In this document: piece after piece, positions 1-64,000 of the stretch
Position numbering within the stretch: the first letter of the stretch is position 1
Layout of the letters: every line of letters begins with the position of its first letter
DNA from: Clostridia bacterium
Lineage (GTDB): Bacteria > Bacillota > Clostridia > Peptostreptococcales > Anaerovoracaceae
Assembly: GCA_902363595.1 (NCBI GenBank)
Contig: CABJAP010000003.1
Span: 124,001 to 188,000 of the forward strand
Length of the DNA stretch: 64,000 bases
Direction of reading: 5' to 3'
Translations under genes and position numbers: made by a program
The notes under the pieces: generated by a model
Told to the model about the DNA's origin: nothing
Seen by the model: only the letters and a program-made list of their open reading frames with translations
The model's database searches: none

Positions 1-673
1 AAATCCACAGAGCGGGCAGCGACATATAGTCGACGCCATAAAGATTGCCGATATCATCGTAATCTTCACTGTACCAATACGGGTCGTCGTAATAATTTTC
101 CAGAATGCCGACAAATCCGGCGGCTCCGCTGTGGAGCGCTCTGTAATAGTTAAACGGCCAGTTGCCCGGCGTATAGATATGGTATTTTTTCAGTTCCTTG
201 GCGGCTTTTCCCTGGGGGTCATAGAGCTGGGCTCCTTCAAACATTTCCATCAGGCCGGTAATATCAATGGGCGGAAAATAGATGTCGCAAACGACAATCT
301 TGCCTTTGATATCCACATTTGCAAAGTCCTCCTCTTCTCCGCTTCCCAGGTAAAGAAATTCTTGCGCTTCTCCGTCAGTTCCGATTTCAAAGGTGCCGCT
401 TTCCGCGCCTCGGTTGGTGCCGTTGGCGTAAAAGCATGGGATTTCCCCGCCGTCAATGCTCAAGGCGTAATCCTCTACCGTCATGCAGATTGAAGGCACC
501 TTTTCAATTTTTACGTCTTCCAGTCCGAAGCTCCTCATTTTTTCCGCAATATATTCGGCGGATTTTCTGCCTTCCGGTGTGCCGGTTTTTCTGTGTCCCC
601 ACTGGCTCAGGTCCTCAATCCAGGAGAAGATTTCCTCTTTTTTCGGAAATAGCGCTTTGTTGATCAATGTCAT
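1..673 (-). CDS. Atypical M28-family metallopeptidase, short type (C-terminus outside window)
   Basis: The N-terminal 224 residues of a hydrolase that continues past the left edge. The opening MTLINKALFPKKEEIFSW, the segment GHRKTGTPEGRKSAEYI and the later PGNWPFNYYRAL closely match the complete proteins at 18280-19719 and 11829-13244, which carry the M28-type HSHHD and DASG metal-site motifs. The part seen here covers the N-terminal cap and the inserted protease-associated-like region but not the metal site, so activity cannot be judged. The ATG at 671-673 follows an AGGAGGT site lying across the stop codon of the upstream long M28 gene, so the two are probably translationally coupled in one operon. 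Substrate unknown. Confidence 0.8.
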   Translation of the reverse strand, partial: MTLINKALFPKKEEIFSWIEDLSQWGHRKTGTPEGRKSAEYIAEKMRSFGLEDVKIEKVPSICMTVEDYALSIDGGEIPCFYANGTNRGAESGTFEIGTDGEAQEFLYLGSGEEEDFANVDIKGKIVVCDIYFPPIDITGLMEMFEGAQLYDPQGKAAKELKKYHIYTPGNWPFNYYRALHSGAAGFVGILENYYDDPYWYSEDYDDIGNLYGVDYMSLPALWI

Positions 674-685
674 AAATAAAACCTC

Positions 686-2824
686 CTAATCGTTTTTCAG
701 TATGGTGATGGCTTTTCTGATGCTGTCTTTTTCTTCGGCCATTGTCTCGGCCATGTATTTCTTTTCCTCTTCTATCGCTTCCTCTATCTCATGGAGGGTA
801 TCGCGAAAAAAGCGGTTTCGCAGTGGTCTGACTTTCAGAATCAGGCCCGCCTTGATCATGGATAATGGATTTCTGAATCCGCTTGACGTCATATTGAGCT
901 TACGTAGCAGGTTGTTGACAAGGGCATAGCAAGTGGAAACATAGACTTCTCTCCCTCTGGCCCAGGTTCTTTTATCCGCGTACTTTGGAGAACAAATCTG
1001 CGCCTGCATATGCTCGACAATCTGCTCGCTAAAGTAATAAGAGGCTAAGGCTAAATCAACGTAGGCGATCCCTTCCTCCATGGCCTTTTCCAAATTGCCT
1101 TTTTGGATCAAGGCGATTGTATTGAATAGAGCTTCGATGTCTTCCGCGTATTTGGCGCTTCCTAGGCATAAGAAATCAAATTGGTTGATTTTGTCGATTT
1201 CACGGGAAAACAGTTCGTATATCTGCAGCGTCCGCACATTTTCCTTTCTCGCTTCATCGTAATGCTGTTTTCGTCTGGCTTGGCTAAGGCCCTTTTCCAA
1301 CTGTCCAAGATATCGGTCATTGCCGCTTACTATCGTCTGTGCCGCGGCCTTTCCCCATTGCTCCAGTTCATCGACAGCTGCAAAGTATACTTCACAGGAA
1401 AGGCCGAGTTTGTTCAGTAATTCGCCTTTTAGCTCTCGTTTGATTCGCTGGGCCTGTTCGGAAAAATCAATTCGCAGATAAGGCATCTGGTCGAGATAAA
1501 TGCCCAGACCTCCGTAGAATCTCGCCGTGTCTTCCAAGGCTTTTACATCAAAGATTTCCCAGTTATCGTGGTTGGAATGGTCTCTGCCTATGTAGGGTGA
1601 AGTGCCCTGTTCCATCTGTTCGGTGATGATATCGTTTCCAAATACGGGAATCCCTTCCCCATGATAGGAAATGCCGTCGCACCAGGAGCACAAATAGTAG
1701 CTTTCCGTATCCACTTCTTCGGCTATTGCTTGGAATCCGCCCACCAGCCTTGGTGCATAACTAAAATAATCCTCAAGCAAGCCGCTGCCGCCGATACAGC
1801 CTATTGCTTTCAGCTCCTTCAGGCTTAAGGCCGTGTATTCAAAGTTGATATTGGCGATCACCTTTCCTGTCCACTGGGGTTTTGCTTCGTGAACCAGTTT
1901 GTAGGAGCCGTGGATGTATGGGTATCTGGTATCGGTCCGGCCGGTTTCGTGGCTGCCGTGGAACGCAAAGATGATCGTCCTTGCAGGCACATATCCGGAG
2001 GCTTTCATTGCCTTGGCAATTCCCAGCAGGCTGGCGCAGGAGGACATGTTATCCTGCAGACAGCTGAAAAAATGATCCAGATGGGCGCTGTAAACGATGG
2101 CCTCTTCGCTCAATGCTCCGGTGATTTCTCCGACAACATTATAGGTTGTTCCGCCGTCGGGGATAAATTCCGCGTCCACCGTCAGGGTGACTTTTAGACT
2201 GCTTTTTTGCTTTAGCTCCTCTTTCAGATAATCCGCATCTTTTTTGCATATCCCAACGATGGGGATATTGTTGCTGAGACTCGGTGTCTGTACGCGGATG
2301 GTTTCATCATTTAAGATATCTTCTGTGGCGTATATGACGGCCGCGCATGCTCCATGCAGCACCGCCTCTTCGATCTGCCCCGCAAGATTTCCGCTTTCCA
2401 ACGCGCCCATGGCTTCCAGCAGTGCGATTTTGCCTTTCACCTCACAGGTTTCGTAGACTTCCTTCACTGATTTTTTTACGTCCACAAGCTGCGCGGTGAT
2501 CCCGTTTTCATCCGTGCCCGGAGAAACATAGCCGTAAGGTTTTATCACTCGTTCCTGGCCTTTGACTTTTAATGCGGCATCGCGAAACTGATACCTGCTG
2601 GTGCTGCACGGCAGCATCTCCACATGGTCGAGGCCCAATGTTTCGAGCTCCGTTTTTATGTATTCCGATCCTCGGTGCTCCGCATCGCTGCCGCAATGCT
2701 TACCTCCGTAGAGCTCGCTGTCGCCTATTTGCGAATAGTTCTTAATAAAACTGACCTGATATTCCATATCCAGATTTTCGCAAAAGCGTTTGATATTCGT
2801 TTCGATCATCGGGTTTTTGCTCAC
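686..2824 (-). CDS. Atypical M28-family metallopeptidase, long type with PA-like insert
   Basis: A 712-residue predicted zinc hydrolase. Visible parts are an N-terminal cap with the signature GGKHCGSDAEH, a protease-associated-like insert (about 110-215), an M28-like core starting with SAHLDHF and DNMSSC (about 240-260), and a helical C-terminal extension (about 480-712) not seen in ordinary M28 aminopeptidases. The usual Glu-Glu pair of the M28 centre reads His-Glu (FHGSHE). Start choice: a GTG at 2822-2824 lies 6 nt after a perfect AGGAGG, and from there the protein aligns with the N-terminus of its paralogue at 13258-15363; upstream ATG or GTG codons lack a site. No signal peptide, so cytoplasmic. 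It is followed at 13 bp by the short M28 gene, the same pairing as at 11.8-15.4 kb. Confidence 0.75.
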   Translation of the reverse strand: MSKNPMIETNIKRFCENLDMEYQVSFIKNYSQIGDSELYGGKHCGSDAEHRGSEYIKTELETLGLDHVEMLPCSTSRYQFRDAALKVKGQERVIKPYGYVSPGTDENGITAQLVDVKKSVKEVYETCEVKGKIALLEAMGALESGNLAGQIEEAVLHGACAAVIYATEDILNDETIRVQTPSLSNNIPIVGICKKDADYLKEELKQKSSLKVTLTVDAEFIPDGGTTYNVVGEITGALSEEAIVYSAHLDHFFSCLQDNMSSCASLLGIAKAMKASGYVPARTIIFAFHGSHETGRTDTRYPYIHGSYKLVHEAKPQWTGKVIANINFEYTALSLKELKAIGCIGGSGLLEDYFSYAPRLVGGFQAIAEEVDTESYYLCSWCDGISYHGEGIPVFGNDIITEQMEQGTSPYIGRDHSNHDNWEIFDVKALEDTARFYGGLGIYLDQMPYLRIDFSEQAQRIKRELKGELLNKLGLSCEVYFAAVDELEQWGKAAAQTIVSGNDRYLGQLEKGLSQARRKQHYDEARKENVRTLQIYELFSREIDKINQFDFLCLGSAKYAEDIEALFNTIALIQKGNLEKAMEEGIAYVDLALASYYFSEQIVEHMQAQICSPKYADKRTWARGREVYVSTCYALVNNLLRKLNMTSSGFRNPLSMIKAGLILKVRPLRNRFFRDTLHEIEEAIEEEKKYMAETMAEEKDSIRKAITILKND

Positions 2825-2984
2825 GATTTTCCTCCTTTGTTTTCTCATACCGGTACTCACCATCTCTGGTGATGAAACTAATATACCTGTTTTGCCGAAT
2901 AAAAAAAATCACCGATCCGTACAATCGGCTAACGGCTTTTGATTTATTTTGAAGTTTCTGTATTTTTTGACTATTTTAAGGTAG

Positions 2985-3019
2985 GAATTGTTCACAAGGA
3001 AGGTGCGAATTGTTCACAA
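2985..3019. promoter_or_regulatory. Direct repeats, candidate AraC-type operator
   Basis: The 13-mer GAATTGTTCACAA occurs twice, at 2985-2997 and 3007-3019, 22 bp apart start to start (two helical turns, same face). It lies about 160 bp upstream of the long M28 gene and just downstream of the AraC regulator gene. Tandem same-orientation half-sites are typical of AraC-family activators, so the regulator at 3047-4675 is the obvious candidate binder. The repeats are seen; binding is inferred. Confidence 0.45.
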
Positions 3020-3044
3020 AAAGACGTCCCTGCGGACGTCTTTT
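3018..3044 (-). terminator. Rho-independent terminator of AraC gene
   Basis: Perfect stem AAAGACGTCC / GGACGTCTTT with a CTGC loop, directly after the stop codon at 3047; read on the minus strand it ends in a run of T. It slightly overlaps the second direct repeat of the operator candidate. Confidence 0.8.
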
Positions 3045-3046
3045 CG

Positions 3047-4675
3047 CTATTGATGCAAAGTGGGATATAAGGTTATGGCGCACAGCTGCCCTGGCTGTAG
3101 CTCTATTTCGCAAATCAACGGTACATTGCTTTCTATGGCATTGATTTCTATGCTGGGGTGAAGATACGCCTTCAAATATTCCCGGGAAATATCGCTCAAA
3201 TTTACCGCCGGGTATTGGTCTTTCGTAAGCAGTCCTGGGATTTCACGGGTGCTCACTTTTTGATACCAATAAACACAGTTTTCTTTCAGTCCTGAAAAAT
3301 GAATGAGATACTTTTTGGCCGTCTGGCTGTTGAAATTGAAGATCAATAAATGGCCGCCTCTGTCATTATTATAGAAAATAGCATCCGCATTTATTTTGTT
3401 ATACAAAGTCCCCACGTTGGAAAGCAGTTCCTGTATGTAAAATTTCGGTGATTTAAGATCGCCTTCAAAAAATAGTTCCTCTAGCCGTATGCTGCTTGCC
3501 GCGGCGTCCTCTTTCAGAAGTTCAAAGCCTTCATCCGAAAGGTTTTCTGCTGCCAGTTCCCGATGTTTTCCTCTGCTCTCTTCCAGGATGATTTTTTTGA
3601 TCGCAAGGCTGTCCCGGCAAAGGGCAAGCAGCTTCCTGGTCTGATAGGCAAGGGCTTGCTCTACGGAACAGTAAATTGCCTCCGCCCGGTATGGCAGTTC
3701 CATAGATGGGGCGACTTCCTGGGCAAGGTCCACATCTATGCTGCATAGATCCTGCTCTGCCGCAGCATCGCTTTGGTATTTTTTTAATAAGCGGCACACC
3801 GACGTTCGGTCGATATGATCATCGAAGAAAATAGCCGATGGCTTTATGCGGGGGATCGGCTTTAAACGAGGTTTATTTTTCTCCCGCCACTGAGCCGGAC
3901 TGCATCCATAATTCTTCTCAAAGGCCCTGTTATAATATCTGGGCGCGGAAAACCCGCATTCATAGGCAATGTTGGTGATGCTCATTTTGGAGTCCAGTAA
4001 ATAGCGGATGGAGATTTCCGCCCTTATAAACGCCAGCCAGTCTTCAAAGCTTCTTCCGGTATATTTTTTTATCAGCCTTGATAAATACACTTCGCTCAAA
4101 AATACCTGGTCCGCCACTTCTTTCAGAGAAAGCTTCCGGCAGCAATGATCGTACATATACTCGATGATTTTCCACATCCTGTCCCACTGATCTTCATCCT
4201 TGATCCGGCTGTATTCTTCCGTGGCGTATTGGAAGCCGAATTTTAAATTGTTCAAGATTTCCAGGCATGAATAGACCAACTCCTGTTCCCGGCTTCCGCT
4301 ATCGTCTTCGGAGTTTATCAGGTCGAACATGTCCCCGATGTACTGCCTGATTTCTTCCTTCAGATTCTCGGAAAGGATATCATTGATCTGCGGGTCGCAT
4401 TTGAAAATTACGTTGGAAATGTCCGGAAGGTACTGGTCAAAGTTTTCCATGTTCAGCTGCAATTGAACGTATAAAAGCCCGTCGTCCTGCTTGTCTATAC
4501 AGTGAACGTCTTCGCAGTTGATGACGATCATGTCCCCCTCTTTTAAAGCTATGCTTCGATTATTGATGATGACATCCGTGCTTCCCGCAAGGATAAGGTC
4601 GAGTTCCATTTCTTCATGCCAGTGAAAGCTTTGACTTTGATTTTTTATCGATACGGTCACTAGATGTTCGATCAT
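3047..4675 (-). CDS. AraC-family regulator with cupin-like N-terminus and long C-terminal domain
   Basis: A 542-residue one-component regulator. Residues 1-90 form a cupin-like sensor (HWHEEMELDLILAG, then EGDMIVINCEDVH). Residues about 162-262 hold the two helix-turn-helix units of the AraC/XylS fold, ending in the usual CGFSAPRYYNRAFEKNYG and SPAQWR. The remaining 280 residues resemble the end of AraC proteins fused to a degenerate GH39-like glycosidase region; I see no clear catalytic pair, so it is more likely a ligand-binding or dimerisation part. An AAGGAG site precedes the ATG. The gene is transcribed toward the M28 pair and probably controls it. It is one of three such paralogues in the window (15633-17318, 24382-26082), each next to hydrolase genes. 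Confidence 0.85.
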   Translation of the reverse strand: MIEHLVTVSIKNQSQSFHWHEEMELDLILAGSTDVIINNRSIALKEGDMIVINCEDVHCIDKQDDGLLYVQLQLNMENFDQYLPDISNVIFKCDPQINDILSENLKEEIRQYIGDMFDLINSEDDSGSREQELVYSCLEILNNLKFGFQYATEEYSRIKDEDQWDRMWKIIEYMYDHCCRKLSLKEVADQVFLSEVYLSRLIKKYTGRSFEDWLAFIRAEISIRYLLDSKMSITNIAYECGFSAPRYYNRAFEKNYGCSPAQWREKNKPRLKPIPRIKPSAIFFDDHIDRTSVCRLLKKYQSDAAAEQDLCSIDVDLAQEVAPSMELPYRAEAIYCSVEQALAYQTRKLLALCRDSLAIKKIILEESRGKHRELAAENLSDEGFELLKEDAAASSIRLEELFFEGDLKSPKFYIQELLSNVGTLYNKINADAIFYNNDRGGHLLIFNFNSQTAKKYLIHFSGLKENCVYWYQKVSTREIPGLLTKDQYPAVNLSDISREYLKAYLHPSIEINAIESNVPLICEIELQPGQLCAITLYPTLHQ

Positions 4676-4716
4676 AGTTTTTTACTCCTTGCTTAGGGAA
4701 AAGTCCTCCCCGTGCT

Positions 4717-4848
4717 ATCGCCGGTACTTAGTTCCGCACCCATTGCCTTCAATGGTCACAATGCCCCGCTTAGACATGGCTTTCAAAATCCCGGCGGTCT
4801 TCGATTTTTCCAAGCTTACTAAAGAAGCAATTTCAACCGTATTTTTTT
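4717..4848 (-). pseudogene. Winged-helix domain remnant
   Basis: A 43-codon open stretch without a start, closed upstream by TAA, reads TVEIASLVSLEKSKTAGILK, then AMSKRGIVTIEGNGCGTKYRR and a stop. This is the helix-turn-helix plus wing typical of the C-terminus of larger ATP-binding regulator or helicase-like proteins. Nothing else of such a gene remains. It sits between the HipA gene and the AraC gene and is most likely debris from an older insertion or deletion. Confidence 0.55.
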
Positions 4849-4866
4849 ACGCTCGAAATTGATGTC

Positions 4867-6000
4867 TTATCCCAGGTATTTGCCAAGACACTCCCTTACG
4901 ATATCCCGAATTTCCGCTGCGCGGATTTTAGCGCGTTTGCAATCCATTGCCGCTTTTTTCGCCACGGAGAGAATGTTCTCCATGCCCGGGCGCTTTCCTT
5001 CCCCGTCAATGGTGGTAGCATGCTCGCCGCCTATGGAATTGCTGTAGGTCAAATCATAGACCGGCGCCATTTTCCAGCGCTGCTGCTGTTCATCATATAA
5101 AAATGAAACGTTTTTGGAATGATCGTCCCGATTATGCGCAAACACGTTAAAACACATGAAGCTGAACATTTTTTCTACTTCCCGCATATCGTTTGTAAGG
5201 AGCATCGTAAGCCTCATCAATTGATTGTAGTCCATGTTGGGAATGCGGTGAGATGTTTCTAGCATGCCGCTCAGCGACACCATATGGATTCGCTGTTTTC
5301 CGCTGCTCGTTTGCCTTCGGTCAAAACGTTTCGTCCCAAAATATCCGGCGCATTCTTTTGAAGCAAATAAACGTGTTTCACTCATTTCCAGTCCGCAGGC
5401 TTTGGCGCATAAGCTGTATTCATATTCCTGCAGCCCTATATCAAGGTCGTCATAAGAGGATGGAAATTTTATGATCCAGCTTTCCGAATCGATTTCAGTC
5501 AAAATCTTTGGCCTTGCGCCGCCAGAAGAACCGCCCAAAAGAAAAAGTTCATCCAGATTTCCCACAGTGTCCTGCTCCAGCAGCTTTTTACATTCCAGCG
5601 CTATCGTGTCGTAATCGTAGGGCATTACATGCGATTCAAGCATCTGCGATGGCTGATAGGACAGTGCGCCCATACCCGCATCGGACACAAACGTCAATCG
5701 ATAGAAGTTACTGATTTCATCGACATTTACCTTCAATGTCTTTTTCAAATATCGGTCCACAAGCAGTCGTCCCCATCCATCAGGAAGGGAATCGGCAAAG
5801 ACGCCGAATATCCCTTCAAACGGATCGTAATTTGGTAAAAAGACCTTCTTCGCAAGAGGCAGTGAAAAAGGGTTCAAGGCATATCCCGCGGACAGCCATT
5901 GGTCGCTGTATTGGAAAGCAGCCAGACCGTCCTTTGTCTCTGCCAGTGTGCCCACCTGCTTTTCGCCGATCAATACGTCCAGCTTATCGATTCTTTTCAT
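4867..6000 (-). CDS. hipA: HipA-family serine/threonine kinase toxin
   Basis: A 377-residue HipA-type kinase, toxin of a type II toxin-antitoxin pair. In order: the N-terminal subdomain (ADSLPDGWGRLL near residue 70), the GGSSGGARPK loop around 157 that corresponds to the HipA phosphorylation/ATP loop, the catalytic FAHNRDDHSKN near 292 and the metal-binding APVYDLTYS near 313. All key residues look intact, so activity is expected; members phosphorylate translation factors such as aminoacyl-tRNA synthetases, but the target here is unknown. The ATG at 5998-6000 has AGGAGG 6 nt upstream and overlaps the antitoxin gene by 17 bp. The pair interrupts a catabolic gene set, which suggests insertion. 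Confidence 0.88.
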   Translation of the reverse strand: MKRIDKLDVLIGEKQVGTLAETKDGLAAFQYSDQWLSAGYALNPFSLPLAKKVFLPNYDPFEGIFGVFADSLPDGWGRLLVDRYLKKTLKVNVDEISNFYRLTFVSDAGMGALSYQPSQMLESHVMPYDYDTIALECKKLLEQDTVGNLDELFLLGGSSGGARPKILTEIDSESWIIKFPSSYDDLDIGLQEYEYSLCAKACGLEMSETRLFASKECAGYFGTKRFDRRQTSSGKQRIHMVSLSGMLETSHRIPNMDYNQLMRLTMLLTNDMREVEKMFSFMCFNVFAHNRDDHSKNVSFLYDEQQQRWKMAPVYDLTYSNSIGGEHATTIDGEGKRPGMENILSVAKKAAMDCKRAKIRAAEIRDIVRECLGKYLG

Positions 6001-6271
6001 GGATAACCTCCTCAATGGAGCGGTATTCGGTTTTTACGAAGAGTTTCTCAAAATCGCCGAGGCACTCCAGAACCATTGCCATTTTTAGAAGATGCACCAA
6101 AGAGACTTCGCCCGACTGCTCAAAGCGTTTTACAGAGCCCAGGCTCACTCCTGAACGCTCCGCAAGCTGCACCTGTGTCAGTTTCAACTTTTTTCTCCGC
6201 GTTTTGGCGCGTAACGCTATTTCCTGTTGTATTTCATATGGAGTTTTTAATAATAAAAAATTCTCGTTCAT
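5984..6271 (-). CDS. HipB-like XRE antitoxin
   Basis: A 95-residue DNA-binding protein. Residues about 15-70 form an XRE-type helix-turn-helix (RRKKLKLTQVQLAERSGVSL, then VKRFEQSGEVSL). It precedes and overlaps the HipA kinase gene, the usual antitoxin-first order, so it should neutralise HipA and repress the operon. Its promoter carries an inverted repeat over the -35 box. Confidence 0.85.
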   Translation of the reverse strand: MNENFLLLKTPYEIQQEIALRAKTRRKKLKLTQVQLAERSGVSLGSVKRFEQSGEVSLVHLLKMAMVLECLGDFEKLFVKTEYRSIEEVIHEKNR

Positions 6272-6278
6272 AGTTAAT

Positions 6279-6307
6279 ATTTTATCCCTTTTTGCTTATT
6301 TTAGCAA
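6279..6307 (-). promoter_or_regulatory. hipBA promoter and candidate operator
   Basis: On the minus strand TTGCTA (6302-6307), 17-nt spacer, TAAAAT (6279-6284), just upstream of the antitoxin start. The inverted repeat TTGCT-N6-AGCAA at 6292-6307 overlaps the -35 box, where a HipB-type autorepressor would be expected to bind. Confidence 0.55.
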
Positions 6308-6331
6308 GAAAAGGACCATATTTTATCTATT

Positions 6332-8017
6332 TTATATGAATTCACCTTCAAACATAACTGCTTCTGGCTCGACCGTATGGATTTCTGTGTCAGGTATTTC
6401 AAAAATATTTTTATTGAGCACGATCAAATGTGCTTGTTTCCCTACTTCAATGGTACCAATTTTATTCTCAAGCCTAAAAGGTATCGCCCCAAATCTTGTA
6501 TACCCTTTTATCATTTCTGTAACGCTGAGCTTTGCATTTTTGGGCGGCCTAACGCTGCCCGAGTATTTTGCAGGATCTAGCGGGTTCTCCAAATCCACCC
6601 TTGTAGCCGATATTTCCATACCAAACCATGGGTTTCCCCTATGCGCCTCACACATTCCTATAACATCGCTGCCATATGTTACGATTGCCCCTGTCTCAAT
6701 CATCTTTGTGAAGTCATACATCGTATTCCAACGATCCAATCCCAGATAGTCAATCGCCGCTTCGCCAAAATATCCTCCCGCCCAATGACACGACCAATTG
6801 ATGATGATCCCAAGTTTGGCAGGCCGGACCATATCGCTGGGATGTACCAACTCACAGTGAGCAAGCTCCATATAAATCCGCCAGGTTTTGCCCGCTGCTT
6901 CAACCTGATATTTCGCTTTCTCATAGGCATTGCAGGCTGTTTGAAAGCCGCGGTCACCGACCACATGGATATGCAGATCAAGTTTCTCTTCATTCAATCG
7001 CAGTAACACATTCGTAAGCTCTTTTTCGGTCATATTTATTTTGCCGTAATTGGTTCTGGCCGAATCGTTATAGTGCGGCTCCAGTGATGCGCTGTTTCCC
7101 ATTTCATTGGTTCCATCCAGGAAGAATTTCACTGTATGTATCCTTACATGTTTACTTGTATACTTTTTCTGCCATTCTCTCAGCGTTGCTATGCATTGGT
7201 CAAGCTTGCTATATCTTTTAAGAAGGCAGGTTCCTTCATAATACATATTCAACTTTCCTGCATTGTCCATATCATAGAAAAGTTTCATCGATTCTTCGCC
7301 CTCTGTAATGCCATCGAGGACTGCAATCACGCCGCAGCTTCTGAGAAAGTCAAGAAACGGAGCGACGCTTTCCTCGGTTACTTCTGTCGGTGGATGCCAA
7401 CCCAGATTTTGATAGAGCGTTTCTTCCAGCTCCTCACCCAGCAATGGTTCCTTAACCCAGCCTGTCAGCTCACCAGTTTCATCGCTTATGAAAAAGGGGA
7501 CTGCCCCTGTTTCCCCTGGATTTTTCTTAATCCCCATAAGTTCTAGCGCCTTTGAATTGTACCAGCAGGCATGGTCCGTAAAATCTTGAAGCCTTACGGG
7601 ACGGTCAGATACGTATTCATCGATCCATTCTTTTCTCGGACCCTTTTCATCGAACATGTCCTGCGAATAACACTCCCCAAAGAAATAGGGAACTTCGTTG
7701 ACAGGATGTTCCTCGCAGTAATTTTTTACCCATGACAACAACTCGTGCATATCATCAAATACGGGCATCTGTACACGCCATCGGCTCTTTGCAACGGTTC
7801 CAGGGTGCGTATGCCCATCGATGAAACCTGGCAAGACTAGCCGCCCTTTTAAATCGATCAGCTGTGTACGCTCACCTTTAAAGGTTTCGCAGCTTTCCAA
7901 AGAACCCACACAAATAAATTTATCATTTAATACAGCAACCGCCTCCGCATATCCCTGTTTGCAATCGCTCTTATAGATATGTCCGTTATACAAAATTTTA
8001 TCCGCTTGTTGTTTCAT
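6332..8017 (-). CDS. YtcJ-type amidohydrolase (Amidohydro_3)
   Basis: A 561-residue metal-dependent hydrolase of the amidohydrolase superfamily. The first beta strand ends in the metal motif GFIDGHTHPG (about residue 66); later come DLHIHVVGD, an AHCELVHPSD segment and a C-terminal cap returning to the N-terminal beta sandwich (GTIEVGKQAHLIVL). YtcJ-like enzymes act on amide, formamide or cyclic amide bonds in the cytoplasm; the substrate cannot be read from sequence. GGAGG lies 8 nt before the ATG. It follows the imidazolonepropionase-like gene at 54 bp and is paralogous to 21029-22753, which has the same partner in swapped order. Confidence 0.85.
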   Translation of the reverse strand: MKQQADKILYNGHIYKSDCKQGYAEAVAVLNDKFICVGSLESCETFKGERTQLIDLKGRLVLPGFIDGHTHPGTVAKSRWRVQMPVFDDMHELLSWVKNYCEEHPVNEVPYFFGECYSQDMFDEKGPRKEWIDEYVSDRPVRLQDFTDHACWYNSKALELMGIKKNPGETGAVPFFISDETGELTGWVKEPLLGEELEETLYQNLGWHPPTEVTEESVAPFLDFLRSCGVIAVLDGITEGEESMKLFYDMDNAGKLNMYYEGTCLLKRYSKLDQCIATLREWQKKYTSKHVRIHTVKFFLDGTNEMGNSASLEPHYNDSARTNYGKINMTEKELTNVLLRLNEEKLDLHIHVVGDRGFQTACNAYEKAKYQVEAAGKTWRIYMELAHCELVHPSDMVRPAKLGIIINWSCHWAGGYFGEAAIDYLGLDRWNTMYDFTKMIETGAIVTYGSDVIGMCEAHRGNPWFGMEISATRVDLENPLDPAKYSGSVRPPKNAKLSVTEMIKGYTRFGAIPFRLENKIGTIEVGKQAHLIVLNKNIFEIPDTEIHTVEPEAVMFEGEFI

Positions 8018-8070
8018 AAATCGTTTCCTCCGGATTTTTCTTTATAGTACGCGCTGCCCGCTTTATATTA

Positions 8071-9390
8071 TTACCACGCCAGCTTCCCATGTTCGACTGC
8101 CAGCTTCCCGTCTACGATTACATACTCAATGTTGTCTTTATCCGTCAGCATCTTTATGTTTTCTACCGGGTTTTCTTTAAATAATAACAAATCTGCTGCT
8201 TTCCCTGGTTCAATGGTTCCCACTCTATGCGCCATGCCGCACGCCTGGGCCGCTATTTCCGTAGCCGATTTGATCGCCTGATCAACCGACATACCCTGTT
8301 TTATTAGTTCCTTAAGTTCTTGCATACTTTGTTCTCCATATTCACAGGCAGGTTCATACACCGTATCAGAACCTAACGCTATTTTAACGCCCTTTTTTAA
8401 GGCTAGATGAAAACTATCAATTACTTGCTTATGATATCGGTTTTTTTCTTGATCGGTGAGTAGAGTATCAGCCTCTCTGTATAAAAAAGCGTCCGGCCTG
8501 ATAAGCTTTGGGGCATCGCTCCCCGGCGTCTTGACAAAATCATACCAATTGGCCAGCAAATATAATGTGGGGACCAATATGACACCCTTTTGCGACATTT
8601 CTTCCGCAAGCTTTTCGTTGAGTTCTTCACCATGTTCGATCGTATCCACACCGGCTTTTAGTGCCATTCGGATCGTCTCCTCGGTTTCACAGTGGGCGCA
8701 CACCATCGTCCCTGCAATCCTATGGGCTTCTTCGCAGATCGCGTTCATTTCCTCCTGAGAGTAATGGGTATCTGTTATTCTGTCTGTGCCCCAATTGCCG
8801 CCGCCGGTTGCCCAGAACTTTATCTGATCGGCGCCTTCTCTAAGAACCCTCCTGACATTTTTTATGCATTCCTCCCTGCCATCCGAAAGGATTGCCCAAA
8901 AATGATTCTTTTTTACAAACTCTAGCGGGAGCTGCGGGCTGTCGCAATGCCCGCCGCTTCTAGCTAATCCGGGACCGCAGGCAATCACTTTAGGTCCCGG
9001 CATAACTTTATCGTGGAAGATCCGCTTTAGATACAGCCCATTCCAGGAAATATCTCTCAGTGTAGTAAAGCCGTGCTTTAACATTTTCTGGGCTTCATAA
9101 ACAGAGCGCATTGCTCTTACTTCCTTTGGCTCGCAGAGTATTTCCGTATCCCCCCAAAGGCCGCATCCTCTACCTCCTGCCAAATGGATATGCGCATCAA
9201 TCAATCCGGGCATTGCATAATAGCCGCTCATATCCACTTCCCGAGACGCAGAAGGAACATAGTTAGCCATAGGTCCTATTTCTTCAATATTACCGTCATG
9301 AATCTTAAGAAACATATCTGGTTTAGCTCTATTATTTTTGCCGTTTATTATTGTTATATTTGTTAGCACATATCTACCTTCTATCATCAT
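8071..9390 (-). CDS. Imidazolonepropionase-like amidohydrolase
   Basis: A 439-residue amidohydrolase related to imidazolonepropionase, prolidase-like and N-acyl-amino-acid hydrolases. Motifs in order: MPGLIDAHIHL, QIKFWATGGG (lysine strand), VCAHCETEE, TIEHGEEL, ALGSDTVYE, and the C-terminal GTIEPGKAADLLLF. The reading frame stays open upstream to 9549, but that part encodes a transporter remnant (see 9406-9549). The likely start is the ATG pair at 9385-9390 after AGAGGCG, which gives an N-terminus aligning with the paralogue at 19740-21020. Forms a pair with the YtcJ-type gene. Confidence 0.85.
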   Translation of the reverse strand: MMIEGRYVLTNITIINGKNNRAKPDMFLKIHDGNIEEIGPMANYVPSASREVDMSGYYAMPGLIDAHIHLAGGRGCGLWGDTEILCEPKEVRAMRSVYEAQKMLKHGFTTLRDISWNGLYLKRIFHDKVMPGPKVIACGPGLARSGGHCDSPQLPLEFVKKNHFWAILSDGREECIKNVRRVLREGADQIKFWATGGGNWGTDRITDTHYSQEEMNAICEEAHRIAGTMVCAHCETEETIRMALKAGVDTIEHGEELNEKLAEEMSQKGVILVPTLYLLANWYDFVKTPGSDAPKLIRPDAFLYREADTLLTDQEKNRYHKQVIDSFHLALKKGVKIALGSDTVYEPACEYGEQSMQELKELIKQGMSVDQAIKSATEIAAQACGMAHRVGTIEPGKAADLLLFKENPVENIKMLTDKDNIEYVIVDGKLAVEHGKLAW

Positions 9391-9405
9391 TTCGCCTCTT
9401 TCTAT

Positions 9406-9549
9406 TATAAACAGTAGTACCGATCCCTCTGTCTGTTGGATAAGATCAGCATTATATCCAACTAGCGCTAATAGACTTCCTGTTGCATAGGGCCCAATCG
9501 CCGATCCAAATTTCTGTGCAAATGATACGATGGCTAAAAGTGGTCTCAT
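9406..9549 (-). pseudogene. Remnant of GPH-family sugar:cation symporter
   Basis: Open in the same frame as the amidohydrolase and directly upstream of it, this stretch encodes about 48 residues including LLAIVSFAQKFGSAIGPY and GSLLALVGYNADLIQQTEG. That is the transmembrane segment 10-11 region of GPH/MFS_2 symporters and parallels LYYGILTIVQKGSSAL followed by LLLELVKYDETLAVQ in the intact carrier at 22787-24199. The rest of the carrier is missing. The paired set at 19.7-24.2 kb keeps an intact carrier in the equivalent place, so this copy lost its carrier by deletion. Confidence 0.65.
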
Positions 9550-9622
9550 CCCATATATTATTGATAATTTAGTGCATACTACCTTTAAATTGCCTTAGTA
9601 TTAAGTGTCCGGCTTTTTTTAT

Positions 9623-10189
9623 TTATCGCCACGGCCTTTTTTCATACCAGGCCCTAAGGATAGTTTTAAATATTTCCTCCTTTGGATATACGAAGTTACT
9701 TTCCGCCCAACGTCTGACGATTGCAATGCTTCCCTGAACATAATAGGGTGCTATGAATTTCCATTCTTCAGGAATTTGTTTTCTTTTCGTGTCATACAGC
9801 CATATTTCCAAGCATTTAGCTTCGAGAAATTTACTGAGCCGGCTTAAAAAACGGCTACCTCCGTTCTTTGCTAAAAACATCTGACTGATTAATGGAGATT
9901 TTCCGACATAGTCAACTATATCGCGAAACATCACTTCATATACCTGGAATGGATTGCTCACTATAATTGCGCTCAATTCATTAAATACAGCATCTTCCAT
10001 TTTTTCATATAAATCATAGAGATCATAGTAATGTTTATAAAATGTTCCCCGATTGATATCGACTTTTGCGGCTAATTCCTTAACTGTAATATTTTTTAGC
10101 TCCTTGCTTATCATTAGTTCAGAAAATCCATCTTGTATCGCTTTTCTCGTTTTATGCACGCGCCGGTCATTCTTTTTTAAAGAACTCAT
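9623..10189 (-). CDS. TetR/AcrR-family repressor
   Basis: A 188-residue regulator. Residues 8-60 are a TetR helix-turn-helix (TRKAIQDGFSELM, ITVKELAAKVDINRGTFYKHY); the C-terminal half is helical like the TetR_C group found in DhaS-type regulators. It overlaps the end of the 100-aa gene by ATGA, so translation is coupled. Being last in the run OFA carrier / 100-aa protein / TetR, it may repress that transcript; its ligand is unknown. Confidence 0.85.
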   Translation of the reverse strand: MSSLKKNDRRVHKTRKAIQDGFSELMISKELKNITVKELAAKVDINRGTFYKHYYDLYDLYEKMEDAVFNELSAIIVSNPFQVYEVMFRDIVDYVGKSPLISQMFLAKNGGSRFLSRLSKFLEAKCLEIWLYDTKRKQIPEEWKFIAPYYVQGSIAIVRRWAESNFVYPKEEIFKTILRAWYEKRPWR

Positions 10190-10488
10190 CGGATTCTTTC
10201 ACCTTTCAAATTGATCTTTGCTATTGGATGAGACATCTTGGCAGTGATATTATCATTGTCAACTGTTCCTGATACGTTGAATTTATAAGTACCATATGGA
10301 GTTTTAACATTTATCTTAAATCCGAACTCATCTCCGTTGGCTTTTCCATTAAGAATTTCCGAAGTGTTGCCCATCAATTCAGCAGTACCGGTCAATGTAT
10401 CATCTGTAACGGTAAAGTTCAATATACACTCCTGTTTTCCCAAAGGGGTCTGTCCTTCTGTTTTAAATTTCCCATTTAAATTGCTCAT
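10186..10488 (-). CDS. Small all-beta protein of unknown function
   Basis: A 100-residue protein made of short alternating strands (CILNFTVTDDTLTGTAELMG, then GTYKFNVSGTVDNDNITAKM) with conserved-looking glycines, as in small lipocalin-like or beta-clam binders. No signal peptide, membrane span or catalytic motif. A strong AAGGAGG precedes the ATG. It lies between the OFA-type carrier and the TetR regulator with tight spacing, suggesting a role with the carried compound, for example binding it. I do not recognise a named family with certainty. Confidence 0.7.
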   Translation of the reverse strand: MSNLNGKFKTEGQTPLGKQECILNFTVTDDTLTGTAELMGNTSEILNGKANGDEFGFKINVKTPYGTYKFNVSGTVDNDNITAKMSHPIAKINLKGERIR

Positions 10489-10498
10489 ATTTTCCTCC

Positions 10499-11788
10499 TT
10501 ATCGAACTGCGCATTTGCTTCCTTCCGCCCTATAATATTTATTGAGCGCTCTGCCGGCCATTTTCGCGAGCATGCCGCCGATGATGCTCAATACCGCGCA
10601 AAGAATGATCATCGGAACAAAAGGCACGGATAAACCGATCTGCGGTCCGATGGCCCCAACAATGGCATAGGATATACCCATCAACCCCAAAACGGTTCCC
10701 AAATCCTTGGGGCTGTAGCTGTCTGTAATCATAATTGGATTCAGTGTTGTCATTCCGTTATATGTAAAACCCTGTATAATGCATATGGCCGCATAGGCCA
10801 TAAAGCTTTCAGCTCCCAGCAGGATGAATAAAAGCAGCAGTACGCCGTCGATAATTCCCAGCAAGAAAGTCGTTTTGTACGGTCCGATCTTGTCGGATAT
10901 ATATCCGATGATAATACCGCCTAGGCCTGCCCCTACGCCAAAAGCGGAAACAACCCATGCCGAATCAGTTTCATTGACCTTGTATACTGCTTCCGCTAAA
11001 ACAGCAATATCTGTCACCAATACATTGCCAATCATCTGCACTGCGATAATGGAAATGAATATAAGCCAAAAGGCCGGATGTGTTAAGGCTCTTTTCCACC
11101 TCATGGTTGGAAGCGCGCCCGCTTCTTTTCCCGCTATCGCCTCTGCAAGCTCCTGCTCATCGGCTTCTTTTTGGATTCTTGCCTGTAATTCCCGATTTCC
11201 CTTTGTCGGGTCATAAACCAGCATCGTCGCCGTAAAGAGAACGATGATAAAGATGATGCCTTCCGCAACCAGAACTATACTGGCCGTGAAGGCCTGGATA
11301 CTGTAAGCCAGTATTGGCGCCAATATAATGCTGCCAATTCCCTGCGCGCCAAACATGATTCCCATGACCAGGCCTTTATTCTTGGGAAACAGCGCATTGA
11401 TCAGGGCAACGTTGCAAATATAAACGCCGTACATCGCAAGTCCCGCCATAACTCCCTGCGCAACTACAAATACTGCGACACTGGAGGTCAGACCGCTTAT
11501 GAGGATCGCCGCGCCATAAAGCACGCCGGAAGTCACTTGCACCTTCTTGATGCCGAATTTATTCATCAGCCAGCCGCCGACAATAAATGACGGGAATTCA
11601 CAGAACATGGTCACGGTGTATGCCATAACGATCTTGTTGGGGGACCAACCGTGCGCTTCCTGGAGCGGACTGACGAAAACAGCCAAAGCGTAAATTGACG
11701 TTACCGCCAGTTCCATTACAATAATCATGCAAAGGCTCAGAGCCTTCTTTCCTCTTGGGGCTTCCAGTTGTATGTTTAACGCTTCCAT
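10499..11788 (-). CDS. MFS transporter, OFA (oxalate/formate antiporter) type
   Basis: A 429-residue membrane carrier with 12 predicted spans. N-terminal features match the OFA branch of the major facilitator superfamily: SPLQEAHGWSPNKIVMAYTV, GGWLMNKFGIKK and MFGAQGIGS. A charged central loop (about 195-225) separates the halves. Such carriers move small carboxylates; the exact substrate is not visible. AGGAGG precedes the ATG. The gene follows the short M28 gene at 40 bp and precedes the 100-aa and TetR genes, so it probably serves as importer or product exporter for the hydrolases of this run. Confidence 0.82.
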   Translation of the reverse strand: MEALNIQLEAPRGKKALSLCMIIVMELAVTSIYALAVFVSPLQEAHGWSPNKIVMAYTVTMFCEFPSFIVGGWLMNKFGIKKVQVTSGVLYGAAILISGLTSSVAVFVVAQGVMAGLAMYGVYICNVALINALFPKNKGLVMGIMFGAQGIGSIILAPILAYSIQAFTASIVLVAEGIIFIIVLFTATMLVYDPTKGNRELQARIQKEADEQELAEAIAGKEAGALPTMRWKRALTHPAFWLIFISIIAVQMIGNVLVTDIAVLAEAVYKVNETDSAWVVSAFGVGAGLGGIIIGYISDKIGPYKTTFLLGIIDGVLLLLFILLGAESFMAYAAICIIQGFTYNGMTTLNPIMITDSYSPKDLGTVLGLMGISYAIVGAIGPQIGLSVPFVPMIILCAVLSIIGGMLAKMAGRALNKYYRAEGSKCAVR

Positions 11789-11828
11789 TTTCTCCTCCTA
11801 TCCGGCCCCTCTGCAGGCCCTTTGACTA

Positions 11829-13244
11829 CTATACGGACTCCATCAGCTCCGCAAACATCAGCCCAATCGGCTGTAGCCAGTCCTTCATGACCCGCTCAGG
11901 GGTGTCGCTTGGATGAAACAAATAAGCAGGACTGCTCACCATGCTGACGATTTTGATTCCCGCCATTTCAAACAAGTGAGCGTCAGAAATCACATTGCCC
12001 TCTGTATAATCTTCCTCTTCTTGGTGATCTACTGGCATAACCAGCGTTTTGTCAATGTCGTATTTGGCAATAGCCGCGCAAGTATCTGTGAGGAGCTGAG
12101 GACTTTCTGTGCTGGCGTATACAATTTTCGGAACGCCTTCTCCAGTTTCAACGAACTTTCCGTCCTCAATATAAGCGTCCTTTCCGATATGCTCGATCAC
12201 AAAGTCATAGGTAATGTTGTCGCCCCGTTTACTTCTTTCCTCAATAAAACCTTCATGCCCGCAGTAGTCTGTAAAATGCGAGTCCATTGCAGCAAACATA
12301 TAAGTTTTTCCGCTCTTTTTATTTCCCGGCGCAGCAAAGTATTTTGCAAGCGCCAGCACTTCCGACATTCCTGAAGCGTCCTGAACGCCGCCCGCATAAA
12401 CAGCGTCGTGATGAGAGTGGGCTAAGACGATTTCATCGGATTCTCCTTTAATGATGCCTTTTACATTCAGTGCGTCCCGATATTCATACCTGCTTTTCAT
12501 CTGCATGCCGCCCTTTAAAACGTCTTGTTTTTTAAACTTTTCTTTCAATCGTTCCCCATCGCTTTTGGAAATCCACATCCCCGGTAATTCCATATATTCG
12601 ATGCCCATTTCCTCTCCGTAAAAGGTGTAATCCTCGCTGTACCAGTCCGGCTCATCCACATAATCCTGTAAAATTCCGACAAAACCTTTCGCACCTTTTA
12701 ATTGGGCGTAAAAGTAGTTGTAGGGCCAGTTATTAGGCGAGTAAATATCCAGCACAGGCTTGCTGTCTGCCAGTTTTCCCTCTGGATCATAGATCAAATC
12801 TTCGTCTATCATCTCGGCAAAAGCCGCAAGCGGCAGATATCTGAAATGAATATCACAGATGACAATTTTGCCGGCCACATCGGCTTTTTCAAAGTCTTCT
12901 TCAAGGCCGTCTCCTAAATAAACGAATTCTTCTTCACTCCTTGCGCTGCCAAAGGAAAAAGTTCCTTCTTCCGCCCTTCTGTTGGTACCGTTAGCAAACA
13001 TGGTATTGAGGCGCTCTCCATCAACCGACAGGCTGCACTGATCCACATACATGCACATGGATGGGACTTTCTCGATCTCCACTTCTTCCAGACCGAATTC
13101 GATAAATTTATTTCTGATATATTCAGCAGACTTGCGGCTCTCTGGCGTCCCTGTTTTGCGGTGTCCCCATTGGCACAAGTCCTTTATCCAGGAAAACATC
13201 TCTTCACTATTTGAAAACTTGCTTTTATCAATTGTCTTTAACAT
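11829..13244 (-). CDS. Atypical M28-family metallopeptidase, short type
   Basis: A 471-residue protein. N-terminal GHRKTGTPESRKSAEYI, a PA-like inserted region (about 90-200), then HSHHDAV near 276 and QDASGMSE near 286, which are the first two metal-ligand positions of the M28 fold. Where M28 enzymes have the catalytic Glu-Glu pair this protein has MDSHFTDY, and the next ligand strand reads FVIEHIGK. The same changes occur in its paralogue at 18280-19719, so they are a subfamily feature. No signal peptide. GGAGG before the ATG. Downstream of the long M28 gene by 13 bp, as at the left edge of the window. Confidence 0.75.
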   Translation of the reverse strand: MLKTIDKSKFSNSEEMFSWIKDLCQWGHRKTGTPESRKSAEYIRNKFIEFGLEEVEIEKVPSMCMYVDQCSLSVDGERLNTMFANGTNRRAEEGTFSFGSARSEEEFVYLGDGLEEDFEKADVAGKIVICDIHFRYLPLAAFAEMIDEDLIYDPEGKLADSKPVLDIYSPNNWPYNYFYAQLKGAKGFVGILQDYVDEPDWYSEDYTFYGEEMGIEYMELPGMWISKSDGERLKEKFKKQDVLKGGMQMKSRYEYRDALNVKGIIKGESDEIVLAHSHHDAVYAGGVQDASGMSEVLALAKYFAAPGNKKSGKTYMFAAMDSHFTDYCGHEGFIEERSKRGDNITYDFVIEHIGKDAYIEDGKFVETGEGVPKIVYASTESPQLLTDTCAAIAKYDIDKTLVMPVDHQEEEDYTEGNVISDAHLFEMAGIKIVSMVSSPAYLFHPSDTPERVMKDWLQPIGLMFAELMESV

Positions 13245-13257
13245 CGTTACGCCTCCC

Positions 13258-15363
13258 TCAACCCTTCATCTTTTCAGTTATTCCATAAAGTTTTTCGGCT
13301 GCAGCCGCCATGCACTGGCATTCTCTTTCCAGCGCTTTCATCGCGCAGGCCATTTCCGATCCAATCGCTTCGTAAAGCAATTCAATTTCTTCATCAAAAT
13401 CACTTGCCTCCTGTGCAGCCTTTGCTTTCAAGCGATTCATAAGATCATATAAAGCCAAACAGGATGTTTCCTTGCCGGATGCCCAACTTCTTCTATCCGC
13501 ATATTCCTCCCCGGCAATTTGCTTTTGGAGTTCGTCAATGATTTTTTCGCTAAAATATAACGACTTCTCACAGATATCCACCATGATCAAGCATTCTTCC
13601 AACGCTTCTTTTGCACAGCCGTTTTGCAGGTATTCAACAGCTCCTGTCATAAAGGCGATCGTTTCCATATGCTTTAAGCTCCCTATATAGATCAGTGCGC
13701 CGCCGGATGTTACCCTATCGAGCTCTCTCTGAAAAAGATCATAAACAGCCAGAGTCTCTTGATTGACTGCTGCTGCCGCCGCAAACGTCTCTCTTTGCTC
13801 CGCTTCGGTAATGGAATTGTCCAAAGCTATTAGATAGGCTTCGTTTTTCGCCTTTAATTCCGTTAGGAGCTCTTTGGCCGCTACGTCTAATCTGTCAAGA
13901 CAGGCGATGATCTTTGTTGTTTCGATTCCATTTTCTTCTAGTTCAGTAAAGTCCACATAATCTCGATACCTTGCCGTCTGTTTTGAAAAGTCGAATTCTT
14001 CATAAGGCAGCTGATCCAGATAAATTCCCAGGCCGCCGTAGAATCTGCCATTGTCCGCAAGGGCGCCGGGCTCGAAGATTTCCCAGTTATCCTTATTGGA
14101 GTGGTCCCTTCCGCAATAAGGGGAAGTCGGCGGTTCCAGCATCTGCTCGGACATGGAATCATTGGTAAAAGAAGGAATCCCCGCAGATGTATACGCCACT
14201 GCGTCGCAATAGGTCACGGCCGCCGCCTTTTCTGAACTGACCGACTCAGCAATCCGCTGAAAACCGCCTGTCAATTTTGGCGCATATTCTTTATAGGAGT
14301 CCACGGTTATTTCACTTCCTATGGTTGTCATTGTATCAAGGGCGTTTAATTTCAACGCCGTATATTCAAAGTTGATCTGCGCTAAGGTTTTTCCTGTCCA
14401 CTGCGGGCGGAGCTTGTGGGTAAGCGTCGTCGCGCCGTGCAGGTAAGAATATTTACTGTTTATAAGGCCGCATTCGTGGCTGCCATGAAAGGCGAAAATA
14501 ATCGTTCTCTTCGGTTTATAGCCGGTATCCATAATGGTTTTGGCGATTCCAAGGACCGTCGCGCAGGATGCCATATTGTCCTGAAGGCATCGGAAGAAAT
14601 GATCCAGGTGCGCGGTATATACAATCTGTTCATCGGATATTGACCCTGGAATTTCTCCGACTACATTATAGGTTACGCCTCCGTCCGGAAGAAAATCCGC
14701 ATCGACCGCTATCTTGAGCGTCAGATCCCTCTTGGCGGAAAGCAGCTCTTTCAGATAGAGAGCGTCCGCTTTGCTTATGCCCAGCACCGGCACTGTCGGC
14801 ACCATTCTCGGGAACTGCACCCTTATCGTGTTTTCATCAAGAATTTCCTTTGTCGCATAGATAAGCAGCGCTTTCGCGCCGTGCAGGATTGCTTCTTCTA
14901 TCTGCTCCGGCAGATTTTCACTGGCCAGACCGCCCATATCTTCGATCAGCGCAATCTTGCCTTTCAAGCTGGCGTTTTCACATTCCTCTTTTGTCGCTTT
15001 GCCTGCATCCACAAGCCGTGCGGTAATTCCTTCTTCATCCGTTCCCGGAGAGGCGTATCCAAACGGCTTTATTTCCCGCTCTCCTTGTTCAGCAGGAATA
15101 CCGCTAATCTGTACCTTCGCATCGTTGAATTGATATCTACAGGTGGGGACTTCTAACAGTTCCACTTTTTTTACACCGATCTTTTTCAATTCCTCTGCTA
15201 TATAGTTTGAGCCCTCATGCTCCGCATCACTGCCGCAATGCTTGCCGCCAAATTGGGGATTATCCCCAATTTGGGCGTACTCTTTGACAAAATTCACTTG
15301 ATAATCCAGGTCTATAAAACTGCAAAATCTACCAATTTCATTTAATAGGGTTTGGCTCTTCAT
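13258..15363 (-). CDS. Atypical M28-family metallopeptidase, long type with PA-like insert
   Basis: A 701-residue paralogue of 686-2824 over its full length: GGKHCGSDAEH, PA-like insert around IEEAILHGAKALLIYAT, TAHLDHF and DNMASC near 262, FHGSHECG in place of the Glu-Glu motif, RDHSNKDNWEIF, and a helical tail from about 480. Predicted cytoplasmic metal-dependent hydrolase of peptides or acylated amino acids. AAAGGAG 7 nt before the ATG. First gene of the run long M28 / short M28 / OFA carrier / small protein / TetR, divergent from the AraC gene at 15633. Its promoter has a good -10 (TATAAT, 15407-15412) but no good -35, as expected for activator dependence. Confidence 0.75.
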   Translation of the reverse strand: MKSQTLLNEIGRFCSFIDLDYQVNFVKEYAQIGDNPQFGGKHCGSDAEHEGSNYIAEELKKIGVKKVELLEVPTCRYQFNDAKVQISGIPAEQGEREIKPFGYASPGTDEEGITARLVDAGKATKEECENASLKGKIALIEDMGGLASENLPEQIEEAILHGAKALLIYATKEILDENTIRVQFPRMVPTVPVLGISKADALYLKELLSAKRDLTLKIAVDADFLPDGGVTYNVVGEIPGSISDEQIVYTAHLDHFFRCLQDNMASCATVLGIAKTIMDTGYKPKRTIIFAFHGSHECGLINSKYSYLHGATTLTHKLRPQWTGKTLAQINFEYTALKLNALDTMTTIGSEITVDSYKEYAPKLTGGFQRIAESVSSEKAAAVTYCDAVAYTSAGIPSFTNDSMSEQMLEPPTSPYCGRDHSNKDNWEIFEPGALADNGRFYGGLGIYLDQLPYEEFDFSKQTARYRDYVDFTELEENGIETTKIIACLDRLDVAAKELLTELKAKNEAYLIALDNSITEAEQRETFAAAAAVNQETLAVYDLFQRELDRVTSGGALIYIGSLKHMETIAFMTGAVEYLQNGCAKEALEECLIMVDICEKSLYFSEKIIDELQKQIAGEEYADRRSWASGKETSCLALYDLMNRLKAKAAQEASDFDEEIELLYEAIGSEMACAMKALERECQCMAAAAEKLYGITEKMKG

Positions 15364-15567
15364 CGCTGGTCTCCTTTCGTTGATTGGGTTCGTTCCATTT
15401 ATAAATATTATAATCTTTTGAAAATTTATTTTAATGGTTATTATGCTTAAATATAATTAAAACCATATATAATATCGATCTTTTGATAATTCTCATCTTT
15501 ATTTTAAAGAAAAATCATATTTCAACATAAATCTATGCCACAAAAGCACATAACCCCGATTTATGAA

Positions 15568-15597
15568 TTGCAATCCGGTACGATGCTGCGGTATAAT
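15568..15597 (+). promoter_or_regulatory. Promoter of AraC regulator gene
   Basis: TTGCAA (15568-15573), 18-nt spacer, TATAAT (15592-15597), 35 bp before the start codon. The 269-bp divergent region also holds the inverted pair AATTCTCAT (about 15488) and ATGAGAATT (about 15610), a possible operator for cross-control of both directions. Confidence 0.6.
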
Positions 15598-15632
15598 CAT
15601 TTTAACCGTATGAGAATTTTTAGAAGCAGGTA

Positions 15633-17318
15633 ATGGAAATGGACACAACAAATAATGAGAACGCTCCCGTATACATGAAACTCAATGACAGTTTTAATCA
15701 GATGCACTATCACAATGAACTGGAAATTATCTATGCTTTACAGGGAGCAGCCGATTTACTAATATCAAATACAACCTACCCCCTCAAGGAAGGTGATCTG
15801 CGCATCCTCAATATCGGCAATATACACAGTATCAAACCCCAGGACAAAGGTTTCAAATATGTGTCGCTTTTTTTTGATATGCATTTTTTTAATCAATTCA
15901 TTCCCAATATTGAGTTTACTTTTTTTGAGTGTGTGCCAAATCGCGACCTTGGCGGTAAAACTGAAAAGTATGTGGATATTTTGTATTCCGTTTTCTGGAA
16001 TATAATTAGGCAGCTGATTTCCAGCAGTGAGCCAAAATCCGGGACTGAAAGCAGAAAAGAAATCATGGAGCAAGCTACCGCCATGCTAATCGAGCTTCGC
16101 AACTGGTTTACTCTCATGAATCAGGTCATTGATACAAAATCGAAAAACGATGAACGCATATGGATTATTGCCGACTACATATATGATCATTATAAGCGCA
16201 AGCTGCTGCTTTCCGAAGTTGCGGAGCATGTGTTTTTCACACCGAACTATCTTTCTCATTATGTGAAAAGCGTTACCGGTTTCAGCTTTCAAGAGTTGGT
16301 CAATTTTATACGTTCCGAAATGGCCCTGAAATCTCTGATCGGCACAGATGACAGTATCTCTAAGATCTCGGATGAGTGCGGGTTTTCCGAACCCAGGTAT
16401 TTTAACAGATACTTTAAAAGGTTCTATGGTATTACACCCCGTGAATATCGGCAGCAATACGGGTTTATGCGTTTATCCGAACCAAATGGTGGCACAACGG
16501 CTTTTGACTACAGCCAGGTCAGTGAAGAGGATAAAAGCCTTCTTACCTATCATATGGAGAAATATAGTTCCCACAGCGCGTCTCTCAATCCAAAAGCGCT
16601 CCACATCTCCCTCGATATGGCGGCGGGCGTAAACCATGCAAAGAAAAAAGCCCCCTTATGCATCCGCCTTGATAAGAGCCATTATATCTATAACCCGGCA
16701 AAGTACAAACTGCTGAAATCAGCCATTGATCAACTGGCGGTTAAGCATTTATGGATCGACGGCCTAAGCGAGCTGTCAAAAGAAGTATTGCAATCAATCT
16801 ATGATATTTCCGCTTCTTTAGGCTGCAAGCTCCTAAAAGAGCCACAGGCCGAAATTCGCTGCCGCGCTCTGACGGCATTGTTTGATTCCAACGGGATTAA
16901 AACGCCTGAATTTTATTTCGACTTGTTTTATGCAATGATGGGTACTTCTGTTATTGAGGAAGGAACTTCTTTTTTAATTACCGGGGACTCAGAAAATTTA
17001 GAACTGCTGATCTGTAATGATCATGATTACAAGCTCGATATAAACATCGTGATTGATAACTTAAAAAAACAAACCTATATAAAGTCGGAATTGCATTTAT
17101 ATTTGCGGAAGTTTTACGAAAAAGAGAGCAGTCTTAAAGACTTGGAACAATTTTACGATTCTCATCAAATCGCCGTTTTAAGAGAAATGAACGCGCCTGA
17201 AACGCACTGTGAGAAAATAGAAATCATGAGCAGGCTTCATACGATTGATTTTACTGCTCCGCCGAATTCCGCGGCTCTGATTATGCTGCATACCACTCGT
17301 TCCCACGATGAAACATAA
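15633..17318 (+). CDS. AraC-family regulator with cupin-like N-terminus and long C-terminal domain
   Basis: A 561-residue paralogue of the regulator at 3047-4675. Cupin-like sensor in residues 1-90 (MHYHNELEIIYALQG, KEGDLRILNIGNIHS), AraC helix-turn-helix pair about 176-276 ending in CGFSEPRYFNRYFKRFYG and TPREYR, then a degenerate GH39-like tail. It is divergent from the long M28 gene, the classic arrangement for an activator and its target operon. A shrunken copy of a close relative is at 32431-32706. A start at the second ATG (15639) is also possible. Confidence 0.87.
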   Translation: MEMDTTNNENAPVYMKLNDSFNQMHYHNELEIIYALQGAADLLISNTTYPLKEGDLRILNIGNIHSIKPQDKGFKYVSLFFDMHFFNQFIPNIEFTFFECVPNRDLGGKTEKYVDILYSVFWNIIRQLISSSEPKSGTESRKEIMEQATAMLIELRNWFTLMNQVIDTKSKNDERIWIIADYIYDHYKRKLLLSEVAEHVFFTPNYLSHYVKSVTGFSFQELVNFIRSEMALKSLIGTDDSISKISDECGFSEPRYFNRYFKRFYGITPREYRQQYGFMRLSEPNGGTTAFDYSQVSEEDKSLLTYHMEKYSSHSASLNPKALHISLDMAAGVNHAKKKAPLCIRLDKSHYIYNPAKYKLLKSAIDQLAVKHLWIDGLSELSKEVLQSIYDISASLGCKLLKEPQAEIRCRALTALFDSNGIKTPEFYFDLFYAMMGTSVIEEGTSFLITGDSENLELLICNDHDYKLDINIVIDNLKKQTYIKSELHLYLRKFYEKESSLKDLEQFYDSHQIAVLREMNAPETHCEKIEIMSRLHTIDFTAPPNSAALIMLHTTRSHDET

Positions 17319-17325
17319 AAGTCCA

Positions 17326-17940
17326 TCATCCTAATACTTTACTATATAAAAGACAGGTGAGATTAACTGCTTTGTCCCCTATTTTCAGTTCAACCGCTTT
17401 TTCTCCGGCGCGTGTAAAGCCTCTACGCTCATAAAATTGATAAGTACAGGCATTGTCCGTATATAAATAAATTTTCTTTCCTTTTTCCCTGCGCTCCAGC
17501 TCCTTGAGCAGCAAGCTCCCGATTCCCTTTATTTTCAATTCCGGGTTTGCGGCCAGGAAAAGGATTTCACCATCCGGCGCGTTTCTCTTTTGATATTGGG
17601 AAAACAGTTTTTTATTCGCCTCATCATAGACGTCAACCCCGCCTTTGGCATAAAGGTTCTGTAAAAAGTCAAAGACCTTCACATAAAGCCGTTTCCAAAA
17701 GGAGCGGTATTTTCTATCCCCGCCCTTAATTTCAGCCAGTAACACTCCTGCAAGTTCACTGCCTTCATAGGCCGCGATGATTTGTGTGGCACGAGTCATT
17801 TCCAAGTACCAAAAATATCGGCCGTATAAATTCAGCACCCAGGAGCTTTCCATATACCAGTCAAAGTGCATCCCTGTTATGGCAAATTGTATCGCTTTTT
17901 GATAGTCCTTTTTTTCCAGCTCTCTGATTTCCAATTTCAT
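17326..17940 (-). CDS. GNAT-family N-acetyltransferase
   Basis: A 204-residue GNAT fold protein. The acetyl-CoA loop reads ANPELKIKGIGSLLLKELE (about 130-150), followed by YTDNACTYQFYERRGF, the conserved end of the fold. Substrate unknown. It is convergent with the AraC gene (7 bp apart) and has its own strong promoter, so it is independent of the hydrolase runs. Confidence 0.85.
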   Translation of the reverse strand: MKLEIRELEKKDYQKAIQFAITGMHFDWYMESSWVLNLYGRYFWYLEMTRATQIIAAYEGSELAGVLLAEIKGGDRKYRSFWKRLYVKVFDFLQNLYAKGGVDVYDEANKKLFSQYQKRNAPDGEILFLAANPELKIKGIGSLLLKELERREKGKKIYLYTDNACTYQFYERRGFTRAGEKAVELKIGDKAVNLTCLLYSKVLG

Positions 17941-18003
17941 TTCCCCCTTGGCCGCGCCGTTGACAATTTTGATTTTCGATCATACAATTGTTTTGACGTT
18001 ACA

Positions 18004-18032
18004 AGTGTATCATCACAAAAATAGACTGTCAA
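18004..18032 (-). promoter_or_regulatory. Sigma-A-type promoter of GNAT gene
   Basis: On the minus strand a consensus TTGACA (18027-18032), 17-nt spacer and TACACT (18004-18009), about 64 bp before the GNAT start codon. Confidence 0.7.
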
Positions 18033-18196
18033 TATAACCGCGGTCGGAGGAAACAAAAGATGAGAATTTGTAATGCTAAATAGTTCAACTGCATTCATAA
18101 ACGATGCATTTCAATACTGATGTTTGTGGAACAATCGTGATGATGCGAGGCCACAAAATCTCATCCTTCGTCATTTCTCGATGGATGATACTTGGG

Positions 18197-18237
18197 TCAA
18201 AGCGGTTTCCCTGCTCGGACGGGGCGACCGCTTTTGA
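18197..18237. other. Strong hairpin in a 339-bp gene-free stretch
   Basis: The space 17941-18279 holds the GNAT promoter and this hairpin: TCAAAGCGGT pairs with ACCGCTTTTGA (one bulge), with an inner CCC/GGG pairing around a loop. It lies about 43 bp past the stop of the short M28 gene on the minus strand, but no T-run follows, so it is an atypical terminator at best. It could instead be a 3'-end stabiliser or an insertion footprint. I see no gene here. Confidence 0.4.
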
Positions 18238-18279
18238 CACAAAGCCAGGCAGCGCGCTCCTCCCTAGACCTTTCTTTTA

Positions 18280-19719
18280 TTATAATTGCCTCGCGGCTAT
18301 CATCGCAATTTCCGCAAAAGCCATACCAAAAGGCTCCAAGGCGTCTATTGGGATACGATTCGGTTTATCTGACGGATGATAGATATACATTTCCGCCGCT
18401 ACCATGCTGACTACCGGGATGCCCCATTCATTAAAGTAGTAGGCATCCGATATCACTTCATCCGGGCTGAATTCATATTCTCCGTCCAGATTGTGTTTGA
18501 GCCCAACTTGAAAGAATATAGTCTTATCCAAGCCGTATTCCTTAAATTTGTCAATGACAATATCGTTGAGGCCAGATTCTCTTGTAATATAAACGACTCT
18601 GCTTTCCACCTCGCCGGTCTCATGCTCTACATAATTTTCATCAAAATAAGTTTCCTTACCGATGTGTTCGATGGCAATATCCAGAACCATTTTCTCACCT
18701 TCCGCCATTCGTTTTTTTATAAAGGCCTGATGCCCCATGTAATCGGTATAATGGGTATCAGTCGCAGCAAACATCATTGTCTTTTCTCTTTCCTTTTCGG
18801 GAACCTGCGAGAAATATTTTGCCAATGCCAACATTTCTGATATACCGGAAGCATCTTGTACTGCTCCTGCGAACACAGCATCATGGTGGGAATGCATCAG
18901 AATGATCTCAGGGGATTTTCCCTTCAGCTTGCCGCTTATATTAAGGGCGTTTTTGTAGCCATAAGTAGATCGCATCTTCATATGTCCTCTGAGAGCTCCT
19001 TTTTCTTTAAACTTTGCCTTCAAAGCTTTCCCAGAGCTCCTGGATATCCACATGGCCGGCAGCGACATGTATTCCAGGCCAAAATCTTTGCCCATATCGG
19101 TATAGTCTTCACTATACCAGTACGGGTCATCGTAATAATCAGCCAAAATACCTATGAATCCAACCGCTCCGCCCTCGAAGGCCCTGCAATAGTTGTATGG
19201 CCAATTGCCCGGAGAGTAGATATTATATTTACCTGTCAGCTTGCTTGATTTATCTTCAGGGTCATAAAGATATGCCCCTTGATACAGTCTCCGTAAATTT
19301 ACCATATCAGACGCAGGAAAGTAAATATCACAGACTACGACCTTTCCTCTTACATTAATGTTTTTGAAATCCGTGTCTTCGCCTGCACCCAAGTAAACGA
19401 ATTCAGAGTCTTCACCATCCATTCCGATTTCAAAGCTGCCTTCTTCTGCTCTACGGTTAGTCCCATTGGCATAAAAGCATTCGATCGGTTCGCCTTCAAT
19501 ATCGAGTTTGTACGCATCCACTGTCATACACATGGATGGCACTTCTTCGATTTTAACGTCTTCAAGTCCGAATTCCTTCATTTTTTCCGCAATATATTCG
19601 GCAGACTTTCTTCCCTCTGGCGTCCCCGTTTTTCTATGGCCCCATTGGGTTAAATCTTCAATCCAGGAAAAAATTTCTTCCTTTTTAGGAAATAATTCAC
19701 GCTTTATTGTTGTTGTCAT
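18280..19719 (-). CDS. Atypical M28-family metallopeptidase, short type
   Basis: A 479-residue protein, the closest full-length relative of the partial gene at 1-673 (shared LFPKKEEIFSWIEDL and GHRKTGTPEGRKSAEYI). HSHHDAV near 273 and QDASGISE near 283 mark the metal site; the Glu-Glu position reads TDTHYTDY and the following strand IAIEHIGK, as in 11829-13244. Start choice: the ATG at 19717-19719 after GGAAAGGAG; the frame is open further upstream but that part overlaps the previous gene and matches no relative. Last gene of the run GPH carrier / YtcJ / imidazolonepropionase-like / M28. No long M28 partner here. Confidence 0.75.
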   Translation of the reverse strand: MTTTIKRELFPKKEEIFSWIEDLTQWGHRKTGTPEGRKSAEYIAEKMKEFGLEDVKIEEVPSMCMTVDAYKLDIEGEPIECFYANGTNRRAEEGSFEIGMDGEDSEFVYLGAGEDTDFKNINVRGKVVVCDIYFPASDMVNLRRLYQGAYLYDPEDKSSKLTGKYNIYSPGNWPYNYCRAFEGGAVGFIGILADYYDDPYWYSEDYTDMGKDFGLEYMSLPAMWISRSSGKALKAKFKEKGALRGHMKMRSTYGYKNALNISGKLKGKSPEIILMHSHHDAVFAGAVQDASGISEMLALAKYFSQVPEKEREKTMMFAATDTHYTDYMGHQAFIKKRMAEGEKMVLDIAIEHIGKETYFDENYVEHETGEVESRVVYITRESGLNDIVIDKFKEYGLDKTIFFQVGLKHNLDGEYEFSPDEVISDAYYFNEWGIPVVSMVAAEMYIYHPSDKPNRIPIDALEPFGMAFAEIAMIAARQL

Positions 19720-19739
19720 GTCTGTCTTCTCCTTTCCTA

Positions 19740-21020
19740 TTAAATCACTTGTCCATGATCTACAATGATTCTTCCGTTCTGCAATACATATTCGATATTC
19801 GCACAATCGAGCAGAACCTCAATATTATCAGCAGGATTTTTCTTTAAAATCAAAAGATCTGCCTGTTTTCCTTCCTCAACTGTCCCAATCAGGCGTTCTA
19901 GTCCCAGGACCTCAGAGCCGATCTGCGTTGCGGATCGGATTGCTTCCAATGGAGTCATTCCCAGATCAACCATTGTTTTCAATTCCAATACACTGAATTC
20001 TCCATACGGAGTCATACTATCAATGATCGTATCCGTTCCCAAAGCAATCTTTACACCTTTTTTATGGGCTAGTTTAAAATCCTCCGTGCATTTCTTCTGA
20101 GCAAAATCAGAGGCTTCCTCATAGAGATCCCTGCAAAAGAATCCTTCCCGCAGGGAAAAATCCATTCCCTCTTCACTCCACAGAGTAAGCAGCGTGGCAG
20201 TTGGAACCAGATATTTGTTTTGTTTTATCATTTCTTCACACAGTTCCTCGTCAAGAAAGCCCAAATGTTCAAAGGTATCCACACCGGCTTCAAGACAGTC
20301 CCAGGCAGTCTGGTTGTCAAATATATGGGCGATCACCTTCGTCCCCTTCACTTTCTTCGCCTCCTGCACAATAAATTTAAGTTCTTCCAGACAAAAATGC
20401 TGATCCGTTACCCTGTCGGTCATACCGCATCCTGAGCCGTTGGCAAAAACTTTGATCTGATCAGCTCCTTCGCTAAGCAAAATTCCAATGGCTCTGCTCA
20501 TGTCTTCTTTGCCATAGCAGCCCATTCCCCAATTGTTTTTGAAGCGAATTTGCTCCAATGTCTCCCAATTGGCGGCAGTCGCATAGCATGCAGCATGATT
20601 CAGCCCCGGACCTGAACTGACAATTCTTGGCCCTGTGACGTCGCCCTCCGCGAAAAGACGTTTTAAATACAGACCGTTATAAGTTACATCTCTTAAGGAT
20701 GTAAACCCATATTTCAGCACCTTACGGGCCTGCCCTACACCACGCAAGGCCTGCATCGTCAAATCCGAGGTCATCAGCTCTTTATCAAGGTTTTCCGCAG
20801 CTCCAAATAGATGTATATGGGAATCGATCATTCCCGGCATTACAGTACATCCTTCCAAATCGACAACTTGCATTTCTTCTTCGGGGGTGAACTGACTATC
20901 ATTTTGTATGGAGACGATTGTTCCTCTCTTCACGGTAATGGTTCTATTGTACTGTGGTTCTCTTCCCGTTCCATCGATCATTGTTACGTTTTTTAAAATA
21001 TAATCTTCATTAAGATTCAT
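19740..21020 (-). CDS. Imidazolonepropionase-like amidohydrolase
   Basis: A 426-residue paralogue of 8071-9390. MPGMIDSHIHLFG, QIKVFANGSGCGMT, IAHIFDNQ (the other copy has AHCETEE here, so one metal-site neighbour differs), TFEHLGFL, ALGTDTIID and GTVEEGKQADLLIL. The ATG at 21018-21020 gives an N-terminus of the same length as the paralogue; a GTG at 21030-21032 overlapping the upstream stop (GTGA) is an alternative start. Probably processes the same class of compound as the YtcJ-type enzyme upstream. Confidence 0.83.
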   Translation of the reverse strand: MNLNEDYILKNVTMIDGTGREPQYNRTITVKRGTIVSIQNDSQFTPEEEMQVVDLEGCTVMPGMIDSHIHLFGAAENLDKELMTSDLTMQALRGVGQARKVLKYGFTSLRDVTYNGLYLKRLFAEGDVTGPRIVSSGPGLNHAACYATAANWETLEQIRFKNNWGMGCYGKEDMSRAIGILLSEGADQIKVFANGSGCGMTDRVTDQHFCLEELKFIVQEAKKVKGTKVIAHIFDNQTAWDCLEAGVDTFEHLGFLDEELCEEMIKQNKYLVPTATLLTLWSEEGMDFSLREGFFCRDLYEEASDFAQKKCTEDFKLAHKKGVKIALGTDTIIDSMTPYGEFSVLELKTMVDLGMTPLEAIRSATQIGSEVLGLERLIGTVEEGKQADLLILKKNPADNIEVLLDCANIEYVLQNGRIIVDHGQVI

Positions 21021-21028
21021 TACACCAT

Positions 21029-22753
21029 TCACATCCTTTCACTGTCATATACGATCTCACCTTTAAAAATAGTTTTATTGACTGTAATTTGGGAAAACTC
21101 CTTTATATTTATCTTTTCTAAATCCGCATTGAGGATGGTTATGTCTGCTGACTTGCCAATTTCTATTGTCCCTGTAATCGTTTCTAAAAACATCTGATAT
21201 GCTCCACCATAGCTCAGCGCTTTCACTGCCATTTCCAACGTTACACAGTCTCTATGCAAATCCCCTTCTTCTCCCAGCACCAGACCTTTATACGTTTCGT
21301 AATCCAAAAGGTCCGAAAACACGCTTCTCGTCATTGCGCATTGCATTCCATGGAAGGGGTTCGGCGGAGGCGTTACTGGGAAATCCGTACCGAACGACAG
21401 CGTGCAGCCGGCACGCTCTAAACGTCCGATTGGGTAGCAATTCATAGCCCTCTTCTTCCCAAAGGCGGGAATAATGCTTTGCTCGGTTTCCGTATCATAG
21501 ACAGCCCATCTCGGCTGGCAAGCACAGATTAGGTCCATCGCTCCCATTTTTTCAAAATAGGTGTCCGGGACCAGCATTAGATGGGCGATTACATCCCTGC
21601 CGCTTTTTTCACTATCCAGTCCTGCGGCCTCGATTGCATCGACGCTTAGTTTCACGGATGCATCTCCCATGGCGTGCAGGTGAACGGAATAACCTGCTTT
21701 CCAAATGTTCGATATGGTCCGGCTCAATTCTTGCTGTGTCCAAAAGGGAGTTCCTTTATAACCGCACGGCTTACCAAGGTATACGGCAATTTCCGGCTCA
21801 TAAGGCTCAAGCAGGCAATACTCGCCTTCCACAAAAATTTTGCCTGTTTCGATTCTGTACAAATCTCCCGCATCATACATGCCTTTGTCTGTAAGCAGCG
21901 ATTTCATATCTTCATCAGCGGTGTCCCTATCTATATGGTGGACTCCTCTGACTCGCATAGTCAGTCTCTCCTCTTTTGCCAATTCCATATAAGCCTTCTT
22001 GGCATTTTCGGTACACAGTGCGTCCTGTATCAACGTTATTCCATATGGGTTGGCGAACTCCCTTTGATATTTAAGGATCGTTTCTTTATATTCATCAACA
22101 CGATAGTCAAATCCTTCTATACGTTTTTTGATTAAATCCATAGCTGCCATTTCTGAAAATACGCCTTGGGGATATCCGTTTTCCTCCCTTGTAATCTCAC
22201 CTGATGATGGTGTTTTTATTGATGCGTCTATCCCTGCCAGCTCCAGGGCCTTCGTATTGACCCATAAGTGATGTTGGCAATAAGATTCCAGAACTACCGG
22301 CTTCTCGGGGCAAATCTGATCCAAATCATGACGGGTAGGCATTCGATACTGACCTGATGCGCCATTAAAATATGCAGGATTCCAACCAATGCCGCGGATG
22401 ATTTTTCTCTCTTGGTTATCTTGTATGTACGTTTTCAGCTTTTCTAGATACTTTGCAATTACGTCTTCTGTCGTCTCATCGGTCACTAGACGCACATCAA
22501 ACAAATTACAGGAATGGAAAAAGCTCGCTGCCCAGGTTGCATGGCAGTGACTGTCACACAGCCCTGGCAAAATGGTTTTCCTATTACAATCGATTACCTC
22601 CGTGCCATCTCCTGCAAGTCTTAAAATATCTCTATCTGTTCCTACCGCAATTATTTTTTCATCCTTGATTGCCACTGCATTTCCATTCTTACGTTCTCCA
22701 TTGGCGTCAATGGAAAAAATCGTTCCATTGATCAATACTCGATCGGCTTTCAT
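21029..22753 (-). CDS. YtcJ-type amidohydrolase (Amidohydro_3)
   Basis: A 574-residue paralogue of 6332-8017. First metal motif LPGLCDSHCHAT (about residue 62), an added lysine-strand region around FVEGEYCLLEP, VHLHAMGDASVKL, AHLMLVPD, and LSFGTDFPVT. C-terminal GTIEIGKSADITIL closes the small beta domain. GGGAGG 5 nt before the ATG. Lies between the carrier and the second amidohydrolase with gaps of 33 and a few bp, so one operon. Confidence 0.85.
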   Translation of the reverse strand: MKADRVLINGTIFSIDANGERKNGNAVAIKDEKIIAVGTDRDILRLAGDGTEVIDCNRKTILPGLCDSHCHATWAASFFHSCNLFDVRLVTDETTEDVIAKYLEKLKTYIQDNQERKIIRGIGWNPAYFNGASGQYRMPTRHDLDQICPEKPVVLESYCQHHLWVNTKALELAGIDASIKTPSSGEITREENGYPQGVFSEMAAMDLIKKRIEGFDYRVDEYKETILKYQREFANPYGITLIQDALCTENAKKAYMELAKEERLTMRVRGVHHIDRDTADEDMKSLLTDKGMYDAGDLYRIETGKIFVEGEYCLLEPYEPEIAVYLGKPCGYKGTPFWTQQELSRTISNIWKAGYSVHLHAMGDASVKLSVDAIEAAGLDSEKSGRDVIAHLMLVPDTYFEKMGAMDLICACQPRWAVYDTETEQSIIPAFGKKRAMNCYPIGRLERAGCTLSFGTDFPVTPPPNPFHGMQCAMTRSVFSDLLDYETYKGLVLGEEGDLHRDCVTLEMAVKALSYGGAYQMFLETITGTIEIGKSADITILNADLEKINIKEFSQITVNKTIFKGEIVYDSERM

Positions 22754-22786
22754 AATAACCTCCCAGGTTTTAAGAGCTGCAAACCG

Positions 22787-24199
22787 TTACTTGACTAGGT
22801 TCTCTATACCGGTAATATCCGGTTCTTCGCCGGCTCGTTTCTGTTCAATCGCTTGCAGAAGTTTTGCATGCTTTTCCCTTGTAATCGGATATAATACGAC
22901 GAACAAGAACGACAAGAGGATAAAGAAACAAGTCCCAAAGGTATAGATATTTTTTAACCCCGTACAAGTGGCTTGGCTCTGTACTGCCAAAGTTTCGTCG
23001 TATTTCACCAATTCCAGCAGCAGTCCTCCTATGAAAATTACCAACGCGGAGCTTCCTTTTTGTACAATCGTTAGAATTCCATAGTAGAGGCCTTCTCTTC
23101 TTTTTCCAGTCTTAAACTCGTCAACCTCCACACAATCCGGAAGCATGGCCCAACCGACTGTATATGCTACCATCGATCCCGCTCCGCCAATTGCAGTAAG
23201 AAGATAAATAAGTACCGTATCTCCTGGCTTTACGAAGAGATAAATCGCAATAATAGAAAGCATCCAAATTCCCATAAAGACAATCCACGCCGCACGTTTG
23301 GAAAATTTATGAGATACCCAAGGAATCAGCGGAAGCCATGCAATTGCGGAAACATTGAAAATAATCAGAGTAATGGATACCTGGCCTTCACTGAGCGCTA
23401 CATAGTCGGAAAGAAAATAGATATTAACCATCAAACCGATCGAATATGCTCCGACGCCTGCCGAATATAAAGCGATAATATAAAGAAATGATCTATTCTT
23501 TAAGGCTTGGAAGGTGTCTTTTAGTTTCAGCTTTTCGTTATCCTCTTTATGTCTTTCCTGGCCCCTGGTGCCTCTCCAGCCGATCAATATTACGATTGTA
23601 CTGATTATTCCAAAGATCAGTGCCATCACGCTCCATCCTTTGGCTGCGTCATTGAACATGGTCCCCAGATAGGCCGCGATGGAGATCGGAAGCGCGCCGG
23701 AGATAATAGAAGAAACTTGGCAAAAGAAGCTTCTCCAGAAATTAAGTGTAGATCGTTCATCGTAATCCTTTGTGAGTTCTGCTCCTAGCGAAGTGTAGGG
23801 GACATCCAGCCAACAGATAATGGCATACAGCAAAATGACCATGATCGCAAAATATACGGTCTTAGCAGTCGGCCCCAGGCCAAAATCAGAAAACAGCAGC
23901 CATATACAAAGGCCAAAAGGCACCGCAGCCGCTACGATAAACGGTCTGCGTCTTCCATATTTTGAAGTGCATGAGTCTGAGGCTACTCCGAAAAGCGGAC
24001 CGGTCAGTGCGTTAATCAACGTACCCAGAGCTGTAATGGTTCCGGCAATCCCTGGGCTTAGGCCTGCGATGTCAGTTAAAAAGTACATACCAAACGAGGT
24101 GAATAAAACCAACCCTAGTGAGTTGGAAAATTCGATTGAGCCATAAGCTATTTTGACTCGCAGAGGAAGTTTCTCTGTCATGCTATTTGTGTTACTCAT
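22787..24199 (-). CDS. GPH-family (MFS_2) cation symporter
   Basis: A 470-residue carrier with 12 predicted spans. Family marks: KIAYGSIEFSNSLGL at the N-terminus, the loop SKYGRRRPFI after span 2 with the preceding D-rich FGVASDS, and KTGKRREGLYYG before span 10. GPH carriers import glycosides or similar solutes with H+ or Na+; in this setting the cargo is probably the amide or peptide-like substrate of the hydrolases behind it. The ATG at 24197-24199 has AAAGGAG upstream; an ATG 18 bp earlier lacks one. First gene of its operon. Confidence 0.83.
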   Translation of the reverse strand: MSNTNSMTEKLPLRVKIAYGSIEFSNSLGLVLFTSFGMYFLTDIAGLSPGIAGTITALGTLINALTGPLFGVASDSCTSKYGRRRPFIVAAAVPFGLCIWLLFSDFGLGPTAKTVYFAIMVILLYAIICWLDVPYTSLGAELTKDYDERSTLNFWRSFFCQVSSIISGALPISIAAYLGTMFNDAAKGWSVMALIFGIISTIVILIGWRGTRGQERHKEDNEKLKLKDTFQALKNRSFLYIIALYSAGVGAYSIGLMVNIYFLSDYVALSEGQVSITLIIFNVSAIAWLPLIPWVSHKFSKRAAWIVFMGIWMLSIIAIYLFVKPGDTVLIYLLTAIGGAGSMVAYTVGWAMLPDCVEVDEFKTGKRREGLYYGILTIVQKGSSALVIFIGGLLLELVKYDETLAVQSQATCTGLKNIYTFGTCFFILLSFLFVVLYPITREKHAKLLQAIEQKRAGEEPDITGIENLVK

Positions 24200-24229
24200 T
24201 TTTAGGACTCCTTTCATTTATTTGTCCTA

Positions 24230-24319
24230 AGTATAAAAAAAATCATCATCATACGCATTGATAAAACGGTTATCAGGCTTGTCGTCTTTTAAAATTATTT
24301 ACAAAATTCAGAATTTTGT
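24230..24319 (-). promoter_or_regulatory. Promoter and palindromes upstream of the GPH operon
   Basis: A -10-like TATACT (24230-24235, minus strand) without a good -35 box. Upstream are two inverted repeats: TGATAA-N5-TTATCA (24259-24275) and ACAAAATTC-A-GAATTTTGT (24301-24319). The weak -35 plus upstream palindromes fits a regulated promoter; the AraC protein at 24382 is the nearest candidate regulator. Confidence 0.4.
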
Positions 24320-24347
24320 TTTCTTTAAAGCATTAAAATCATAGAAA

Positions 24348-24375
24348 AAAAGCGCTAAAGTCTTTTCAGCGCTTT
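24348..24375 (-). terminator. Rho-independent terminator of AraC gene
   Basis: AAAGCGCT / AGCGCTTT stem just past the stop at 24382, followed on the minus strand by seven T. Confidence 0.8.
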
Positions 24376-24381
24376 CTCTTA

Positions 24382-26082
24382 CTATTCTGCTTTTTTCATT
24401 AAGATTAATACTGCTGCACCCATATCCAGTAAATGTTTCATTCTATAATTTCCCTTTATGGAAACTCTGCTGCTTTTAATTGTTGGCGAGAAACAGGTTT
24501 TTAAAGCGCACATTTCTTTTGGCGACAGTGTCGTTTGAATCGCCTCCAATTCAGTCTCGCTCTCAAATTGTATCCATTCGTTTTCAACCATATATTCAAG
24601 GATTCTGTATTCGCCGGGGGCTAAATCGGTGAGATAGGTTTTTATCTCTACCGGCTGCCCCTCCTTTTTATTCTGAGAAAAGGGGCTGTTTTGCAGCAAT
24701 ATGTAAATACAGGCTCCCTTCCTCGTGGCAATACAATTATTGTCTTCATGTAAAACCTGTCCCTGGAGCAGGTCCATCAGATAATGTAAATAGAACGCTT
24801 TCCTCCGAATACCTCCATCGCTAAAAAGCCCGATATGTTCATCGCCATAAAGTGAAAATTTTAAGCCATGATCCATTCTCCGGCAAAAATCCACCTGCAT
24901 ACCCGTTTCTTGGGCAATTTCTTCTATCACGATTTTTAGTTTGTCCGTGAGCCCCCTTTCGCCTTCTATGCTCAAGGTGCCAAAACCAGCCAGTTCTTTT
25001 GCCTCTTTTATTAATGGCCTGGACTTTTTAGTCAGCAAATCTTCCGGCTCTTTGATATGCAGTATTTTATAAGTTTTTTCATAAGCTTTTTCTGTCTTGC
25101 CCGCCGCATCAATATCGTATCTTTTTTGATTTAAGCCTTCACTGCTGCCTTTGGAGTCGGGCTGAAAATCTGAAAAGCGTTCCAGCCGCTCAGAGATATA
25201 AGAAGACCAGCCAGCCAGGTCATTAAGATTCTTATTATAATGGATACCTTCCGTATGAATCTTGACATTTTGCGCTCGATACTCCCGCGGACTGATTCCA
25301 TAAAATCGTTTAAAATACATACTAAAGTATTTAGGATCAGAAAAACCACAATCAGCTGAAATTTGCGTCAAACTCAAATCTGTCTCAATTAAAAGTTTTA
25401 AGGCATTTTCGGACCGAATAATATTTACAAGTTCTTCATAAGTACTTCCAGTCACTTTTTTAATGGTATGCGACAAATAGGATGGGCTTAGATGGACAAA
25501 TTGCGCAACTTCGGCAAGAGGCAGTCTTCTCCAGCAATTATCATAAATGTAATCAATAATATCCCAGATCCGCTCAAAATGGTCATTGCTTCTGATCTCG
25601 CCTAAGTTGAATTTTATCAGCGTGAACCAGTCCCGCAGCTGCGCAAACAATTCAATCGTCTTGCTGATTACAATGTCCGGCACCGTTGCGTTATGGGTAA
25701 TATATGCCCTTATAATTTCACCGTAAATGCCTTTTAGCTCTTGTAAATAATTATCATCCTCCCCTCCCAGCTGTGGATTGGGGATGCAATCGTAATAAAC
25801 GGTAGAAATATTCGGGATGTACCGGTTAAAATATTCAGCATCGATAATTAATGAAAGATATACCAGTTCCTCTCCCCCCTCAATCGCATGGAGGTTTTCA
25901 CTGTTAATAATACAGAGGTCTTCTTCGCTTAATTGATGACACTGCCCATTAACAGTGGCCTGCGCTGTGCCTTTTAAGATACAAATGATTTCTGTTTCCC
26001 TGTGGGAATGAAAAAGGTTGATTCCATCGTTTACTTTTACAATAACCGGGAAACGGTCTTTTTTTTCAACTTCGTTTGCCAT
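24382..26082 (-). CDS. AraC-family regulator with cupin-like N-terminus and long C-terminal domain
   Basis: A 566-residue third paralogue. Cupin-like part with LFHSHRETEIICILKG and LSEEDLCIINSENLHA, AraC DNA-binding part at about 167-267 (CGFSDPKYFSMYFKRFYG, SPREYR), and a long tail with degenerate GH39-like character. It lies upstream of, and is transcribed toward, the GPH carrier operon and probably controls it. A GAAAGGA site lies 10 nt before the ATG. Confidence 0.87.
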   Translation of the reverse strand: MANEVEKKDRFPVIVKVNDGINLFHSHRETEIICILKGTAQATVNGQCHQLSEEDLCIINSENLHAIEGGEELVYLSLIIDAEYFNRYIPNISTVYYDCIPNPQLGGEDDNYLQELKGIYGEIIRAYITHNATVPDIVISKTIELFAQLRDWFTLIKFNLGEIRSNDHFERIWDIIDYIYDNCWRRLPLAEVAQFVHLSPSYLSHTIKKVTGSTYEELVNIIRSENALKLLIETDLSLTQISADCGFSDPKYFSMYFKRFYGISPREYRAQNVKIHTEGIHYNKNLNDLAGWSSYISERLERFSDFQPDSKGSSEGLNQKRYDIDAAGKTEKAYEKTYKILHIKEPEDLLTKKSRPLIKEAKELAGFGTLSIEGERGLTDKLKIVIEEIAQETGMQVDFCRRMDHGLKFSLYGDEHIGLFSDGGIRRKAFYLHYLMDLLQGQVLHEDNNCIATRKGACIYILLQNSPFSQNKKEGQPVEIKTYLTDLAPGEYRILEYMVENEWIQFESETELEAIQTTLSPKEMCALKTCFSPTIKSSRVSIKGNYRMKHLLDMGAAVLILMKKAE

Positions 26083-26151
26083 CTGCCAAGCATCCTTTCA
26101 GTAAATTTGTCTTTATTTCCACCTTTTTGCTCCCTAAATCAAGCGGCCTGG

Positions 26152-27429
26152 CTACGTTTTTTTTTGCGCAAAATAACCAATATAGTGGTGTTTGTCCCCT
26201 TTTTGGAAATAATCATAGTATTCACCAGGATCGGTAGTATAACCAATTTCTTCGACCATATCTAAATTCCACCCCATTTTTTTGAGTATCTCAACAAATT
26301 CCTCCTTTTTTGAGTTGTGCTTGTGGCAATTCTTATAGATTTTCCTAATTGCCTGAAGCGATTTAGAGGACTTGTCTAAATATTTCGTCAGGCCTATTAT
26401 GTGAGCATCTTCACTCATATACTGTTCCAAATGGTCATGCAGCATTTTAGAATGGTAGAAAGAAAAATTATAGGAAGCGATCGCGTCAATCCACAGATTG
26501 ACGCTTCCCTTTTTGATCGGCAAGCGGTGCACCGTATTTACAATATACATAATATCGAACTCTTTTTGCATAGCATCGATATGCATCTTTATGGAATTAA
26601 TAAATTCTCTGCTGCAGCCCGATACGATGACGAGCGCATTACGGAAATAAAACTTATCAATGTATTTATATAAATAATGGGCGGAAACATCTGGCAGCAA
26701 AATAATTTTTCTCTCTGTGTTTTCTGATGTGAGTACAAAATCCATCCATGCATAGCTTTTTAATAGCAGTGCCGTTGCTTCACTGGATATATTTTTCATA
26801 TATTCAAAAAAGGGGAAATCATTAAATTTTTCTTCATATCCATAACGTTCCAAGTGAAAATCTGCGAGACCAGCATAGGAATCGTCCGGCGGCGTTACGA
26901 TAATACCATTTTCGATCATTGCTTCATATCCGCAATCGCAATACAGTTTCCCATTCAAAGTCCGCCCGTTTATAATCTCCAGGTTATCCATATTCAGATT
27001 TGAATCGCAGATAGGACAGGCGAGATTATTCAGATAGGAAAATGAAAAGCCGTCTTCCAGAGCACAAGCCTCCGTGCCCGCCTCTTGCATTTGTTTTATT
27101 TCTTTATCAACCGAATCTATTTGCCGTTTCATCTCCCGGACTTCTTTTATTAGCAAATTTTTCTTCTGCATCAATAGTTTGCTTAAAATCCCATTTATTT
27201 TTCCATCGCTGATATTATACAGCCTGATAACATGAAGGAAACTTTTGATTTCATTCATTGAAAAAGAATATGCTTTCAATTTTAAAGTGTATTCCATTTC
27301 CAAAAGGTTATCTTCAGTAAAAATATACTGTGAATTCCTTTTAACCGGTGTCAGTATATCGTTTTCCACATAATAACGTACTGTACTCGTAGAAACATTG
27401 AATCTTTTTGAAAAATCACCAATCTTCAT
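26152..27429 (-). CDS. MerR-family regulator fused to zinc ribbon and methyltransferase-like domain
   Basis: A 425-residue regulator, far longer than ordinary MerR proteins. Residues 1-70: MerR helix-turn-helix (MKIGDFSKRFNVSTSTVRYY). A coiled coil follows (about 90-130). Then a zinc-ribbon-like CPIC and YCDCGY pair (about 151-185) as found in front of RlmA-like methyltransferases, and about 230 residues with the rhythm of a Rossmann methyltransferase but no visible glycine-rich SAM loop. So the C-terminus is probably a sensor rather than an enzyme. The ATG at 27427-27429 has GGAGG 8 nt upstream. Divergent from the CoA-transferase operon, its likely target. Confidence 0.8.
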   Translation of the reverse strand: MKIGDFSKRFNVSTSTVRYYVENDILTPVKRNSQYIFTEDNLLEMEYTLKLKAYSFSMNEIKSFLHVIRLYNISDGKINGILSKLLMQKKNLLIKEVREMKRQIDSVDKEIKQMQEAGTEACALEDGFSFSYLNNLACPICDSNLNMDNLEIINGRTLNGKLYCDCGYEAMIENGIIVTPPDDSYAGLADFHLERYGYEEKFNDFPFFEYMKNISSEATALLLKSYAWMDFVLTSENTERKIILLPDVSAHYLYKYIDKFYFRNALVIVSGCSREFINSIKMHIDAMQKEFDIMYIVNTVHRLPIKKGSVNLWIDAIASYNFSFYHSKMLHDHLEQYMSEDAHIIGLTKYLDKSSKSLQAIRKIYKNCHKHNSKKEEFVEILKKMGWNLDMVEEIGYTTDPGEYYDYFQKGDKHHYIGYFAQKKT

Positions 27430-27558
27430 GGCCGTTTCCTCCGCAAATCGGTCCTGTAGAAAACTCCACCGCACTTGAGTTTTCTGTTATTTCCAATTTT
27501 TTAATCAAAAATATCACTTAAGCTTTATGAATTGTCCAAATTTTTTAAAAATACAGTC

Positions 27559-27587
27559 TTGTAATCAAGTTTGGTGCTTATTATATC
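27559..27587 (+). promoter_or_regulatory. Candidate promoter of CoA-transferase operon
   Basis: TTGTAA (27559-27564), 17-nt spacer, TATATC (27582-27587), about 90 bp before the start. A short dyad CTTG-TAAT-CAAG overlaps the -35 box and could be a MerR site. The 247-bp divergent region contains no gene. Confidence 0.4.
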
Positions 27588-27676
27588 ATTTTAACAAATC
27601 CAGTGCAAGGATGCTGCCGCTTCAATTGCGTGGACGATTGCACGCGGATAATAATCAAAAGAAAGGAGGTGATTAC

Positions 27677-28867
27677 ATGAACGGTATATTGAAAGGTCTG
27701 AAAGTTTTGGATTTAACCAGAGTCCTCTCTGGGCCCTACTGCACAATGACACTTGCGGATTTAGGCGCAGAGGTCATCAAAATTGAGCGGCCTGGAACTG
27801 GCGACGACTCCAGGGAATATGGACCATTTATCCACGGTGAGAGCGCATATTTTATGGGGATTAATAGGAATAAAAAAAGCATCGCTATTGATTTGAAACG
27901 CAAAGAGGGCAAGGAGATTATTCTTTCACTTATCAAAGAAGTGGATATCATTATCGAAAATTACCGGCCCGGCACAATGGAAAAACTTGGCCTTGACTAT
28001 TGCACACTGAGGCATTGGAATAAGCAAATTATCTATGCTTCAATCTCCGGATTCGGGCAAACCGGTCCAATGCGCAGAAAAGCAGCATATGACGGTATTG
28101 TACAAGCAATGGGCGGTATTATGAGTATTACCGGCGAAAAGGAAGGCTCTGCGCTTCGAGTCGGTACGTCGATTGGAGACATTGCTGCCGGAATGTTCTG
28201 CAGTATCGGAATCCTGGCTGCCCTGCACCATAGAAACCATACCGGCAAAGGGATGCATATTGATGTCGCTATGTTGGATTCTATTATTGCAATTTTAGAA
28301 AATGCGGTATCTAGATTCCTTCTGACGGGACAAGATCCCAAGCCGAACGGAAATACGCATGCATCGATCTTTCCCTTTGAAACCTTTAAAACAAAGGACA
28401 GCGAATTGATGATTGCCGCAGGTAATGATCAGTTATGGGCCTCTCTTTGCACAGCAATCGAGCGGCCGGAATTGATCGACGATGCATTGCTCAAAACCAA
28501 TCCTCTGCGAAATGAAAACCACGATTATATGTTCACAGAATTATCAAAGGCTTTGGGGAATAAAACAACTGGAAAATGGTATCAAATTATTGATGCTGCG
28601 GGCGTTCCCTGCAGCCCTGTAAATACCATCAGCCAAGTCTTAGACTTGCCTCAGGTTAAGGCTCGAAAGCTTATTTCAGAAGTAAAGCACCCGAATATTG
28701 GAGTTTACAAAATCGTAAACTCTCCAATAAAAACAACCGCCCCTACAGAAACCATTACTACTGCAGCCCCTATGCTGGGACAAAATACAGTCGAAATTTT
28801 AAAAGAATATTTGGGTTATGAACAAGAACAAATTGAAGTTCTCTTAAAAAATAAAGTTATAGAGTAA
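27677..28867 (+). CDS. Family III CoA-transferase (CaiB/BaiF type)
   Basis: A 396-residue enzyme moving CoA between carboxylic acids. N-terminal LKGLKVLDLTRVLSGPYCTM, ADLGAEVIKIERPGTGD, ENYRPGTMEKLGLDY, and the catalytic aspartate in TSIGDIAAG (about 167), followed by GKGMHIDVAMLDS and the C-terminal GQNTVEILKEYLGY. Start choice: the ATG at 27677 sits behind AAAGGAGGTGATTAC, a near-perfect site; the open frame upstream is not conserved. First gene of an operon with two membrane proteins and an M42 peptidase. Alpha-methylacyl-CoA racemase-like activity is an alternative within the family. Confidence 0.9.
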   Translation: MNGILKGLKVLDLTRVLSGPYCTMTLADLGAEVIKIERPGTGDDSREYGPFIHGESAYFMGINRNKKSIAIDLKRKEGKEIILSLIKEVDIIIENYRPGTMEKLGLDYCTLRHWNKQIIYASISGFGQTGPMRRKAAYDGIVQAMGGIMSITGEKEGSALRVGTSIGDIAAGMFCSIGILAALHHRNHTGKGMHIDVAMLDSIIAILENAVSRFLLTGQDPKPNGNTHASIFPFETFKTKDSELMIAAGNDQLWASLCTAIERPELIDDALLKTNPLRNENHDYMFTELSKALGNKTTGKWYQIIDAAGVPCSPVNTISQVLDLPQVKARKLISEVKHPNIGVYKIVNSPIKTTAPTETITTAAPMLGQNTVEILKEYLGYEQEQIEVLLKNKVIE

Positions 28868-28888
28868 ACAGAAATGGAGGTGTTTCTA

Positions 28889-29605
28889 TTGAATGATACG
28901 ATGCAAATTGCAAATTCACCGATTTTGTGGGTTTTGGCAGGCATTCCGATCGTCTTTGTCATAGTCCAGGCCGCTTTATTTTTACGGCAGTCCTATAAAG
29001 CTTCTAAACGTATTGATGTGGATTTGACCAAAAAACAGTGCAACCAAGCTCTTCTTTCCGGAATGATCACTGCAATCGGACCAGCGCTTGGAATTTTGAT
29101 TATAATGGTCAGCCTGATCTCTTTGGTCGGCGGCCCTATGTCATGGATGCGCGTATCCGTAATAGGTTCGATCACCACGGAAATGATGGCTGCTACCTTG
29201 GGCGCTCAGGCTGCCGGTGGCGACATCACACAGGGAATGGATTTAATTGAAATGTCTACGGCCTGGTGGACCATGACTGTTAACGCCTGCGGATGGCTTG
29301 TCATTGTCGTACTGTTTGCCAGCAAAATGGAAAAGCTGCGCGGAAAAATCGCCGGTGGCGATAATCGATGGATGGCAGTTTTCTCAAGTGCTGCCGGTTT
29401 GGGCCTTTATAGCGGATTCAGCAGCATGTATCTGGTGCCCGGAATTTTGGAACAGGATTTTAAGACAGTGTTCGCTTTCGTTTTTTCGGGGCTTGCTATG
29501 TTTCTAATGATGAAAATATCCACAAAATTCAAGCCGTTAGGTCCATGGTCAATGGGAATTGCATTAGTCGTAGGTATGGTAGCAACCGCTATAATCCCAA
29601 TTTAA
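28889..29605 (+). CDS. DUF5058 family integral membrane protein
   Basis: A 238-residue protein with about six hydrophobic spans, recalled from memory as DUF5058. Notable loop: TTEMMAATLGAQAAGGDITQG, and AWWTMTVNACGW in a span. Start choice: the TTG at 28889 lies 7 nt after GGAGGTG; the ATG at 28874 overlaps that site itself. Directly followed (33 bp) by another membrane protein of similar size, suggesting that the two form one complex, perhaps a two-subunit carrier. Function is not established. Confidence 0.7.
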   Translation: MNDTMQIANSPILWVLAGIPIVFVIVQAALFLRQSYKASKRIDVDLTKKQCNQALLSGMITAIGPALGILIIMVSLISLVGGPMSWMRVSVIGSITTEMMAATLGAQAAGGDITQGMDLIEMSTAWWTMTVNACGWLVIVVLFASKMEKLRGKIAGGDNRWMAVFSSAAGLGLYSGFSSMYLVPGILEQDFKTVFAFVFSGLAMFLMMKISTKFKPLGPWSMGIALVVGMVATAIIPI

Positions 29606-29638
29606 ACACATAAGCCTTTATCATGTTAGGAGGAATTT

Positions 29639-30346
29639 ATGGAAAATTATTTATCCTTTTCAGAAACTTGGAGGAAGAAAAACACAAAAATCGGAGTGAT
29701 CTGTATCTTGCTGACAATTGCTACTATGTTTGGTCCTCTTATTTATTTAAAAGTAGCCTATGGTGTTTTTCCAGAGTGGTCCGCAGCTTTGAGCGCCTGG
29801 GCGACAATTGCTTCCATGTATGGAACCTTTTACGTATTGGAACCTTTTTCCTATTATCCGGTCTTAGGTCTGACCGGAACTTATATGTCCTTTACTTGCG
29901 GAAATATCTCTGATATCCGTGTGCCTGCCGCAGCCGTTGCACAGTCGTCAACAGAAGTAAAACAAGGCACCAATGAAAGTGCTATTGTTTCCACAATTGG
30001 GATCGCCGGTTCTGTCATCACTACTTTATGCATTGTTCTTTTAGCCGTTTTGGCGGGAACGACCATTATCAATGCTATACCGGATTCGGCTCTGAAAGTC
30101 ATGCAATTGTACTGTCTCCCTGCTTCTCTTGGAGCGGTTTATGTCCAGTTTTGTAAATTTGAGCCGAAACTGAGCTTTCTATTGGTAGTTGGTGCTCTCA
30201 TCTGTATCATCACAAAAGGAAATTATTTTTTCCTTATGGTGGGTTCGGTAGTGATTTCCATACTAATCGCAAGAATATTATACAAACGCGGCTTTTTCGG
30301 AAAACCCCAATCTGAAAATGACATAGATGCTGCTCCAAACAATTAA
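29639..30346 (+). CDS. Integral membrane protein, partner of DUF5058 protein
   Basis: A 235-residue protein with a charged N-terminus (SFSETWRKKNTK), about six spans and a hydrophilic tail. A large loop after span 3 carries TCGNISDIRVPAAAVAQSS and EVKQGTNESA, polar conserved-looking stretches within a membrane context, as in solute carriers. TAGGAGG before the ATG. Its constant-size partner upstream and the peptidase downstream suggest a transport unit for small peptides or amino acid derivatives. I do not recognise the family. Confidence 0.7.
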   Translation: MENYLSFSETWRKKNTKIGVICILLTIATMFGPLIYLKVAYGVFPEWSAALSAWATIASMYGTFYVLEPFSYYPVLGLTGTYMSFTCGNISDIRVPAAAVAQSSTEVKQGTNESAIVSTIGIAGSVITTLCIVLLAVLAGTTIINAIPDSALKVMQLYCLPASLGAVYVQFCKFEPKLSFLLVVGALICIITKGNYFFLMVGSVVISILIARILYKRGFFGKPQSENDIDAAPNN

Positions 30347-30380
30347 GGGGCATTGTTAAAACTATAAAAAGGAGTTAAAA

Positions 30381-31475
30381 ATGAAAAGCAGAATAAAGGA
30401 AGATTTGAAAAACTTATCGCAGCTTATCACGGTTTCCGGTGGGGAAGAGGAGGCGATCCGTTATGTATATCCCCGTCTCAAAGAATGCTGCGACCATGTA
30501 GAAATCACGGGAGTAGGAAATGTCATAGCAACTAAAAAGGGATCATCCAAGGGGCCCAGGATGTTAATCACCGCCCATATGGATGAAATCGGATTTACGG
30601 TAAAAAATATTACAGCTAACGGGTTTCTTCTCTTTGAAAAAGTTGGAGGTGTTGCGGACGGTCTGCTTCCTGCAAGAAGAGTGTGGATCCAGGCTAAAGA
30701 AGAAAAAATCCCAGGCGTTATCGGCATGCGGGCCGCACATCTGATGCCTTCTAATGATAACGCTCCTTCCTGCTCAACTTCTTACATTGATATCGGAGCA
30801 TGCTCTAGAGAAGAGGTCTTAGAAAGGGGAGTATTTATAGGTTCTAAAGTCGCATTCCAAAGCGACTTTACAGAACTGGGCTCGCCTGACCTGGTATGCA
30901 CCAAGAGCATTGATGACAAATTGTGCTGTTCGATTTTGCTTAATATCATGGAAAGTCTGGGTTCTGATGAGTTAAAAGGCGAGTTAATAGCAGTATTCTC
31001 AACATTGGAAGAAACAACCGTAGCGGGAATGGTTCCCATATACAATTATGTCGATCCGGATTATGCAATCGTTTTAGATACGGTTCCTTGCGGAGACGTT
31101 CCTGACATAGACACAGAAAATGAATTGCCGGTCTCTTTAGGCAGGGGGCCTGTGATGATCGTATCCCAAGGAATTGAAATTGGCGGACGTTATAACAATA
31201 TTAATCCTAAGATCAGGGAGCTCTTGTATCTTGCGTGTGAAAAAGCAAATATTACCATGCAGGAATTGGCTATCAGTGATCGTTTCTATATTACTGAAGA
31301 AAGTCTTGCTTTTCAATGCGGTGAAAAAGGCATCCCTGCTGCTACAGTGGCCGTGCCTAGAAGATATTCCCATACACCTGTAGAAGTGGCGAATATGAAT
31401 GACGCTCTTAAAACTTATGAACTTATTATGGAATTGATTAAAGTTAATGATGCTGTTAAAATGACGTTTATTTAA
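30381..31475 (+). CDS. M42-family aminopeptidase
   Basis: A 364-residue dinuclear metallo-aminopeptidase of the M42 (glutamyl aminopeptidase / FrvX) family, normally a cytoplasmic dodecamer trimming peptides. Metal-site motifs are present: AHMDEIG (His66, Asp68), the bridging aspartate in KSIDDK (about 178), the Glu-Glu pair in STLEETTVAG (about 210), LDTVPC, and RYSHTPVE near the end. AAAGGAG before the ATG. Last gene of the operon; its presence suggests that the two membrane proteins upstream import peptide-like compounds. Confidence 0.88.
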   Translation: MKSRIKEDLKNLSQLITVSGGEEEAIRYVYPRLKECCDHVEITGVGNVIATKKGSSKGPRMLITAHMDEIGFTVKNITANGFLLFEKVGGVADGLLPARRVWIQAKEEKIPGVIGMRAAHLMPSNDNAPSCSTSYIDIGACSREEVLERGVFIGSKVAFQSDFTELGSPDLVCTKSIDDKLCCSILLNIMESLGSDELKGELIAVFSTLEETTVAGMVPIYNYVDPDYAIVLDTVPCGDVPDIDTENELPVSLGRGPVMIVSQGIEIGGRYNNINPKIRELLYLACEKANITMQELAISDRFYITEESLAFQCGEKGIPAATVAVPRRYSHTPVEVANMNDALKTYELIMELIKVNDAVKMTFI

Positions 31476-31532
31476 TAATTTATCCGATAATTGCATAATA
31501 ATACTGAAGTAAGGTGCAGCCTCTAGTCATCC

Positions 31533-31561
31533 CAAGGGCCATCATAATCAGATGACCCTTG
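31533..31561. other. Hairpin between convergent M42 gene and hydrolase remnant
   Basis: CAAGGG-CC-ATC pairs with GAT-GA-CCCTTG. It could end transcription of the M42 operon or of the remnant, but there is no T-run on either side, so terminator function is uncertain. Confidence 0.3.
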
Positions 31562-31604
31562 AGATGCTCGTCTAATTTGCTGTAGCCTCCCTATTAATCT
31601 ACTA

Positions 31605-32342
31605 TTAATACTTGGGCACTCCATACCCCACAATCCAGGAACTCCCCAGATCATAGCTCTTTCTCCTGCACCGATTCCCGGAATTTCTTTCAATGGTATT
31701 GCCCTTGCCCTTAGAAGTATTCCCCACATGGTCGATCTTCTGGTTGCTATTCCAGTTAAAGAAAATAATATCCCCGGGCTTTGGCACATAGCTGCGATCT
31801 TTCCACATCCGCTTTGAAAATGCGGCGGCATTCTCCATTGTGTAATGACCGTCCCGTTTCTTTGCCCAGCAAATGATCCGTTTCCATAGTTGTACCCCTG
31901 CAAAGCTGTTTTGATGTTATCCATATCCATGGGATTCTTTACACCGGCATCTTTCAGACAAGCCGCCAGATTCTCTATACCCACGTTGATGGAATACTGC
32001 GGGCCAGAGATGCTGTTTGGTGTATGGGGTATTTCTTGTTATAACCGTACTCCGCCGCCTGCATAGGGTCGTTGCCCCGGCCTCCCAAGTCCTGCATCAT
32101 CACTGCTTTGATCAATTCCACATATTGGGGGCTACCGTGCTCTTTCGCATAATGGTCTTATCTCGCTCTCGGATTCGCTCTAAGGCCTTTTCTCCCTGCC
32201 GTTTGGCTTGCACGGCCGCTTTTGGAGCGGCTGGGCCCGCAGTATTGGAGATGGCCCCTTGCGCGTACTCCACCGGCGAACCACTTTGTGTTTCTTTTCT
32301 GCGTTTCGGCCAATTGGCCTGTCTTGGATTACTTTTATTCAT
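31605..32342 (-). pseudogene. Broken cell-wall hydrolase of a conjugative element (lysozyme-like + CHAP)
   Basis: Pieces of one protein lie in different frames on the minus strand. In order: an intact start with GGAGG and MNKSNPRQANWPKRRKETQ, an Ala-rich linker, a lysozyme-like part (VMMQDLGGRGNDPMQAAE, where QES would be expected, then PNSISGPQYSINVGIENLA, VKNPMDMDNIKTALQGYNYG), and a CHAP end (YVPKPGDIIFFNW, DHVGNTSKG, SSWIVGYG). At least three frameshifts separate them and the catalytic Glu is lost. Proteins of this type lie in Tn916-like conjugative elements, where they open the cell wall for transfer. No other transfer gene is in the window. Confidence 0.7.
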
Positions 32343-32430
32343 TCTGTTTTCCTCCAATCAATCTGAATTTTTTGATAATCAAATTGACTGGAGGTCCACG
32401 GCAGCTATTTCCTGCAGGGGAAACTAAATT

Positions 32431-32706
32431 AATTCATTCCCAATATTGAGTTCACTTTTTTTGAGTGTATGCCAAATAGTGAAATCGGCGGAAAAAGAGA
32501 AACGTATAAGGAAATATGGGTTTATACGCTTATCGGAGCCTAAAAACCCAGAAACGGTCTTTGATTACAGCCGGATCACCGATGAGAATGAGCGCCTTCT
32601 TATTTATAATATGGAAAAGTTGATTCTCAATAAAAGCGACTTTAAACTTGATATAAAGATCGCCATTGATAACTTAGTTGTTCGGCCGCCTGCAGCGCAA
32701 TTTTAA
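32431..32706 (+). pseudogene. AraC regulator reduced to three stitched fragments
   Basis: Three blocks match the intact regulator at 15633-17318 in order with two large gaps. About 32431-32505 matches 15890-15965 (IPNIEFTFFECVPN region, nearly identical DNA). About 32513-32620 reads YGFIRLSEPKNPETVFDYS against YGFMRLSEPNGGTTAFDYS. About 32625-32680 reads SDFKLDIKIAIDNL against HDYKLDINIVIDNL. The DNA-binding domain is gone. So a fourth AraC copy once stood here and was shortened by two internal deletions. Confidence 0.75.
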
Positions 32707-32719
32707 CGAAAGCTTTACC

Positions 32720-32745
32720 CCGCCGGCCCTATCGAGAACCGGCGG
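32720..32745 (-). terminator. GC-rich hairpin after the DUF6508 gene
   Basis: CCGCCGG / CCGGCGG, seven perfect pairs, 12-nt loop, 26 bp past the stop at 32771. No T-run follows on the minus strand, so it is a plausible but incomplete terminator; it marks the left end of the GC-rich island. Confidence 0.4.
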
Positions 32746-32770
32746 CAATCATCCATCAATCTAGCCAGCT

Positions 32771-33127
32771 TTACAGCACTTCCAGCCTCTCCAAAACCCG
32801 CACAAAATATCCGCTGGCAAACAATTCTTCCAAATGCCCGCCCAAGAACCGATCAAAGCGAACATGAGCAGTCACGATCTTGCGCAGAAACTCCAAGTCG
32901 GCCTGATCCAAAAGGGCCGGATCGGTGATGTCCTTTAAATCCGCTATCCAGCTCCCATAATCGAACTCAGCCACAAAGCCGGTTACATCCAGCGCCGTCA
33001 AAAAGCTGCGGTAAATCGTATTTTCATATATGTCCTGCATGTCTTCTGTATGCAGATTCATTTGCAGCGGAGCCAGATAAGCCAGCAGCTCCTCTTTCCT
33101 CGTTCTATCAAATTCAAGAATATCCAT
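32771..33127 (-). CDS. DUF6508-like protein
   Basis: A 118-residue cytoplasmic protein. The segment DLEFLRKIVTAHVRFDRFLGGHLEELFASGYFVRVLERL matches my memory of the DUF6508 C-terminus, and FDYGSWIADLKDI fits its central part (shown here only as description). No function is known for the family. It starts behind AAGGAGG that overlaps the end of the macro-ADP-ribosyltransferase gene (4 bp gap), so the two are translationally linked. A modulator or immunity role toward the transferase is possible but unproven. Confidence 0.6.
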   Translation of the reverse strand: MDILEFDRTRKEELLAYLAPLQMNLHTEDMQDIYENTIYRSFLTALDVTGFVAEFDYGSWIADLKDITDPALLDQADLEFLRKIVTAHVRFDRFLGGHLEELFASGYFVRVLERLEVL

Positions 33128-33131
33128 ATTG

Positions 33132-34283
33132 TTACCTCCTTAACGCCTGCTCAACTTCATCCGCCGTGTATAAACGATAATTGCTCTCTTTTGTCACATC
33201 CTTCACAAGATACTGCATACGATCCGCAAAGAGCACCTCCTTCTCATTGGGGTAAATGGACAGCTTCTCAATGACAACACCAAAGAGCGATTGGAATTGA
33301 AAACGGTAGGGCGCGCCATAGTAAAACCCGCCGGGCGAATAGCTGGTGCTGGTGTATGCTGCGTTTACTACCTTATTACCCTTTTCGTTCTCTTTCTCCC
33401 GTTCCGGCGTCATGGTCTTTTCACCTCGGTAGACTTTCCCCGCAAAGACGGCCATATTCATAAGGCCGGTATCGATCGCTTCAATAAGCGGCAGCATTTT
33501 CTTGTAGACGTCATGGTACTTCTCCTTTTCCCTGAGAGTTCCATTGATGGTCCTGAAATAATTGCTCGAATACACACAGATGGCAAAAGCCTCTCGATAC
33601 GTCAGTCCTGGCGGAAGTTCTTTTTTACCGATGGTGCTGGCCGCCTGGGCGGCATAATAACTGTAGCTGTCCGGTAAATCCAGATGTTCCAGGTCGCCGT
33701 AGGCAGCGCTCAATTGGTCGAAGCGAGCCTTCAGGCTGTCTACAGATGCCTTATTGTGATACAACGTGATCTTAATCTCGGAAAACGGAAAAGCCACGCC
33801 GCACCAGTGGTAAGCTGCGTAAAACAGCATATCCATAACCTCCATTTCATCCGCACCGGCGCAGCCTGTGCAAACCAGCGGCAGTGCAACGCATATGGGC
33901 GTTTTATCGCTGCCCTGTGCCTTTTTAACAGCGGAAAACAACGTGCTTACCATGTCATAGGCGCTGGCCACACCAGCAGGTTCGTACACAGCAATCCGCC
34001 GAAAAGCCGCTCCGGAAACATCTTTGCTCACCCAGCAGGGAAAATCCGTGCGATAATCCGCCAGCTTGTCCTTCGCCAGATCAGCGACGGAAATCCCCTT
34101 TTTGAAAAGCGCCTGAATCAGCGATCCTCCTGTAGGCGAATAATCATTGGGAAAGGCCGACACACCCAAATAATCCACCTGATCTTCCGCCGTCAGCGCA
34201 GACAGATCACCGCTGACCAAGCTGACCTTTCGTTTTTCAGTCCCATAAAAGACCTCTGTCTGTTTTAATAGTGTTAATGTCAT
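33132..34283 (-). CDS. Macro-like domain + ADP-ribosyltransferase fusion
   Basis: A 383-residue two-domain protein. Residues about 10-180 look like a macro-type ADP-ribose-binding fold (VSLVSGDLSAL, VDYLGVSAFPNDYSPTGGSL, ICVALPLVCTGCAG). Residues about 225-383 have the order of an arginine-type (R-S-E) ADP-ribosyltransferase: VYRGEK near 286 for the NAD arginine, AYTSTSYSPGG near 312 for the STS strand, and NEKEVLF near 347 for the E-x-E pair. So the visible catalytic residues are intact. It would transfer or sense ADP-ribose; target unknown. The ATG at 34281-34283 has AAAGGAGAG 9 nt upstream. No signal peptide. Confidence 0.72.
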   Translation of the reverse strand: MTLTLLKQTEVFYGTEKRKVSLVSGDLSALTAEDQVDYLGVSAFPNDYSPTGGSLIQALFKKGISVADLAKDKLADYRTDFPCWVSKDVSGAAFRRIAVYEPAGVASAYDMVSTLFSAVKKAQGSDKTPICVALPLVCTGCAGADEMEVMDMLFYAAYHWCGVAFPFSEIKITLYHNKASVDSLKARFDQLSAAYGDLEHLDLPDSYSYYAAQAASTIGKKELPPGLTYREAFAICVYSSNYFRTINGTLREKEKYHDVYKKMLPLIEAIDTGLMNMAVFAGKVYRGEKTMTPEREKENEKGNKVVNAAYTSTSYSPGGFYYGAPYRFQFQSLFGVVIEKLSIYPNEKEVLFADRMQYLVKDVTKESNYRLYTADEVEQALRR

Positions 34284-34631
34284 AAGCTCATACTCTCCTT
34301 TCATAAAAGTACACATTATTGATACAACATCCGGCTATATTCAGCAGCGGGCAAGTCTCAAAAAAGAAGAATTGGGAGAATGGATACAAAAAAATCAAAA
34401 GTAACTTTTTTTTGTATCTTTTTATCAGGATTGGCGGCCTTAATCCAGCGCTTTTCCCATTCCTTTCCCCAATATCCACTTACAACTGCAAAACGTTGCC
34501 TGCAACCCTTGAAATTTGATACAAAAACTTAATTATCAAAATTTTTATAATAAAAATGCCCATTCGACTAATTTCAACCCGCCACAGCCAATACTACACA
34601 GTTACTGCCTCTCACCTCCTGCCTCATAAAA
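34284..34631. other. AT-rich 348-bp gap with long hairpin and recurring GATACAA
   Basis: No gene is evident. The stretch is AT-rich between GC-rich neighbours. A long perfect dyad, GATACAAAAAAA and TTTTTTTTGTATC (34383-34418), surrounds an 11-nt loop and has T-runs on both strands, so it could terminate the giant-gene transcript or act as an operator. The word GATACAA occurs four times in either orientation (about 34319, 34384, 34412, 34517). The promoter of the macro-ADP-ribosyltransferase gene should lie here, but I cannot place it. Confidence 0.45.
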
Positions 34632-37600
34632 CTACAAATCAAATACAATCTCGTCGATTTCCATCAGCACCGCGCCGGCAGCTTCATCCGCTTCGGCCGC
34701 CGGGTATTGGCGCAGTGTCAGCTTCACATGGCAAAGACCCTTTCCTGCGATCCCTTTATCCTGCCAGCTTTTCTCCCCATGGCGGAAAAAAGCTTCTGCC
34801 GTATCCGGCGTCAGTACATGGGGAATCCGTCTGGCTAAGGGCCGGAAAAGTAGCGGTCCGTCCGTTCCACCTGCCCTCTGCCCCAAGCCCAAGAGCAGCT
34901 CTGTGCGAAGCCCTTTCGCATATCCGACCGTTTCGCCCACAAAGGCCAGCGCCCGCTCCACCGACCAGCTTCCTGCCGCGATCCGCTCCGAAAAGCGCAA
35001 AGCCGGGTAAAGCAGCTCGGAAAAGCCTATGGGCGCAGTCTCATAAATAAACTCCGGCCGCACCGTAAGCGGTTCCGTTTCCCCAGACATGGCGGAGAAT
35101 ACCTCATTTCGCTTCAAATAAAGGCTGCAGCTCATCGCCTGCCACGTTTTTAAAGCGATCTTCCGAAACTGTACCTGGAGCTGGAAAATGTCCGCAGGTC
35201 CGATCCGCACGTTATCTTTTTCAATGGAATACGTCATGGTATTCGGATCCGCCTCACAGACGCAGCTTTGCTGTTCACGGTCCGTTATTACCAGCGTGGG
35301 AAGCGGGATCCCCTGCGGGATATGGTGCTCCGTGATCCGGATCCGGCGCAAAAGCCCTTCCTCATACTCAGCGGCCAGCACCATCCCAGACTCAATACTT
35401 TTCCCCATGAACGTCTTTCCCCAGCAGCTGCAAATAACGAGCGACTGCTTTCGAAAATCCTCCAGTACATCTGTCAGCGGATATTCCCGGGCTTCTCCAA
35501 AAAGCAGCTCCTCGTACTCATCTTCATTGAAGATAAACTGCGCCAAAGCGGAGTAAAGGTCAGAGCCGGAATTCCCAGCTTTCATCTCTTCTGCCTCTGT
35601 ATGAGTCAAGACATGGAGACGGTCCTGGGATGATAAGGCGCATTCCGTTGCCAGCTCATATTGCCAAGCCGGATTTTTATAATCGCATCCCGAGGCGGCC
35701 GCCTGCTGACCGAGAAGGCGCGGCGCGCTGGGATAACGCCTTAAAGGCACAGGCAGCACGACCGGCCTTGCATCCTCATAGCGGCTCAGGTCCACCTGCA
35801 CGTATTCCCCAAATTGTTCAAAGGGCTGGAGAAAACGATACCAGGTCTGCTCCTCCCGGTCCTCCAGATGAGTGAAAACATAGGCGGCCTGTTCCATGGA
35901 AATGGAGTCCGCAGCAGCGGGATCCGCAGGATCCGCTACAAAAGTCCCATAGCTGCAATCCGTAAATTTACAGCCCAAAACGCCATGTGCGTTTTTAAGG
36001 CTTCCGTCCAGAGCATAGCGCTGCCCCAAAGACTGGGAAACCGGATAGGCCGCACAGCCCGACGCCCCATAGCCACGCCCCAAATCCTTTTCCAGATAAT
36101 CTCTTAAAGCCTCAGAAGCAGCCTGGTTTGCCTCGGAATCCCCGCCTGCAAACAGGCTTTCCGTACGGCGTGCGATGGTCTGCGCCAGCTGCCGTTTCAC
36201 TTCCAACAGCTCGTCAACCTGCTCGGTCACATCTTCGGCAAACAAACAGCTCAGCGCCTGGGGAGCCAGCAGCCGCTCAAAGAATCCCAGAAAACGAGCC
36301 GCCCACAGATCCAAATCAATCTGGTAATAGCTGACCGTTTCCCCGCTTTCCAATCCTGACAACCGCTGGGCTACCGTCGTAAGCTCCATGCCGCTTCTGC
36401 TCATCAAATGCACACTGAGAGGCGGAATACTGTAAAACAAACTTCGCAGATTCCCCGGTGCAGCACAGAGGGTATGCTTGGGGAAGAACGCCCCATAAAG
36501 CCCCTCGCCCAGCATCAGCTTTCCCCCGGGAACGCTGGCCTCAAAGGCAGCGCAGGAAGCTTCCAGGTTTTTATCAGGCTGGATTTTACAAGGTATTTCC
36601 CATGCCTCCGCAAGTCCTGCCGCTGCGTAACGTTGATCCCGCTTCACCGCAGCCGTGACCGCCACAGGCAGACAAAGCAGCGATTGCGGCGATTCCGGCA
36701 CCGGGCATACAAAGGAAAAGGCCAGCTTCACGTCCATGGGGCGCAGTTCTTTTTGCCCTTCCTTCAAATATTGGTATAGCTGCAGCAAATAACCGGTCAC
36801 CGCCTCCTTCTGCGCTTTGGTAAAGGTCTGGGATGCCGCCTCATATTCTCCAAAAGAAAGCCGCAAAGAAAAGGCCGTGTCCGCGCAGCTGTATTGATAA
36901 TAGGCCCGGGCCGTCTGCTCTAAGATTCCCTGCACGGTTTGCGGCTCCGGCTCTGCGGCGCAGCGCAGACAGAGTTCTACCTGCAAAGCACGATGCTCCG
37001 CCGCGTCTTTAAAACAATAGGAAGCCTGAGTCGACGGCAGCTCAGTCAGAGCAAATAGCCGGTCATGATAGAGAATGGCAAAAGGCTCTTTCATGCGGTA
37101 ATCGTCCCCGGCCGCCGTCCGGTTCCCGGCAATATCCCGAAAACCGAAGCTCAGCTCCGCTTTTTGGATCGAAGCCGGAGCGTCCGGATCGTAATCCGTG
37201 GGGAGCACCCTGGTATAAGGGTTCGGCTCTGCCAAAGGTAAAGCTTGCGGCTCCCCATTTGGCTTAAGGCTGAAAACATGCGTATAATAGCTTTCTCCCT
37301 CTGCAAGCCCTTCTGTTTCCTGCGGCGTAATGGGCGGAGAATCCTCTCCGTCCAGCCGGTAAACAAACTGTCCATAGACCGTGTCCATCTGCTTTAAGGT
37401 AAAGGAGAAACCGTACTCATTGGGTTTTACTCGCTGAAGAGACTTCATTGGCAGCTCTTGGTTATCAATGATGGGAACTTCATCCGATCCCACTGTACCG
37501 GCCCCGAGGCATATGACAGGGGCGTCCGGCGCATCTTCCGTTTCAATCAAGAGGTTGATGACCGCATGGCCGTTATCCTCAAATAACTCCGTAGGCAGCG

Positions 37601-40600
37601 GCTTTTTTCCGATTCCAATATAGTGCCCCTCTCCTCCGATGAGCGCCATGTGGTTTAAAAGCTTCAAGGCCTCCTGCAAGTTATCAAAGGAAACGCAGTT
37701 ATGATCCTCTGTCCCGTTACGATCTAGCGCCACCGGTGCAGTGGTAATTTCCGACAAATTCCGGCGGATCAGAACCAGATCCGACTGATCGTCCTCGTCC
37801 ATAGAGTAAGCCCCGGCCGGCCTTGTTTCTGAGGTATTTTTCAGTTCCCGGGAAAACAGCAGACGAGTCTTTTGCAGCGCGGCGGTTCCCTTTGCCAAAG
37901 CTTGCAGCTGCGCCCTGGACTCTTCATCCACCGATACAATGGAATAAACCATATCCGTATCCCTGGCCTTGCGAATCTCCAGGCGAAGTAAAAAACAGCG
38001 GCAGTAGGACAGGGAATCCTCCTTCTTGAAATCGCAGGATTCAGCCTCGCCGCCCACACGGATATCCAGATGGGCCAGCCGGCTGAGATCGACGGGTGCT
38101 CTCCATAGGGAGAAAACCGGCTTATCCTCCTGATAAACATCCTGCTGGTCGTGGAGCAGGATGGGGCAATGCTCCTTAGAATAAAACGGCAGCAGCGACG
38201 GCTCCTTCTGAAATTGGATGTTCAGCGGGTTTTGCGGATACTTCAAATCCGCCTCCGCGATCTCAATGGTCAAATCTTCACTGTAAGCCGCATTGAGAAG
38301 CGGCCCGCCCACAGACTGCTGCACATGGAGCCTGTGAACAATACATTCCGCCGCCCTGCCCGCAGGAACAAGGCCGGTGAATTGCTGAAAGGCTGCTTCA
38401 TAAAGGGGCATCCCCTCCGGCCTTGGGCCGCTCAAAAGAAAGCGGGAAACCATGCCGGATACAGCATCTGCCTGTCCCCGTATCCCATCTGTCAGTTCAC
38501 TGCAAAGCACTTCCTCCCTGCCCTGCTCCTGCATCCAGGATAAGCCCCTCTGCAGTCCGGTTTTGGTGATCAGCAGAAAGTATTCACAAAACAGCTCTGC
38601 CGCGTATTCCTGCCGGCTCAAATCAAAGGAAAGGCTGCTGTAGCTTTGGTCCTCCTCAAGGGTTTCCCAGATCAGTGTCAGGATCGGCGGCAGCGGCATC
38701 GGAACATGATCGGCCTCCCCGCCGCAAGCCTCCTCCATTGCGGCTTTACGGCTGTCGGTCACAGAAAAGGCCGCTTTTTCAAACAAAAATCGAAGATTGA
38801 GCCGCAAAAGCTCACACAGATTTTCCGCTGCAAAACCGGAGCACCCAGCCTCAAGGACGGAGAGCAGCTCCTTTAACTGTCCCTGGCTGATGGAGTCCAT
38901 CTGCGGCCGCTTCTGTGCTCCCAGCGCAAAACCGCAGAGAAGGTCCAAAAGATCGGTGATGGAGCCGCGCTCATAGGATGCCAGTATGGCAATCCGATGT
39001 TTTTCCCCATTGCTTCCCGCTCCTTGAAGGAGCATCGCCTCCTCCTGCGACGCCATGCGGCTCCAGACAGCCCGCCGCTCGTCCTTTGTAAAATAGGGGA
39101 GCAGCCACACTTCCAGGTCGCAGATCTCCGGCAGTATCTGCCCCGGTGTCCAGTCGTAGGAAAGCGCCTCTTCATCCAATAGCAGAAATTCTTCCTGCCA
39201 GGGAACCGGCGAAGGGCTTCCCAGCACAAAGGTATCCCGGTATGTATAAGAAAACTCGAAGGAGATTTTAAAAATCCAGATTTTGATATAAGCGCTCACC
39301 TCAAAGGATGCCTCCAGCGCCACCTCGGTCGCCTTCCCCGACTCCAAAAGCGCCGTGACCGCAACCCTGGCGTAGAGCCTGAATCCGGCTTTGATGATGA
39401 AAAAATCGATTTCACCGGCAATTTCTCCGGCAATAATCACGGTACCCCGGCACCGATAATAAGTGGCCGTCACCTTTCCGTCCGCCGACACAAAGCGGGC
39501 AAAGACGCCTTCAAAGATCCCGGAGAGCTCCAGAGAGGCGGAAAGCTTTAGAATCCCAAGGGACAGCCGCTTTCCCACACCGACGGTGATGCCAATGCCC
39601 AGTTCAATGACCGGATCAAAATAGCCTTTTTTAGTATCCGGCGCGTTGGCGGACGTATCCCCGTTCAAATAACCAAAGTAGAAGCCTCCCCTGCCATAAA
39701 AAATCCCGTAGGACAGGGCAAAAGAAAGGGAAAAATCGTCGTTTTCCGGGAAACCGAAATTGATCTTGAAATTTCCGTTGGTGTAAACCCAGACCTCGAT
39801 GCTGGGGAGGGTAACCGATAAGGCTCCAAAATCCATGTTGCGAATGCAGTCGGGAAGGGTAACATTGGCATAAAACACACCGATGTCCTCAGTCACCTTG
39901 CGGTAATAAATGGTCAGATCCAGCCCTTTAAGCGGTACCAGATCGTTATTCAGCACCTTTGCCTGGATTCCGTACAGCACCGGATCATAAAACAGAATTC
40001 CTGCTTCCAAAAACTCCAGCACCGTAAACCTGGCTCCCACAAACCAGCCGTAGGAGTCGTCGTAAATCTTAGTCGGCAGCTCAGCCGTTTCCTTCACATG
40101 CTCCCGGCATATATCCAGAAGGGCAAAGAGGCTCTGATCCGCCGCGCCCTGCAGCCCCAGATCGATGTGCCTGCCAAGGCCAAAATATTTCAGCTCAAAC
40201 TTCTTTTTCTCCTGAGCCGATACCGGGCCGGGAGCGGAATCGTGAAAAGCATCCCAAAGATAATAAGCCCCGCCGCTATCCAGCATTCGGCCGCCGCTGG
40301 CCTCAATGGGAAGAATCGAATCATATTTAACAAGAATATGGAATTTGGCTTCCTTGTCGCCCTCCCGCTTAACGTAGGTAAATCCCACCTCCTGAATCTG
40401 CAGAATCAACAGATCGATATCCATCGGCAGGGTCACGGAAATATCTCTGGTCGCCGTATCGAAAAGAATGTGGATTTCCGGAAAGCCGATGCGGTTTAAA
40501 AGATCCCACGGCTTTTGCAGCTTAAAATTCACATTGGGCCGCAAAACCCGCATCAAGGCCCGCAGGATTCCTCCGATGGTGAAATTTTTTAACAGAATTG

Positions 40601-42836
40601 TCAGAACGCCGCCTTCCTCTTCCGCAGAAAGCCTGGCCCTCTCGTAGGCGTGGTTCGTCTCATAGAAGGCCTCCAGTTCCAGGCTGTCAAAGAGCACGGA
40701 AAAGAAATACTTTTTTGACCCGTCTTCCAGCAGATGGATTTTTGCCTGGAAGCGGAAATACTGGATCAAAAGCTGGCCCTCAAGGAGAATATCGGGATTT
40801 TCCGCCTGGGCGGCTTTCGCAATTCGTCCCCGCACGGAAATAGTCAGCTTGGAACCAAAGATGGGAAAGCCCGCTGTAATGCTGCAGTCAAAGAGGTAGC
40901 TCCCGTCGGTGCAGCAGCGAATATCCAGCCGGTCTACATCCAGTTCCAGAGAAAGGCTCCATCCGGTGATGCTGTTGATGATTTCAGCAAGAGGAATGTT
41001 TCCTTCCCGCAAAGCCGCCTCAAAGGTCCAAATGCCTTTTTCTGTATCTTCCGTTTTCTCATAAGAAGCCATAAGGGCCAGGTCAAAGCTGGAATCCAGA
41101 GTAAATCGCAGGACTCCATGCAGGCCGATTCCTGTATTCTGAGGAGAATAATTGAGATAGCCGCCAATTTCCTCTACGGTAAAGGTCAGCTTCCCCGCGT
41201 TGAATTTCAGCGCCGCCGAAGTGTCCAGGTTCAAAATGATTTGCATCTCCTGATCTTGAAGGCTTCCTTCCCCTAAGAAATATATGACCTTGATGTCCCC
41301 ACTCCCAGGCAGCATGGCAAAACCGGGATTCCAGTCGGCCGCGTCGCTGTCCGGCGCAGTAATGGAGGTCCCGATGGGAGGCGCCACTTCCATACGGAAG
41401 AATTGGCTTTCCAGGTCGATTTGCAGGATAAGCCCGGGTAGGGAAAGCTTAGGCGGGCTTGCTACTACATGGGAAAACAGAACCATTCCCTCTGTTCCTT
41501 CTTTTAGATCTGTTTCATCCTCGGGTTCTTCCGGGTCTTTCAGATCCTGATAAATTCCAAGATCGAAATTGATGTTTTGCGGATGAAATACCTGAAGATC
41601 CGCCTCCGTCAAACAGCCTTCTATCTCTGTCTCATATTCTGACAGTTCAAATGGCATGGTTTTTTTGAATCTTGGCTTTACCACATAATTGATCCTGAAA
41701 TAAATCATTTCCAGCTCATAGCACCCAGTATCTTCATTCAATAAACAGTAAAGGGACATGGCCATGTCTTTGATTTCATCAATACGATTACCAAAACTCA
41801 GGTACCAATACTCAACCCATTCTTCTACATCCTTGATAAACCTGCCCGGCATAAGACCGAGAATATGGCACAAAAATGCATCATCCGCACGGTAGAGCAT
41901 ACGGTATGGCACATGTTCGCAGCACATACTCAGAAGGCAAAGCTCCTTCGGGCTTTCCCGCATAAAAGAGCACTCCGCCCCATAAGGCACTTCCTCTGAT
42001 GATTTCCCATTGGGGAGCAGAAAAACAAATCCAAAACAGACTTCTGTGACATAAGCTGTTTTTTGAATTTTCTCAGCATAATTATCGAAATTACTATCAT
42101 CAACGATATGGGTATTGATCCGCAGATAATACCGATCCGGGACAAATACCCCGTTTTCCGTAGCCATGACAAAACACTCCCCGGGGAAAGGAACGCTCTT
42201 TGCAGTCACATCCAACCGACACAGTGGATCATCTTTGCTGGAATAATAAAACGCGCCCTCCATAAGCCACTCGGCGGGAGGCTCTATCTTGGACATAAAT
42301 TTTTTTACTTCAGACCACAGTTCTTCGCAAGCGCTGAGATCAAAAATAGCATTCCAGATATAGGTGCTGCCATGGACATTCAAGTTGTGTTCATCCACCT
42401 GCAAATCCATTTTTTTGATGGCTGCATCCTTCAGCATGGAGTCTTCCGTGTATTCCAAGTACCCCTCGTCTGCAATCCGCAAGCTTACAAAACTTTCGGC
42501 AAAGGCAGGAAACGGGATCGGCTCTCCTTCATAGGACAAATAAAAGGCCAAACTCCCTTTCTCTATATCTTCTATTTTGATCTTCAGCTTGAAAGGAATA
42601 TCGTGAATCTCAGCAGTACCCAAAACAGCCATTTCCGGTTCAAAATCACCCTCTATATATTCCAGAGCATCCAGAAAGCCTTCCCCGTTTTTCTCAGGGT
42701 AAAAGAGTATCTCCGCCACACCAAGCCTGTTGAGCATCCTGTACAACGTCCAATGTGTGTCAAATGTCAGTCTCACAAAATGTTCCTGGGAATTGTAGTT
42801 TTTTCTCAAGAGCTTGATCAATTCATACTTGTTCAC
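34632..42836 (-). CDS. Giant beta-rich protein of 2734 residues, unknown function
   Basis: One uninterrupted 8.2-kb frame. No signal peptide, no clear transmembrane helix, no nucleotide-binding motif. Residues 1-450 are mixed alpha/beta. Residues about 560-1205 are a long series of amphipathic strands (LTFTVEEIGGYLNYSPQ, PVIELGIGITVGVG, LGILKLSASLELSGIFEG, IIAGEIAGEIDFFIIKAGF, KIWIFKISFEFSYTYR), as in elongated beta-groove or beta-barrel proteins. A hinge with VLGSPSPVPW follows, then about 1500 residues of mixed fold with Gln/Glu-rich linkers. The GTG start has GAGGTG 5 nt upstream. It is the last and largest member of the five-gene run; a scaffold, shell, tube or lipid-channel role is only conjecture. 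No family recognised with confidence. Confidence 0.75.
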   Translation of the reverse strand: MNKYELIKLLRKNYNSQEHFVRLTFDTHWTLYRMLNRLGVAEILFYPEKNGEGFLDALEYIEGDFEPEMAVLGTAEIHDIPFKLKIKIEDIEKGSLAFYLSYEGEPIPFPAFAESFVSLRIADEGYLEYTEDSMLKDAAIKKMDLQVDEHNLNVHGSTYIWNAIFDLSACEELWSEVKKFMSKIEPPAEWLMEGAFYYSSKDDPLCRLDVTAKSVPFPGECFVMATENGVFVPDRYYLRINTHIVDDSNFDNYAEKIQKTAYVTEVCFGFVFLLPNGKSSEEVPYGAECSFMRESPKELCLLSMCCEHVPYRMLYRADDAFLCHILGLMPGRFIKDVEEWVEYWYLSFGNRIDEIKDMAMSLYCLLNEDTGCYELEMIYFRINYVVKPRFKKTMPFELSEYETEIEGCLTEADLQVFHPQNINFDLGIYQDLKDPEEPEDETDLKEGTEGMVLFSHVVASPPKLSLPGLILQIDLESQFFRMEVAPPIGTSITAPDSDAADWNPGFAMLPGSGDIKVIYFLGEGSLQDQEMQIILNLDTSAALKFNAGKLTFTVEEIGGYLNYSPQNTGIGLHGVLRFTLDSSFDLALMASYEKTEDTEKGIWTFEAALREGNIPLAEIINSITGWSLSLELDVDRLDIRCCTDGSYLFDCSITAGFPIFGSKLTISVRGRIAKAAQAENPDILLEGQLLIQYFRFQAKIHLLEDGSKKYFFSVLFDSLELEAFYETNHAYERARLSAEEEGGVLTILLKNFTIGGILRALMRVLRPNVNFKLQKPWDLLNRIGFPEIHILFDTATRDISVTLPMDIDLLILQIQEVGFTYVKREGDKEAKFHILVKYDSILPIEASGGRMLDSGGAYYLWDAFHDSAPGPVSAQEKKKFELKYFGLGRHIDLGLQGAADQSLFALLDICREHVKETAELPTKIYDDSYGWFVGARFTVLEFLEAGILFYDPVLYGIQAKVLNNDLVPLKGLDLTIYYRKVTEDIGVFYANVTLPDCIRNMDFGALSVTLPSIEVWVYTNGNFKINFGFPENDDFSLSFALSYGIFYGRGGFYFGYLNGDTSANAPDTKKGYFDPVIELGIGITVGVGKRLSLGILKLSASLELSGIFEGVFARFVSADGKVTATYYRCRGTVIIAGEIAGEIDFFIIKAGFRLYARVAVTALLESGKATEVALEASFEVSAYIKIWIFKISFEFSYTYRDTFVLGSPSPVPWQEEFLLLDEEALSYDWTPGQILPEICDLEVWLLPYFTKDERRAVWSRMASQEEAMLLQGAGSNGEKHRIAILASYERGSITDLLDLLCGFALGAQKRPQMDSISQGQLKELLSVLEAGCSGFAAENLCELLRLNLRFLFEKAAFSVTDSRKAAMEEACGGEADHVPMPLPPILTLIWETLEEDQSYSSLSFDLSRQEYAAELFCEYFLLITKTGLQRGLSWMQEQGREEVLCSELTDGIRGQADAVSGMVSRFLLSGPRPEGMPLYEAAFQQFTGLVPAGRAAECIVHRLHVQQSVGGPLLNAAYSEDLTIEIAEADLKYPQNPLNIQFQKEPSLLPFYSKEHCPILLHDQQDVYQEDKPVFSLWRAPVDLSRLAHLDIRVGGEAESCDFKKEDSLSYCRCFLLRLEIRKARDTDMVYSIVSVDEESRAQLQALAKGTAALQKTRLLFSRELKNTSETRPAGAYSMDEDDQSDLVLIRRNLSEITTAPVALDRNGTEDHNCVSFDNLQEALKLLNHMALIGGEGHYIGIGKKPLPTELFEDNGHAVINLLIETEDAPDAPVICLGAGTVGSDEVPIIDNQELPMKSLQRVKPNEYGFSFTLKQMDTVYGQFVYRLDGEDSPPITPQETEGLAEGESYYTHVFSLKPNGEPQALPLAEPNPYTRVLPTDYDPDAPASIQKAELSFGFRDIAGNRTAAGDDYRMKEPFAILYHDRLFALTELPSTQASYCFKDAAEHRALQVELCLRCAAEPEPQTVQGILEQTARAYYQYSCADTAFSLRLSFGEYEAASQTFTKAQKEAVTGYLLQLYQYLKEGQKELRPMDVKLAFSFVCPVPESPQSLLCLPVAVTAAVKRDQRYAAAGLAEAWEIPCKIQPDKNLEASCAAFEASVPGGKLMLGEGLYGAFFPKHTLCAAPGNLRSLFYSIPPLSVHLMSRSGMELTTVAQRLSGLESGETVSYYQIDLDLWAARFLGFFERLLAPQALSCLFAEDVTEQVDELLEVKRQLAQTIARRTESLFAGGDSEANQAASEALRDYLEKDLGRGYGASGCAAYPVSQSLGQRYALDGSLKNAHGVLGCKFTDCSYGTFVADPADPAAADSISMEQAAYVFTHLEDREEQTWYRFLQPFEQFGEYVQVDLSRYEDARPVVLPVPLRRYPSAPRLLGQQAAASGCDYKNPAWQYELATECALSSQDRLHVLTHTEAEEMKAGNSGSDLYSALAQFIFNEDEYEELLFGEAREYPLTDVLEDFRKQSLVICSCWGKTFMGKSIESGMVLAAEYEEGLLRRIRITEHHIPQGIPLPTLVITDREQQSCVCEADPNTMTYSIEKDNVRIGPADIFQLQVQFRKIALKTWQAMSCSLYLKRNEVFSAMSGETEPLTVRPEFIYETAPIGFSELLYPALRFSERIAAGSWSVERALAFVGETVGYAKGLRTELLLGLGQRAGGTDGPLLFRPLARRIPHVLTPDTAEAFFRHGEKSWQDKGIAGKGLCHVKLTLRQYPAAEADEAAGAVLMEIDEIVFDL

Positions 42837-42860
42837 TTGGTCACCTCATTTCGACCATCC

Positions 42861-44177
42861 TTACAGAATCTGGCTGATTACACTGTTAAAGACTCCGTTT
42901 TCCACCTCGCTGATCAGGCTGTAAAACTGATGGTCTGCAGCCGGCAGATTGGTAATGCGGAACGCTCCGCCTTTCGCAGAGGTGTAAGACACCAGCGGCT
43001 TGGAAAACGGCGGGTCCGGAGGCCGTGGCTGGGTGCGGGTGATGATCGTATGGGCCGTATAGGCCGCCTTTGTGCTGTCAATCGTAAAAAGGCCGTAGCT
43101 GGGAAATCCCCCTGCGGGTGCCGGTATGGGCACGCCGCCTCCATCCAGCCGGACCCGAAAGCCAAAATTCTCATGGTTCGCCGCGGCATCGGCGTGGGCT
43201 GAAAAAATATCGAAAACATCCATGTTGGGGTGTGAAAAGCGTTTGGCATTGTAATGGGCGCTGGCAAAAACATGGGTAGCCGCTACCGTATCCGCAAAAG
43301 TAGTCGCCTGGGCCAGCTGGTCTGCCAGCGTATCGCGATTGGTCATCTTACCATCGGGGCAGGCGGTTCTCACCGCCCCATGGTGGGGCAGCATGAGCAC
43401 TTTTTTTGCAGCGTTGAGGAATGTATACTTGGCGCTAAATTTATCCAGCCGCTTATTCATGTAAGCGAAGGTGTCATCCGTAGCATCTCCCGTAAACAGG
43501 AACGCGAAATGTCCTCCCTGGGGATGTATGTATTCAGCGACGATCACCGCCGAATTTCCATTGATATAAAGGTCATCGCCGTTCTTAAGGGCAGGCAGGC
43601 TGCGATTTGCCAGAATCCGAAACCGCAGTTCGTCTTGATTGCCGGTTGTCCCTTTAAAGTCCAGAAAATTGCAATCCTTTTGCACGTATCCGTCGATAAC
43701 GGAAAAAATTCGGATATTGTTGCAGATCTTTTTCAAAGCGACCGCCATTTTCCTCGCAATGGACGAAAGGCCCGCCACACCGGCTCCCCCTGTAAAAACG
43801 TTTTTTTTCGCATTGAATTTCTTAGCTGTCCCTCCGATGAGCACCGTCCCGATCCGCTGCAGAGGGCCGTCCTGGCGTTCGCCTGTAAGCCTGATGATCT
43901 TGTTAATGTGGTCCTGGTCCAGATGGCTCAAAACCAGCGCTGACAAAGCGCCGTTGTTCTGCCTTATTTTACGTTCGATATAATCAAGGGCAATGGGCCT
44001 GTCCGGTTCGTTTGGCGCATGGGCCGGTTTACCGTCTTTGCCAAAGGTGCCGCAGTCGATGAGGACCAGGCCCTTGAACACCGGGTTGGCTGCCGTGGCG
44101 TCAGCTTTGTTTTCGTAAACCTCCACCAGATTGGACATTCCCTGGCCGATATAAAGTCCGGTCACTTTAATATACAT
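42861..44177 (-). CDS. Soluble ComEC-type metallo-beta-lactamase-fold hydrolase
   Basis: A 438-residue protein. After the first strands (LYIGQGMSNLVEV, LVLIDCGTFG) comes the metal motif SHLDQDHI (about residue 85), then LFTGDATDD (about 229) and LMLPHHGAVRT (about 264). The HxDxDH, GD and HHG order is that of the nuclease-like domain of ComEC/Rec2, but here it has no membrane part. A C-terminal stretch of about 150 residues contains PRPPDPPF and a small beta domain. The ATG at 44175-44177 overlaps the end of the 1041-aa gene by 11 bp and follows AGGAGG, so translation is coupled. Probable phosphodiesterase or nuclease within the island system. Confidence 0.8.
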   Translation of the reverse strand: MYIKVTGLYIGQGMSNLVEVYENKADATAANPVFKGLVLIDCGTFGKDGKPAHAPNEPDRPIALDYIERKIRQNNGALSALVLSHLDQDHINKIIRLTGERQDGPLQRIGTVLIGGTAKKFNAKKNVFTGGAGVAGLSSIARKMAVALKKICNNIRIFSVIDGYVQKDCNFLDFKGTTGNQDELRFRILANRSLPALKNGDDLYINGNSAVIVAEYIHPQGGHFAFLFTGDATDDTFAYMNKRLDKFSAKYTFLNAAKKVLMLPHHGAVRTACPDGKMTNRDTLADQLAQATTFADTVAATHVFASAHYNAKRFSHPNMDVFDIFSAHADAAANHENFGFRVRLDGGGVPIPAPAGGFPSYGLFTIDSTKAAYTAHTIITRTQPRPPDPPFSKPLVSYTSAKGGAFRITNLPAADHQFYSLISEVENGVFNSVISQIL

Positions 44178-47100
44178 GGTTCTTCTCGCCCTCCTTTTCA
44201 TACGCCGCGTACCACCCCAGCTTGCCGTCCCTGTTGGGTCCGGGAAAAAGATAAATATCATTATTGCCGCTGGGAAAAGTATATTTGAGAAACTTCAGGG
44301 AAAAATCCCGGAAATGGAGATAAAATTCACCGGCTGCAGAACGTTTCAGCTCCACAGCATCAAAACCGAGGGACAAGATGCCTTCCAGCGGGACCATGCC
44401 GCTGACACCCTGAAAATTGCCCAGCTTTGCTCCGATGTACCCGCTGGCCGTCCCGGTGGTGACACCGCCGTCTCCCTGACGATCCACCGCTCCCACGCTC
44501 CAGGCCGTCAAAAGGGAAAGCTTTAAATTGCTGGCTGTCGACAAAGCGCCCAAGTCGCCCAGATCGATCTGCCAGCAGACCGCAGACCAAGTATCCGCAA
44601 GGGCTTCCTGATGGATACCGTCTGCCTGAATCCCCGCATAGCCCAGAGACTCCGGCGTAACGCCCGCCGAACCGGTGAGAAAATCCGTCACATGGATCGG
44701 AAACTGCTCTGCCAGCGATCCGGCTCTGGGCACGCTGTTCTCATAATGGTATTTCATGGTACCCGTGTGAACGGCGATGCTACCCTTTTTCTCCAACAAA
44801 AGCAGATCGGAAAAGACCAGGCCGGTATCCTCCTTTCCGCTTTCTGTTTCCATCGCCTTGGGATCCGGCTTAGGGTCTCCGTAGCTCAGCACATCGGAAT
44901 CCAGCAGCACGAATTTCAGCCGCCCTGCCAGGAAAAAGGAGGCCCGCTCTTCTGCCGCCGAGGAGGTCAGGGTAACCTTGTCCACGCAAAGACCACTGTA
45001 GAACGCATTGTCTGTAAAATACTCGATCCGCTCCGCAAGCTCAAATAAATAATCGCTGACTCCCGGCGCGTCCTGATTCTCTGCCATTCTACCTGTAACA
45101 ATCATATAATTTCCGCAGGACCCACCCACCGCGAATAGGGGGGAGCCGAGAAAATATTGCAGTGTCAGCGAGAGGCGGCAGGAAAAATCAAAGACCTGGG
45201 ACTGACGGAATACAACCTGCAGCTGGTCCAGCTTGTAATAAAACTCCCAGGGTTCTGTCAAAATCGGATGCTCCGGGTCTTCATAAGCGATGATCCCGCT
45301 GATCTGACCCGGGCTTAAAATGCCTTTTTCGTCCAGACTTCTGCTCTCGAAGATCATGTGATGGGCCAGCAGCTTCCCGCCCTCCCGCAGGCGCAGCAAG
45401 AATTTCAAATTATCCGGCAGCTGATTTCCTTCCACGGGAACGGAAAAAGCGATGGTCCCGCACCATAGCGGGTCCTCTAAAATGGCCCGAAGATCGTCGA
45501 AGGCGGCATTTTCCTTATCAACCTCGTCCAGCTCCTTGAGGATCGCCTGCAGAGATGCGGCTCCCTTTCCCCTCAAATCTCCGGTATCGGGCGGATAAGA
45601 CCATTCGGCGGGAGCATCAGCAAGGGCCCGTATGGATTTATGGGAGGTGTATTTTAAAAGCAAGAAGGTCTGATTATCCTTCCAACCAGCGCTATCCAGA
45701 GAAAAGGTCCAGCCGTCGAGGGAAAGAGGCGGTGATTCCGGCATGACCGAGGCGTATTTGGAAAATTCCTCTGGGTTATCAATAACCAAAAAAGCATGGG
45801 AAGCCAAAAGCGCCTGCTTCAAAAACCCGGAAACCTTGGCAAAACGGAACTTCTCACAGAATTCCAGCGTGTCAAAGTAATCCTTCCCCGGTGTCTGCGT
45901 GAGATAAAGCCCCTTGGTGCTCAAAACCTTCATTGCCTCTCCCATTCCATCCAAAGACAGCGGCCGCGCGCCTAACAGCCGGTTTCGGAGAGCCGCCAGC
46001 CGCCGTTCATCGAGGGCTTTCATCGCATCATACGCCTGCTGCTTTTTTGCCGCCCCGTGCTGCCCGCCGGATGTTCCCACAGGGAGAAGGGGGAAACAAT
46101 CGTCCTTTCCGATCTTCTGAAAGGGAATCTCCGCATAATCCAGGACCCCCGCCTCATTGCTCATGGCATAAAAAGCGCAGTCCTGAGCCTGGGAATAATA
46201 GGTTCCCTTTTCCAAAGCAACGTAAGCCGTATCGCCGCTGGGCAGGCCGGACGCAAAAGACTGCTCTTGCAGCGGAAAATAAGCCTGTTTGCCGCTGATG
46301 AAAAAGAGACGGCTGTCCGCCTCAAAGTCCACATACTCCTGGCCGCTGAGACCCGCGCACAGACTGCCCGCCGGACTTTTTATGGTAAAAGCGCCGTCAA
46401 AGGTCAGATAATACCGGTACGAGGGCAGCTTAACCTCCGTCCTTCTTCTGGAAAAGACCAGCTTTGCCTCCCGTTCTTCCGTCTCCAGCTCCAGGTTCTC
46501 AGGTGATAGATAGATTGGAAAATTAGTGCGCCATCGGCCTTTGGGGAGCCAGAAAAAGCTGCGTTCTTTATCCAGCGGATTCAGCACATCCAACCGGACC
46601 TCCAGCTCTGTGATCGGAAAATCCGGTTCCAGCACCTGGTCAAAGAAAGCATCGATTTCCCGCCCGCGGGCAGGTGCTTCTCTCTGCAAGCCGTACCAGA
46701 TTCCGGCCCGCAGGCTCTCCATGGTAATCGCCCCGGCCGCAGCGAAGGAAAAGCATCCCGCGCTTTGTCCTTCCATCAGCAGCAGACAGCGCTCCATTCG
46801 GCACGCCAGGCCGCCGTCCCGCAAAAACTCCGCTCCATAATCGGCCCCGCCGGATCCCGGCGCAGCAGCGCTGATCTGGAGCTGCTCGTCGCCGTCCTGC
46901 CCGGCCAATACGGAAAGGAAGCTGTTCTTTTTCAGTTCCAGAGCATACTCGCCAATGAAAAAGGTTACGCTTTTTCCCAGACTAAAAACACCGCCGGCCG
47001 CCCCAGGCTTCAGGGGCAGCCGCTGCCAGTTTTCCCTCGGCAAAATGTCCTTTTCTATGAAAACCAGAAAGCAGCCCGGCTGCTCTGTCCCATGAACATC

Positions 47101-47292
47101 TAAAGCCTCTTTCAGTTTTTTTAATGCCTCTTTTTCCACCGGCCGCCCGGTAAAGACCAGCACAAAATCCGTCTTATGAAACCCGTCGGTAAGGGAAAGG
47201 GGCTGTCCCTGTCTGGTGTGGAAAAATACTTTATCCCCGCAGCTGTCATGGGCATAAAGATAAGCTTCTCCTGTCTCCTTCCACTGGCACAT
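44167..47292 (-). CDS. 1041-residue beta-rich protein, unknown function
   Basis: No recognisable family. The N-terminal about 110 residues look like a small alpha/beta domain (TDFVLVFTGRPVEKEAL), then a long series of beta segments. Sections from about 690 onward (LDQLQVVFRQSQVFDFSCRL, VTGRMAENQDAPGVSDYLF, GRLKFVLLDSDVLSYGDP, and the closing EFYLHFRDFSLKFLKYTFPSG) have the rhythm of the strands in the giant protein downstream. No signal peptide or membrane span. Overlaps the next gene by 11 bp and starts 8 bp after the previous stop, so it belongs to the same transcript. Probably a structural partner of the giant protein. Confidence 0.7.
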   Translation of the reverse strand: MCQWKETGEAYLYAHDSCGDKVFFHTRQGQPLSLTDGFHKTDFVLVFTGRPVEKEALKKLKEALDVHGTEQPGCFLVFIEKDILPRENWQRLPLKPGAAGGVFSLGKSVTFFIGEYALELKKNSFLSVLAGQDGDEQLQISAAAPGSGGADYGAEFLRDGGLACRMERCLLLMEGQSAGCFSFAAAGAITMESLRAGIWYGLQREAPARGREIDAFFDQVLEPDFPITELEVRLDVLNPLDKERSFFWLPKGRWRTNFPIYLSPENLELETEEREAKLVFSRRRTEVKLPSYRYYLTFDGAFTIKSPAGSLCAGLSGQEYVDFEADSRLFFISGKQAYFPLQEQSFASGLPSGDTAYVALEKGTYYSQAQDCAFYAMSNEAGVLDYAEIPFQKIGKDDCFPLLPVGTSGGQHGAAKKQQAYDAMKALDERRLAALRNRLLGARPLSLDGMGEAMKVLSTKGLYLTQTPGKDYFDTLEFCEKFRFAKVSGFLKQALLASHAFLVIDNPEEFSKYASVMPESPPLSLDGWTFSLDSAGWKDNQTFLLLKYTSHKSIRALADAPAEWSYPPDTGDLRGKGAASLQAILKELDEVDKENAAFDDLRAILEDPLWCGTIAFSVPVEGNQLPDNLKFLLRLREGGKLLAHHMIFESRSLDEKGILSPGQISGIIAYEDPEHPILTEPWEFYYKLDQLQVVFRQSQVFDFSCRLSLTLQYFLGSPLFAVGGSCGNYMIVTGRMAENQDAPGVSDYLFELAERIEYFTDNAFYSGLCVDKVTLTSSAAEERASFFLAGRLKFVLLDSDVLSYGDPKPDPKAMETESGKEDTGLVFSDLLLLEKKGSIAVHTGTMKYHYENSVPRAGSLAEQFPIHVTDFLTGSAGVTPESLGYAGIQADGIHQEALADTWSAVCWQIDLGDLGALSTASNLKLSLLTAWSVGAVDRQGDGGVTTGTASGYIGAKLGNFQGVSGMVPLEGILSLGFDAVELKRSAAGEFYLHFRDFSLKFLKYTFPSGNNDIYLFPGPNRDGKLGWYAAYEKEGEKNHVY

Positions 47293-47300
47293 CTCATCAC

Positions 47301-49553
47301 CTACTTCCAGCTTATTACATCACCGGGATACAAATAAAAGTCGCCGCTCCAGCTTCCTGTCATGTGGAACGTATACACCGGCAGACCACACCGGTAAACA
47401 GCCGGCTCCTGCCGCGGCTCCAAAAGTCCGGTCAGCGGCGCAAGATCGCAGAGGGTACTGCCCAGTGGCATCTGATGGAGAAAGCCATTGACGGTGACCG
47501 GCATACATGGCGTAAGCTGGGTCCTGCCCCGCAGATAAACAGCCGATGCTCCCGATTCTGGCACCCCGGTCTTACGGAAAGCGGAAAGATTTGCTGCCAA
47601 AGCCTTGTAGCTGGAAGCGGACAGAACCGCGGGATTTTTACATACCTGGGGAGCCCCCTCTTTTTCAGCAGATGGGAAATGATCCGGGTAGAGAATGCCC
47701 GCGTATTCCCTGGCGATTCCGCAAGCGTTCAAATCCGTAACGCTTCCGCCGCCAAAGGCGCACAGACCGCTTTCCATGGTTGGCTGCTCTAAGTCTTCTA
47801 CATAGTCCCCTTCCGAAAGCAGGGTGACAAATGGATCCAGGCAAAGCTTGCCTTTTTTCCGGCTGACGGGCGCGTATTTGGTGCCGGTTCCCGTATAGCC
47901 GTTGACATACAAGGCCGCCCCCGTATCCCCCACATACTGGTAGGTTTGCTGGTCCGCCTTTATGGTCAGCCCAGGAAACAGCTCCACGAAATTGTTATCC
48001 AAGTGACCGTGGTAATATAAAAATTCCTCCATGGACTGGGGAAGATAGTCCTCTGCCAGGCCGCGGACAGCGAGAATCTGCCCAGCCGTAAAAGCCTTTT
48101 CCTCCATCTCAATTAAAAACCCTTGAAAGTCCTCTTTAATCGCCTGGCGCACGGCTTTATCGGAAAAGTCCCATGCCTCCTTAGCGATTTCTAGGACGTA
48201 ACCGCTGTCTTTGGATAAAAGCTTAAAATAGGTTTTTGAAAGCTCGGTCTTGATCCCCAGCCCGCTATCCAGGGCAACGGTGATCGCCCCGCTCTGGTCC
48301 AAATTCGGTGTCTGGCTTTTGCAGATGCAGGGGGACGCATCACCGAAGAGATAAAAGGCCGGATGAAGTCTGTTTTGGGCCGGGCAGGCCTTCCCCTGGG
48401 AAATGCCGCTGGTATAGGAAAAAGCCACCGGGCTGCCTGTATCCAAGGGCAGAGATACCAGCTCCTCCCCTCCCTTTAGGTCCGGTGAAAGGGCATATGT
48501 TTTCTCCTTGGCAGCAGCTGCCATGCCATGGGGAAAGCCGCAGTTTCTTCGGAAATGGAAGCAAATCGTATCCGCTGCCGTGTAATGGCATTTTACCGGC
48601 TCCGGTACAGAAAGCAGCAGCCTTACCGGCATGGAGGGCAGGGATAGAACCTGATCTTTTTCAACCTGAAATCGAACAAAAAAGCCGCCCTCTGTTCCGA
48701 CAGAAAAAGCGCCCTGAGGTATGGAAATGGTGTAGCTCCCGTCAGCCAGAGCGTCGACTTTGGCCTTGCTCCACAAAAGCGTGCTTCCCGCGTACAGAAA
48801 GACCGCCAGCTTTCCGCCTTTCCAAAACCCGCCGGGAGCGGAAAGGGAAAAGGAGCGCTCTGCGGCCGTATCCGCTGTCGCCTCCAGGCTGGTAAATTCA
48901 GGCCGGGGCAGATGCACTGCGCAGAAGTCCGCAGGCTGGTAATGAACCTTGGTTTTCTCAATCCGGTTTTCCGCTCCCAGAGTTAAGGTATAGTCTTCCA
49001 ATGCCGGCAATCCGTGCTCCTTAAAACGGATTTGGCATGCATATGGGACCAGCTCTACTGTTTTTTGAATAGACTGTTCGGTATTTGTCAGGGAAACCTG
49101 CACCAGATCGGTGATCATGCCGGGAAAGGCGTAATCTACTTCGATAGCTGCATCCTTTAACACCCGTACCTGATTTAACTGAACCGGCGCTGTGGAAAAT
49201 ACGGGAATTTTCTTGTACGCCGCCGGGTTGTCAGAAGGCGCCACACCGATATAATACTGGGCGTCATCGGATACGGTTCTCGTAATGGTGCCGGAGGTTC
49301 CTGTCACCGCAACTGTTTCACCTACCAGTTCTTCATAGCGAAACACAGCCAGCTGGTAAGTAGTCACCCCCTTTTGCGGGCTCCAGAACACCTGGTAGGA
49401 CCCTTCGGTGCCTGCGATCTTGCACAAAATCTTTGTTATATCAGGAGGCAGAGCCGGATCGCTGACCGCTCCATTCCCTTCGTCCGTGCCATCGCCCCAA
49501 TCTAATCTTACCGCTTGGTCATCGTAATTTTGGTCCGCTTTTACTTTTTCCAT
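47301..49553 (-). CDS. 750-residue protein with fibronectin-III-like repeats
   Basis: No signal peptide. Residues about 35-115, 120-205 and 215-310 look like three fibronectin-III-like beta sandwiches (YQVFWSPQKGVTTYQLAVFR is the clearest edge strand). A cysteine-containing middle follows, then a C-terminal region with SMEEFLYYHGHLDNNFVEL, GLTIKADQQTYQYVG and YVNGYTGTGTKYAPVSRKKG. Unusually many cysteines (CHYTAADTICFHFRRNC, CICKS) for a cytoplasmic-looking protein. The start overlaps the Hint gene by 13 bp with AGGAG 9 nt upstream. Likely an adhesive or assembly component of the island system; function unknown. Confidence 0.72.
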   Translation of the reverse strand: MEKVKADQNYDDQAVRLDWGDGTDEGNGAVSDPALPPDITKILCKIAGTEGSYQVFWSPQKGVTTYQLAVFRYEELVGETVAVTGTSGTITRTVSDDAQYYIGVAPSDNPAAYKKIPVFSTAPVQLNQVRVLKDAAIEVDYAFPGMITDLVQVSLTNTEQSIQKTVELVPYACQIRFKEHGLPALEDYTLTLGAENRIEKTKVHYQPADFCAVHLPRPEFTSLEATADTAAERSFSLSAPGGFWKGGKLAVFLYAGSTLLWSKAKVDALADGSYTISIPQGAFSVGTEGGFFVRFQVEKDQVLSLPSMPVRLLLSVPEPVKCHYTAADTICFHFRRNCGFPHGMAAAAKEKTYALSPDLKGGEELVSLPLDTGSPVAFSYTSGISQGKACPAQNRLHPAFYLFGDASPCICKSQTPNLDQSGAITVALDSGLGIKTELSKTYFKLLSKDSGYVLEIAKEAWDFSDKAVRQAIKEDFQGFLIEMEEKAFTAGQILAVRGLAEDYLPQSMEEFLYYHGHLDNNFVELFPGLTIKADQQTYQYVGDTGAALYVNGYTGTGTKYAPVSRKKGKLCLDPFVTLLSEGDYVEDLEQPTMESGLCAFGGGSVTDLNACGIAREYAGILYPDHFPSAEKEGAPQVCKNPAVLSASSYKALAANLSAFRKTGVPESGASAVYLRGRTQLTPCMPVTVNGFLHQMPLGSTLCDLAPLTGLLEPRQEPAVYRCGLPVYTFHMTGSWSGDFYLYPGDVISWK

Positions 49554-51295
49554 AAGATCACACTCCTGTCCGGTCCGCGAAAATATCGTTCTACTGCGGC
49601 TACATCGGTTTCCCAGCTCACTGGGAGGCCGTTTTCTTGCCGCTTTTCTTCAAGGTCCAGTTCCGCAGCGTATCCCTGCATCTGGTTATCGCCCACAGCC
49701 AGACCATTGGCGTAAAACACGCCTTTCTCCACTGGGATCCGCTCTCCGTTTGCAGATTCCAACTCCAGATTGTACACCGTATTATCATCCACCACGGCCA
49801 ATTCCAGGGAACGGATGGGGACAAATTCTCCGTCCTGCCGCTTGAGACGCTGATGGAAGGCCACGTTTCCATGATCATCAATATAGGACTTTATGCGCAG
49901 CAGGGCGCGGACCCCCTGGTCGGTGATCAGCGGGTGCTCCCCGGTAAGAGAAAGCTCCATAGCTTTTTCGCCATCCTTGCCCGCTGTCAGCTTGTAAACG
50001 CCCTTCCGTTCCGTTCCTGTGACCAACTCCCGGACACGCAGCGGGCCGCCGTCCGAATACACCAGGTCGCCCGCTTTCATATTCTGAATCTTTTTCACCG
50101 ACTGATCGGCCATTGTAATCAAGGTGTCCCGGCAAAGGCAGCCCCAGTATAGTTTGATGGGTGCGATCGGTTTATCTTCCCCCTCAGGGATTTCTCCGGT
50201 ATAGACCATCATGTGATAAACGTCCTCGGATCCGGCCACCTGATAGCTGACCGTAAGCTGATAGTCCGCCTCCAGAATTTCCATGATCGGCAGCGGATTT
50301 TTGGCCTGCCAGCGGGCGTTCTTAAAGTCCCACTGAAAGCCCGGAAGTTTAGTATCAGGATCAATATAGATGGAGAAAAACTGGGAAAAATCTTTATCCG
50401 GCTCGTTTTCAAAGGCAGCCAGTCCGCCTCCGCTCTTGCGTACCAGGGAAAGGGTTGAAGAAGATCCGGGGCTCCAGACACTCAGGGCTTTCACGAAGCG
50501 CTGATTCTTATCCGCAAAGACCGCCTGCCCCCGGCTGGGTATGTAAAAATCACCCTGCGTATAATAGAGCAGATAATCATACGCTTCCAAAGAACTGGGC
50601 GCCCTATCATAGCAGACAATAATAAACTCATCCTGCTTTTCCGCCTGTTCATGTTTTTTCACCGGATCCAGCACATGGATCTTGGAAAGCATGTCAAAGT
50701 TTTCGGCAAAGGAAGCAAATTCCAGGGTCTTTACCTTGAATCGTAAAATGTCGTCCTGACCGATAAAACAAGCCGTCATGAGGATCCCTCCAGGCTCTTT
50801 CAAAAGGGATTTTGGCGAAATCTCCAGCCAGGCGTCGACATTTTGTTCCGCAGGAAAGGAAAAAGAAGGAATTCCTTCTTCGATAAGAACCGGTATTCCT
50901 TCCTCCAAGGCATAGTAATCCACTTCCAGCGCCATCTCCCAGATGGGATGGACAGCTGTAGCGCCGGCAGCGATCCGGTAGTTTCCTGCTTTCTGCTCCA
51001 CGTTCTTTACAAAAATCCCGTCTGACCAGCCGTCTGACAGGTCGTCCCCCGTCACCCGGCGCAGGCCTTTTTCTCTGGCGATTGCACCAGTACGCTCCAT
51101 ACAGGAAACAGTGCATGGAAAGTTTTCCTTTTTCATGCCAGCAAAAAAATCCCGCATATATTGGGCGTGGCTCTCCTCCAGCGGTGATAGATAGCACGCT
51201 CCGTCCGATGCAGAGCGGGCGAGACGGATGATTTTTTCTTTGCGGGCAAGCTGCTGCGGTGTGCTTTTCAGTAATTGCTGATTTTTGATAAGCAT
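49541..51295 (-). CDS. Hint-domain (hedgehog/intein) protein
   Basis: A 584-residue protein. Residues 1-380 are unrecognised beta-rich sequence. A Hint domain follows at about 384-540: the nucleophile block GCLCRDTLITMADQSVKKI, MKAGDLVY, the block-B LSLTGEHPLIT with its histidine, and the end FYANGLAVGDNQMQG. The C-terminal His-Asn plus nucleophile needed for splicing is absent, so cleavage at the first cysteine rather than protein splicing is expected. A 45-residue tail follows. No homing endonuclease. AAAGGAGG 6 nt before the ATG. First gene behind the island promoter, so it may be the most abundant product; self-cleavage would release a 42-kDa N-terminal part. Confidence 0.8.
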   Translation of the reverse strand: MLIKNQQLLKSTPQQLARKEKIIRLARSASDGACYLSPLEESHAQYMRDFFAGMKKENFPCTVSCMERTGAIAREKGLRRVTGDDLSDGWSDGIFVKNVEQKAGNYRIAAGATAVHPIWEMALEVDYYALEEGIPVLIEEGIPSFSFPAEQNVDAWLEISPKSLLKEPGGILMTACFIGQDDILRFKVKTLEFASFAENFDMLSKIHVLDPVKKHEQAEKQDEFIIVCYDRAPSSLEAYDYLLYYTQGDFYIPSRGQAVFADKNQRFVKALSVWSPGSSSTLSLVRKSGGGLAAFENEPDKDFSQFFSIYIDPDTKLPGFQWDFKNARWQAKNPLPIMEILEADYQLTVSYQVAGSEDVYHMMVYTGEIPEGEDKPIAPIKLYWGCLCRDTLITMADQSVKKIQNMKAGDLVYSDGGPLRVRELVTGTERKGVYKLTAGKDGEKAMELSLTGEHPLITDQGVRALLRIKSYIDDHGNVAFHQRLKRQDGEFVPIRSLELAVVDDNTVYNLELESANGERIPVEKGVFYANGLAVGDNQMQGYAAELDLEEKRQENGLPVSWETDVAAVERYFRGPDRSVILWKK

Positions 51296-51324
51296 TGGGG
51301 GCCTCCTTTGGTAATGATAAATTC

Positions 51325-51353
51325 AGTCTATTCTTTTGAGCAAAAATTGTCAA
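51325..51353 (-). promoter_or_regulatory. Candidate promoter of the giant-gene island
   Basis: On the minus strand a consensus TTGACA (51348-51353), 17-nt spacer and TAGACT (51325-51330), 30 bp before the Hint gene start. A second, poorer pair (TTGACG with TAGAAT, 19-nt spacing) lies just upstream. The remaining space to 51504 has no gene. Confidence 0.55.
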
Positions 51354-51504
51354 TGTTTTCAGAAGATTCTAATCATTTTGACCCAAATTTCGTCAATTGG
51401 TTGTTTTTCTTGTCATTTTTCCTTTTGTCTGAGGTTGGCAATGTACACACCCGCAAGGAGATCACCGCGACCAGCAGTATGATGTAACCCGGCGGCGAAA
51501 AAAT

Positions 51505-51540
51505 AAAACCGTTTGCTCTATGTAACAAGCAAACGGTTTT
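51505..51540 (-). terminator. Rho-independent terminator of ppdK
   Basis: AAAACCGTTTGCT / AGCAAACGGTTTT stem with a 10-nt loop, followed on the minus strand by TTTTATTTTTT. It ends the recO-glyQS-ppdK transcript and insulates the island promoter. Confidence 0.85.
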
Positions 51541-51590
51541 ATGTTTTAAGTCACTCTAACTTAATGATCCTTCTTCTACTACAAAGGTTC

Positions 51591-54221
51591 CTATTTTTCA
51601 GCTTTCACTGCTGCCTGTGCGGCTGCCAGCCGTGCAATTGGCACTCGGAACGGGGAGCAGGATACATACTGAAGTCCGATGTTGTGGCAGAACTCGATGG
51701 ATTTTGGATCTCCGCCGTGTTCGCCGCAGATGCCCAGCTTAATGTTGGGTCTGGTGGCTTTACCCTTTTCAACCGCCATCTTCACCAGCTGGCCTACGCC
51801 GACCTGGTCGATGGACTGGAACGGATCATCGTCAAAGATGCCCTTGTCTCTGTATTCCCGAATGATCTGGCCCGTATCGTCTCTGGAGAAACCAAAGGTC
51901 ATCTGTGTCAAGTCATTGGTACCGAAGGAGAAGAATTCCGCTTCTTCTGCGATTTCGTCAGCTGTCAGAGCTGCTCTTGGGATTTCAATCATGGTTCCGA
52001 TCAGGTAATCGAATTTCACGCCTTCCCGTTCCATAACCTTTTCTACTGTCTGAACAACAGTTGCTTTGACGTCAGCCAGTTCTTTCTTCAGGCCTACCAG
52101 CGGAATCATGATTTCCGGAACAATATCCAGGCCCTGTTCTTTTCTTACTTCGATGGCTGCCATGATGATGGCTTCCGCCTGCATCTCGGCAATTTCCGGA
52201 TAAGTAACGGCAAGACGGCATCCACGGTGTCCCAGCATTGGGTTGAACTCGTGGAGTTCTTCTGTCTTTTTCGCCAATTTTTCATATGGAACATTGATCT
52301 GGGCAGACAGCTGTTTGATTTCTTCGTCTGTATGAGGCAGGAACTCGTGAAGCGGCGGATCCAGCAGACGGATCGTTACCGGTCTGTCACCCATTGCTTC
52401 ATAAATGCCCTTGAAGTCGCTCTTCTGATAAGGCAGCAGGAAGGACAAAGCTTCTCTTCTTTCTTCTTCCGAGTCTGCCAGGATCATTCTTCTTACAGCC
52501 GGAATACGTTCTTCTTCAAAGAACATATGCTCAGTTCTGCACAGTCCAATTCCTTCTGCCCCAAAATCAACGGCCTGTTTGGCATCTCTCGGGTTGTCAG
52601 CATTGGTTCTGATTTTCAGGGTTCTGATTTCATCGGCCCACTGCATAATCGTGCCAAAGTCGCCGGACAGTTCTGGCGGAACCGTCTTGATCTGGCCTTT
52701 CAGTACTTCGCCGGCCGTACCGTCCAGAGAAATGTAGTCGCCTTCTTTGAACACGTCTGATCCGATGGTCAATGTTTTTGCTTCTTCATCTACTTTGATT
52801 TCCGCGCATCCTGATACGCAGCATTTTCCCATGCCTCTGGCAACGACGGCCGCATGAGAAGTCATACCGCCTCTTGCAGTAAGGATACCTTCTGCTGCAA
52901 CCATGCCAGCCAGGTCTTCCGGAGAAGTTTCCAGTCTTACTAAGACCGCAGGATTACCGTTTTCTACAGCAGCTACCGCATCGGCAGCATTGAAGTAAAT
53001 CTTTCCTGTAGCAGCGCCCGGGGATGCGGGAAGTCCTTTGGTCAGTCTTTCTGCAGCAGCCAGCTCTGCGTCATCGAATTTCGGGTGGAGCAACTGGTCG
53101 ATCATAGCCGGTTCCAGTCGGGTAACAGCCGTTTTCTTGTCGATCAGACCTTCTTTTTCCATGTCTACGGCAATCTTTACCGCAGCTGCAGCTGTCCGCT
53201 TACCGTTTCTTGTCTGAAGCATGAATAGTTTATTTCTTTCAACGGTGAATTCCATATCCTGCATGTCTGTATAATGCTTTTCCAACAGTTCTGAAATTCT
53301 TGTGAATTCTTTATAGACTTCCGGGAAAGCTTCCGCCATCTCTGCGATCGGCTGCGGGGTACGGATACCGGCTACTACGTCTTCGCCCTGGGCGTTTACC
53401 AGGAATTCGCCGAAGAGTTTCTTTTCGCCGTTGGCCGGGTTTCTTGTGAAAGCAACGCCGGTGCCGGATGTATCTCCCATATTGCCGAATACCATAGACT
53501 GTACATTTACTGCAGTACCGATGCTGCCCGGGATGTCGTTGAGCTGTCTGTAAAGGATAGCTCTTTCGTTATTCCAAGAACGGAATACGGCCATAACCGC
53601 TTCCATCAGTTGATCCTTCGGCTCCTGCGGAAAGTTTCTTCCCATTTCTTCTTTTACTAATTTTTTATAATTGACAATGATGTCCTGCAAATGTTCGGTC
53701 GTCAGGTCCACGTCAAATTCGCAGCCTTCCTTTTCCTTCTTGGAATCGAAAATGGCATCAAACTTTGTTTTTGGAATTTCCATGACAACATCGCCGAACA
53801 TCTGGATGAATCTTCTGTAGCTGTCATAAGCAAATCTCGGATTTTCAGTCAGCTTTGCCAGTCCTTCAACCGTGTTGTCGTTGAGACCAAGATTGAGGAT
53901 GGTATCCATCATACCAGGCATGGAAATCTTTGCGCCGGAACGAACAGATACCAGCAGCGGATTTTCCACACTGCCGAACTGCTTTCCGGTCACATGTTCA
54001 AGATCGGAAAGTTTCTCAAAGATATCAGCTACGATGTCGTCTGCGATAGTCTGATTTTCTTCATAGTAGCGGTTGCAGGCTTCAGTCGTTACCGTAAATC
54101 CAAACGGTACAGGCAGGCCAATTTTGGTCATTTCCGCAAGATTAGCACCTTTTCCGCCCAACAGGTCTTTCATATCCTTTGAGCCCTCATTGAACGAGTA
54201 AACAAACTTTTTCTTTTCCAC
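51591..54221 (-). CDS. ppdK: Pyruvate, phosphate dikinase
   Basis: An 876-residue enzyme, the usual length, converting pyruvate, ATP and phosphate to PEP, AMP and pyrophosphate (or the reverse in anaerobic glycolysis). N-terminal ATP-grasp part (LLGGKGANLAEM), the phosphohistidine swivel domain with GGMTSHAAVVARGMGK (His about 454), and the C-terminal PEP barrel with GLCRTEHMFF, GTNDLTQMTFG and the catalytic cysteine in LGICGEHGGDP (about 828). GTG start with GGGAG 9 nt upstream, 18 bp after glyQS. Ends in a clear terminator. Confidence 0.97.
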   Translation of the reverse strand: MEKKKFVYSFNEGSKDMKDLLGGKGANLAEMTKIGLPVPFGFTVTTEACNRYYEENQTIADDIVADIFEKLSDLEHVTGKQFGSVENPLLVSVRSGAKISMPGMMDTILNLGLNDNTVEGLAKLTENPRFAYDSYRRFIQMFGDVVMEIPKTKFDAIFDSKKEKEGCEFDVDLTTEHLQDIIVNYKKLVKEEMGRNFPQEPKDQLMEAVMAVFRSWNNERAILYRQLNDIPGSIGTAVNVQSMVFGNMGDTSGTGVAFTRNPANGEKKLFGEFLVNAQGEDVVAGIRTPQPIAEMAEAFPEVYKEFTRISELLEKHYTDMQDMEFTVERNKLFMLQTRNGKRTAAAAVKIAVDMEKEGLIDKKTAVTRLEPAMIDQLLHPKFDDAELAAAERLTKGLPASPGAATGKIYFNAADAVAAVENGNPAVLVRLETSPEDLAGMVAAEGILTARGGMTSHAAVVARGMGKCCVSGCAEIKVDEEAKTLTIGSDVFKEGDYISLDGTAGEVLKGQIKTVPPELSGDFGTIMQWADEIRTLKIRTNADNPRDAKQAVDFGAEGIGLCRTEHMFFEEERIPAVRRMILADSEEERREALSFLLPYQKSDFKGIYEAMGDRPVTIRLLDPPLHEFLPHTDEEIKQLSAQINVPYEKLAKKTEELHEFNPMLGHRGCRLAVTYPEIAEMQAEAIIMAAIEVRKEQGLDIVPEIMIPLVGLKKELADVKATVVQTVEKVMEREGVKFDYLIGTMIEIPRAALTADEIAEEAEFFSFGTNDLTQMTFGFSRDDTGQIIREYRDKGIFDDDPFQSIDQVGVGQLVKMAVEKGKATRPNIKLGICGEHGGDPKSIEFCHNIGLQYVSCSPFRVPIARLAAAQAAVKAEK

Positions 54222-54239
54222 TTTTTAAATCTCCCTTGC

Positions 54240-55643
54240 TTAAAAAATTAGTTTTTCTTCTATATAGCTTTTAACCTGTTCTACAGGAATTCTAACTTGT
54301 TCCATCGTGTCTCTATCGCGGATGGTCACGCAGCCGTCTTCAGCCGTATCAAAATCTACGCATATACAGAATGGCGTACCGATCTCATCTTCTCTTCTAT
54401 AACGTTTTCCAATGGATCCGGAAGCGTCATAATCGACGGTGAAATATTTGGACAGTTCCTCGTGGATCGGTTCTGCGATCGGCGCCAGCTTTTTGGCCAA
54501 AGGCAGCACCGCAGCCTTGAACGGAGCCAGCGCCGGATGAAAGCGAAGTACGGTTCGAACGTCTTCTTTTCCCTTGCTGTCGGTCAGCACTTCTTCATCA
54601 TAAGCGTCTACGAGGAAAGCTAACGCCACACGGTCAGCACCCAAAGACGGCTCAATGCAGTAAGGTACATATTTTTCGCCGGTCTCAGAATCCACATAGT
54701 TCATTTCCTGTCCGGAATGTTCAATGTGCTGTTTCAGGTCGAAGTCGGTCCGGTCGGCGATTCCCCACAGTTCGCCCCAGCCGAACGGGAAGAGGTACTC
54801 AATGTCGGTCGTAGCGTTGCTGTAATGGGAAAGTTCTTCTTTTTCGTGGTCCCGCAGACGGATATTTTCGTCTTTCATACCCAGATTCTTCAGGAAGTTG
54901 ACACAATAGTCCTTCCAATAGGAGAACCATTCCAAATCCGTTCCCGGAGCGCAGAAAAATTCCAGCTCCATTTGCTCGAACTCTCGGGTTCTGAATGTGA
55001 AGTTGCCCGGAGTAATCTCGTTTCTAAAAGATTTTCCAATCTGAGCGATGCCGAACGGAATCTTTTTTCGAGACGTTCTCTGCACGTTTCGGAAATTTAC
55101 GAAGATACCTTGAGCTGTTTCAGGTCTTAAAAAGAGTTCCGATTTGGAATCCTCCGTTACACCCTGAAAGGTTTTGAACATCAGGTTGAACTGGCGGATT
55201 CCTGTAAAATCCTGCTTTCCGCAGTCCGGGCATTTGATGCCCTTTTCCTGGATGAATGCTTCCAGCTTTTCATTGGACCATCCGTCCACAGTAATGTCGG
55301 TGATGCCCTCATCTTTTAGGTATTCTTCGATCAGCTGGTCGGCTCTGAATCTGGATTTGCAAGCCTTGCAGTCGATCAAAGGATCCGCGAATCCTCCTAC
55401 GTGGCCGGAAGCCACCCAAGTCTGCGGGTTCATGAGAATCGCTGCGTCCAGTCCTACGTTGTACTTGGATTCCTGCACAAACTTTTTCCACCAGGCCTTT
55501 TTTACGTTGTTTTTGAATTCAACGCCCAGGGGGCCATAATCCCATGTATTGGCCAGGCCGCCGTATATTTCGGAGCCCGGATACACGAATCCCCGGTTTT
55601 TGGCCAAAGCAGTAATTTTGTCCATCGTCACTTCTTTACTCAT
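54240..55643 (-). CDS. glyQS: Glycine--tRNA ligase, single-chain (homodimeric) type
   Basis: A 467-residue class II synthetase charging tRNA-Gly. N-terminal [20 protein letters not shown] and [13 protein letters not shown], a zinc site ([20 protein letters not shown]), motif 2 [21 protein letters not shown], and the C-terminal anticodon-binding part. The bracketing spacing (35 bp from the DUF4342 gene) leaves no room for a T-box leader, so it is read through from upstream. A second in-frame ATG six codons in is possible. Confidence 0.97.
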
Positions 55644-55678
55644 TGCTGTTTACTTACCTACCATTTCTATATTGTTTT

Positions 55679-56389
55679 TTATTTATCGTTGAGTTTATCT
55701 TCGATATTCTCTTTGATGTCTTCTACACCATCTTCCAAGTCATCAATGATCTCTTCTGCTTCATCCTTAATATCATCTGCAATATCGCCCGCTTCATCAA
55801 AGCAGCTGGAAAAATCGATGTCTTCTTTTTCTTTCTTTACTTTACTGATGGCATCGGAGGCCTTTGCTTTGGCATTCTGATAAATGTCGGAACTTCTTTC
55901 CTTTACGTCCTGATAAAGATCGGACCCCTTTTCTTTCACTTCATCGGCCACAACGCTGCCCTTTTCAACTACGTTCTCTACTGTATCGGAAACTGTATCG
56001 CTTACATCGATGATCGTACCGTCATCTTTTACAACTTCAACGGTACATTTGAATCCAAACGCCGCGATCACGCCTAAAACAGCGCCCCACGGAGCAACGA
56101 CTGTTCCGATAATTCCCAGGTTCACCGGGATGTTGAGGATTACCTCATCCTCTCTTTTTACAACGATCTTGGAAACGTTTCCCTTCTTGATCAGTTCTTT
56201 CAGGTTATCCAATACGGCAGTCCCCTGTCTGCTGAAGGATTTGCTTTCCTTGCTGTCAATAGTCTCCTCGATGCTGATAATCGCATCTACTACACTGCCA
56301 TCAGCAGCTTCCAGTGCTTCCTTTGCTTCCGCATAGCTCACACCTGTTCTGTCCTTGACTAATTCAATCTTTTCTAATGTAATCTCCAT
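55679..56389 (-). CDS. DUF4342 protein with UBA/TS-N-like N-terminus
   Basis: A 236-residue protein. Residues 1-45 resemble the ubiquitin-associated/EF-Ts N-terminal helix bundle (IELVKDRTGVSYAEAKEALE). The DUF4342 core follows (about 60-130; VSKIVVKREDEVILNIPVNL, then a glycine/alanine hydrophobic segment that may touch the membrane). The last 100 residues are an acidic, repetitive amphipathic helix (DVKERSSDIYQNAKAKASD). Start choice: the ATG at 56387-56389 lies 6 nt after AGGAGG. Between recO and glyQS. Function unknown; the tail resembles stress-type amphipathic proteins. Confidence 0.8.
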   Translation of the reverse strand: MEITLEKIELVKDRTGVSYAEAKEALEAADGSVVDAIISIEETIDSKESKSFSRQGTAVLDNLKELIKKGNVSKIVVKREDEVILNIPVNLGIIGTVVAPWGAVLGVIAAFGFKCTVEVVKDDGTIIDVSDTVSDTVENVVEKGSVVADEVKEKGSDLYQDVKERSSDIYQNAKAKASDAISKVKKEKEDIDFSSCFDEAGDIADDIKDEAEEIIDDLEDGVEDIKENIEDKLNDK

Positions 56390-56405
56390 GTTCAACCTCC
56401 TGGTA

Positions 56406-57173
56406 TTAATACTCCGTTAAAAAGCTTTCGCTCTTTAAATCACCAATATCTAAATGATACGCTGCATACCGCCTGATCATGGCCTGCAGCTTTTTTTGGA
56501 CCTTCTCATCCAAAGCCAGAAGTTCAAAGTTTTTCAGAGAATTGTCCGCAAAGTACTTTAATATATCTACTATACCAAAACTAATCGGATAAATCAATGT
56601 ATCATTGCTACTAATTTCAACGGCAGTACCGCATTTTTCGCAGATAATCCCTCCATCTTTTATGCTGAGATACACCGGCGGATTTTCCTGGCCGCAGAAT
56701 TGTCCGCAGAGGCAGCACCGATCCAATCGGGGCATAACACCCATGATCTTCAGTGCTTTTACTTCATAACCCAAAACCAAGGTTCCATGGCTTTTTTGCC
56801 GTTTTTCCATGACACTAAAAAAGTCCAAAATCAGGCTGAACAAGGCCTGTGAGGGTTGTTCTTCCACCAGCAGTTTTTCGGTAAATTCCAAAACGTAGGA
56901 GCTGTTCATATACTTGTCTACATCTTCCCCGATCCGATAGTAGCTTTTTAGCACTTCCGCGCCGTTGATATTGTAGCTGTCTCTGTTTTTAAAGAGTTCG
57001 TAGCGGCCGTAAGTGAAGGGGCGCATAGCCAGCGCCGATTTATTCCTGCCCTTTTCGCTGATGCTGGTTCCCGCGCTGATCTTTCCGTATTTTTTTGAAA
57101 ACAATAGGACCATACGGCGTCCATATGCGGCTTTTATCTGTTTGAGTATGATGCCTTCCGTATCTGTGATCAT
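56406..57173 (-). CDS. recO: DNA repair protein RecO
   Basis: A 255-residue recombination mediator of the RecFOR pathway, loading RecA on SSB-coated DNA. N-terminal OB fold (TEGIILKQIKAAYGRRMVLL), helical middle, and a four-cysteine zinc site (CCLCGQFC and CEKCG) in the C-terminal half. AAAGGAG before the ATG. It keeps the clostridial neighbourhood with glyQS and ppdK but is separated from era by the asr operon. Confidence 0.93.
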   Translation of the reverse strand: MITDTEGIILKQIKAAYGRRMVLLFSKKYGKISAGTSISEKGRNKSALAMRPFTYGRYELFKNRDSYNINGAEVLKSYYRIGEDVDKYMNSSYVLEFTEKLLVEEQPSQALFSLILDFFSVMEKRQKSHGTLVLGYEVKALKIMGVMPRLDRCCLCGQFCGQENPPVYLSIKDGGIICEKCGTAVEISSNDTLIYPISFGIVDILKYFADNSLKNFELLALDEKVQKKLQAMIRRYAAYHLDIGDLKSESFLTEY

Positions 57174-57206
57174 AGTTGGGCTCCTTTCTGCGAATCATTG
57201 TCCTTT

Positions 57207-57235
57207 AGTTTACCACATCCACTGAAATTCAACAA
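57207..57235 (-). promoter_or_regulatory. Promoter of recO operon
   Basis: On the minus strand TTGTTG (57230-57235), 17-nt spacer, TAAACT (57207-57212) with an extended TGG before the -10 box, 34 bp upstream of the recO start. Confidence 0.5.
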
Positions 57236-57251
57236 TAGTTACAGGACCGTG

Positions 57252-57285
57252 AAAAAACCGGCTTCATAGTTGAAAACCGGTTTTT
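57252..57285 (-). terminator. Rho-independent terminator of asrABC
   Basis: AAAAACCGG / CCGGTTTTT stem, about 70 bp past the asrC stop, with six T following on the minus strand. Confidence 0.8.
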
Positions 57286-57355
57286 CGTGTATATGGATCC
57301 TCCGCAGCACTAAGCTCCAATCAAATGGGACTCAATCATTGAAAGCTGCTACCGT

Positions 57356-58411
57356 TTATTTCATTGATTTTTCCTGAGGTCCCGCATGTTTATGCTGGGA
57401 AAGAGGCATGACATGGATATTGCTCCGCTGCTCGTTTTCCGCCCAGTAAATATCATCGGCTACCTTTGCCTCCGGATTGAATTCCACGCCTTCAAAGATA
57501 TGTTTTACAAACTCTTTATATCCTACCCGATCAATCAGATGGCCTCCGTGGAGATATTCCGGTTTGTAGTCCAGGGCCCAAGCAGAAAATTTCTGCCAGT
57601 TTGCAAACATTCCCAGAACCACCTCTTCTGTGACCCAGTTGAGAAACAGTTTGCCGGATCTGGGCGTCTGTTTTCCCGTTCTTCCTCCCAAGGTAACTCG
57701 GTATAATTTCTTTGGATCCCGGGTCCATCCTCCCGTCGGACAGATTAATGTGCATTCTCCGCAGCCAACGCAGCAGCATGGGTCCTTGTCGATTTTTCCA
57801 TTTTCATTAAGAGACAGGACACCGGTTGCATGAGATTGACATGCATCAACACAAGAGCCGCAGCCAATACAGCGATCGTAATCATAAACTTGTTTATTGA
57901 TTCCGATCACCCCAAAATCATTAAAATTGGCCTTGGCACAGTCGTTGGGGCATCCGGCTACGGAAACTTTAATATGATAGTGGGACGGAAATACCAGCTT
58001 TTCAATTTTTTTCGCCATCTCATAGGTATTGGCATTTCCTTTTATGCAATGGGTGTTGCCAATGCATGCCATAACATTACGAGCGCCGATGGTGGGATAA
58101 CCATACTGAGTCGCTTCCATGTCGCATCCGCAGATGGTCACATCCACTTCCTCGATATATTCTCGGATGTATTCATTGACCTTTTCAATATTTTCGTATT
58201 TAATTCCTGGTACATCCAAAGTTTGGCGGGTTCCCATATGAAAGGATCCGTTTCCCCACCGCTGGCAGATCTCTGCTACTGTTTTCAAATGCTGGGCATT
58301 GATCACTGCACCGGGCACGCGCATTTGCAGCATAAATTCGCCCGGCACCTTGGACTGGCGGAAACAGTTGGTGCGAACTTTCTTTACATCAATATCATGA
58401 TTCATTTCCAT
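57356..58411 (-). CDS. asrC: Anaerobic sulfite reductase subunit C (siroheme)
   Basis: A 351-residue catalytic subunit reducing sulfite to sulfide. The siroheme-[4Fe-4S] cysteines appear as CIGNTHC (about 112) and CPNDC (about 152), in the C-x5-C and C-x3-C spacing. Two ferredoxin-type clusters follow (CIGCGSCVDAC, CVGCGECTLIC, about 180-222). Third gene of the operon, 12 bp after asrB. Confidence 0.95.
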   Translation of the reverse strand: MEMNHDIDVKKVRTNCFRQSKVPGEFMLQMRVPGAVINAQHLKTVAEICQRWGNGSFHMGTRQTLDVPGIKYENIEKVNEYIREYIEEVDVTICGCDMEATQYGYPTIGARNVMACIGNTHCIKGNANTYEMAKKIEKLVFPSHYHIKVSVAGCPNDCAKANFNDFGVIGINKQVYDYDRCIGCGSCVDACQSHATGVLSLNENGKIDKDPCCCVGCGECTLICPTGGWTRDPKKLYRVTLGGRTGKQTPRSGKLFLNWVTEEVVLGMFANWQKFSAWALDYKPEYLHGGHLIDRVGYKEFVKHIFEGVEFNPEAKVADDIYWAENEQRSNIHVMPLSQHKHAGPQEKSMK

Positions 58412-58423
58412 TATCTCCTTCCC

Positions 58424-59215
58424 TTAATCCACCAAATATTTGGCCCGGGTATAATTAAACGTCGGCCCATCCAGACATACATAAACTTCATCGATCCGAC
58501 AGTGGCCGCACTTTCCTACCGCACAGGACATCTTGCGTTCAAAGGAAAGCCAAATTTTTTCATCCGGCACGCCGCATTTGGTACATTCCATAGCGGTAAA
58601 TTTCATCATCGGCGGCGGACCGACCACAACTACTTCGTATGCATCACCGAACGTGTCAAAGGGGATTTCTTTGACAAATTCCGTCACAAAGCCTTTGCGC
58701 CAGCCTGGAAAGTTTTCGTTATCCAATGCATATATAGTTGAAAAATGATTTTTCCACGTTTCCAATTCATTACGAAACAGGATCCCCTCTTGATTTTTAA
58801 ATCCGCAGATCAAATGAACACTTTTCGTAAAATCCGGTTCTTGCTCAAACTTGCGCAGCATACTTCTGACAGGGGCCAGCCCGGTTCCTCCCGTAATGAT
58901 AACCATATGTTTCCTCTGGAAGGTTTCCATCGGCCACCCGTTTCCATACGCACCCCTCAGGAACAGCTCATCTCCCGGACGCTTTGCGAAAATCTCATTG
59001 GTAACTTTTCCAACGGAACGAATGGTAAACTCCATCCATCCATCGCCAAAGCTACTGACCGATATGGGCGCCTCTCCTATTTTGGGGATTGAAAGCTGGA
59101 GGAACTGACCGTGGGCAGGCCGGATATCGGTCTTTACTTTAAAGGTATATTCTTGCTTGCTTTCCTGTTTGATATCCAAGATCTCACAGGCTACGGGCTG
59201 AATGATATTATCCAT
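58424..59215 (-). CDS. asrB: Anaerobic sulfite reductase subunit B (flavin/NADH)
   Basis: A 263-residue reductase subunit of the ferredoxin-NADP reductase fold. FAD-binding barrel, the NAD loop TGGTGLAPVRSML (about 105) and a C-terminal [2Fe-2S] site (CAVGKCGHCRIDEVYVC). It passes NADH electrons to AsrA and AsrC. It starts 2 bp after the asrA stop. Confidence 0.95.
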   Translation of the reverse strand: MDNIIQPVACEILDIKQESKQEYTFKVKTDIRPAHGQFLQLSIPKIGEAPISVSSFGDGWMEFTIRSVGKVTNEIFAKRPGDELFLRGAYGNGWPMETFQRKHMVIITGGTGLAPVRSMLRKFEQEPDFTKSVHLICGFKNQEGILFRNELETWKNHFSTIYALDNENFPGWRKGFVTEFVKEIPFDTFGDAYEVVVVGPPPMMKFTAMECTKCGVPDEKIWLSFERKMSCAVGKCGHCRIDEVYVCLDGPTFNYTRAKYLVD

Positions 59216-59217
59216 GA

Positions 59218-60264
59218 TTATCTTCCTCCTTCTGCACTGCGTTTGGCTGTGATTTCATCCACAGCAGCAGCCATTTTCTCTACTGTAGCTGCAATCGAAA
59301 TCAATTCCGGGCATCGGCTGATGCATCTGCCGCATCCGACACACATATGAAAATCGTGGAAGCGGGCCTTGTAATCATGGAATTTATGAAGAACTTTATA
59401 TCTCATTCGTTCTCCCGCAGAATCACGGAATACAATCCCCCCTGCCATATCGGTAAATCCTTTAATTTGGCACGATGCGGAAGTCCGCTTGCGTTCGCCG
59501 GCGCTTGTATTCTCCTGATAGATAATATCGCTGGCAGTAAAGCAGGTACATGTACTGCATGCGAGGGTACAGGCTCCGCAGGAAACACAGCGTTTATTAA
59601 ATTCGTCCCACATGGAATGGCTCTTTAATTCAGTCAAAACCTCCTGATCCGGTATTTCCGGAATGGATACCTGAAGTTGGTTGTTTTCAACAAATGAAGG
59701 CGCAAACGAAGCAGAGGCGCAATCCCGGAAATAAGACTCCAGCGCTTCATCCTTTACTTGTATTAGCAGCGTTCCTTGATCCTCCCGTACGGCAGCAGCA
59801 TAGTCTTCTGTCCGATTCGTACCCATGCTGGAACAGAAGCAGGTATCCCAGCCTTCACCGCATTCCATCAGCACAACCTTAACTTTCTCACTCATTCGCT
59901 GGTAATAGGAATCGGCAAAGTCTCCGTTCTGCAGATAAATCTTTTCCTGATGGTATTTTGCATGCACATCACAGGGCCGCATAAAAATAAGCAATTTCTT
60001 TTTCGTTTCTTTACTAGCCCTGTACTCGTCTTCTGTGAAATAAAACAAGGTCTCCGTAATCGGTGTTAAAACTTCTTTTGCCGGAAAATCCGACTTTTCG
60101 TGAAACTCGATTTCTCCTGCCGTATGTACTTGATCGTAACGAATGATATCGGTATCAGAGTATCTCCCCTTACCGACGAATCTTTTCGGAGCCCAGATCT
60201 CGAACTCATCCCGCAGTGCGTCAAAGATGCGATCTGCCTCCTCAAAATCCAGTTTATAGCCCAT
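59218..60264 (-). CDS. asrA: Anaerobic sulfite reductase subunit A (iron-sulfur)
   Basis: A 348-residue electron-transfer subunit with two [4Fe-4S] sites: CVSCGACTLACSTCTC (about 221-236) and CVGCGRCISRCP (about 308-319). AAAGGAGG 8 nt before the ATG. First gene of asrABC. The AT-rich space upstream (60265-60483) should hold the promoter; I could not place one with confidence. Confidence 0.95.
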   Translation of the reverse strand: MGYKLDFEEADRIFDALRDEFEIWAPKRFVGKGRYSDTDIIRYDQVHTAGEIEFHEKSDFPAKEVLTPITETLFYFTEDEYRASKETKKKLLIFMRPCDVHAKYHQEKIYLQNGDFADSYYQRMSEKVKVVLMECGEGWDTCFCSSMGTNRTEDYAAAVREDQGTLLIQVKDEALESYFRDCASASFAPSFVENNQLQVSIPEIPDQEVLTELKSHSMWDEFNKRCVSCGACTLACSTCTCFTASDIIYQENTSAGERKRTSASCQIKGFTDMAGGIVFRDSAGERMRYKVLHKFHDYKARFHDFHMCVGCGRCISRCPELISIAATVEKMAAAVDEITAKRSAEGGR

Positions 60265-60483
60265 ATCAAAGCCTCCTTTGGATCCTCTCTAATGTTATAT
60301 TGATTTCTTATATTGTCTACCTTATTCACCGTTTTGTCTAATTATTAAAGTTTATCGTGTCATAAATATTATTTATGTATAATTCTGAAAATTCCAACCA
60401 GTTATCTAAGCTCTCCGCCTGCTCCCTTTCACAAATGAAAAGATTGAGAACGTATTAAAAGGAAGTTCTGAGGCAAACTTGCT

Positions 60484-60534
60484 GAAAAAAAACAACTGCC
60501 CTCAAGCTAGATTTTAGTTCTAACTTACGGGCAG
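60484..60534 (-). terminator. Rho-independent terminator of coiled-coil gene
   Basis: CTGCCC / GGGCAG outer stem with further short pairings (AAG/CTT, TAG/CTA), followed on the minus strand by TTGTTTTTTTT. About 37 bp past the stop at 60571. The rest of the 306-bp space toward asrA is AT-rich and without a gene. Confidence 0.8.
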
Positions 60535-60570
60535 CCATTTAAATACGGTCATATTTTGCATTTTTATCTG

Positions 60571-60960
60571 TTAGATTATTTTCTTCAAAGCTTCCTTATC
60601 CAGCTTTTTTCGATCTAAGATCTTGATTGATTCAAATGCATCACCAATGCTGTTCTGAAGCATATAATAGTGGCGCTCTTCTCGTTCTGAAAGCTCTCTA
60701 AGTTCAACCCTTATGTCGTACACTTCTGATTTCAGCAATACAATATCAGATTTTACGTTCACCATATCCTCTTTTAACACTTCTATATCGGAGCGCATGT
60801 CTTTCATCTCCGAGCGCATGTCTTTCATCTCCGAACGCATGTCTTTCATCTCCGAGCGCATGTCTTCCATCTCCAAACACAGATCTTTCACTTGGGTCTC
60901 AAGCTTTTGCAACCCGGATTGTACTTCTAATAAAATGTTTAGGACTTTATCTTCCATCAT
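60571..60960 (-). CDS. Small coiled-coil protein with tandem heptads
   Basis: A 129-residue protein that is one long helix by composition: heptad-like hydrophobic spacing from residue 5 to about 105, including four copies of DMRSEMK, coded by the 21-bp repeat at 60791-60874. No membrane span, no signal peptide, no family I can name with confidence; it resembles small t-SNARE-like/coiled-coil proteins annotated as hypothetical in clostridia. Copy number of the repeat, and so rod length, may vary between strains. Own promoter and terminator. AAGGGG before an ATG-ATG start. Confidence 0.8.
   Translation of the reverse strand: MMEDKVLNILLEVQSGLQKLETQVKDLCLEMEDMRSEMKDMRSEMKDMRSEMKDMRSDIEVLKEDMVNVKSDIVLLKSEVYDIRVELRELSEREERHYYMLQNSIGDAFESIKILDRKKLDKEALKKII
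60791..60874. repeat. Four tandem 21-bp units inside coiled-coil gene
   Basis: Units at 60791, 60812, 60833 and 60854; units 1 and 2 are identical and units 3 and 4 differ by one base each. The unit equals one heptad, so slippage changes the helix by whole turns without breaking the frame. Confidence 0.95.
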
Positions 60961-61008
60961 GTTACCCCTTTCACAACTGGAAAATACCGTTTCTTAGATT
61001 GCTTGCAA

Positions 61009-61057
61009 GCTGCGTTGCAGCAAGATTCACTATTTTCTTCCTTGCGGCAACGCCGCA
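61009..61057 (-). promoter_or_regulatory. Two alternative hairpins in the leader of the coiled-coil gene
   Basis: On the minus strand TGCGGC-GTT-GCCGCA (61043-61057) and GCTGC-AAC-GCAGC (61009-61021). The loops and inner arms are complementary: GCGTTGC of the first pairs with GCAACGC of the second over seven bases. The leader can therefore fold as two separate hairpins or as one long-range stem. Confidence 0.4.
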
Positions 61058-61083
61058 TTCCGATGGTTAGAATAGTATGTTTT

Positions 61084-61112
61084 ATTGTAGCACAAATGGA
61101 ATCGCTCGTCTA
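61084..61112 (-). promoter_or_regulatory. Promoter of coiled-coil gene
   Basis: On the minus strand TAGACG (61107-61112), 17-nt spacer, TACAAT (61084-61089) with a TGC extension before it. Gives a leader of about 115 nt. Confidence 0.55.
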
Positions 61113-61146
61113 TAGATTTAGATATATTATTTACATTTTTTTACAT

Positions 61147-62043
61147 TTACTCCTTGTACCCAAAGTTGGATAGCGCAAAGTCGCTGTCTCTCCAATTTTC
61201 CTTCACTTTTACCCACAGTTCCAAAAACACTTTCGTCCCCAGCAGAGCCTCGATCTCTTCACGGGCGCTCTTTCCAACGCCTTTCAATTTTCTGCCTTCT
61301 TTGCCAATGATAATTCCCTTATGAGACTTCTTTTCACAATAGATGACAGCCCCAATCTTGGTAATCTTAGGCGTTTCCTTGTAGCTTTCGATCTCCACGG
61401 CCACACCGTGAGGTACTTCTTCCTGCAAATAGAGCAGCAGCTTTTCACGAATAATCTCACTGACAATGAAACGCTCCGGATGATCTGTAACCATATCTTC
61501 CGGGAAATACATCGGCCCATCTTCCATAAATTCAGCAGCAGCCTCGATGACATCGCCTACATTTTTCCCTTCTGTGGCAGAGGTTCCAATAATCTTGGAA
61601 AACACTCCCGTCTCCTCGTACTCTTTATAGATCTGCAGGAAATCATCCGGATCCAGCTGGTCGATCTTGTTAATGACTAAGATTTTAGGCGTGGTGATTT
61701 GCCGCAGAAGATCCAGAATGTATTTATCTCCCGGACCTGCACTCAACTTATCATCGACGATCAAAATCACCGCATCCACTTCTTTAAAGGTGCCGATTGC
61801 CGACTCGGTCATAAAGTCGCCCAGCTTATTTTTCGGCTTGTGAATCCCGGGGGTATCGATAAAGATCATTTGCAGATCGTCCTGCTTTTCCTGCCCGCTG
61901 CGGGTATAGATTCCCCGAATGGTATTTCTGGTAGTCTGCGGCTTGCTTGTGGTAATGGCAATCTTTTCTCCCAAGATGGAATTAAGCAGGGTTGATTTTC
62001 CAACATTCGGCCTGCCTACGATACTAATAAATCCTGATTTCAT
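61147..62043 (-). CDS. era: GTPase Era
   Basis: A 298-residue ribosome assembly GTPase acting on the 3' end of 16S rRNA. G1 GRPNVGKST, G3 DTPGIHKPK, G4 NKID, then a C-terminal KH domain (EREELIK-type GKEGRKLKGVGKSAREEIE). Overlaps the cdd stop by ATGA. Last gene of the phoH-ybeY-cdd-era run. Confidence 0.97.
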   Translation of the reverse strand: MKSGFISIVGRPNVGKSTLLNSILGEKIAITTSKPQTTRNTIRGIYTRSGQEKQDDLQMIFIDTPGIHKPKNKLGDFMTESAIGTFKEVDAVILIVDDKLSAGPGDKYILDLLRQITTPKILVINKIDQLDPDDFLQIYKEYEETGVFSKIIGTSATEGKNVGDVIEAAAEFMEDGPMYFPEDMVTDHPERFIVSEIIREKLLLYLQEEVPHGVAVEIESYKETPKITKIGAVIYCEKKSHKGIIIGKEGRKLKGVGKSAREEIEALLGTKVFLELWVKVKENWRDSDFALSNFGYKE

Positions 62044-62426
62044 TCTTTCTCCAATCGAAAGCCTTCCGGAAGCAGAACATTTAGAGGCTGCACCCTGAGG
62101 CTGTTTTCATCTTTTCCTGTAATAACGTCTAGCTCCGGGCAAAATTCGTACATAAATTGCCGGCAGATTCCGCAAGAAAGAGCTTCACCGCCGCTGGAAG
62201 CGATGGCAATGGCAGAAAACTGCCGCTTTCCTTCTGAAATAGCTTTAACAAAGGCCGTCCTCTCAGCGCAGATCGTGCCGCCATAGGATGAATTTTCCAC
62301 ATTGACGCCGGTATACACTTGTCCGTCTTTTGTCAAAAGCGCAGCGCCAACCTGGAACTTTGAAAAGGGTACGTATGCGTTTTCTTTGACCTGATCGGCC
62401 ATCTTGAATAGTTCTTTGTATTCCAT
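62040..62426 (-). CDS. cdd: Cytidine deaminase
   Basis: A 128-residue zinc enzyme of pyrimidine salvage, normally a homotetramer. Zinc and proton-shuttle residues in TICAERTAF and SCGICRQF; substrate loop FQVGAALL and NVENSSYGG. Start choice: the ATG at 62424-62426 begins the conserved N-terminus; the frame extends upstream into ybeY without homology. AAAGGTGAGC before it. Confidence 0.95.
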   Translation of the reverse strand: MEYKELFKMADQVKENAYVPFSKFQVGAALLTKDGQVYTGVNVENSSYGGTICAERTAFVKAISEGKRQFSAIAIASSGGEALSCGICRQFMYEFCPELDVITGKDENSLRVQPLNVLLPEGFRLEKE

Positions 62427-62431
62427 ACCGC

Positions 62432-62884
62432 TCACCTTTCCACCTGAATCTTCTCCATAACCTGGTCCTCTTTCGCCCGCATTTCCTGCTTGTCCTCTTC
62501 GTCCATATGGTCGTAGCCCAGCAAATGGCAAATGCTGTGCACAAATAAATAAACCATCTCCCGCTCATTGGAATGGCCGTATTCATCCGCTTGGATCAAT
62601 GCCTGCTGCGTACAGATAACCACATCACCCAAAGGGATTCCGCCTTCCTCAGGAAGCTGATTCAGATCCTCGTATTGGGGGAAGGACAACACATCGGTGA
62701 CTTTATCCACTCCCCGATACATGCTGTTCAGCTGCTGAATCTCCTCCGGGCTGACGAAGGTCAGGCTCACCTCTACACGATCAGAAGGAATGCCCTCAGA
62801 CTCTACACAGATGACCGCCCCTTCCTCCATCTTGGCGAGGAGCTTATCTCCCGGTTTTCTTTCCGGGTCGCATATAATGTTCAT
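62432..62884 (-). CDS. ybeY: Endoribonuclease YbeY
   Basis: A 150-residue metal-dependent RNase for 16S rRNA maturation and ribosome quality control. Signature HSICHLLGYDHMDEED (about 113-128) gives the three-histidine zinc site; VDKVTDVLSFP is the other conserved block. Starts at the very end of phoH. Confidence 0.96.
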   Translation of the reverse strand: MNIICDPERKPGDKLLAKMEEGAVICVESEGIPSDRVEVSLTFVSPEEIQQLNSMYRGVDKVTDVLSFPQYEDLNQLPEEGGIPLGDVVICTQQALIQADEYGHSNEREMVYLFVHSICHLLGYDHMDEEDKQEMRAKEDQVMEKIQVER

Positions 62885-63868
62885 TTATTCCTCCTCCGGT
62901 TCGGGATTTGCCTGATAATATTTATCATAAGCGCCGATAATCTTCTTAACTAATTCATGCCTGACAACATCCACATCTTTCAAATAGCAGAAATCAATGC
63001 CCCGCACATGTTTTAAAATCTTGGACGCTTCCACAAGACCTGACCGCTTGCCTCTGGGCAGATCGATCTGGGTCACGTCGCCAGTGACGACGATCTTGGA
63101 TCCAAAACCCATTCTGGTTAGAAACATCTTCATTTGTTCGCGGGTTGTATTCTGTGCTTCGTCTAAAATAATGAAGGAATTGTCCAGCGTCCGGCCCCGC
63201 ATGTATGCCAGCGGCACCACCTCGATCGCTTCTTTTTCTTTTAAGCGGAGGGCGCTTTCTCTGCCCAAAACATCGTAAAGGGCATCATATAGGGGCCTCA
63301 GATATGGATCAACTTTTTCCTGCATATCTCCCGGCAGGAAGCCCAGCCTTTCACCTGCTTCCACAGCCGGCCGGGTCAGAATGATCTTCTGCACTTCTTT
63401 ATTCTTAAAGGCATGGACGGCCATTGCTACTGCGATATAGGTTTTTCCTGTGCCTGCCGGGCCGATTCCGAATACAATATCCCGCTTGCGAATGCTCTCG
63501 ACATATTTTTTTTGACCCAGAGTCTTTGGTTTTAGCGGTTTGCCTTTATGAGTAAAGCAGATGATATCTTTATCTATCTTGCTTTCTTCATAAGAAAGCC
63601 CTTCATCCTTCAGCGCAATGACATAATTGATCTTCTGTTCATCCAGCGTTTCGCCTTTTTTCATGATCTCCGTTAATTCCTTAATAACTGATTCAGCCCG
63701 GTCTGTATCCTGGCCTCTTAAAATCAGCTCATTATCCCGCTGCATGATATCCACATCCATATTTTCCTTTATAATTCGAATGTTGGAATCCAGATTTCCA
63801 AAGAGCTCACTGCGGTCGATCTCCTCGCTGATCACGATCTTTTTTATCTTTTCCGTCTTGTTTATCAA
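62885..63868 (-). CDS. phoH: PhoH-family ATPase
   Basis: A 327-residue ATPase with an N-terminal KH-like region, Walker A GPAGTGKT (about 139) and Walker B FIILDEAQN. Works with YbeY in RNA metabolism in related bacteria. Start is a TTG 7 nt after GAGGAG; no better start lies downstream before the conserved part. Confidence 0.93.
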   Translation of the reverse strand: MINKTEKIKKIVISEEIDRSELFGNLDSNIRIIKENMDVDIMQRDNELILRGQDTDRAESVIKELTEIMKKGETLDEQKINYVIALKDEGLSYEESKIDKDIICFTHKGKPLKPKTLGQKKYVESIRKRDIVFGIGPAGTGKTYIAVAMAVHAFKNKEVQKIILTRPAVEAGERLGFLPGDMQEKVDPYLRPLYDALYDVLGRESALRLKEKEAIEVVPLAYMRGRTLDNSFIILDEAQNTTREQMKMFLTRMGFGSKIVVTGDVTQIDLPRGKRSGLVEASKILKHVRGIDFCYLKDVDVVRHELVKKIIGAYDKYYQANPEPEEE

Positions 63869-63927
63869 CTATGATCTCCTCTTCTGTTCCTATTTGCTGT
63901 AAGGTTTCTAATGTCACACCTATTGTT

Positions 63928-63956
63928 ATTATATTTTTTTCCCGGGAAAAATTCAA
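63928..63956 (-). promoter_or_regulatory. Promoter of phoH-ybeY-cdd-era
   Basis: On the minus strand TTGAAT (63951-63956), 17-nt spacer, perfect TATAAT (63928-63933), 60 bp before the phoH start. Confidence 0.75.
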
Positions 63957-64000
63957 ACTTTTATTGAGAATTTGTGCTTTTTGCGGTAAATTTTCTTTTG

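Follow-up and report, generated by a model that had tools for sequence, protein, structure and literature searches.

Five tightly packed genes around a giant protein in a Clostridia bacterium: related loci across bacterial phyla, a putative nuclease and a predicted self-cutting Hint protein

In Hedgehog, the polypeptide is cleaved before a cysteine without splicing. LysM and fn3 are typical modules of cell surfaces. Experiments have shown that the C-terminal MBL domain of ComEC acts as a Mn-dependent DNase (PMC8579336). Nothing was found in the open-access literature on DUF6603 or its Pfam entry PF20248, a family of unknown function. Here, we analysed a 64,000-nucleotide stretch of DNA from a Clostridia bacterium (the window, to which all positions refer), in which a preliminary description had pointed to a possible multi-protein system. 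The genes concerned are giant and costly, they retain the same partners across distant phyla, gut Clostridia included, and no family or paper that we found describes them. Among the matches listed in the open-access literature, which comprises neither subscription papers nor preprints, no description of the system appeared, the papers listed for Ihubacter massiliensis did not deal with this locus as judged from their titles and the openings of their abstracts, and passages of PMC12419801 concern other proteins. The word undescribed is used here in that sense: the system was not found in the open-access literature searched.

Layout and boundaries of the locus

Seven minus-strand ORFs lie where the preliminary description had put them, and the five large ones are, as it said, tightly packed, all junctions being overlaps or gaps of at most 24 bp by ORF coordinates. 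Read from the right, they encode a Hint protein (HINT, 584 aa, 49541-51295), an FnIII-like protein (FN, 750 aa, 47301-49553), MID (1041 aa, 44167-47292), a ComEC-like MBL-fold enzyme (466 aa, 42861-44261, likely start 44177) and GIANT (2734 aa, GTG start, 34632-42836). Along its entire length, this GIANT shares 99% identity (100% in the part searched) with a protein cluster that carries the NCBI name of Ihubacter massiliensis, which places the window in that species or in a strain very near it. The HINT and FN genes overlap by 13 bp, FN and MID are 8 bp apart, MID and MBL overlap (by 11 bp if MBL starts at Met29, position 44177) and 24 bp separate MBL from GIANT. The genes for an ADP-ribosyltransferase (ART, 33132-34316) and a DUF6508 protein (32771-33127) follow after 315 bp and are 4 bp from each other. 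The five genes from HINT to GIANT look like one operon, and the last two like a separate pair.

The right boundary stood as proposed: it consists of a PPDK gene (51591-54221, by Pfam) and, 3′ of it, a 16-pair intrinsic-terminator-like hairpin on the minus strand (51542-51503). Upstream of the operon, one promoter-like site, TTGACA-17-TAGACT, lies on the minus strand at 51325-51353; it is a consensus match only, and the region has no clear excess of such sites (18 versus 13.9, sd 3.8, in shuffles). The mobile-element scar proposed as the left boundary found no backing, the ORF scanned there (31523-31984) having no Pfam match at E ≤ 0.001. Finally, the higher GC content noted by eye was borne out, with a mean of 0.52 in the 1-kb windows from 33001 to 51000 versus 0.44 from 1 to 31000.

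The last two genes had been described as a macro-ADP-ribosyltransferase and a DUF6508 protein belonging to the system. The family names hold for ART (E 2.2e-10, with an ART/XopAI-like C-terminal part) and DUF6508 (E 3.3e-21), but no macro domain was found at E ≤ 1. No ORF in the other 88 loci described below matches either protein, and ART was found in none of eight genomes carrying the system, in a search that had no positive control and is therefore weak. Both are probably not part of the system; they (32771-34316) possibly form a toxin-antidote pair of their own.

The MID-GIANT pair and its relatives

A GIANT profile built from 16 relatives was scanned against the contigs of 84,980 species genomes; of 155 pattern-matching stretches, 92 encode a GIANT relative and 80 were kept. 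With eight further loci from 72,556 plasmid records, this gave 88 related loci, in which whole GIANT genes are mostly about 8-13 kb long. A failure of the genes to co-occur, or their placement in a described system, had been named beforehand as what would refute a multi-protein system; the large genes were found to travel together across phyla. MID adjoins GIANT in 82 of the 88 loci (78 by simple gene calling, four more by plus-strand profile search), the remaining six having less than 2.5 kb of upstream sequence. The two genes are on the same strand in the locus maps, with MID upstream of GIANT in three loci that the plus-strand search resolved (L017, L035, L053), and in L083 they are fused into one reading frame of 3696 codons (L083:6785-17872). 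MID and GIANT are thus neighbours wherever enough sequence is available, and we infer that they would form a two-part beta-sheet scaffold. As to the idea of a multi-protein system as a whole, it keeps the MBL enzyme as a frequent member, was matched to none of the described systems considered, and loses ART and DUF6508.

The predicted structure of MID is mostly beta (pLDDT 86.4) and has no clear fold match; its TM-score with teneurin is 0.06. A basic C-terminal tail like RRLxxGRRTPPV, absent from the MID of the window, ends this protein in ten loci of Chitinophagaceae, Pseudomonas and Rhodanobacteraceae (L020, L021, L024-L030, L088).

The FN profile matches 42 ORFs in 89 sequences, and an FN adjoining MID was recognised in 36 of the 72 loci whose upstream sequence exceeds 1.5 kb, so that FN is either less constant than MID or less well recognised. 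Its FnIII-like assignment stands in part: a Tistrella homologue has a sub-threshold match to fn3 (E 0.0012), and the FN protein of the window has no Pfam match.

The GIANT of the window matches no Pfam family at E ≤ 1, and hence neither the DUF6603 model nor LysM; LysM modules are present in longer GIANT relatives. Two Pseudomonadaceae and two Chitinophagaceae proteins match the GIANT core profile over its first 260 positions alone, and all four are DUF6603 proteins by family search, two of them by Pfam at E 3.7e-133 and 1.5e-142. By hhalign, GIANT residues ~498-700 (40737-41345, minus strand) align with the part preceding the DUF6603 domain at a probability of 98.6 and E 4.8e-16, the second alignment comprising three rows only, two of them 97% identical. 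These profile comparisons support the view that GIANT is distant kin of DUF6603 proteins, related through the repeat that precedes the DUF6603 domain.

We also scanned 17 DUF6603 loci, in which no MID, FN or Hint match was found. An MBL gene lies close by in three and an EEP gene in three (L118, L124, L127 and L101-L103, the DUF6603 gene being downstream); in L102 and L103 it is an MBL gene and directly upstream, and two of the three MBL-bearing loci are near-identical. The other 11, seven of which have more than 4 kb of upstream sequence, have neither gene within 4 kb, and DUF6603 proteins of 1140-1230 aa show no such pairing. The pairing with an MBL or EEP enzyme extends beyond this operon, yet it is far from universal among DUF6603 genes.

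GIANT is rare. It was found in one of 291 genomes of the class sample, the centre genome itself, in three of 198 Pseudomonadaceae and in six of 147 Chitinophagaceae, centres included and two DUF6603 proteins set aside in each family. The titles of the 61 loci in the GIANT tree name ten phyla, and the starred branches require at least 5 changes each for Bacteroidota, Bacillota and Actinomycetota, 6 for Acidobacteriota and 8 for Pseudomonadota. This fits repeated horizontal transfer, although a similar picture can arise from bins, paralogues and long branches. Near-identical systems occur in two MAGs titled Muribaculaceae (L011) and Blautia (L012), which may reflect a recent transfer or a binning error. 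That GIANT relatives are phage structural proteins was not borne out: a tblastn search of 50,697 phage records gave no match, and none of the 2 and 78 pattern matches in viral contigs was confirmed.

The enzyme slot and the Hint protein

Between MID and GIANT lies a slot whose content varies among the 82 loci: MBL in 33 (26 recognised by the [ST]HxDxDH motif and five by the profile alone, with L017 and L035 making up the rest), EEP in 19 (15 with both motifs, four with one), a 500-aa protein in nine, two small proteins in six and nothing in 12; three are unclassified, fused or unexamined (L067, L083, L053). The assignment of the window enzyme as an MBL was upheld by Pfam (E 1.8e-5), and as ComEC-type by the family profile, whose best match is ComEC (E 5e-10). 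Its metal motif HLDQDH spans residues 113-118 (43908-43925, minus strand), and H113, D115, D117, H118, D259, H294 and H344 are invariant in 14 aligned members. For EEP, the best profile match is DNase I (E 3.2e-9); across 13 aligned members, W7, N8, E48, H231, D265, N267, D337, S405 and H407 do not vary and D406 hardly does. Pfam, run on 34 sampled slot or neighbouring proteins, identified 13 as EEP and one as HNH. Judged by family and motifs, the slot enzyme would be a metal-dependent nuclease of the ComEC or DNase I type. Two unrelated folds with a shared chemistry in the same slot point to DNA as the likely substrate.

A different substrate is conceivable for MBL, because its profile also touches the phosphorylcholine esterase CbpE (E 2e-4), and the EEP profile touches sphingomyelinase (E 0.0045). 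These matches could fit a beta groove in GIANT holding a lipid or another hydrophobe, served by a phosphodiesterase whose substrates would be lipids or wall polymers. Moreover, the conserved core of GIANT (residues 745-1214, 39195-40604, minus strand) is made of long amphipathic strands, most of the 32 examined alternating big hydrophobic with small or charged residues, and weak Foldseek matches include LptD, ApoB and MTTP. The TM-scores of these matches are, however, about 0.1, the VIA-align rows are porin-like meanders, and the enzymes match DNase I and ComEC far more strongly. We consider the lipid explanation very unlikely.

The slot enzyme changes slowly. On the GIANT tree, slot type changes four times over 51 rows versus a shuffled mean of 21.9 (11 of 62 rows without an enzyme state being left out), and twice for MBL and EEP alone. 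The enzyme is a steady partner, unlike a fast-swapped toxin cassette.

Several slot proteins have features of their own. In nine Bacteroidota loci (L034, L063, L064, L068, L070, L072, L075, L077, L079), the slot holds a 500-aa protein with invariant GHQ and EG motifs, for which no relative was found in Pfam or the PDB. The two small proteins, of ~138-157 aa, occur in L048, L050, L051, L066, L069 and L087. Many MBL enzymes carry a variable, often Pro/Ala-rich stretch followed by a short terminal motif like R-[LIVF]-[RKQT]-x-[LFIVY], for example in L021, L025, L047, L054, L085 and L088. This end, a motif defined after inspection of the tails, is found in 12 of 43 MBL proteins versus 0.32 expected from shuffles, and in none of 81 MID, 42 FN, 84 GIANT and 11 HINT proteins; a role as a tag for docking or export is conceivable.

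The HINT protein of the window is composed of 385 N-terminal residues, a Hint domain (residues ~386-540, 49676-50140, minus strand) and a short tail. The domain shows Cys386, T-x-x-H454 and a GDN end. The window protein falls below the Pfam cut-off for Hint (E 1.7e-4), but the family profile matches several solved intein/Hint proteins at E 1e-10 to 1e-7. Among 21 Hint proteins compared, the N-terminal Cys and [TS]xxH are kept in all, and the C-terminal site has a variable residue after GD or AD, in place of the intein His-Asn. This residue pattern predicts Hedgehog-like cleavage before the Cys (Cys386 in the window) without splicing. If Hint releases a part, as the preliminary description supposed, what is cut off would be the N-terminal part of the Hint protein, since the Hint domain sits in a protein of its own with a beta-rich part before it and ~45 residues after it.

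Hint is frequently found near the locus. When the Hint alignment was probed in 20 whole genomes chosen from 80 loci, 17 gave a match, which lies within ~3 kb of the upstream locus edge in 13 genomes from four phyla (Sphingomonas, two Chitinophaga, four Pseudomonas, Rhodanobacter, a Peptococcaceae MAG, Breoghania, Dyella, Streptomyces and Rhizobium); a weak match lies elsewhere in four and none was found in three. A Hint ORF is also labelled in seven Bacillota and Fibrobacterota loci (L009-L014 and L022, L011 being titled Muribaculaceae), and in L010 Hint and FN are fused in one ORF. Hint proteins measure 511-614 aa in eight aligned members and, stop to stop, 554-632 aa in 12 of the 13 fetched from genomes; the thirteenth, of 935 aa, has its extra length ahead of the Hint part.

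The preliminary description had reported no signal peptides. By eye, this holds for the window proteins and fails for several relatives: Sec-type signals are present on five of the 13 fetched Hint proteins, four from Pseudomonas and one from Rhodanobacter, signal-peptide-like N-termini on the MBL of four Bacteroidota loci (L032, L071, L076, L084) and on EEP proteins upstream of MID (L033, L036, L055), and a lipoprotein-like N-terminus on the Hint protein of L056. MID and GIANT show no signal peptide: hydrophobic N-terminal windows were found in only one of 78 MID and three of 91 GIANT proteins.

The lack of signal peptides in the window would also fit a cytoplasmic defence against phages or plasmids, in which GIANT and MID would sense or act as a scaffold and the nuclease would destroy invading DNA. 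The sparse and patchy distribution would suit such a role, MBL proteins do occur in defence, and a plasmid locus (L008) adjoins a type III-B CRISPR module. The window MBL weakly matches models for DRT-associated MBL, LmuA, Avs1a and 6A-MBL; its PADLOC matches, at E 3.6e-7 and 9.6e-7, do not make the locus a known anti-phage system. PADLOC has no model at E ≤ 1 for the other six proteins of the locus, Hint, FN, MID and GIANT among them, and Pfam finds no NTPase in the core. Both this and the Sec-type N-termini of Hint, MBL or EEP in several relatives, together with the surface character of LysM and fn3, speak against defence, which we judge unlikely.

LysM in GIANT relatives and an fn3-like partner would also agree with a non-toxic surface or matrix structure, in which a giant adhesive scaffold would attach to walls and process extracellular DNA, either as food or to control biofilms. 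Collagen repeats in five of 59 sampled neighbour proteins (a raw count with no background rate), the lineage-stable enzyme and the lack of a noticed immunity gene are in line with it. It accounts less well for MID and GIANT proteins devoid of Sec-like N-termini, for a scaffold as sparse as the class sample indicates and for a Hint processing step with no clear need. We find this possibility doubtful.

A possible assembly and its closest known systems

Altogether, we favour, with a probability of roughly 40%, a single extracytoplasmic assembly composed of a MID-GIANT scaffold, a slot nuclease, Hint maturation and FN/LysM tethering. The five genes would encode one assembly, in which MID and GIANT may form the two-part beta-sheet scaffold, and the gene between them would supply a metal-dependent nuclease of the ComEC or DNase I type. 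The Hint protein may cut itself before Cys386, so that its N-terminal part would be freed or transferred, and FN, plus LysM in longer GIANT forms, could attach the whole assembly to cell walls or to surfaces. Outside the cytoplasm, the assembly would carry or display a DNase directed at free DNA or at other cells.

Several lines of evidence argue for this nuclease-bearing assembly. First, the constancy of the MID-GIANT pair and the MID-GIANT and Hint-FN fusions point to one assembly. Second, the profile matches of MBL to ComEC and of EEP to DNase I, with their invariant residues, suggest a nuclease in the slot. Third, the Sec-like N-termini of Hint, MBL and EEP and the LysM modules of GIANT relatives are consistent with action outside the cytoplasm. 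The slot enzymes of 33 (MBL) and 19 (EEP) loci, the Hint gene near the locus in 13 of 20 genomes, the Cys and [TS]xxH kept in all 21 Hint proteins and the MBL or EEP genes by six of 17 DUF6603 loci also speak for it. We count against it that 30 of the 82 loci have neither MBL nor EEP in the slot, that MID and GIANT have no signal peptide and no conserved immunity gene was noticed, that the enzyme type changes only four times, unlike a swapped toxin cassette, and that 11 of the 17 DUF6603 loci show neither MBL nor EEP within 4 kb, the window GIANT lacks LysM and the MBL profile touches CbpE. We propose more tentatively that these loci represent a horizontally spread class of giant beta-scaffolds, kin of DUF6603, that would release or display a DNase of interchangeable fold and mature by Hedgehog-like Hint cleavage, which might constitute a new secreted DNA-attacking system present in about ten phyla. 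Delivery or display of a DNase would make the assembly a new kind of bacterial machine.

The locus was not matched to any of the described systems that we considered. It does not look like a polymorphic toxin locus, there being no variable toxin domain in the ~45 residues after Hint and no rapid exchange of toxin type; no conserved downstream immunity gene was noticed in the locus maps. No sheath, tube, baseplate or AAA+ gene of contractile injection systems (eCIS, T6SS) is among the families listed for sampled genes, one listing giving the best 25 of 79, and the five operon proteins have no RHS or Tc Pfam match at E ≤ 1 that would indicate Tc/Rhs-type shells.

Its parts do have known counterparts. 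The Hint domain resembles Hedgehog-type and PT-HINT domains by its N-terminal Cys, its [TS]xxH and its end lacking His-Asn, with a weak PT-HINT match in one member; it differs in that no toxin domain follows and the releasable part would be the N-terminal module. MBL shares the SHxDxDH metal motif with the C-terminal domain of ComEC, which is its best profile match, but it is a soluble stand-alone protein encoded beside a giant scaffold, with no channel domain seen. Likewise, EEP resembles DNase I and other EEP nucleases in profile and conserved residues, and differs in being encoded between MID and GIANT. Finally, GIANT is not itself a member of DUF6603, failing its model and having MID beside it, the homology being distant and confined to the preceding repeat. 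DUF6603 proteins are likewise large, they carry the homologous repeat ahead of their domain, and in six of the 17 loci scanned their gene has an MBL or EEP neighbour. If our reading is correct, DUF6603 would gain a testable context as a beta giant partly paired with an MBL or DNase-I-like enzyme.
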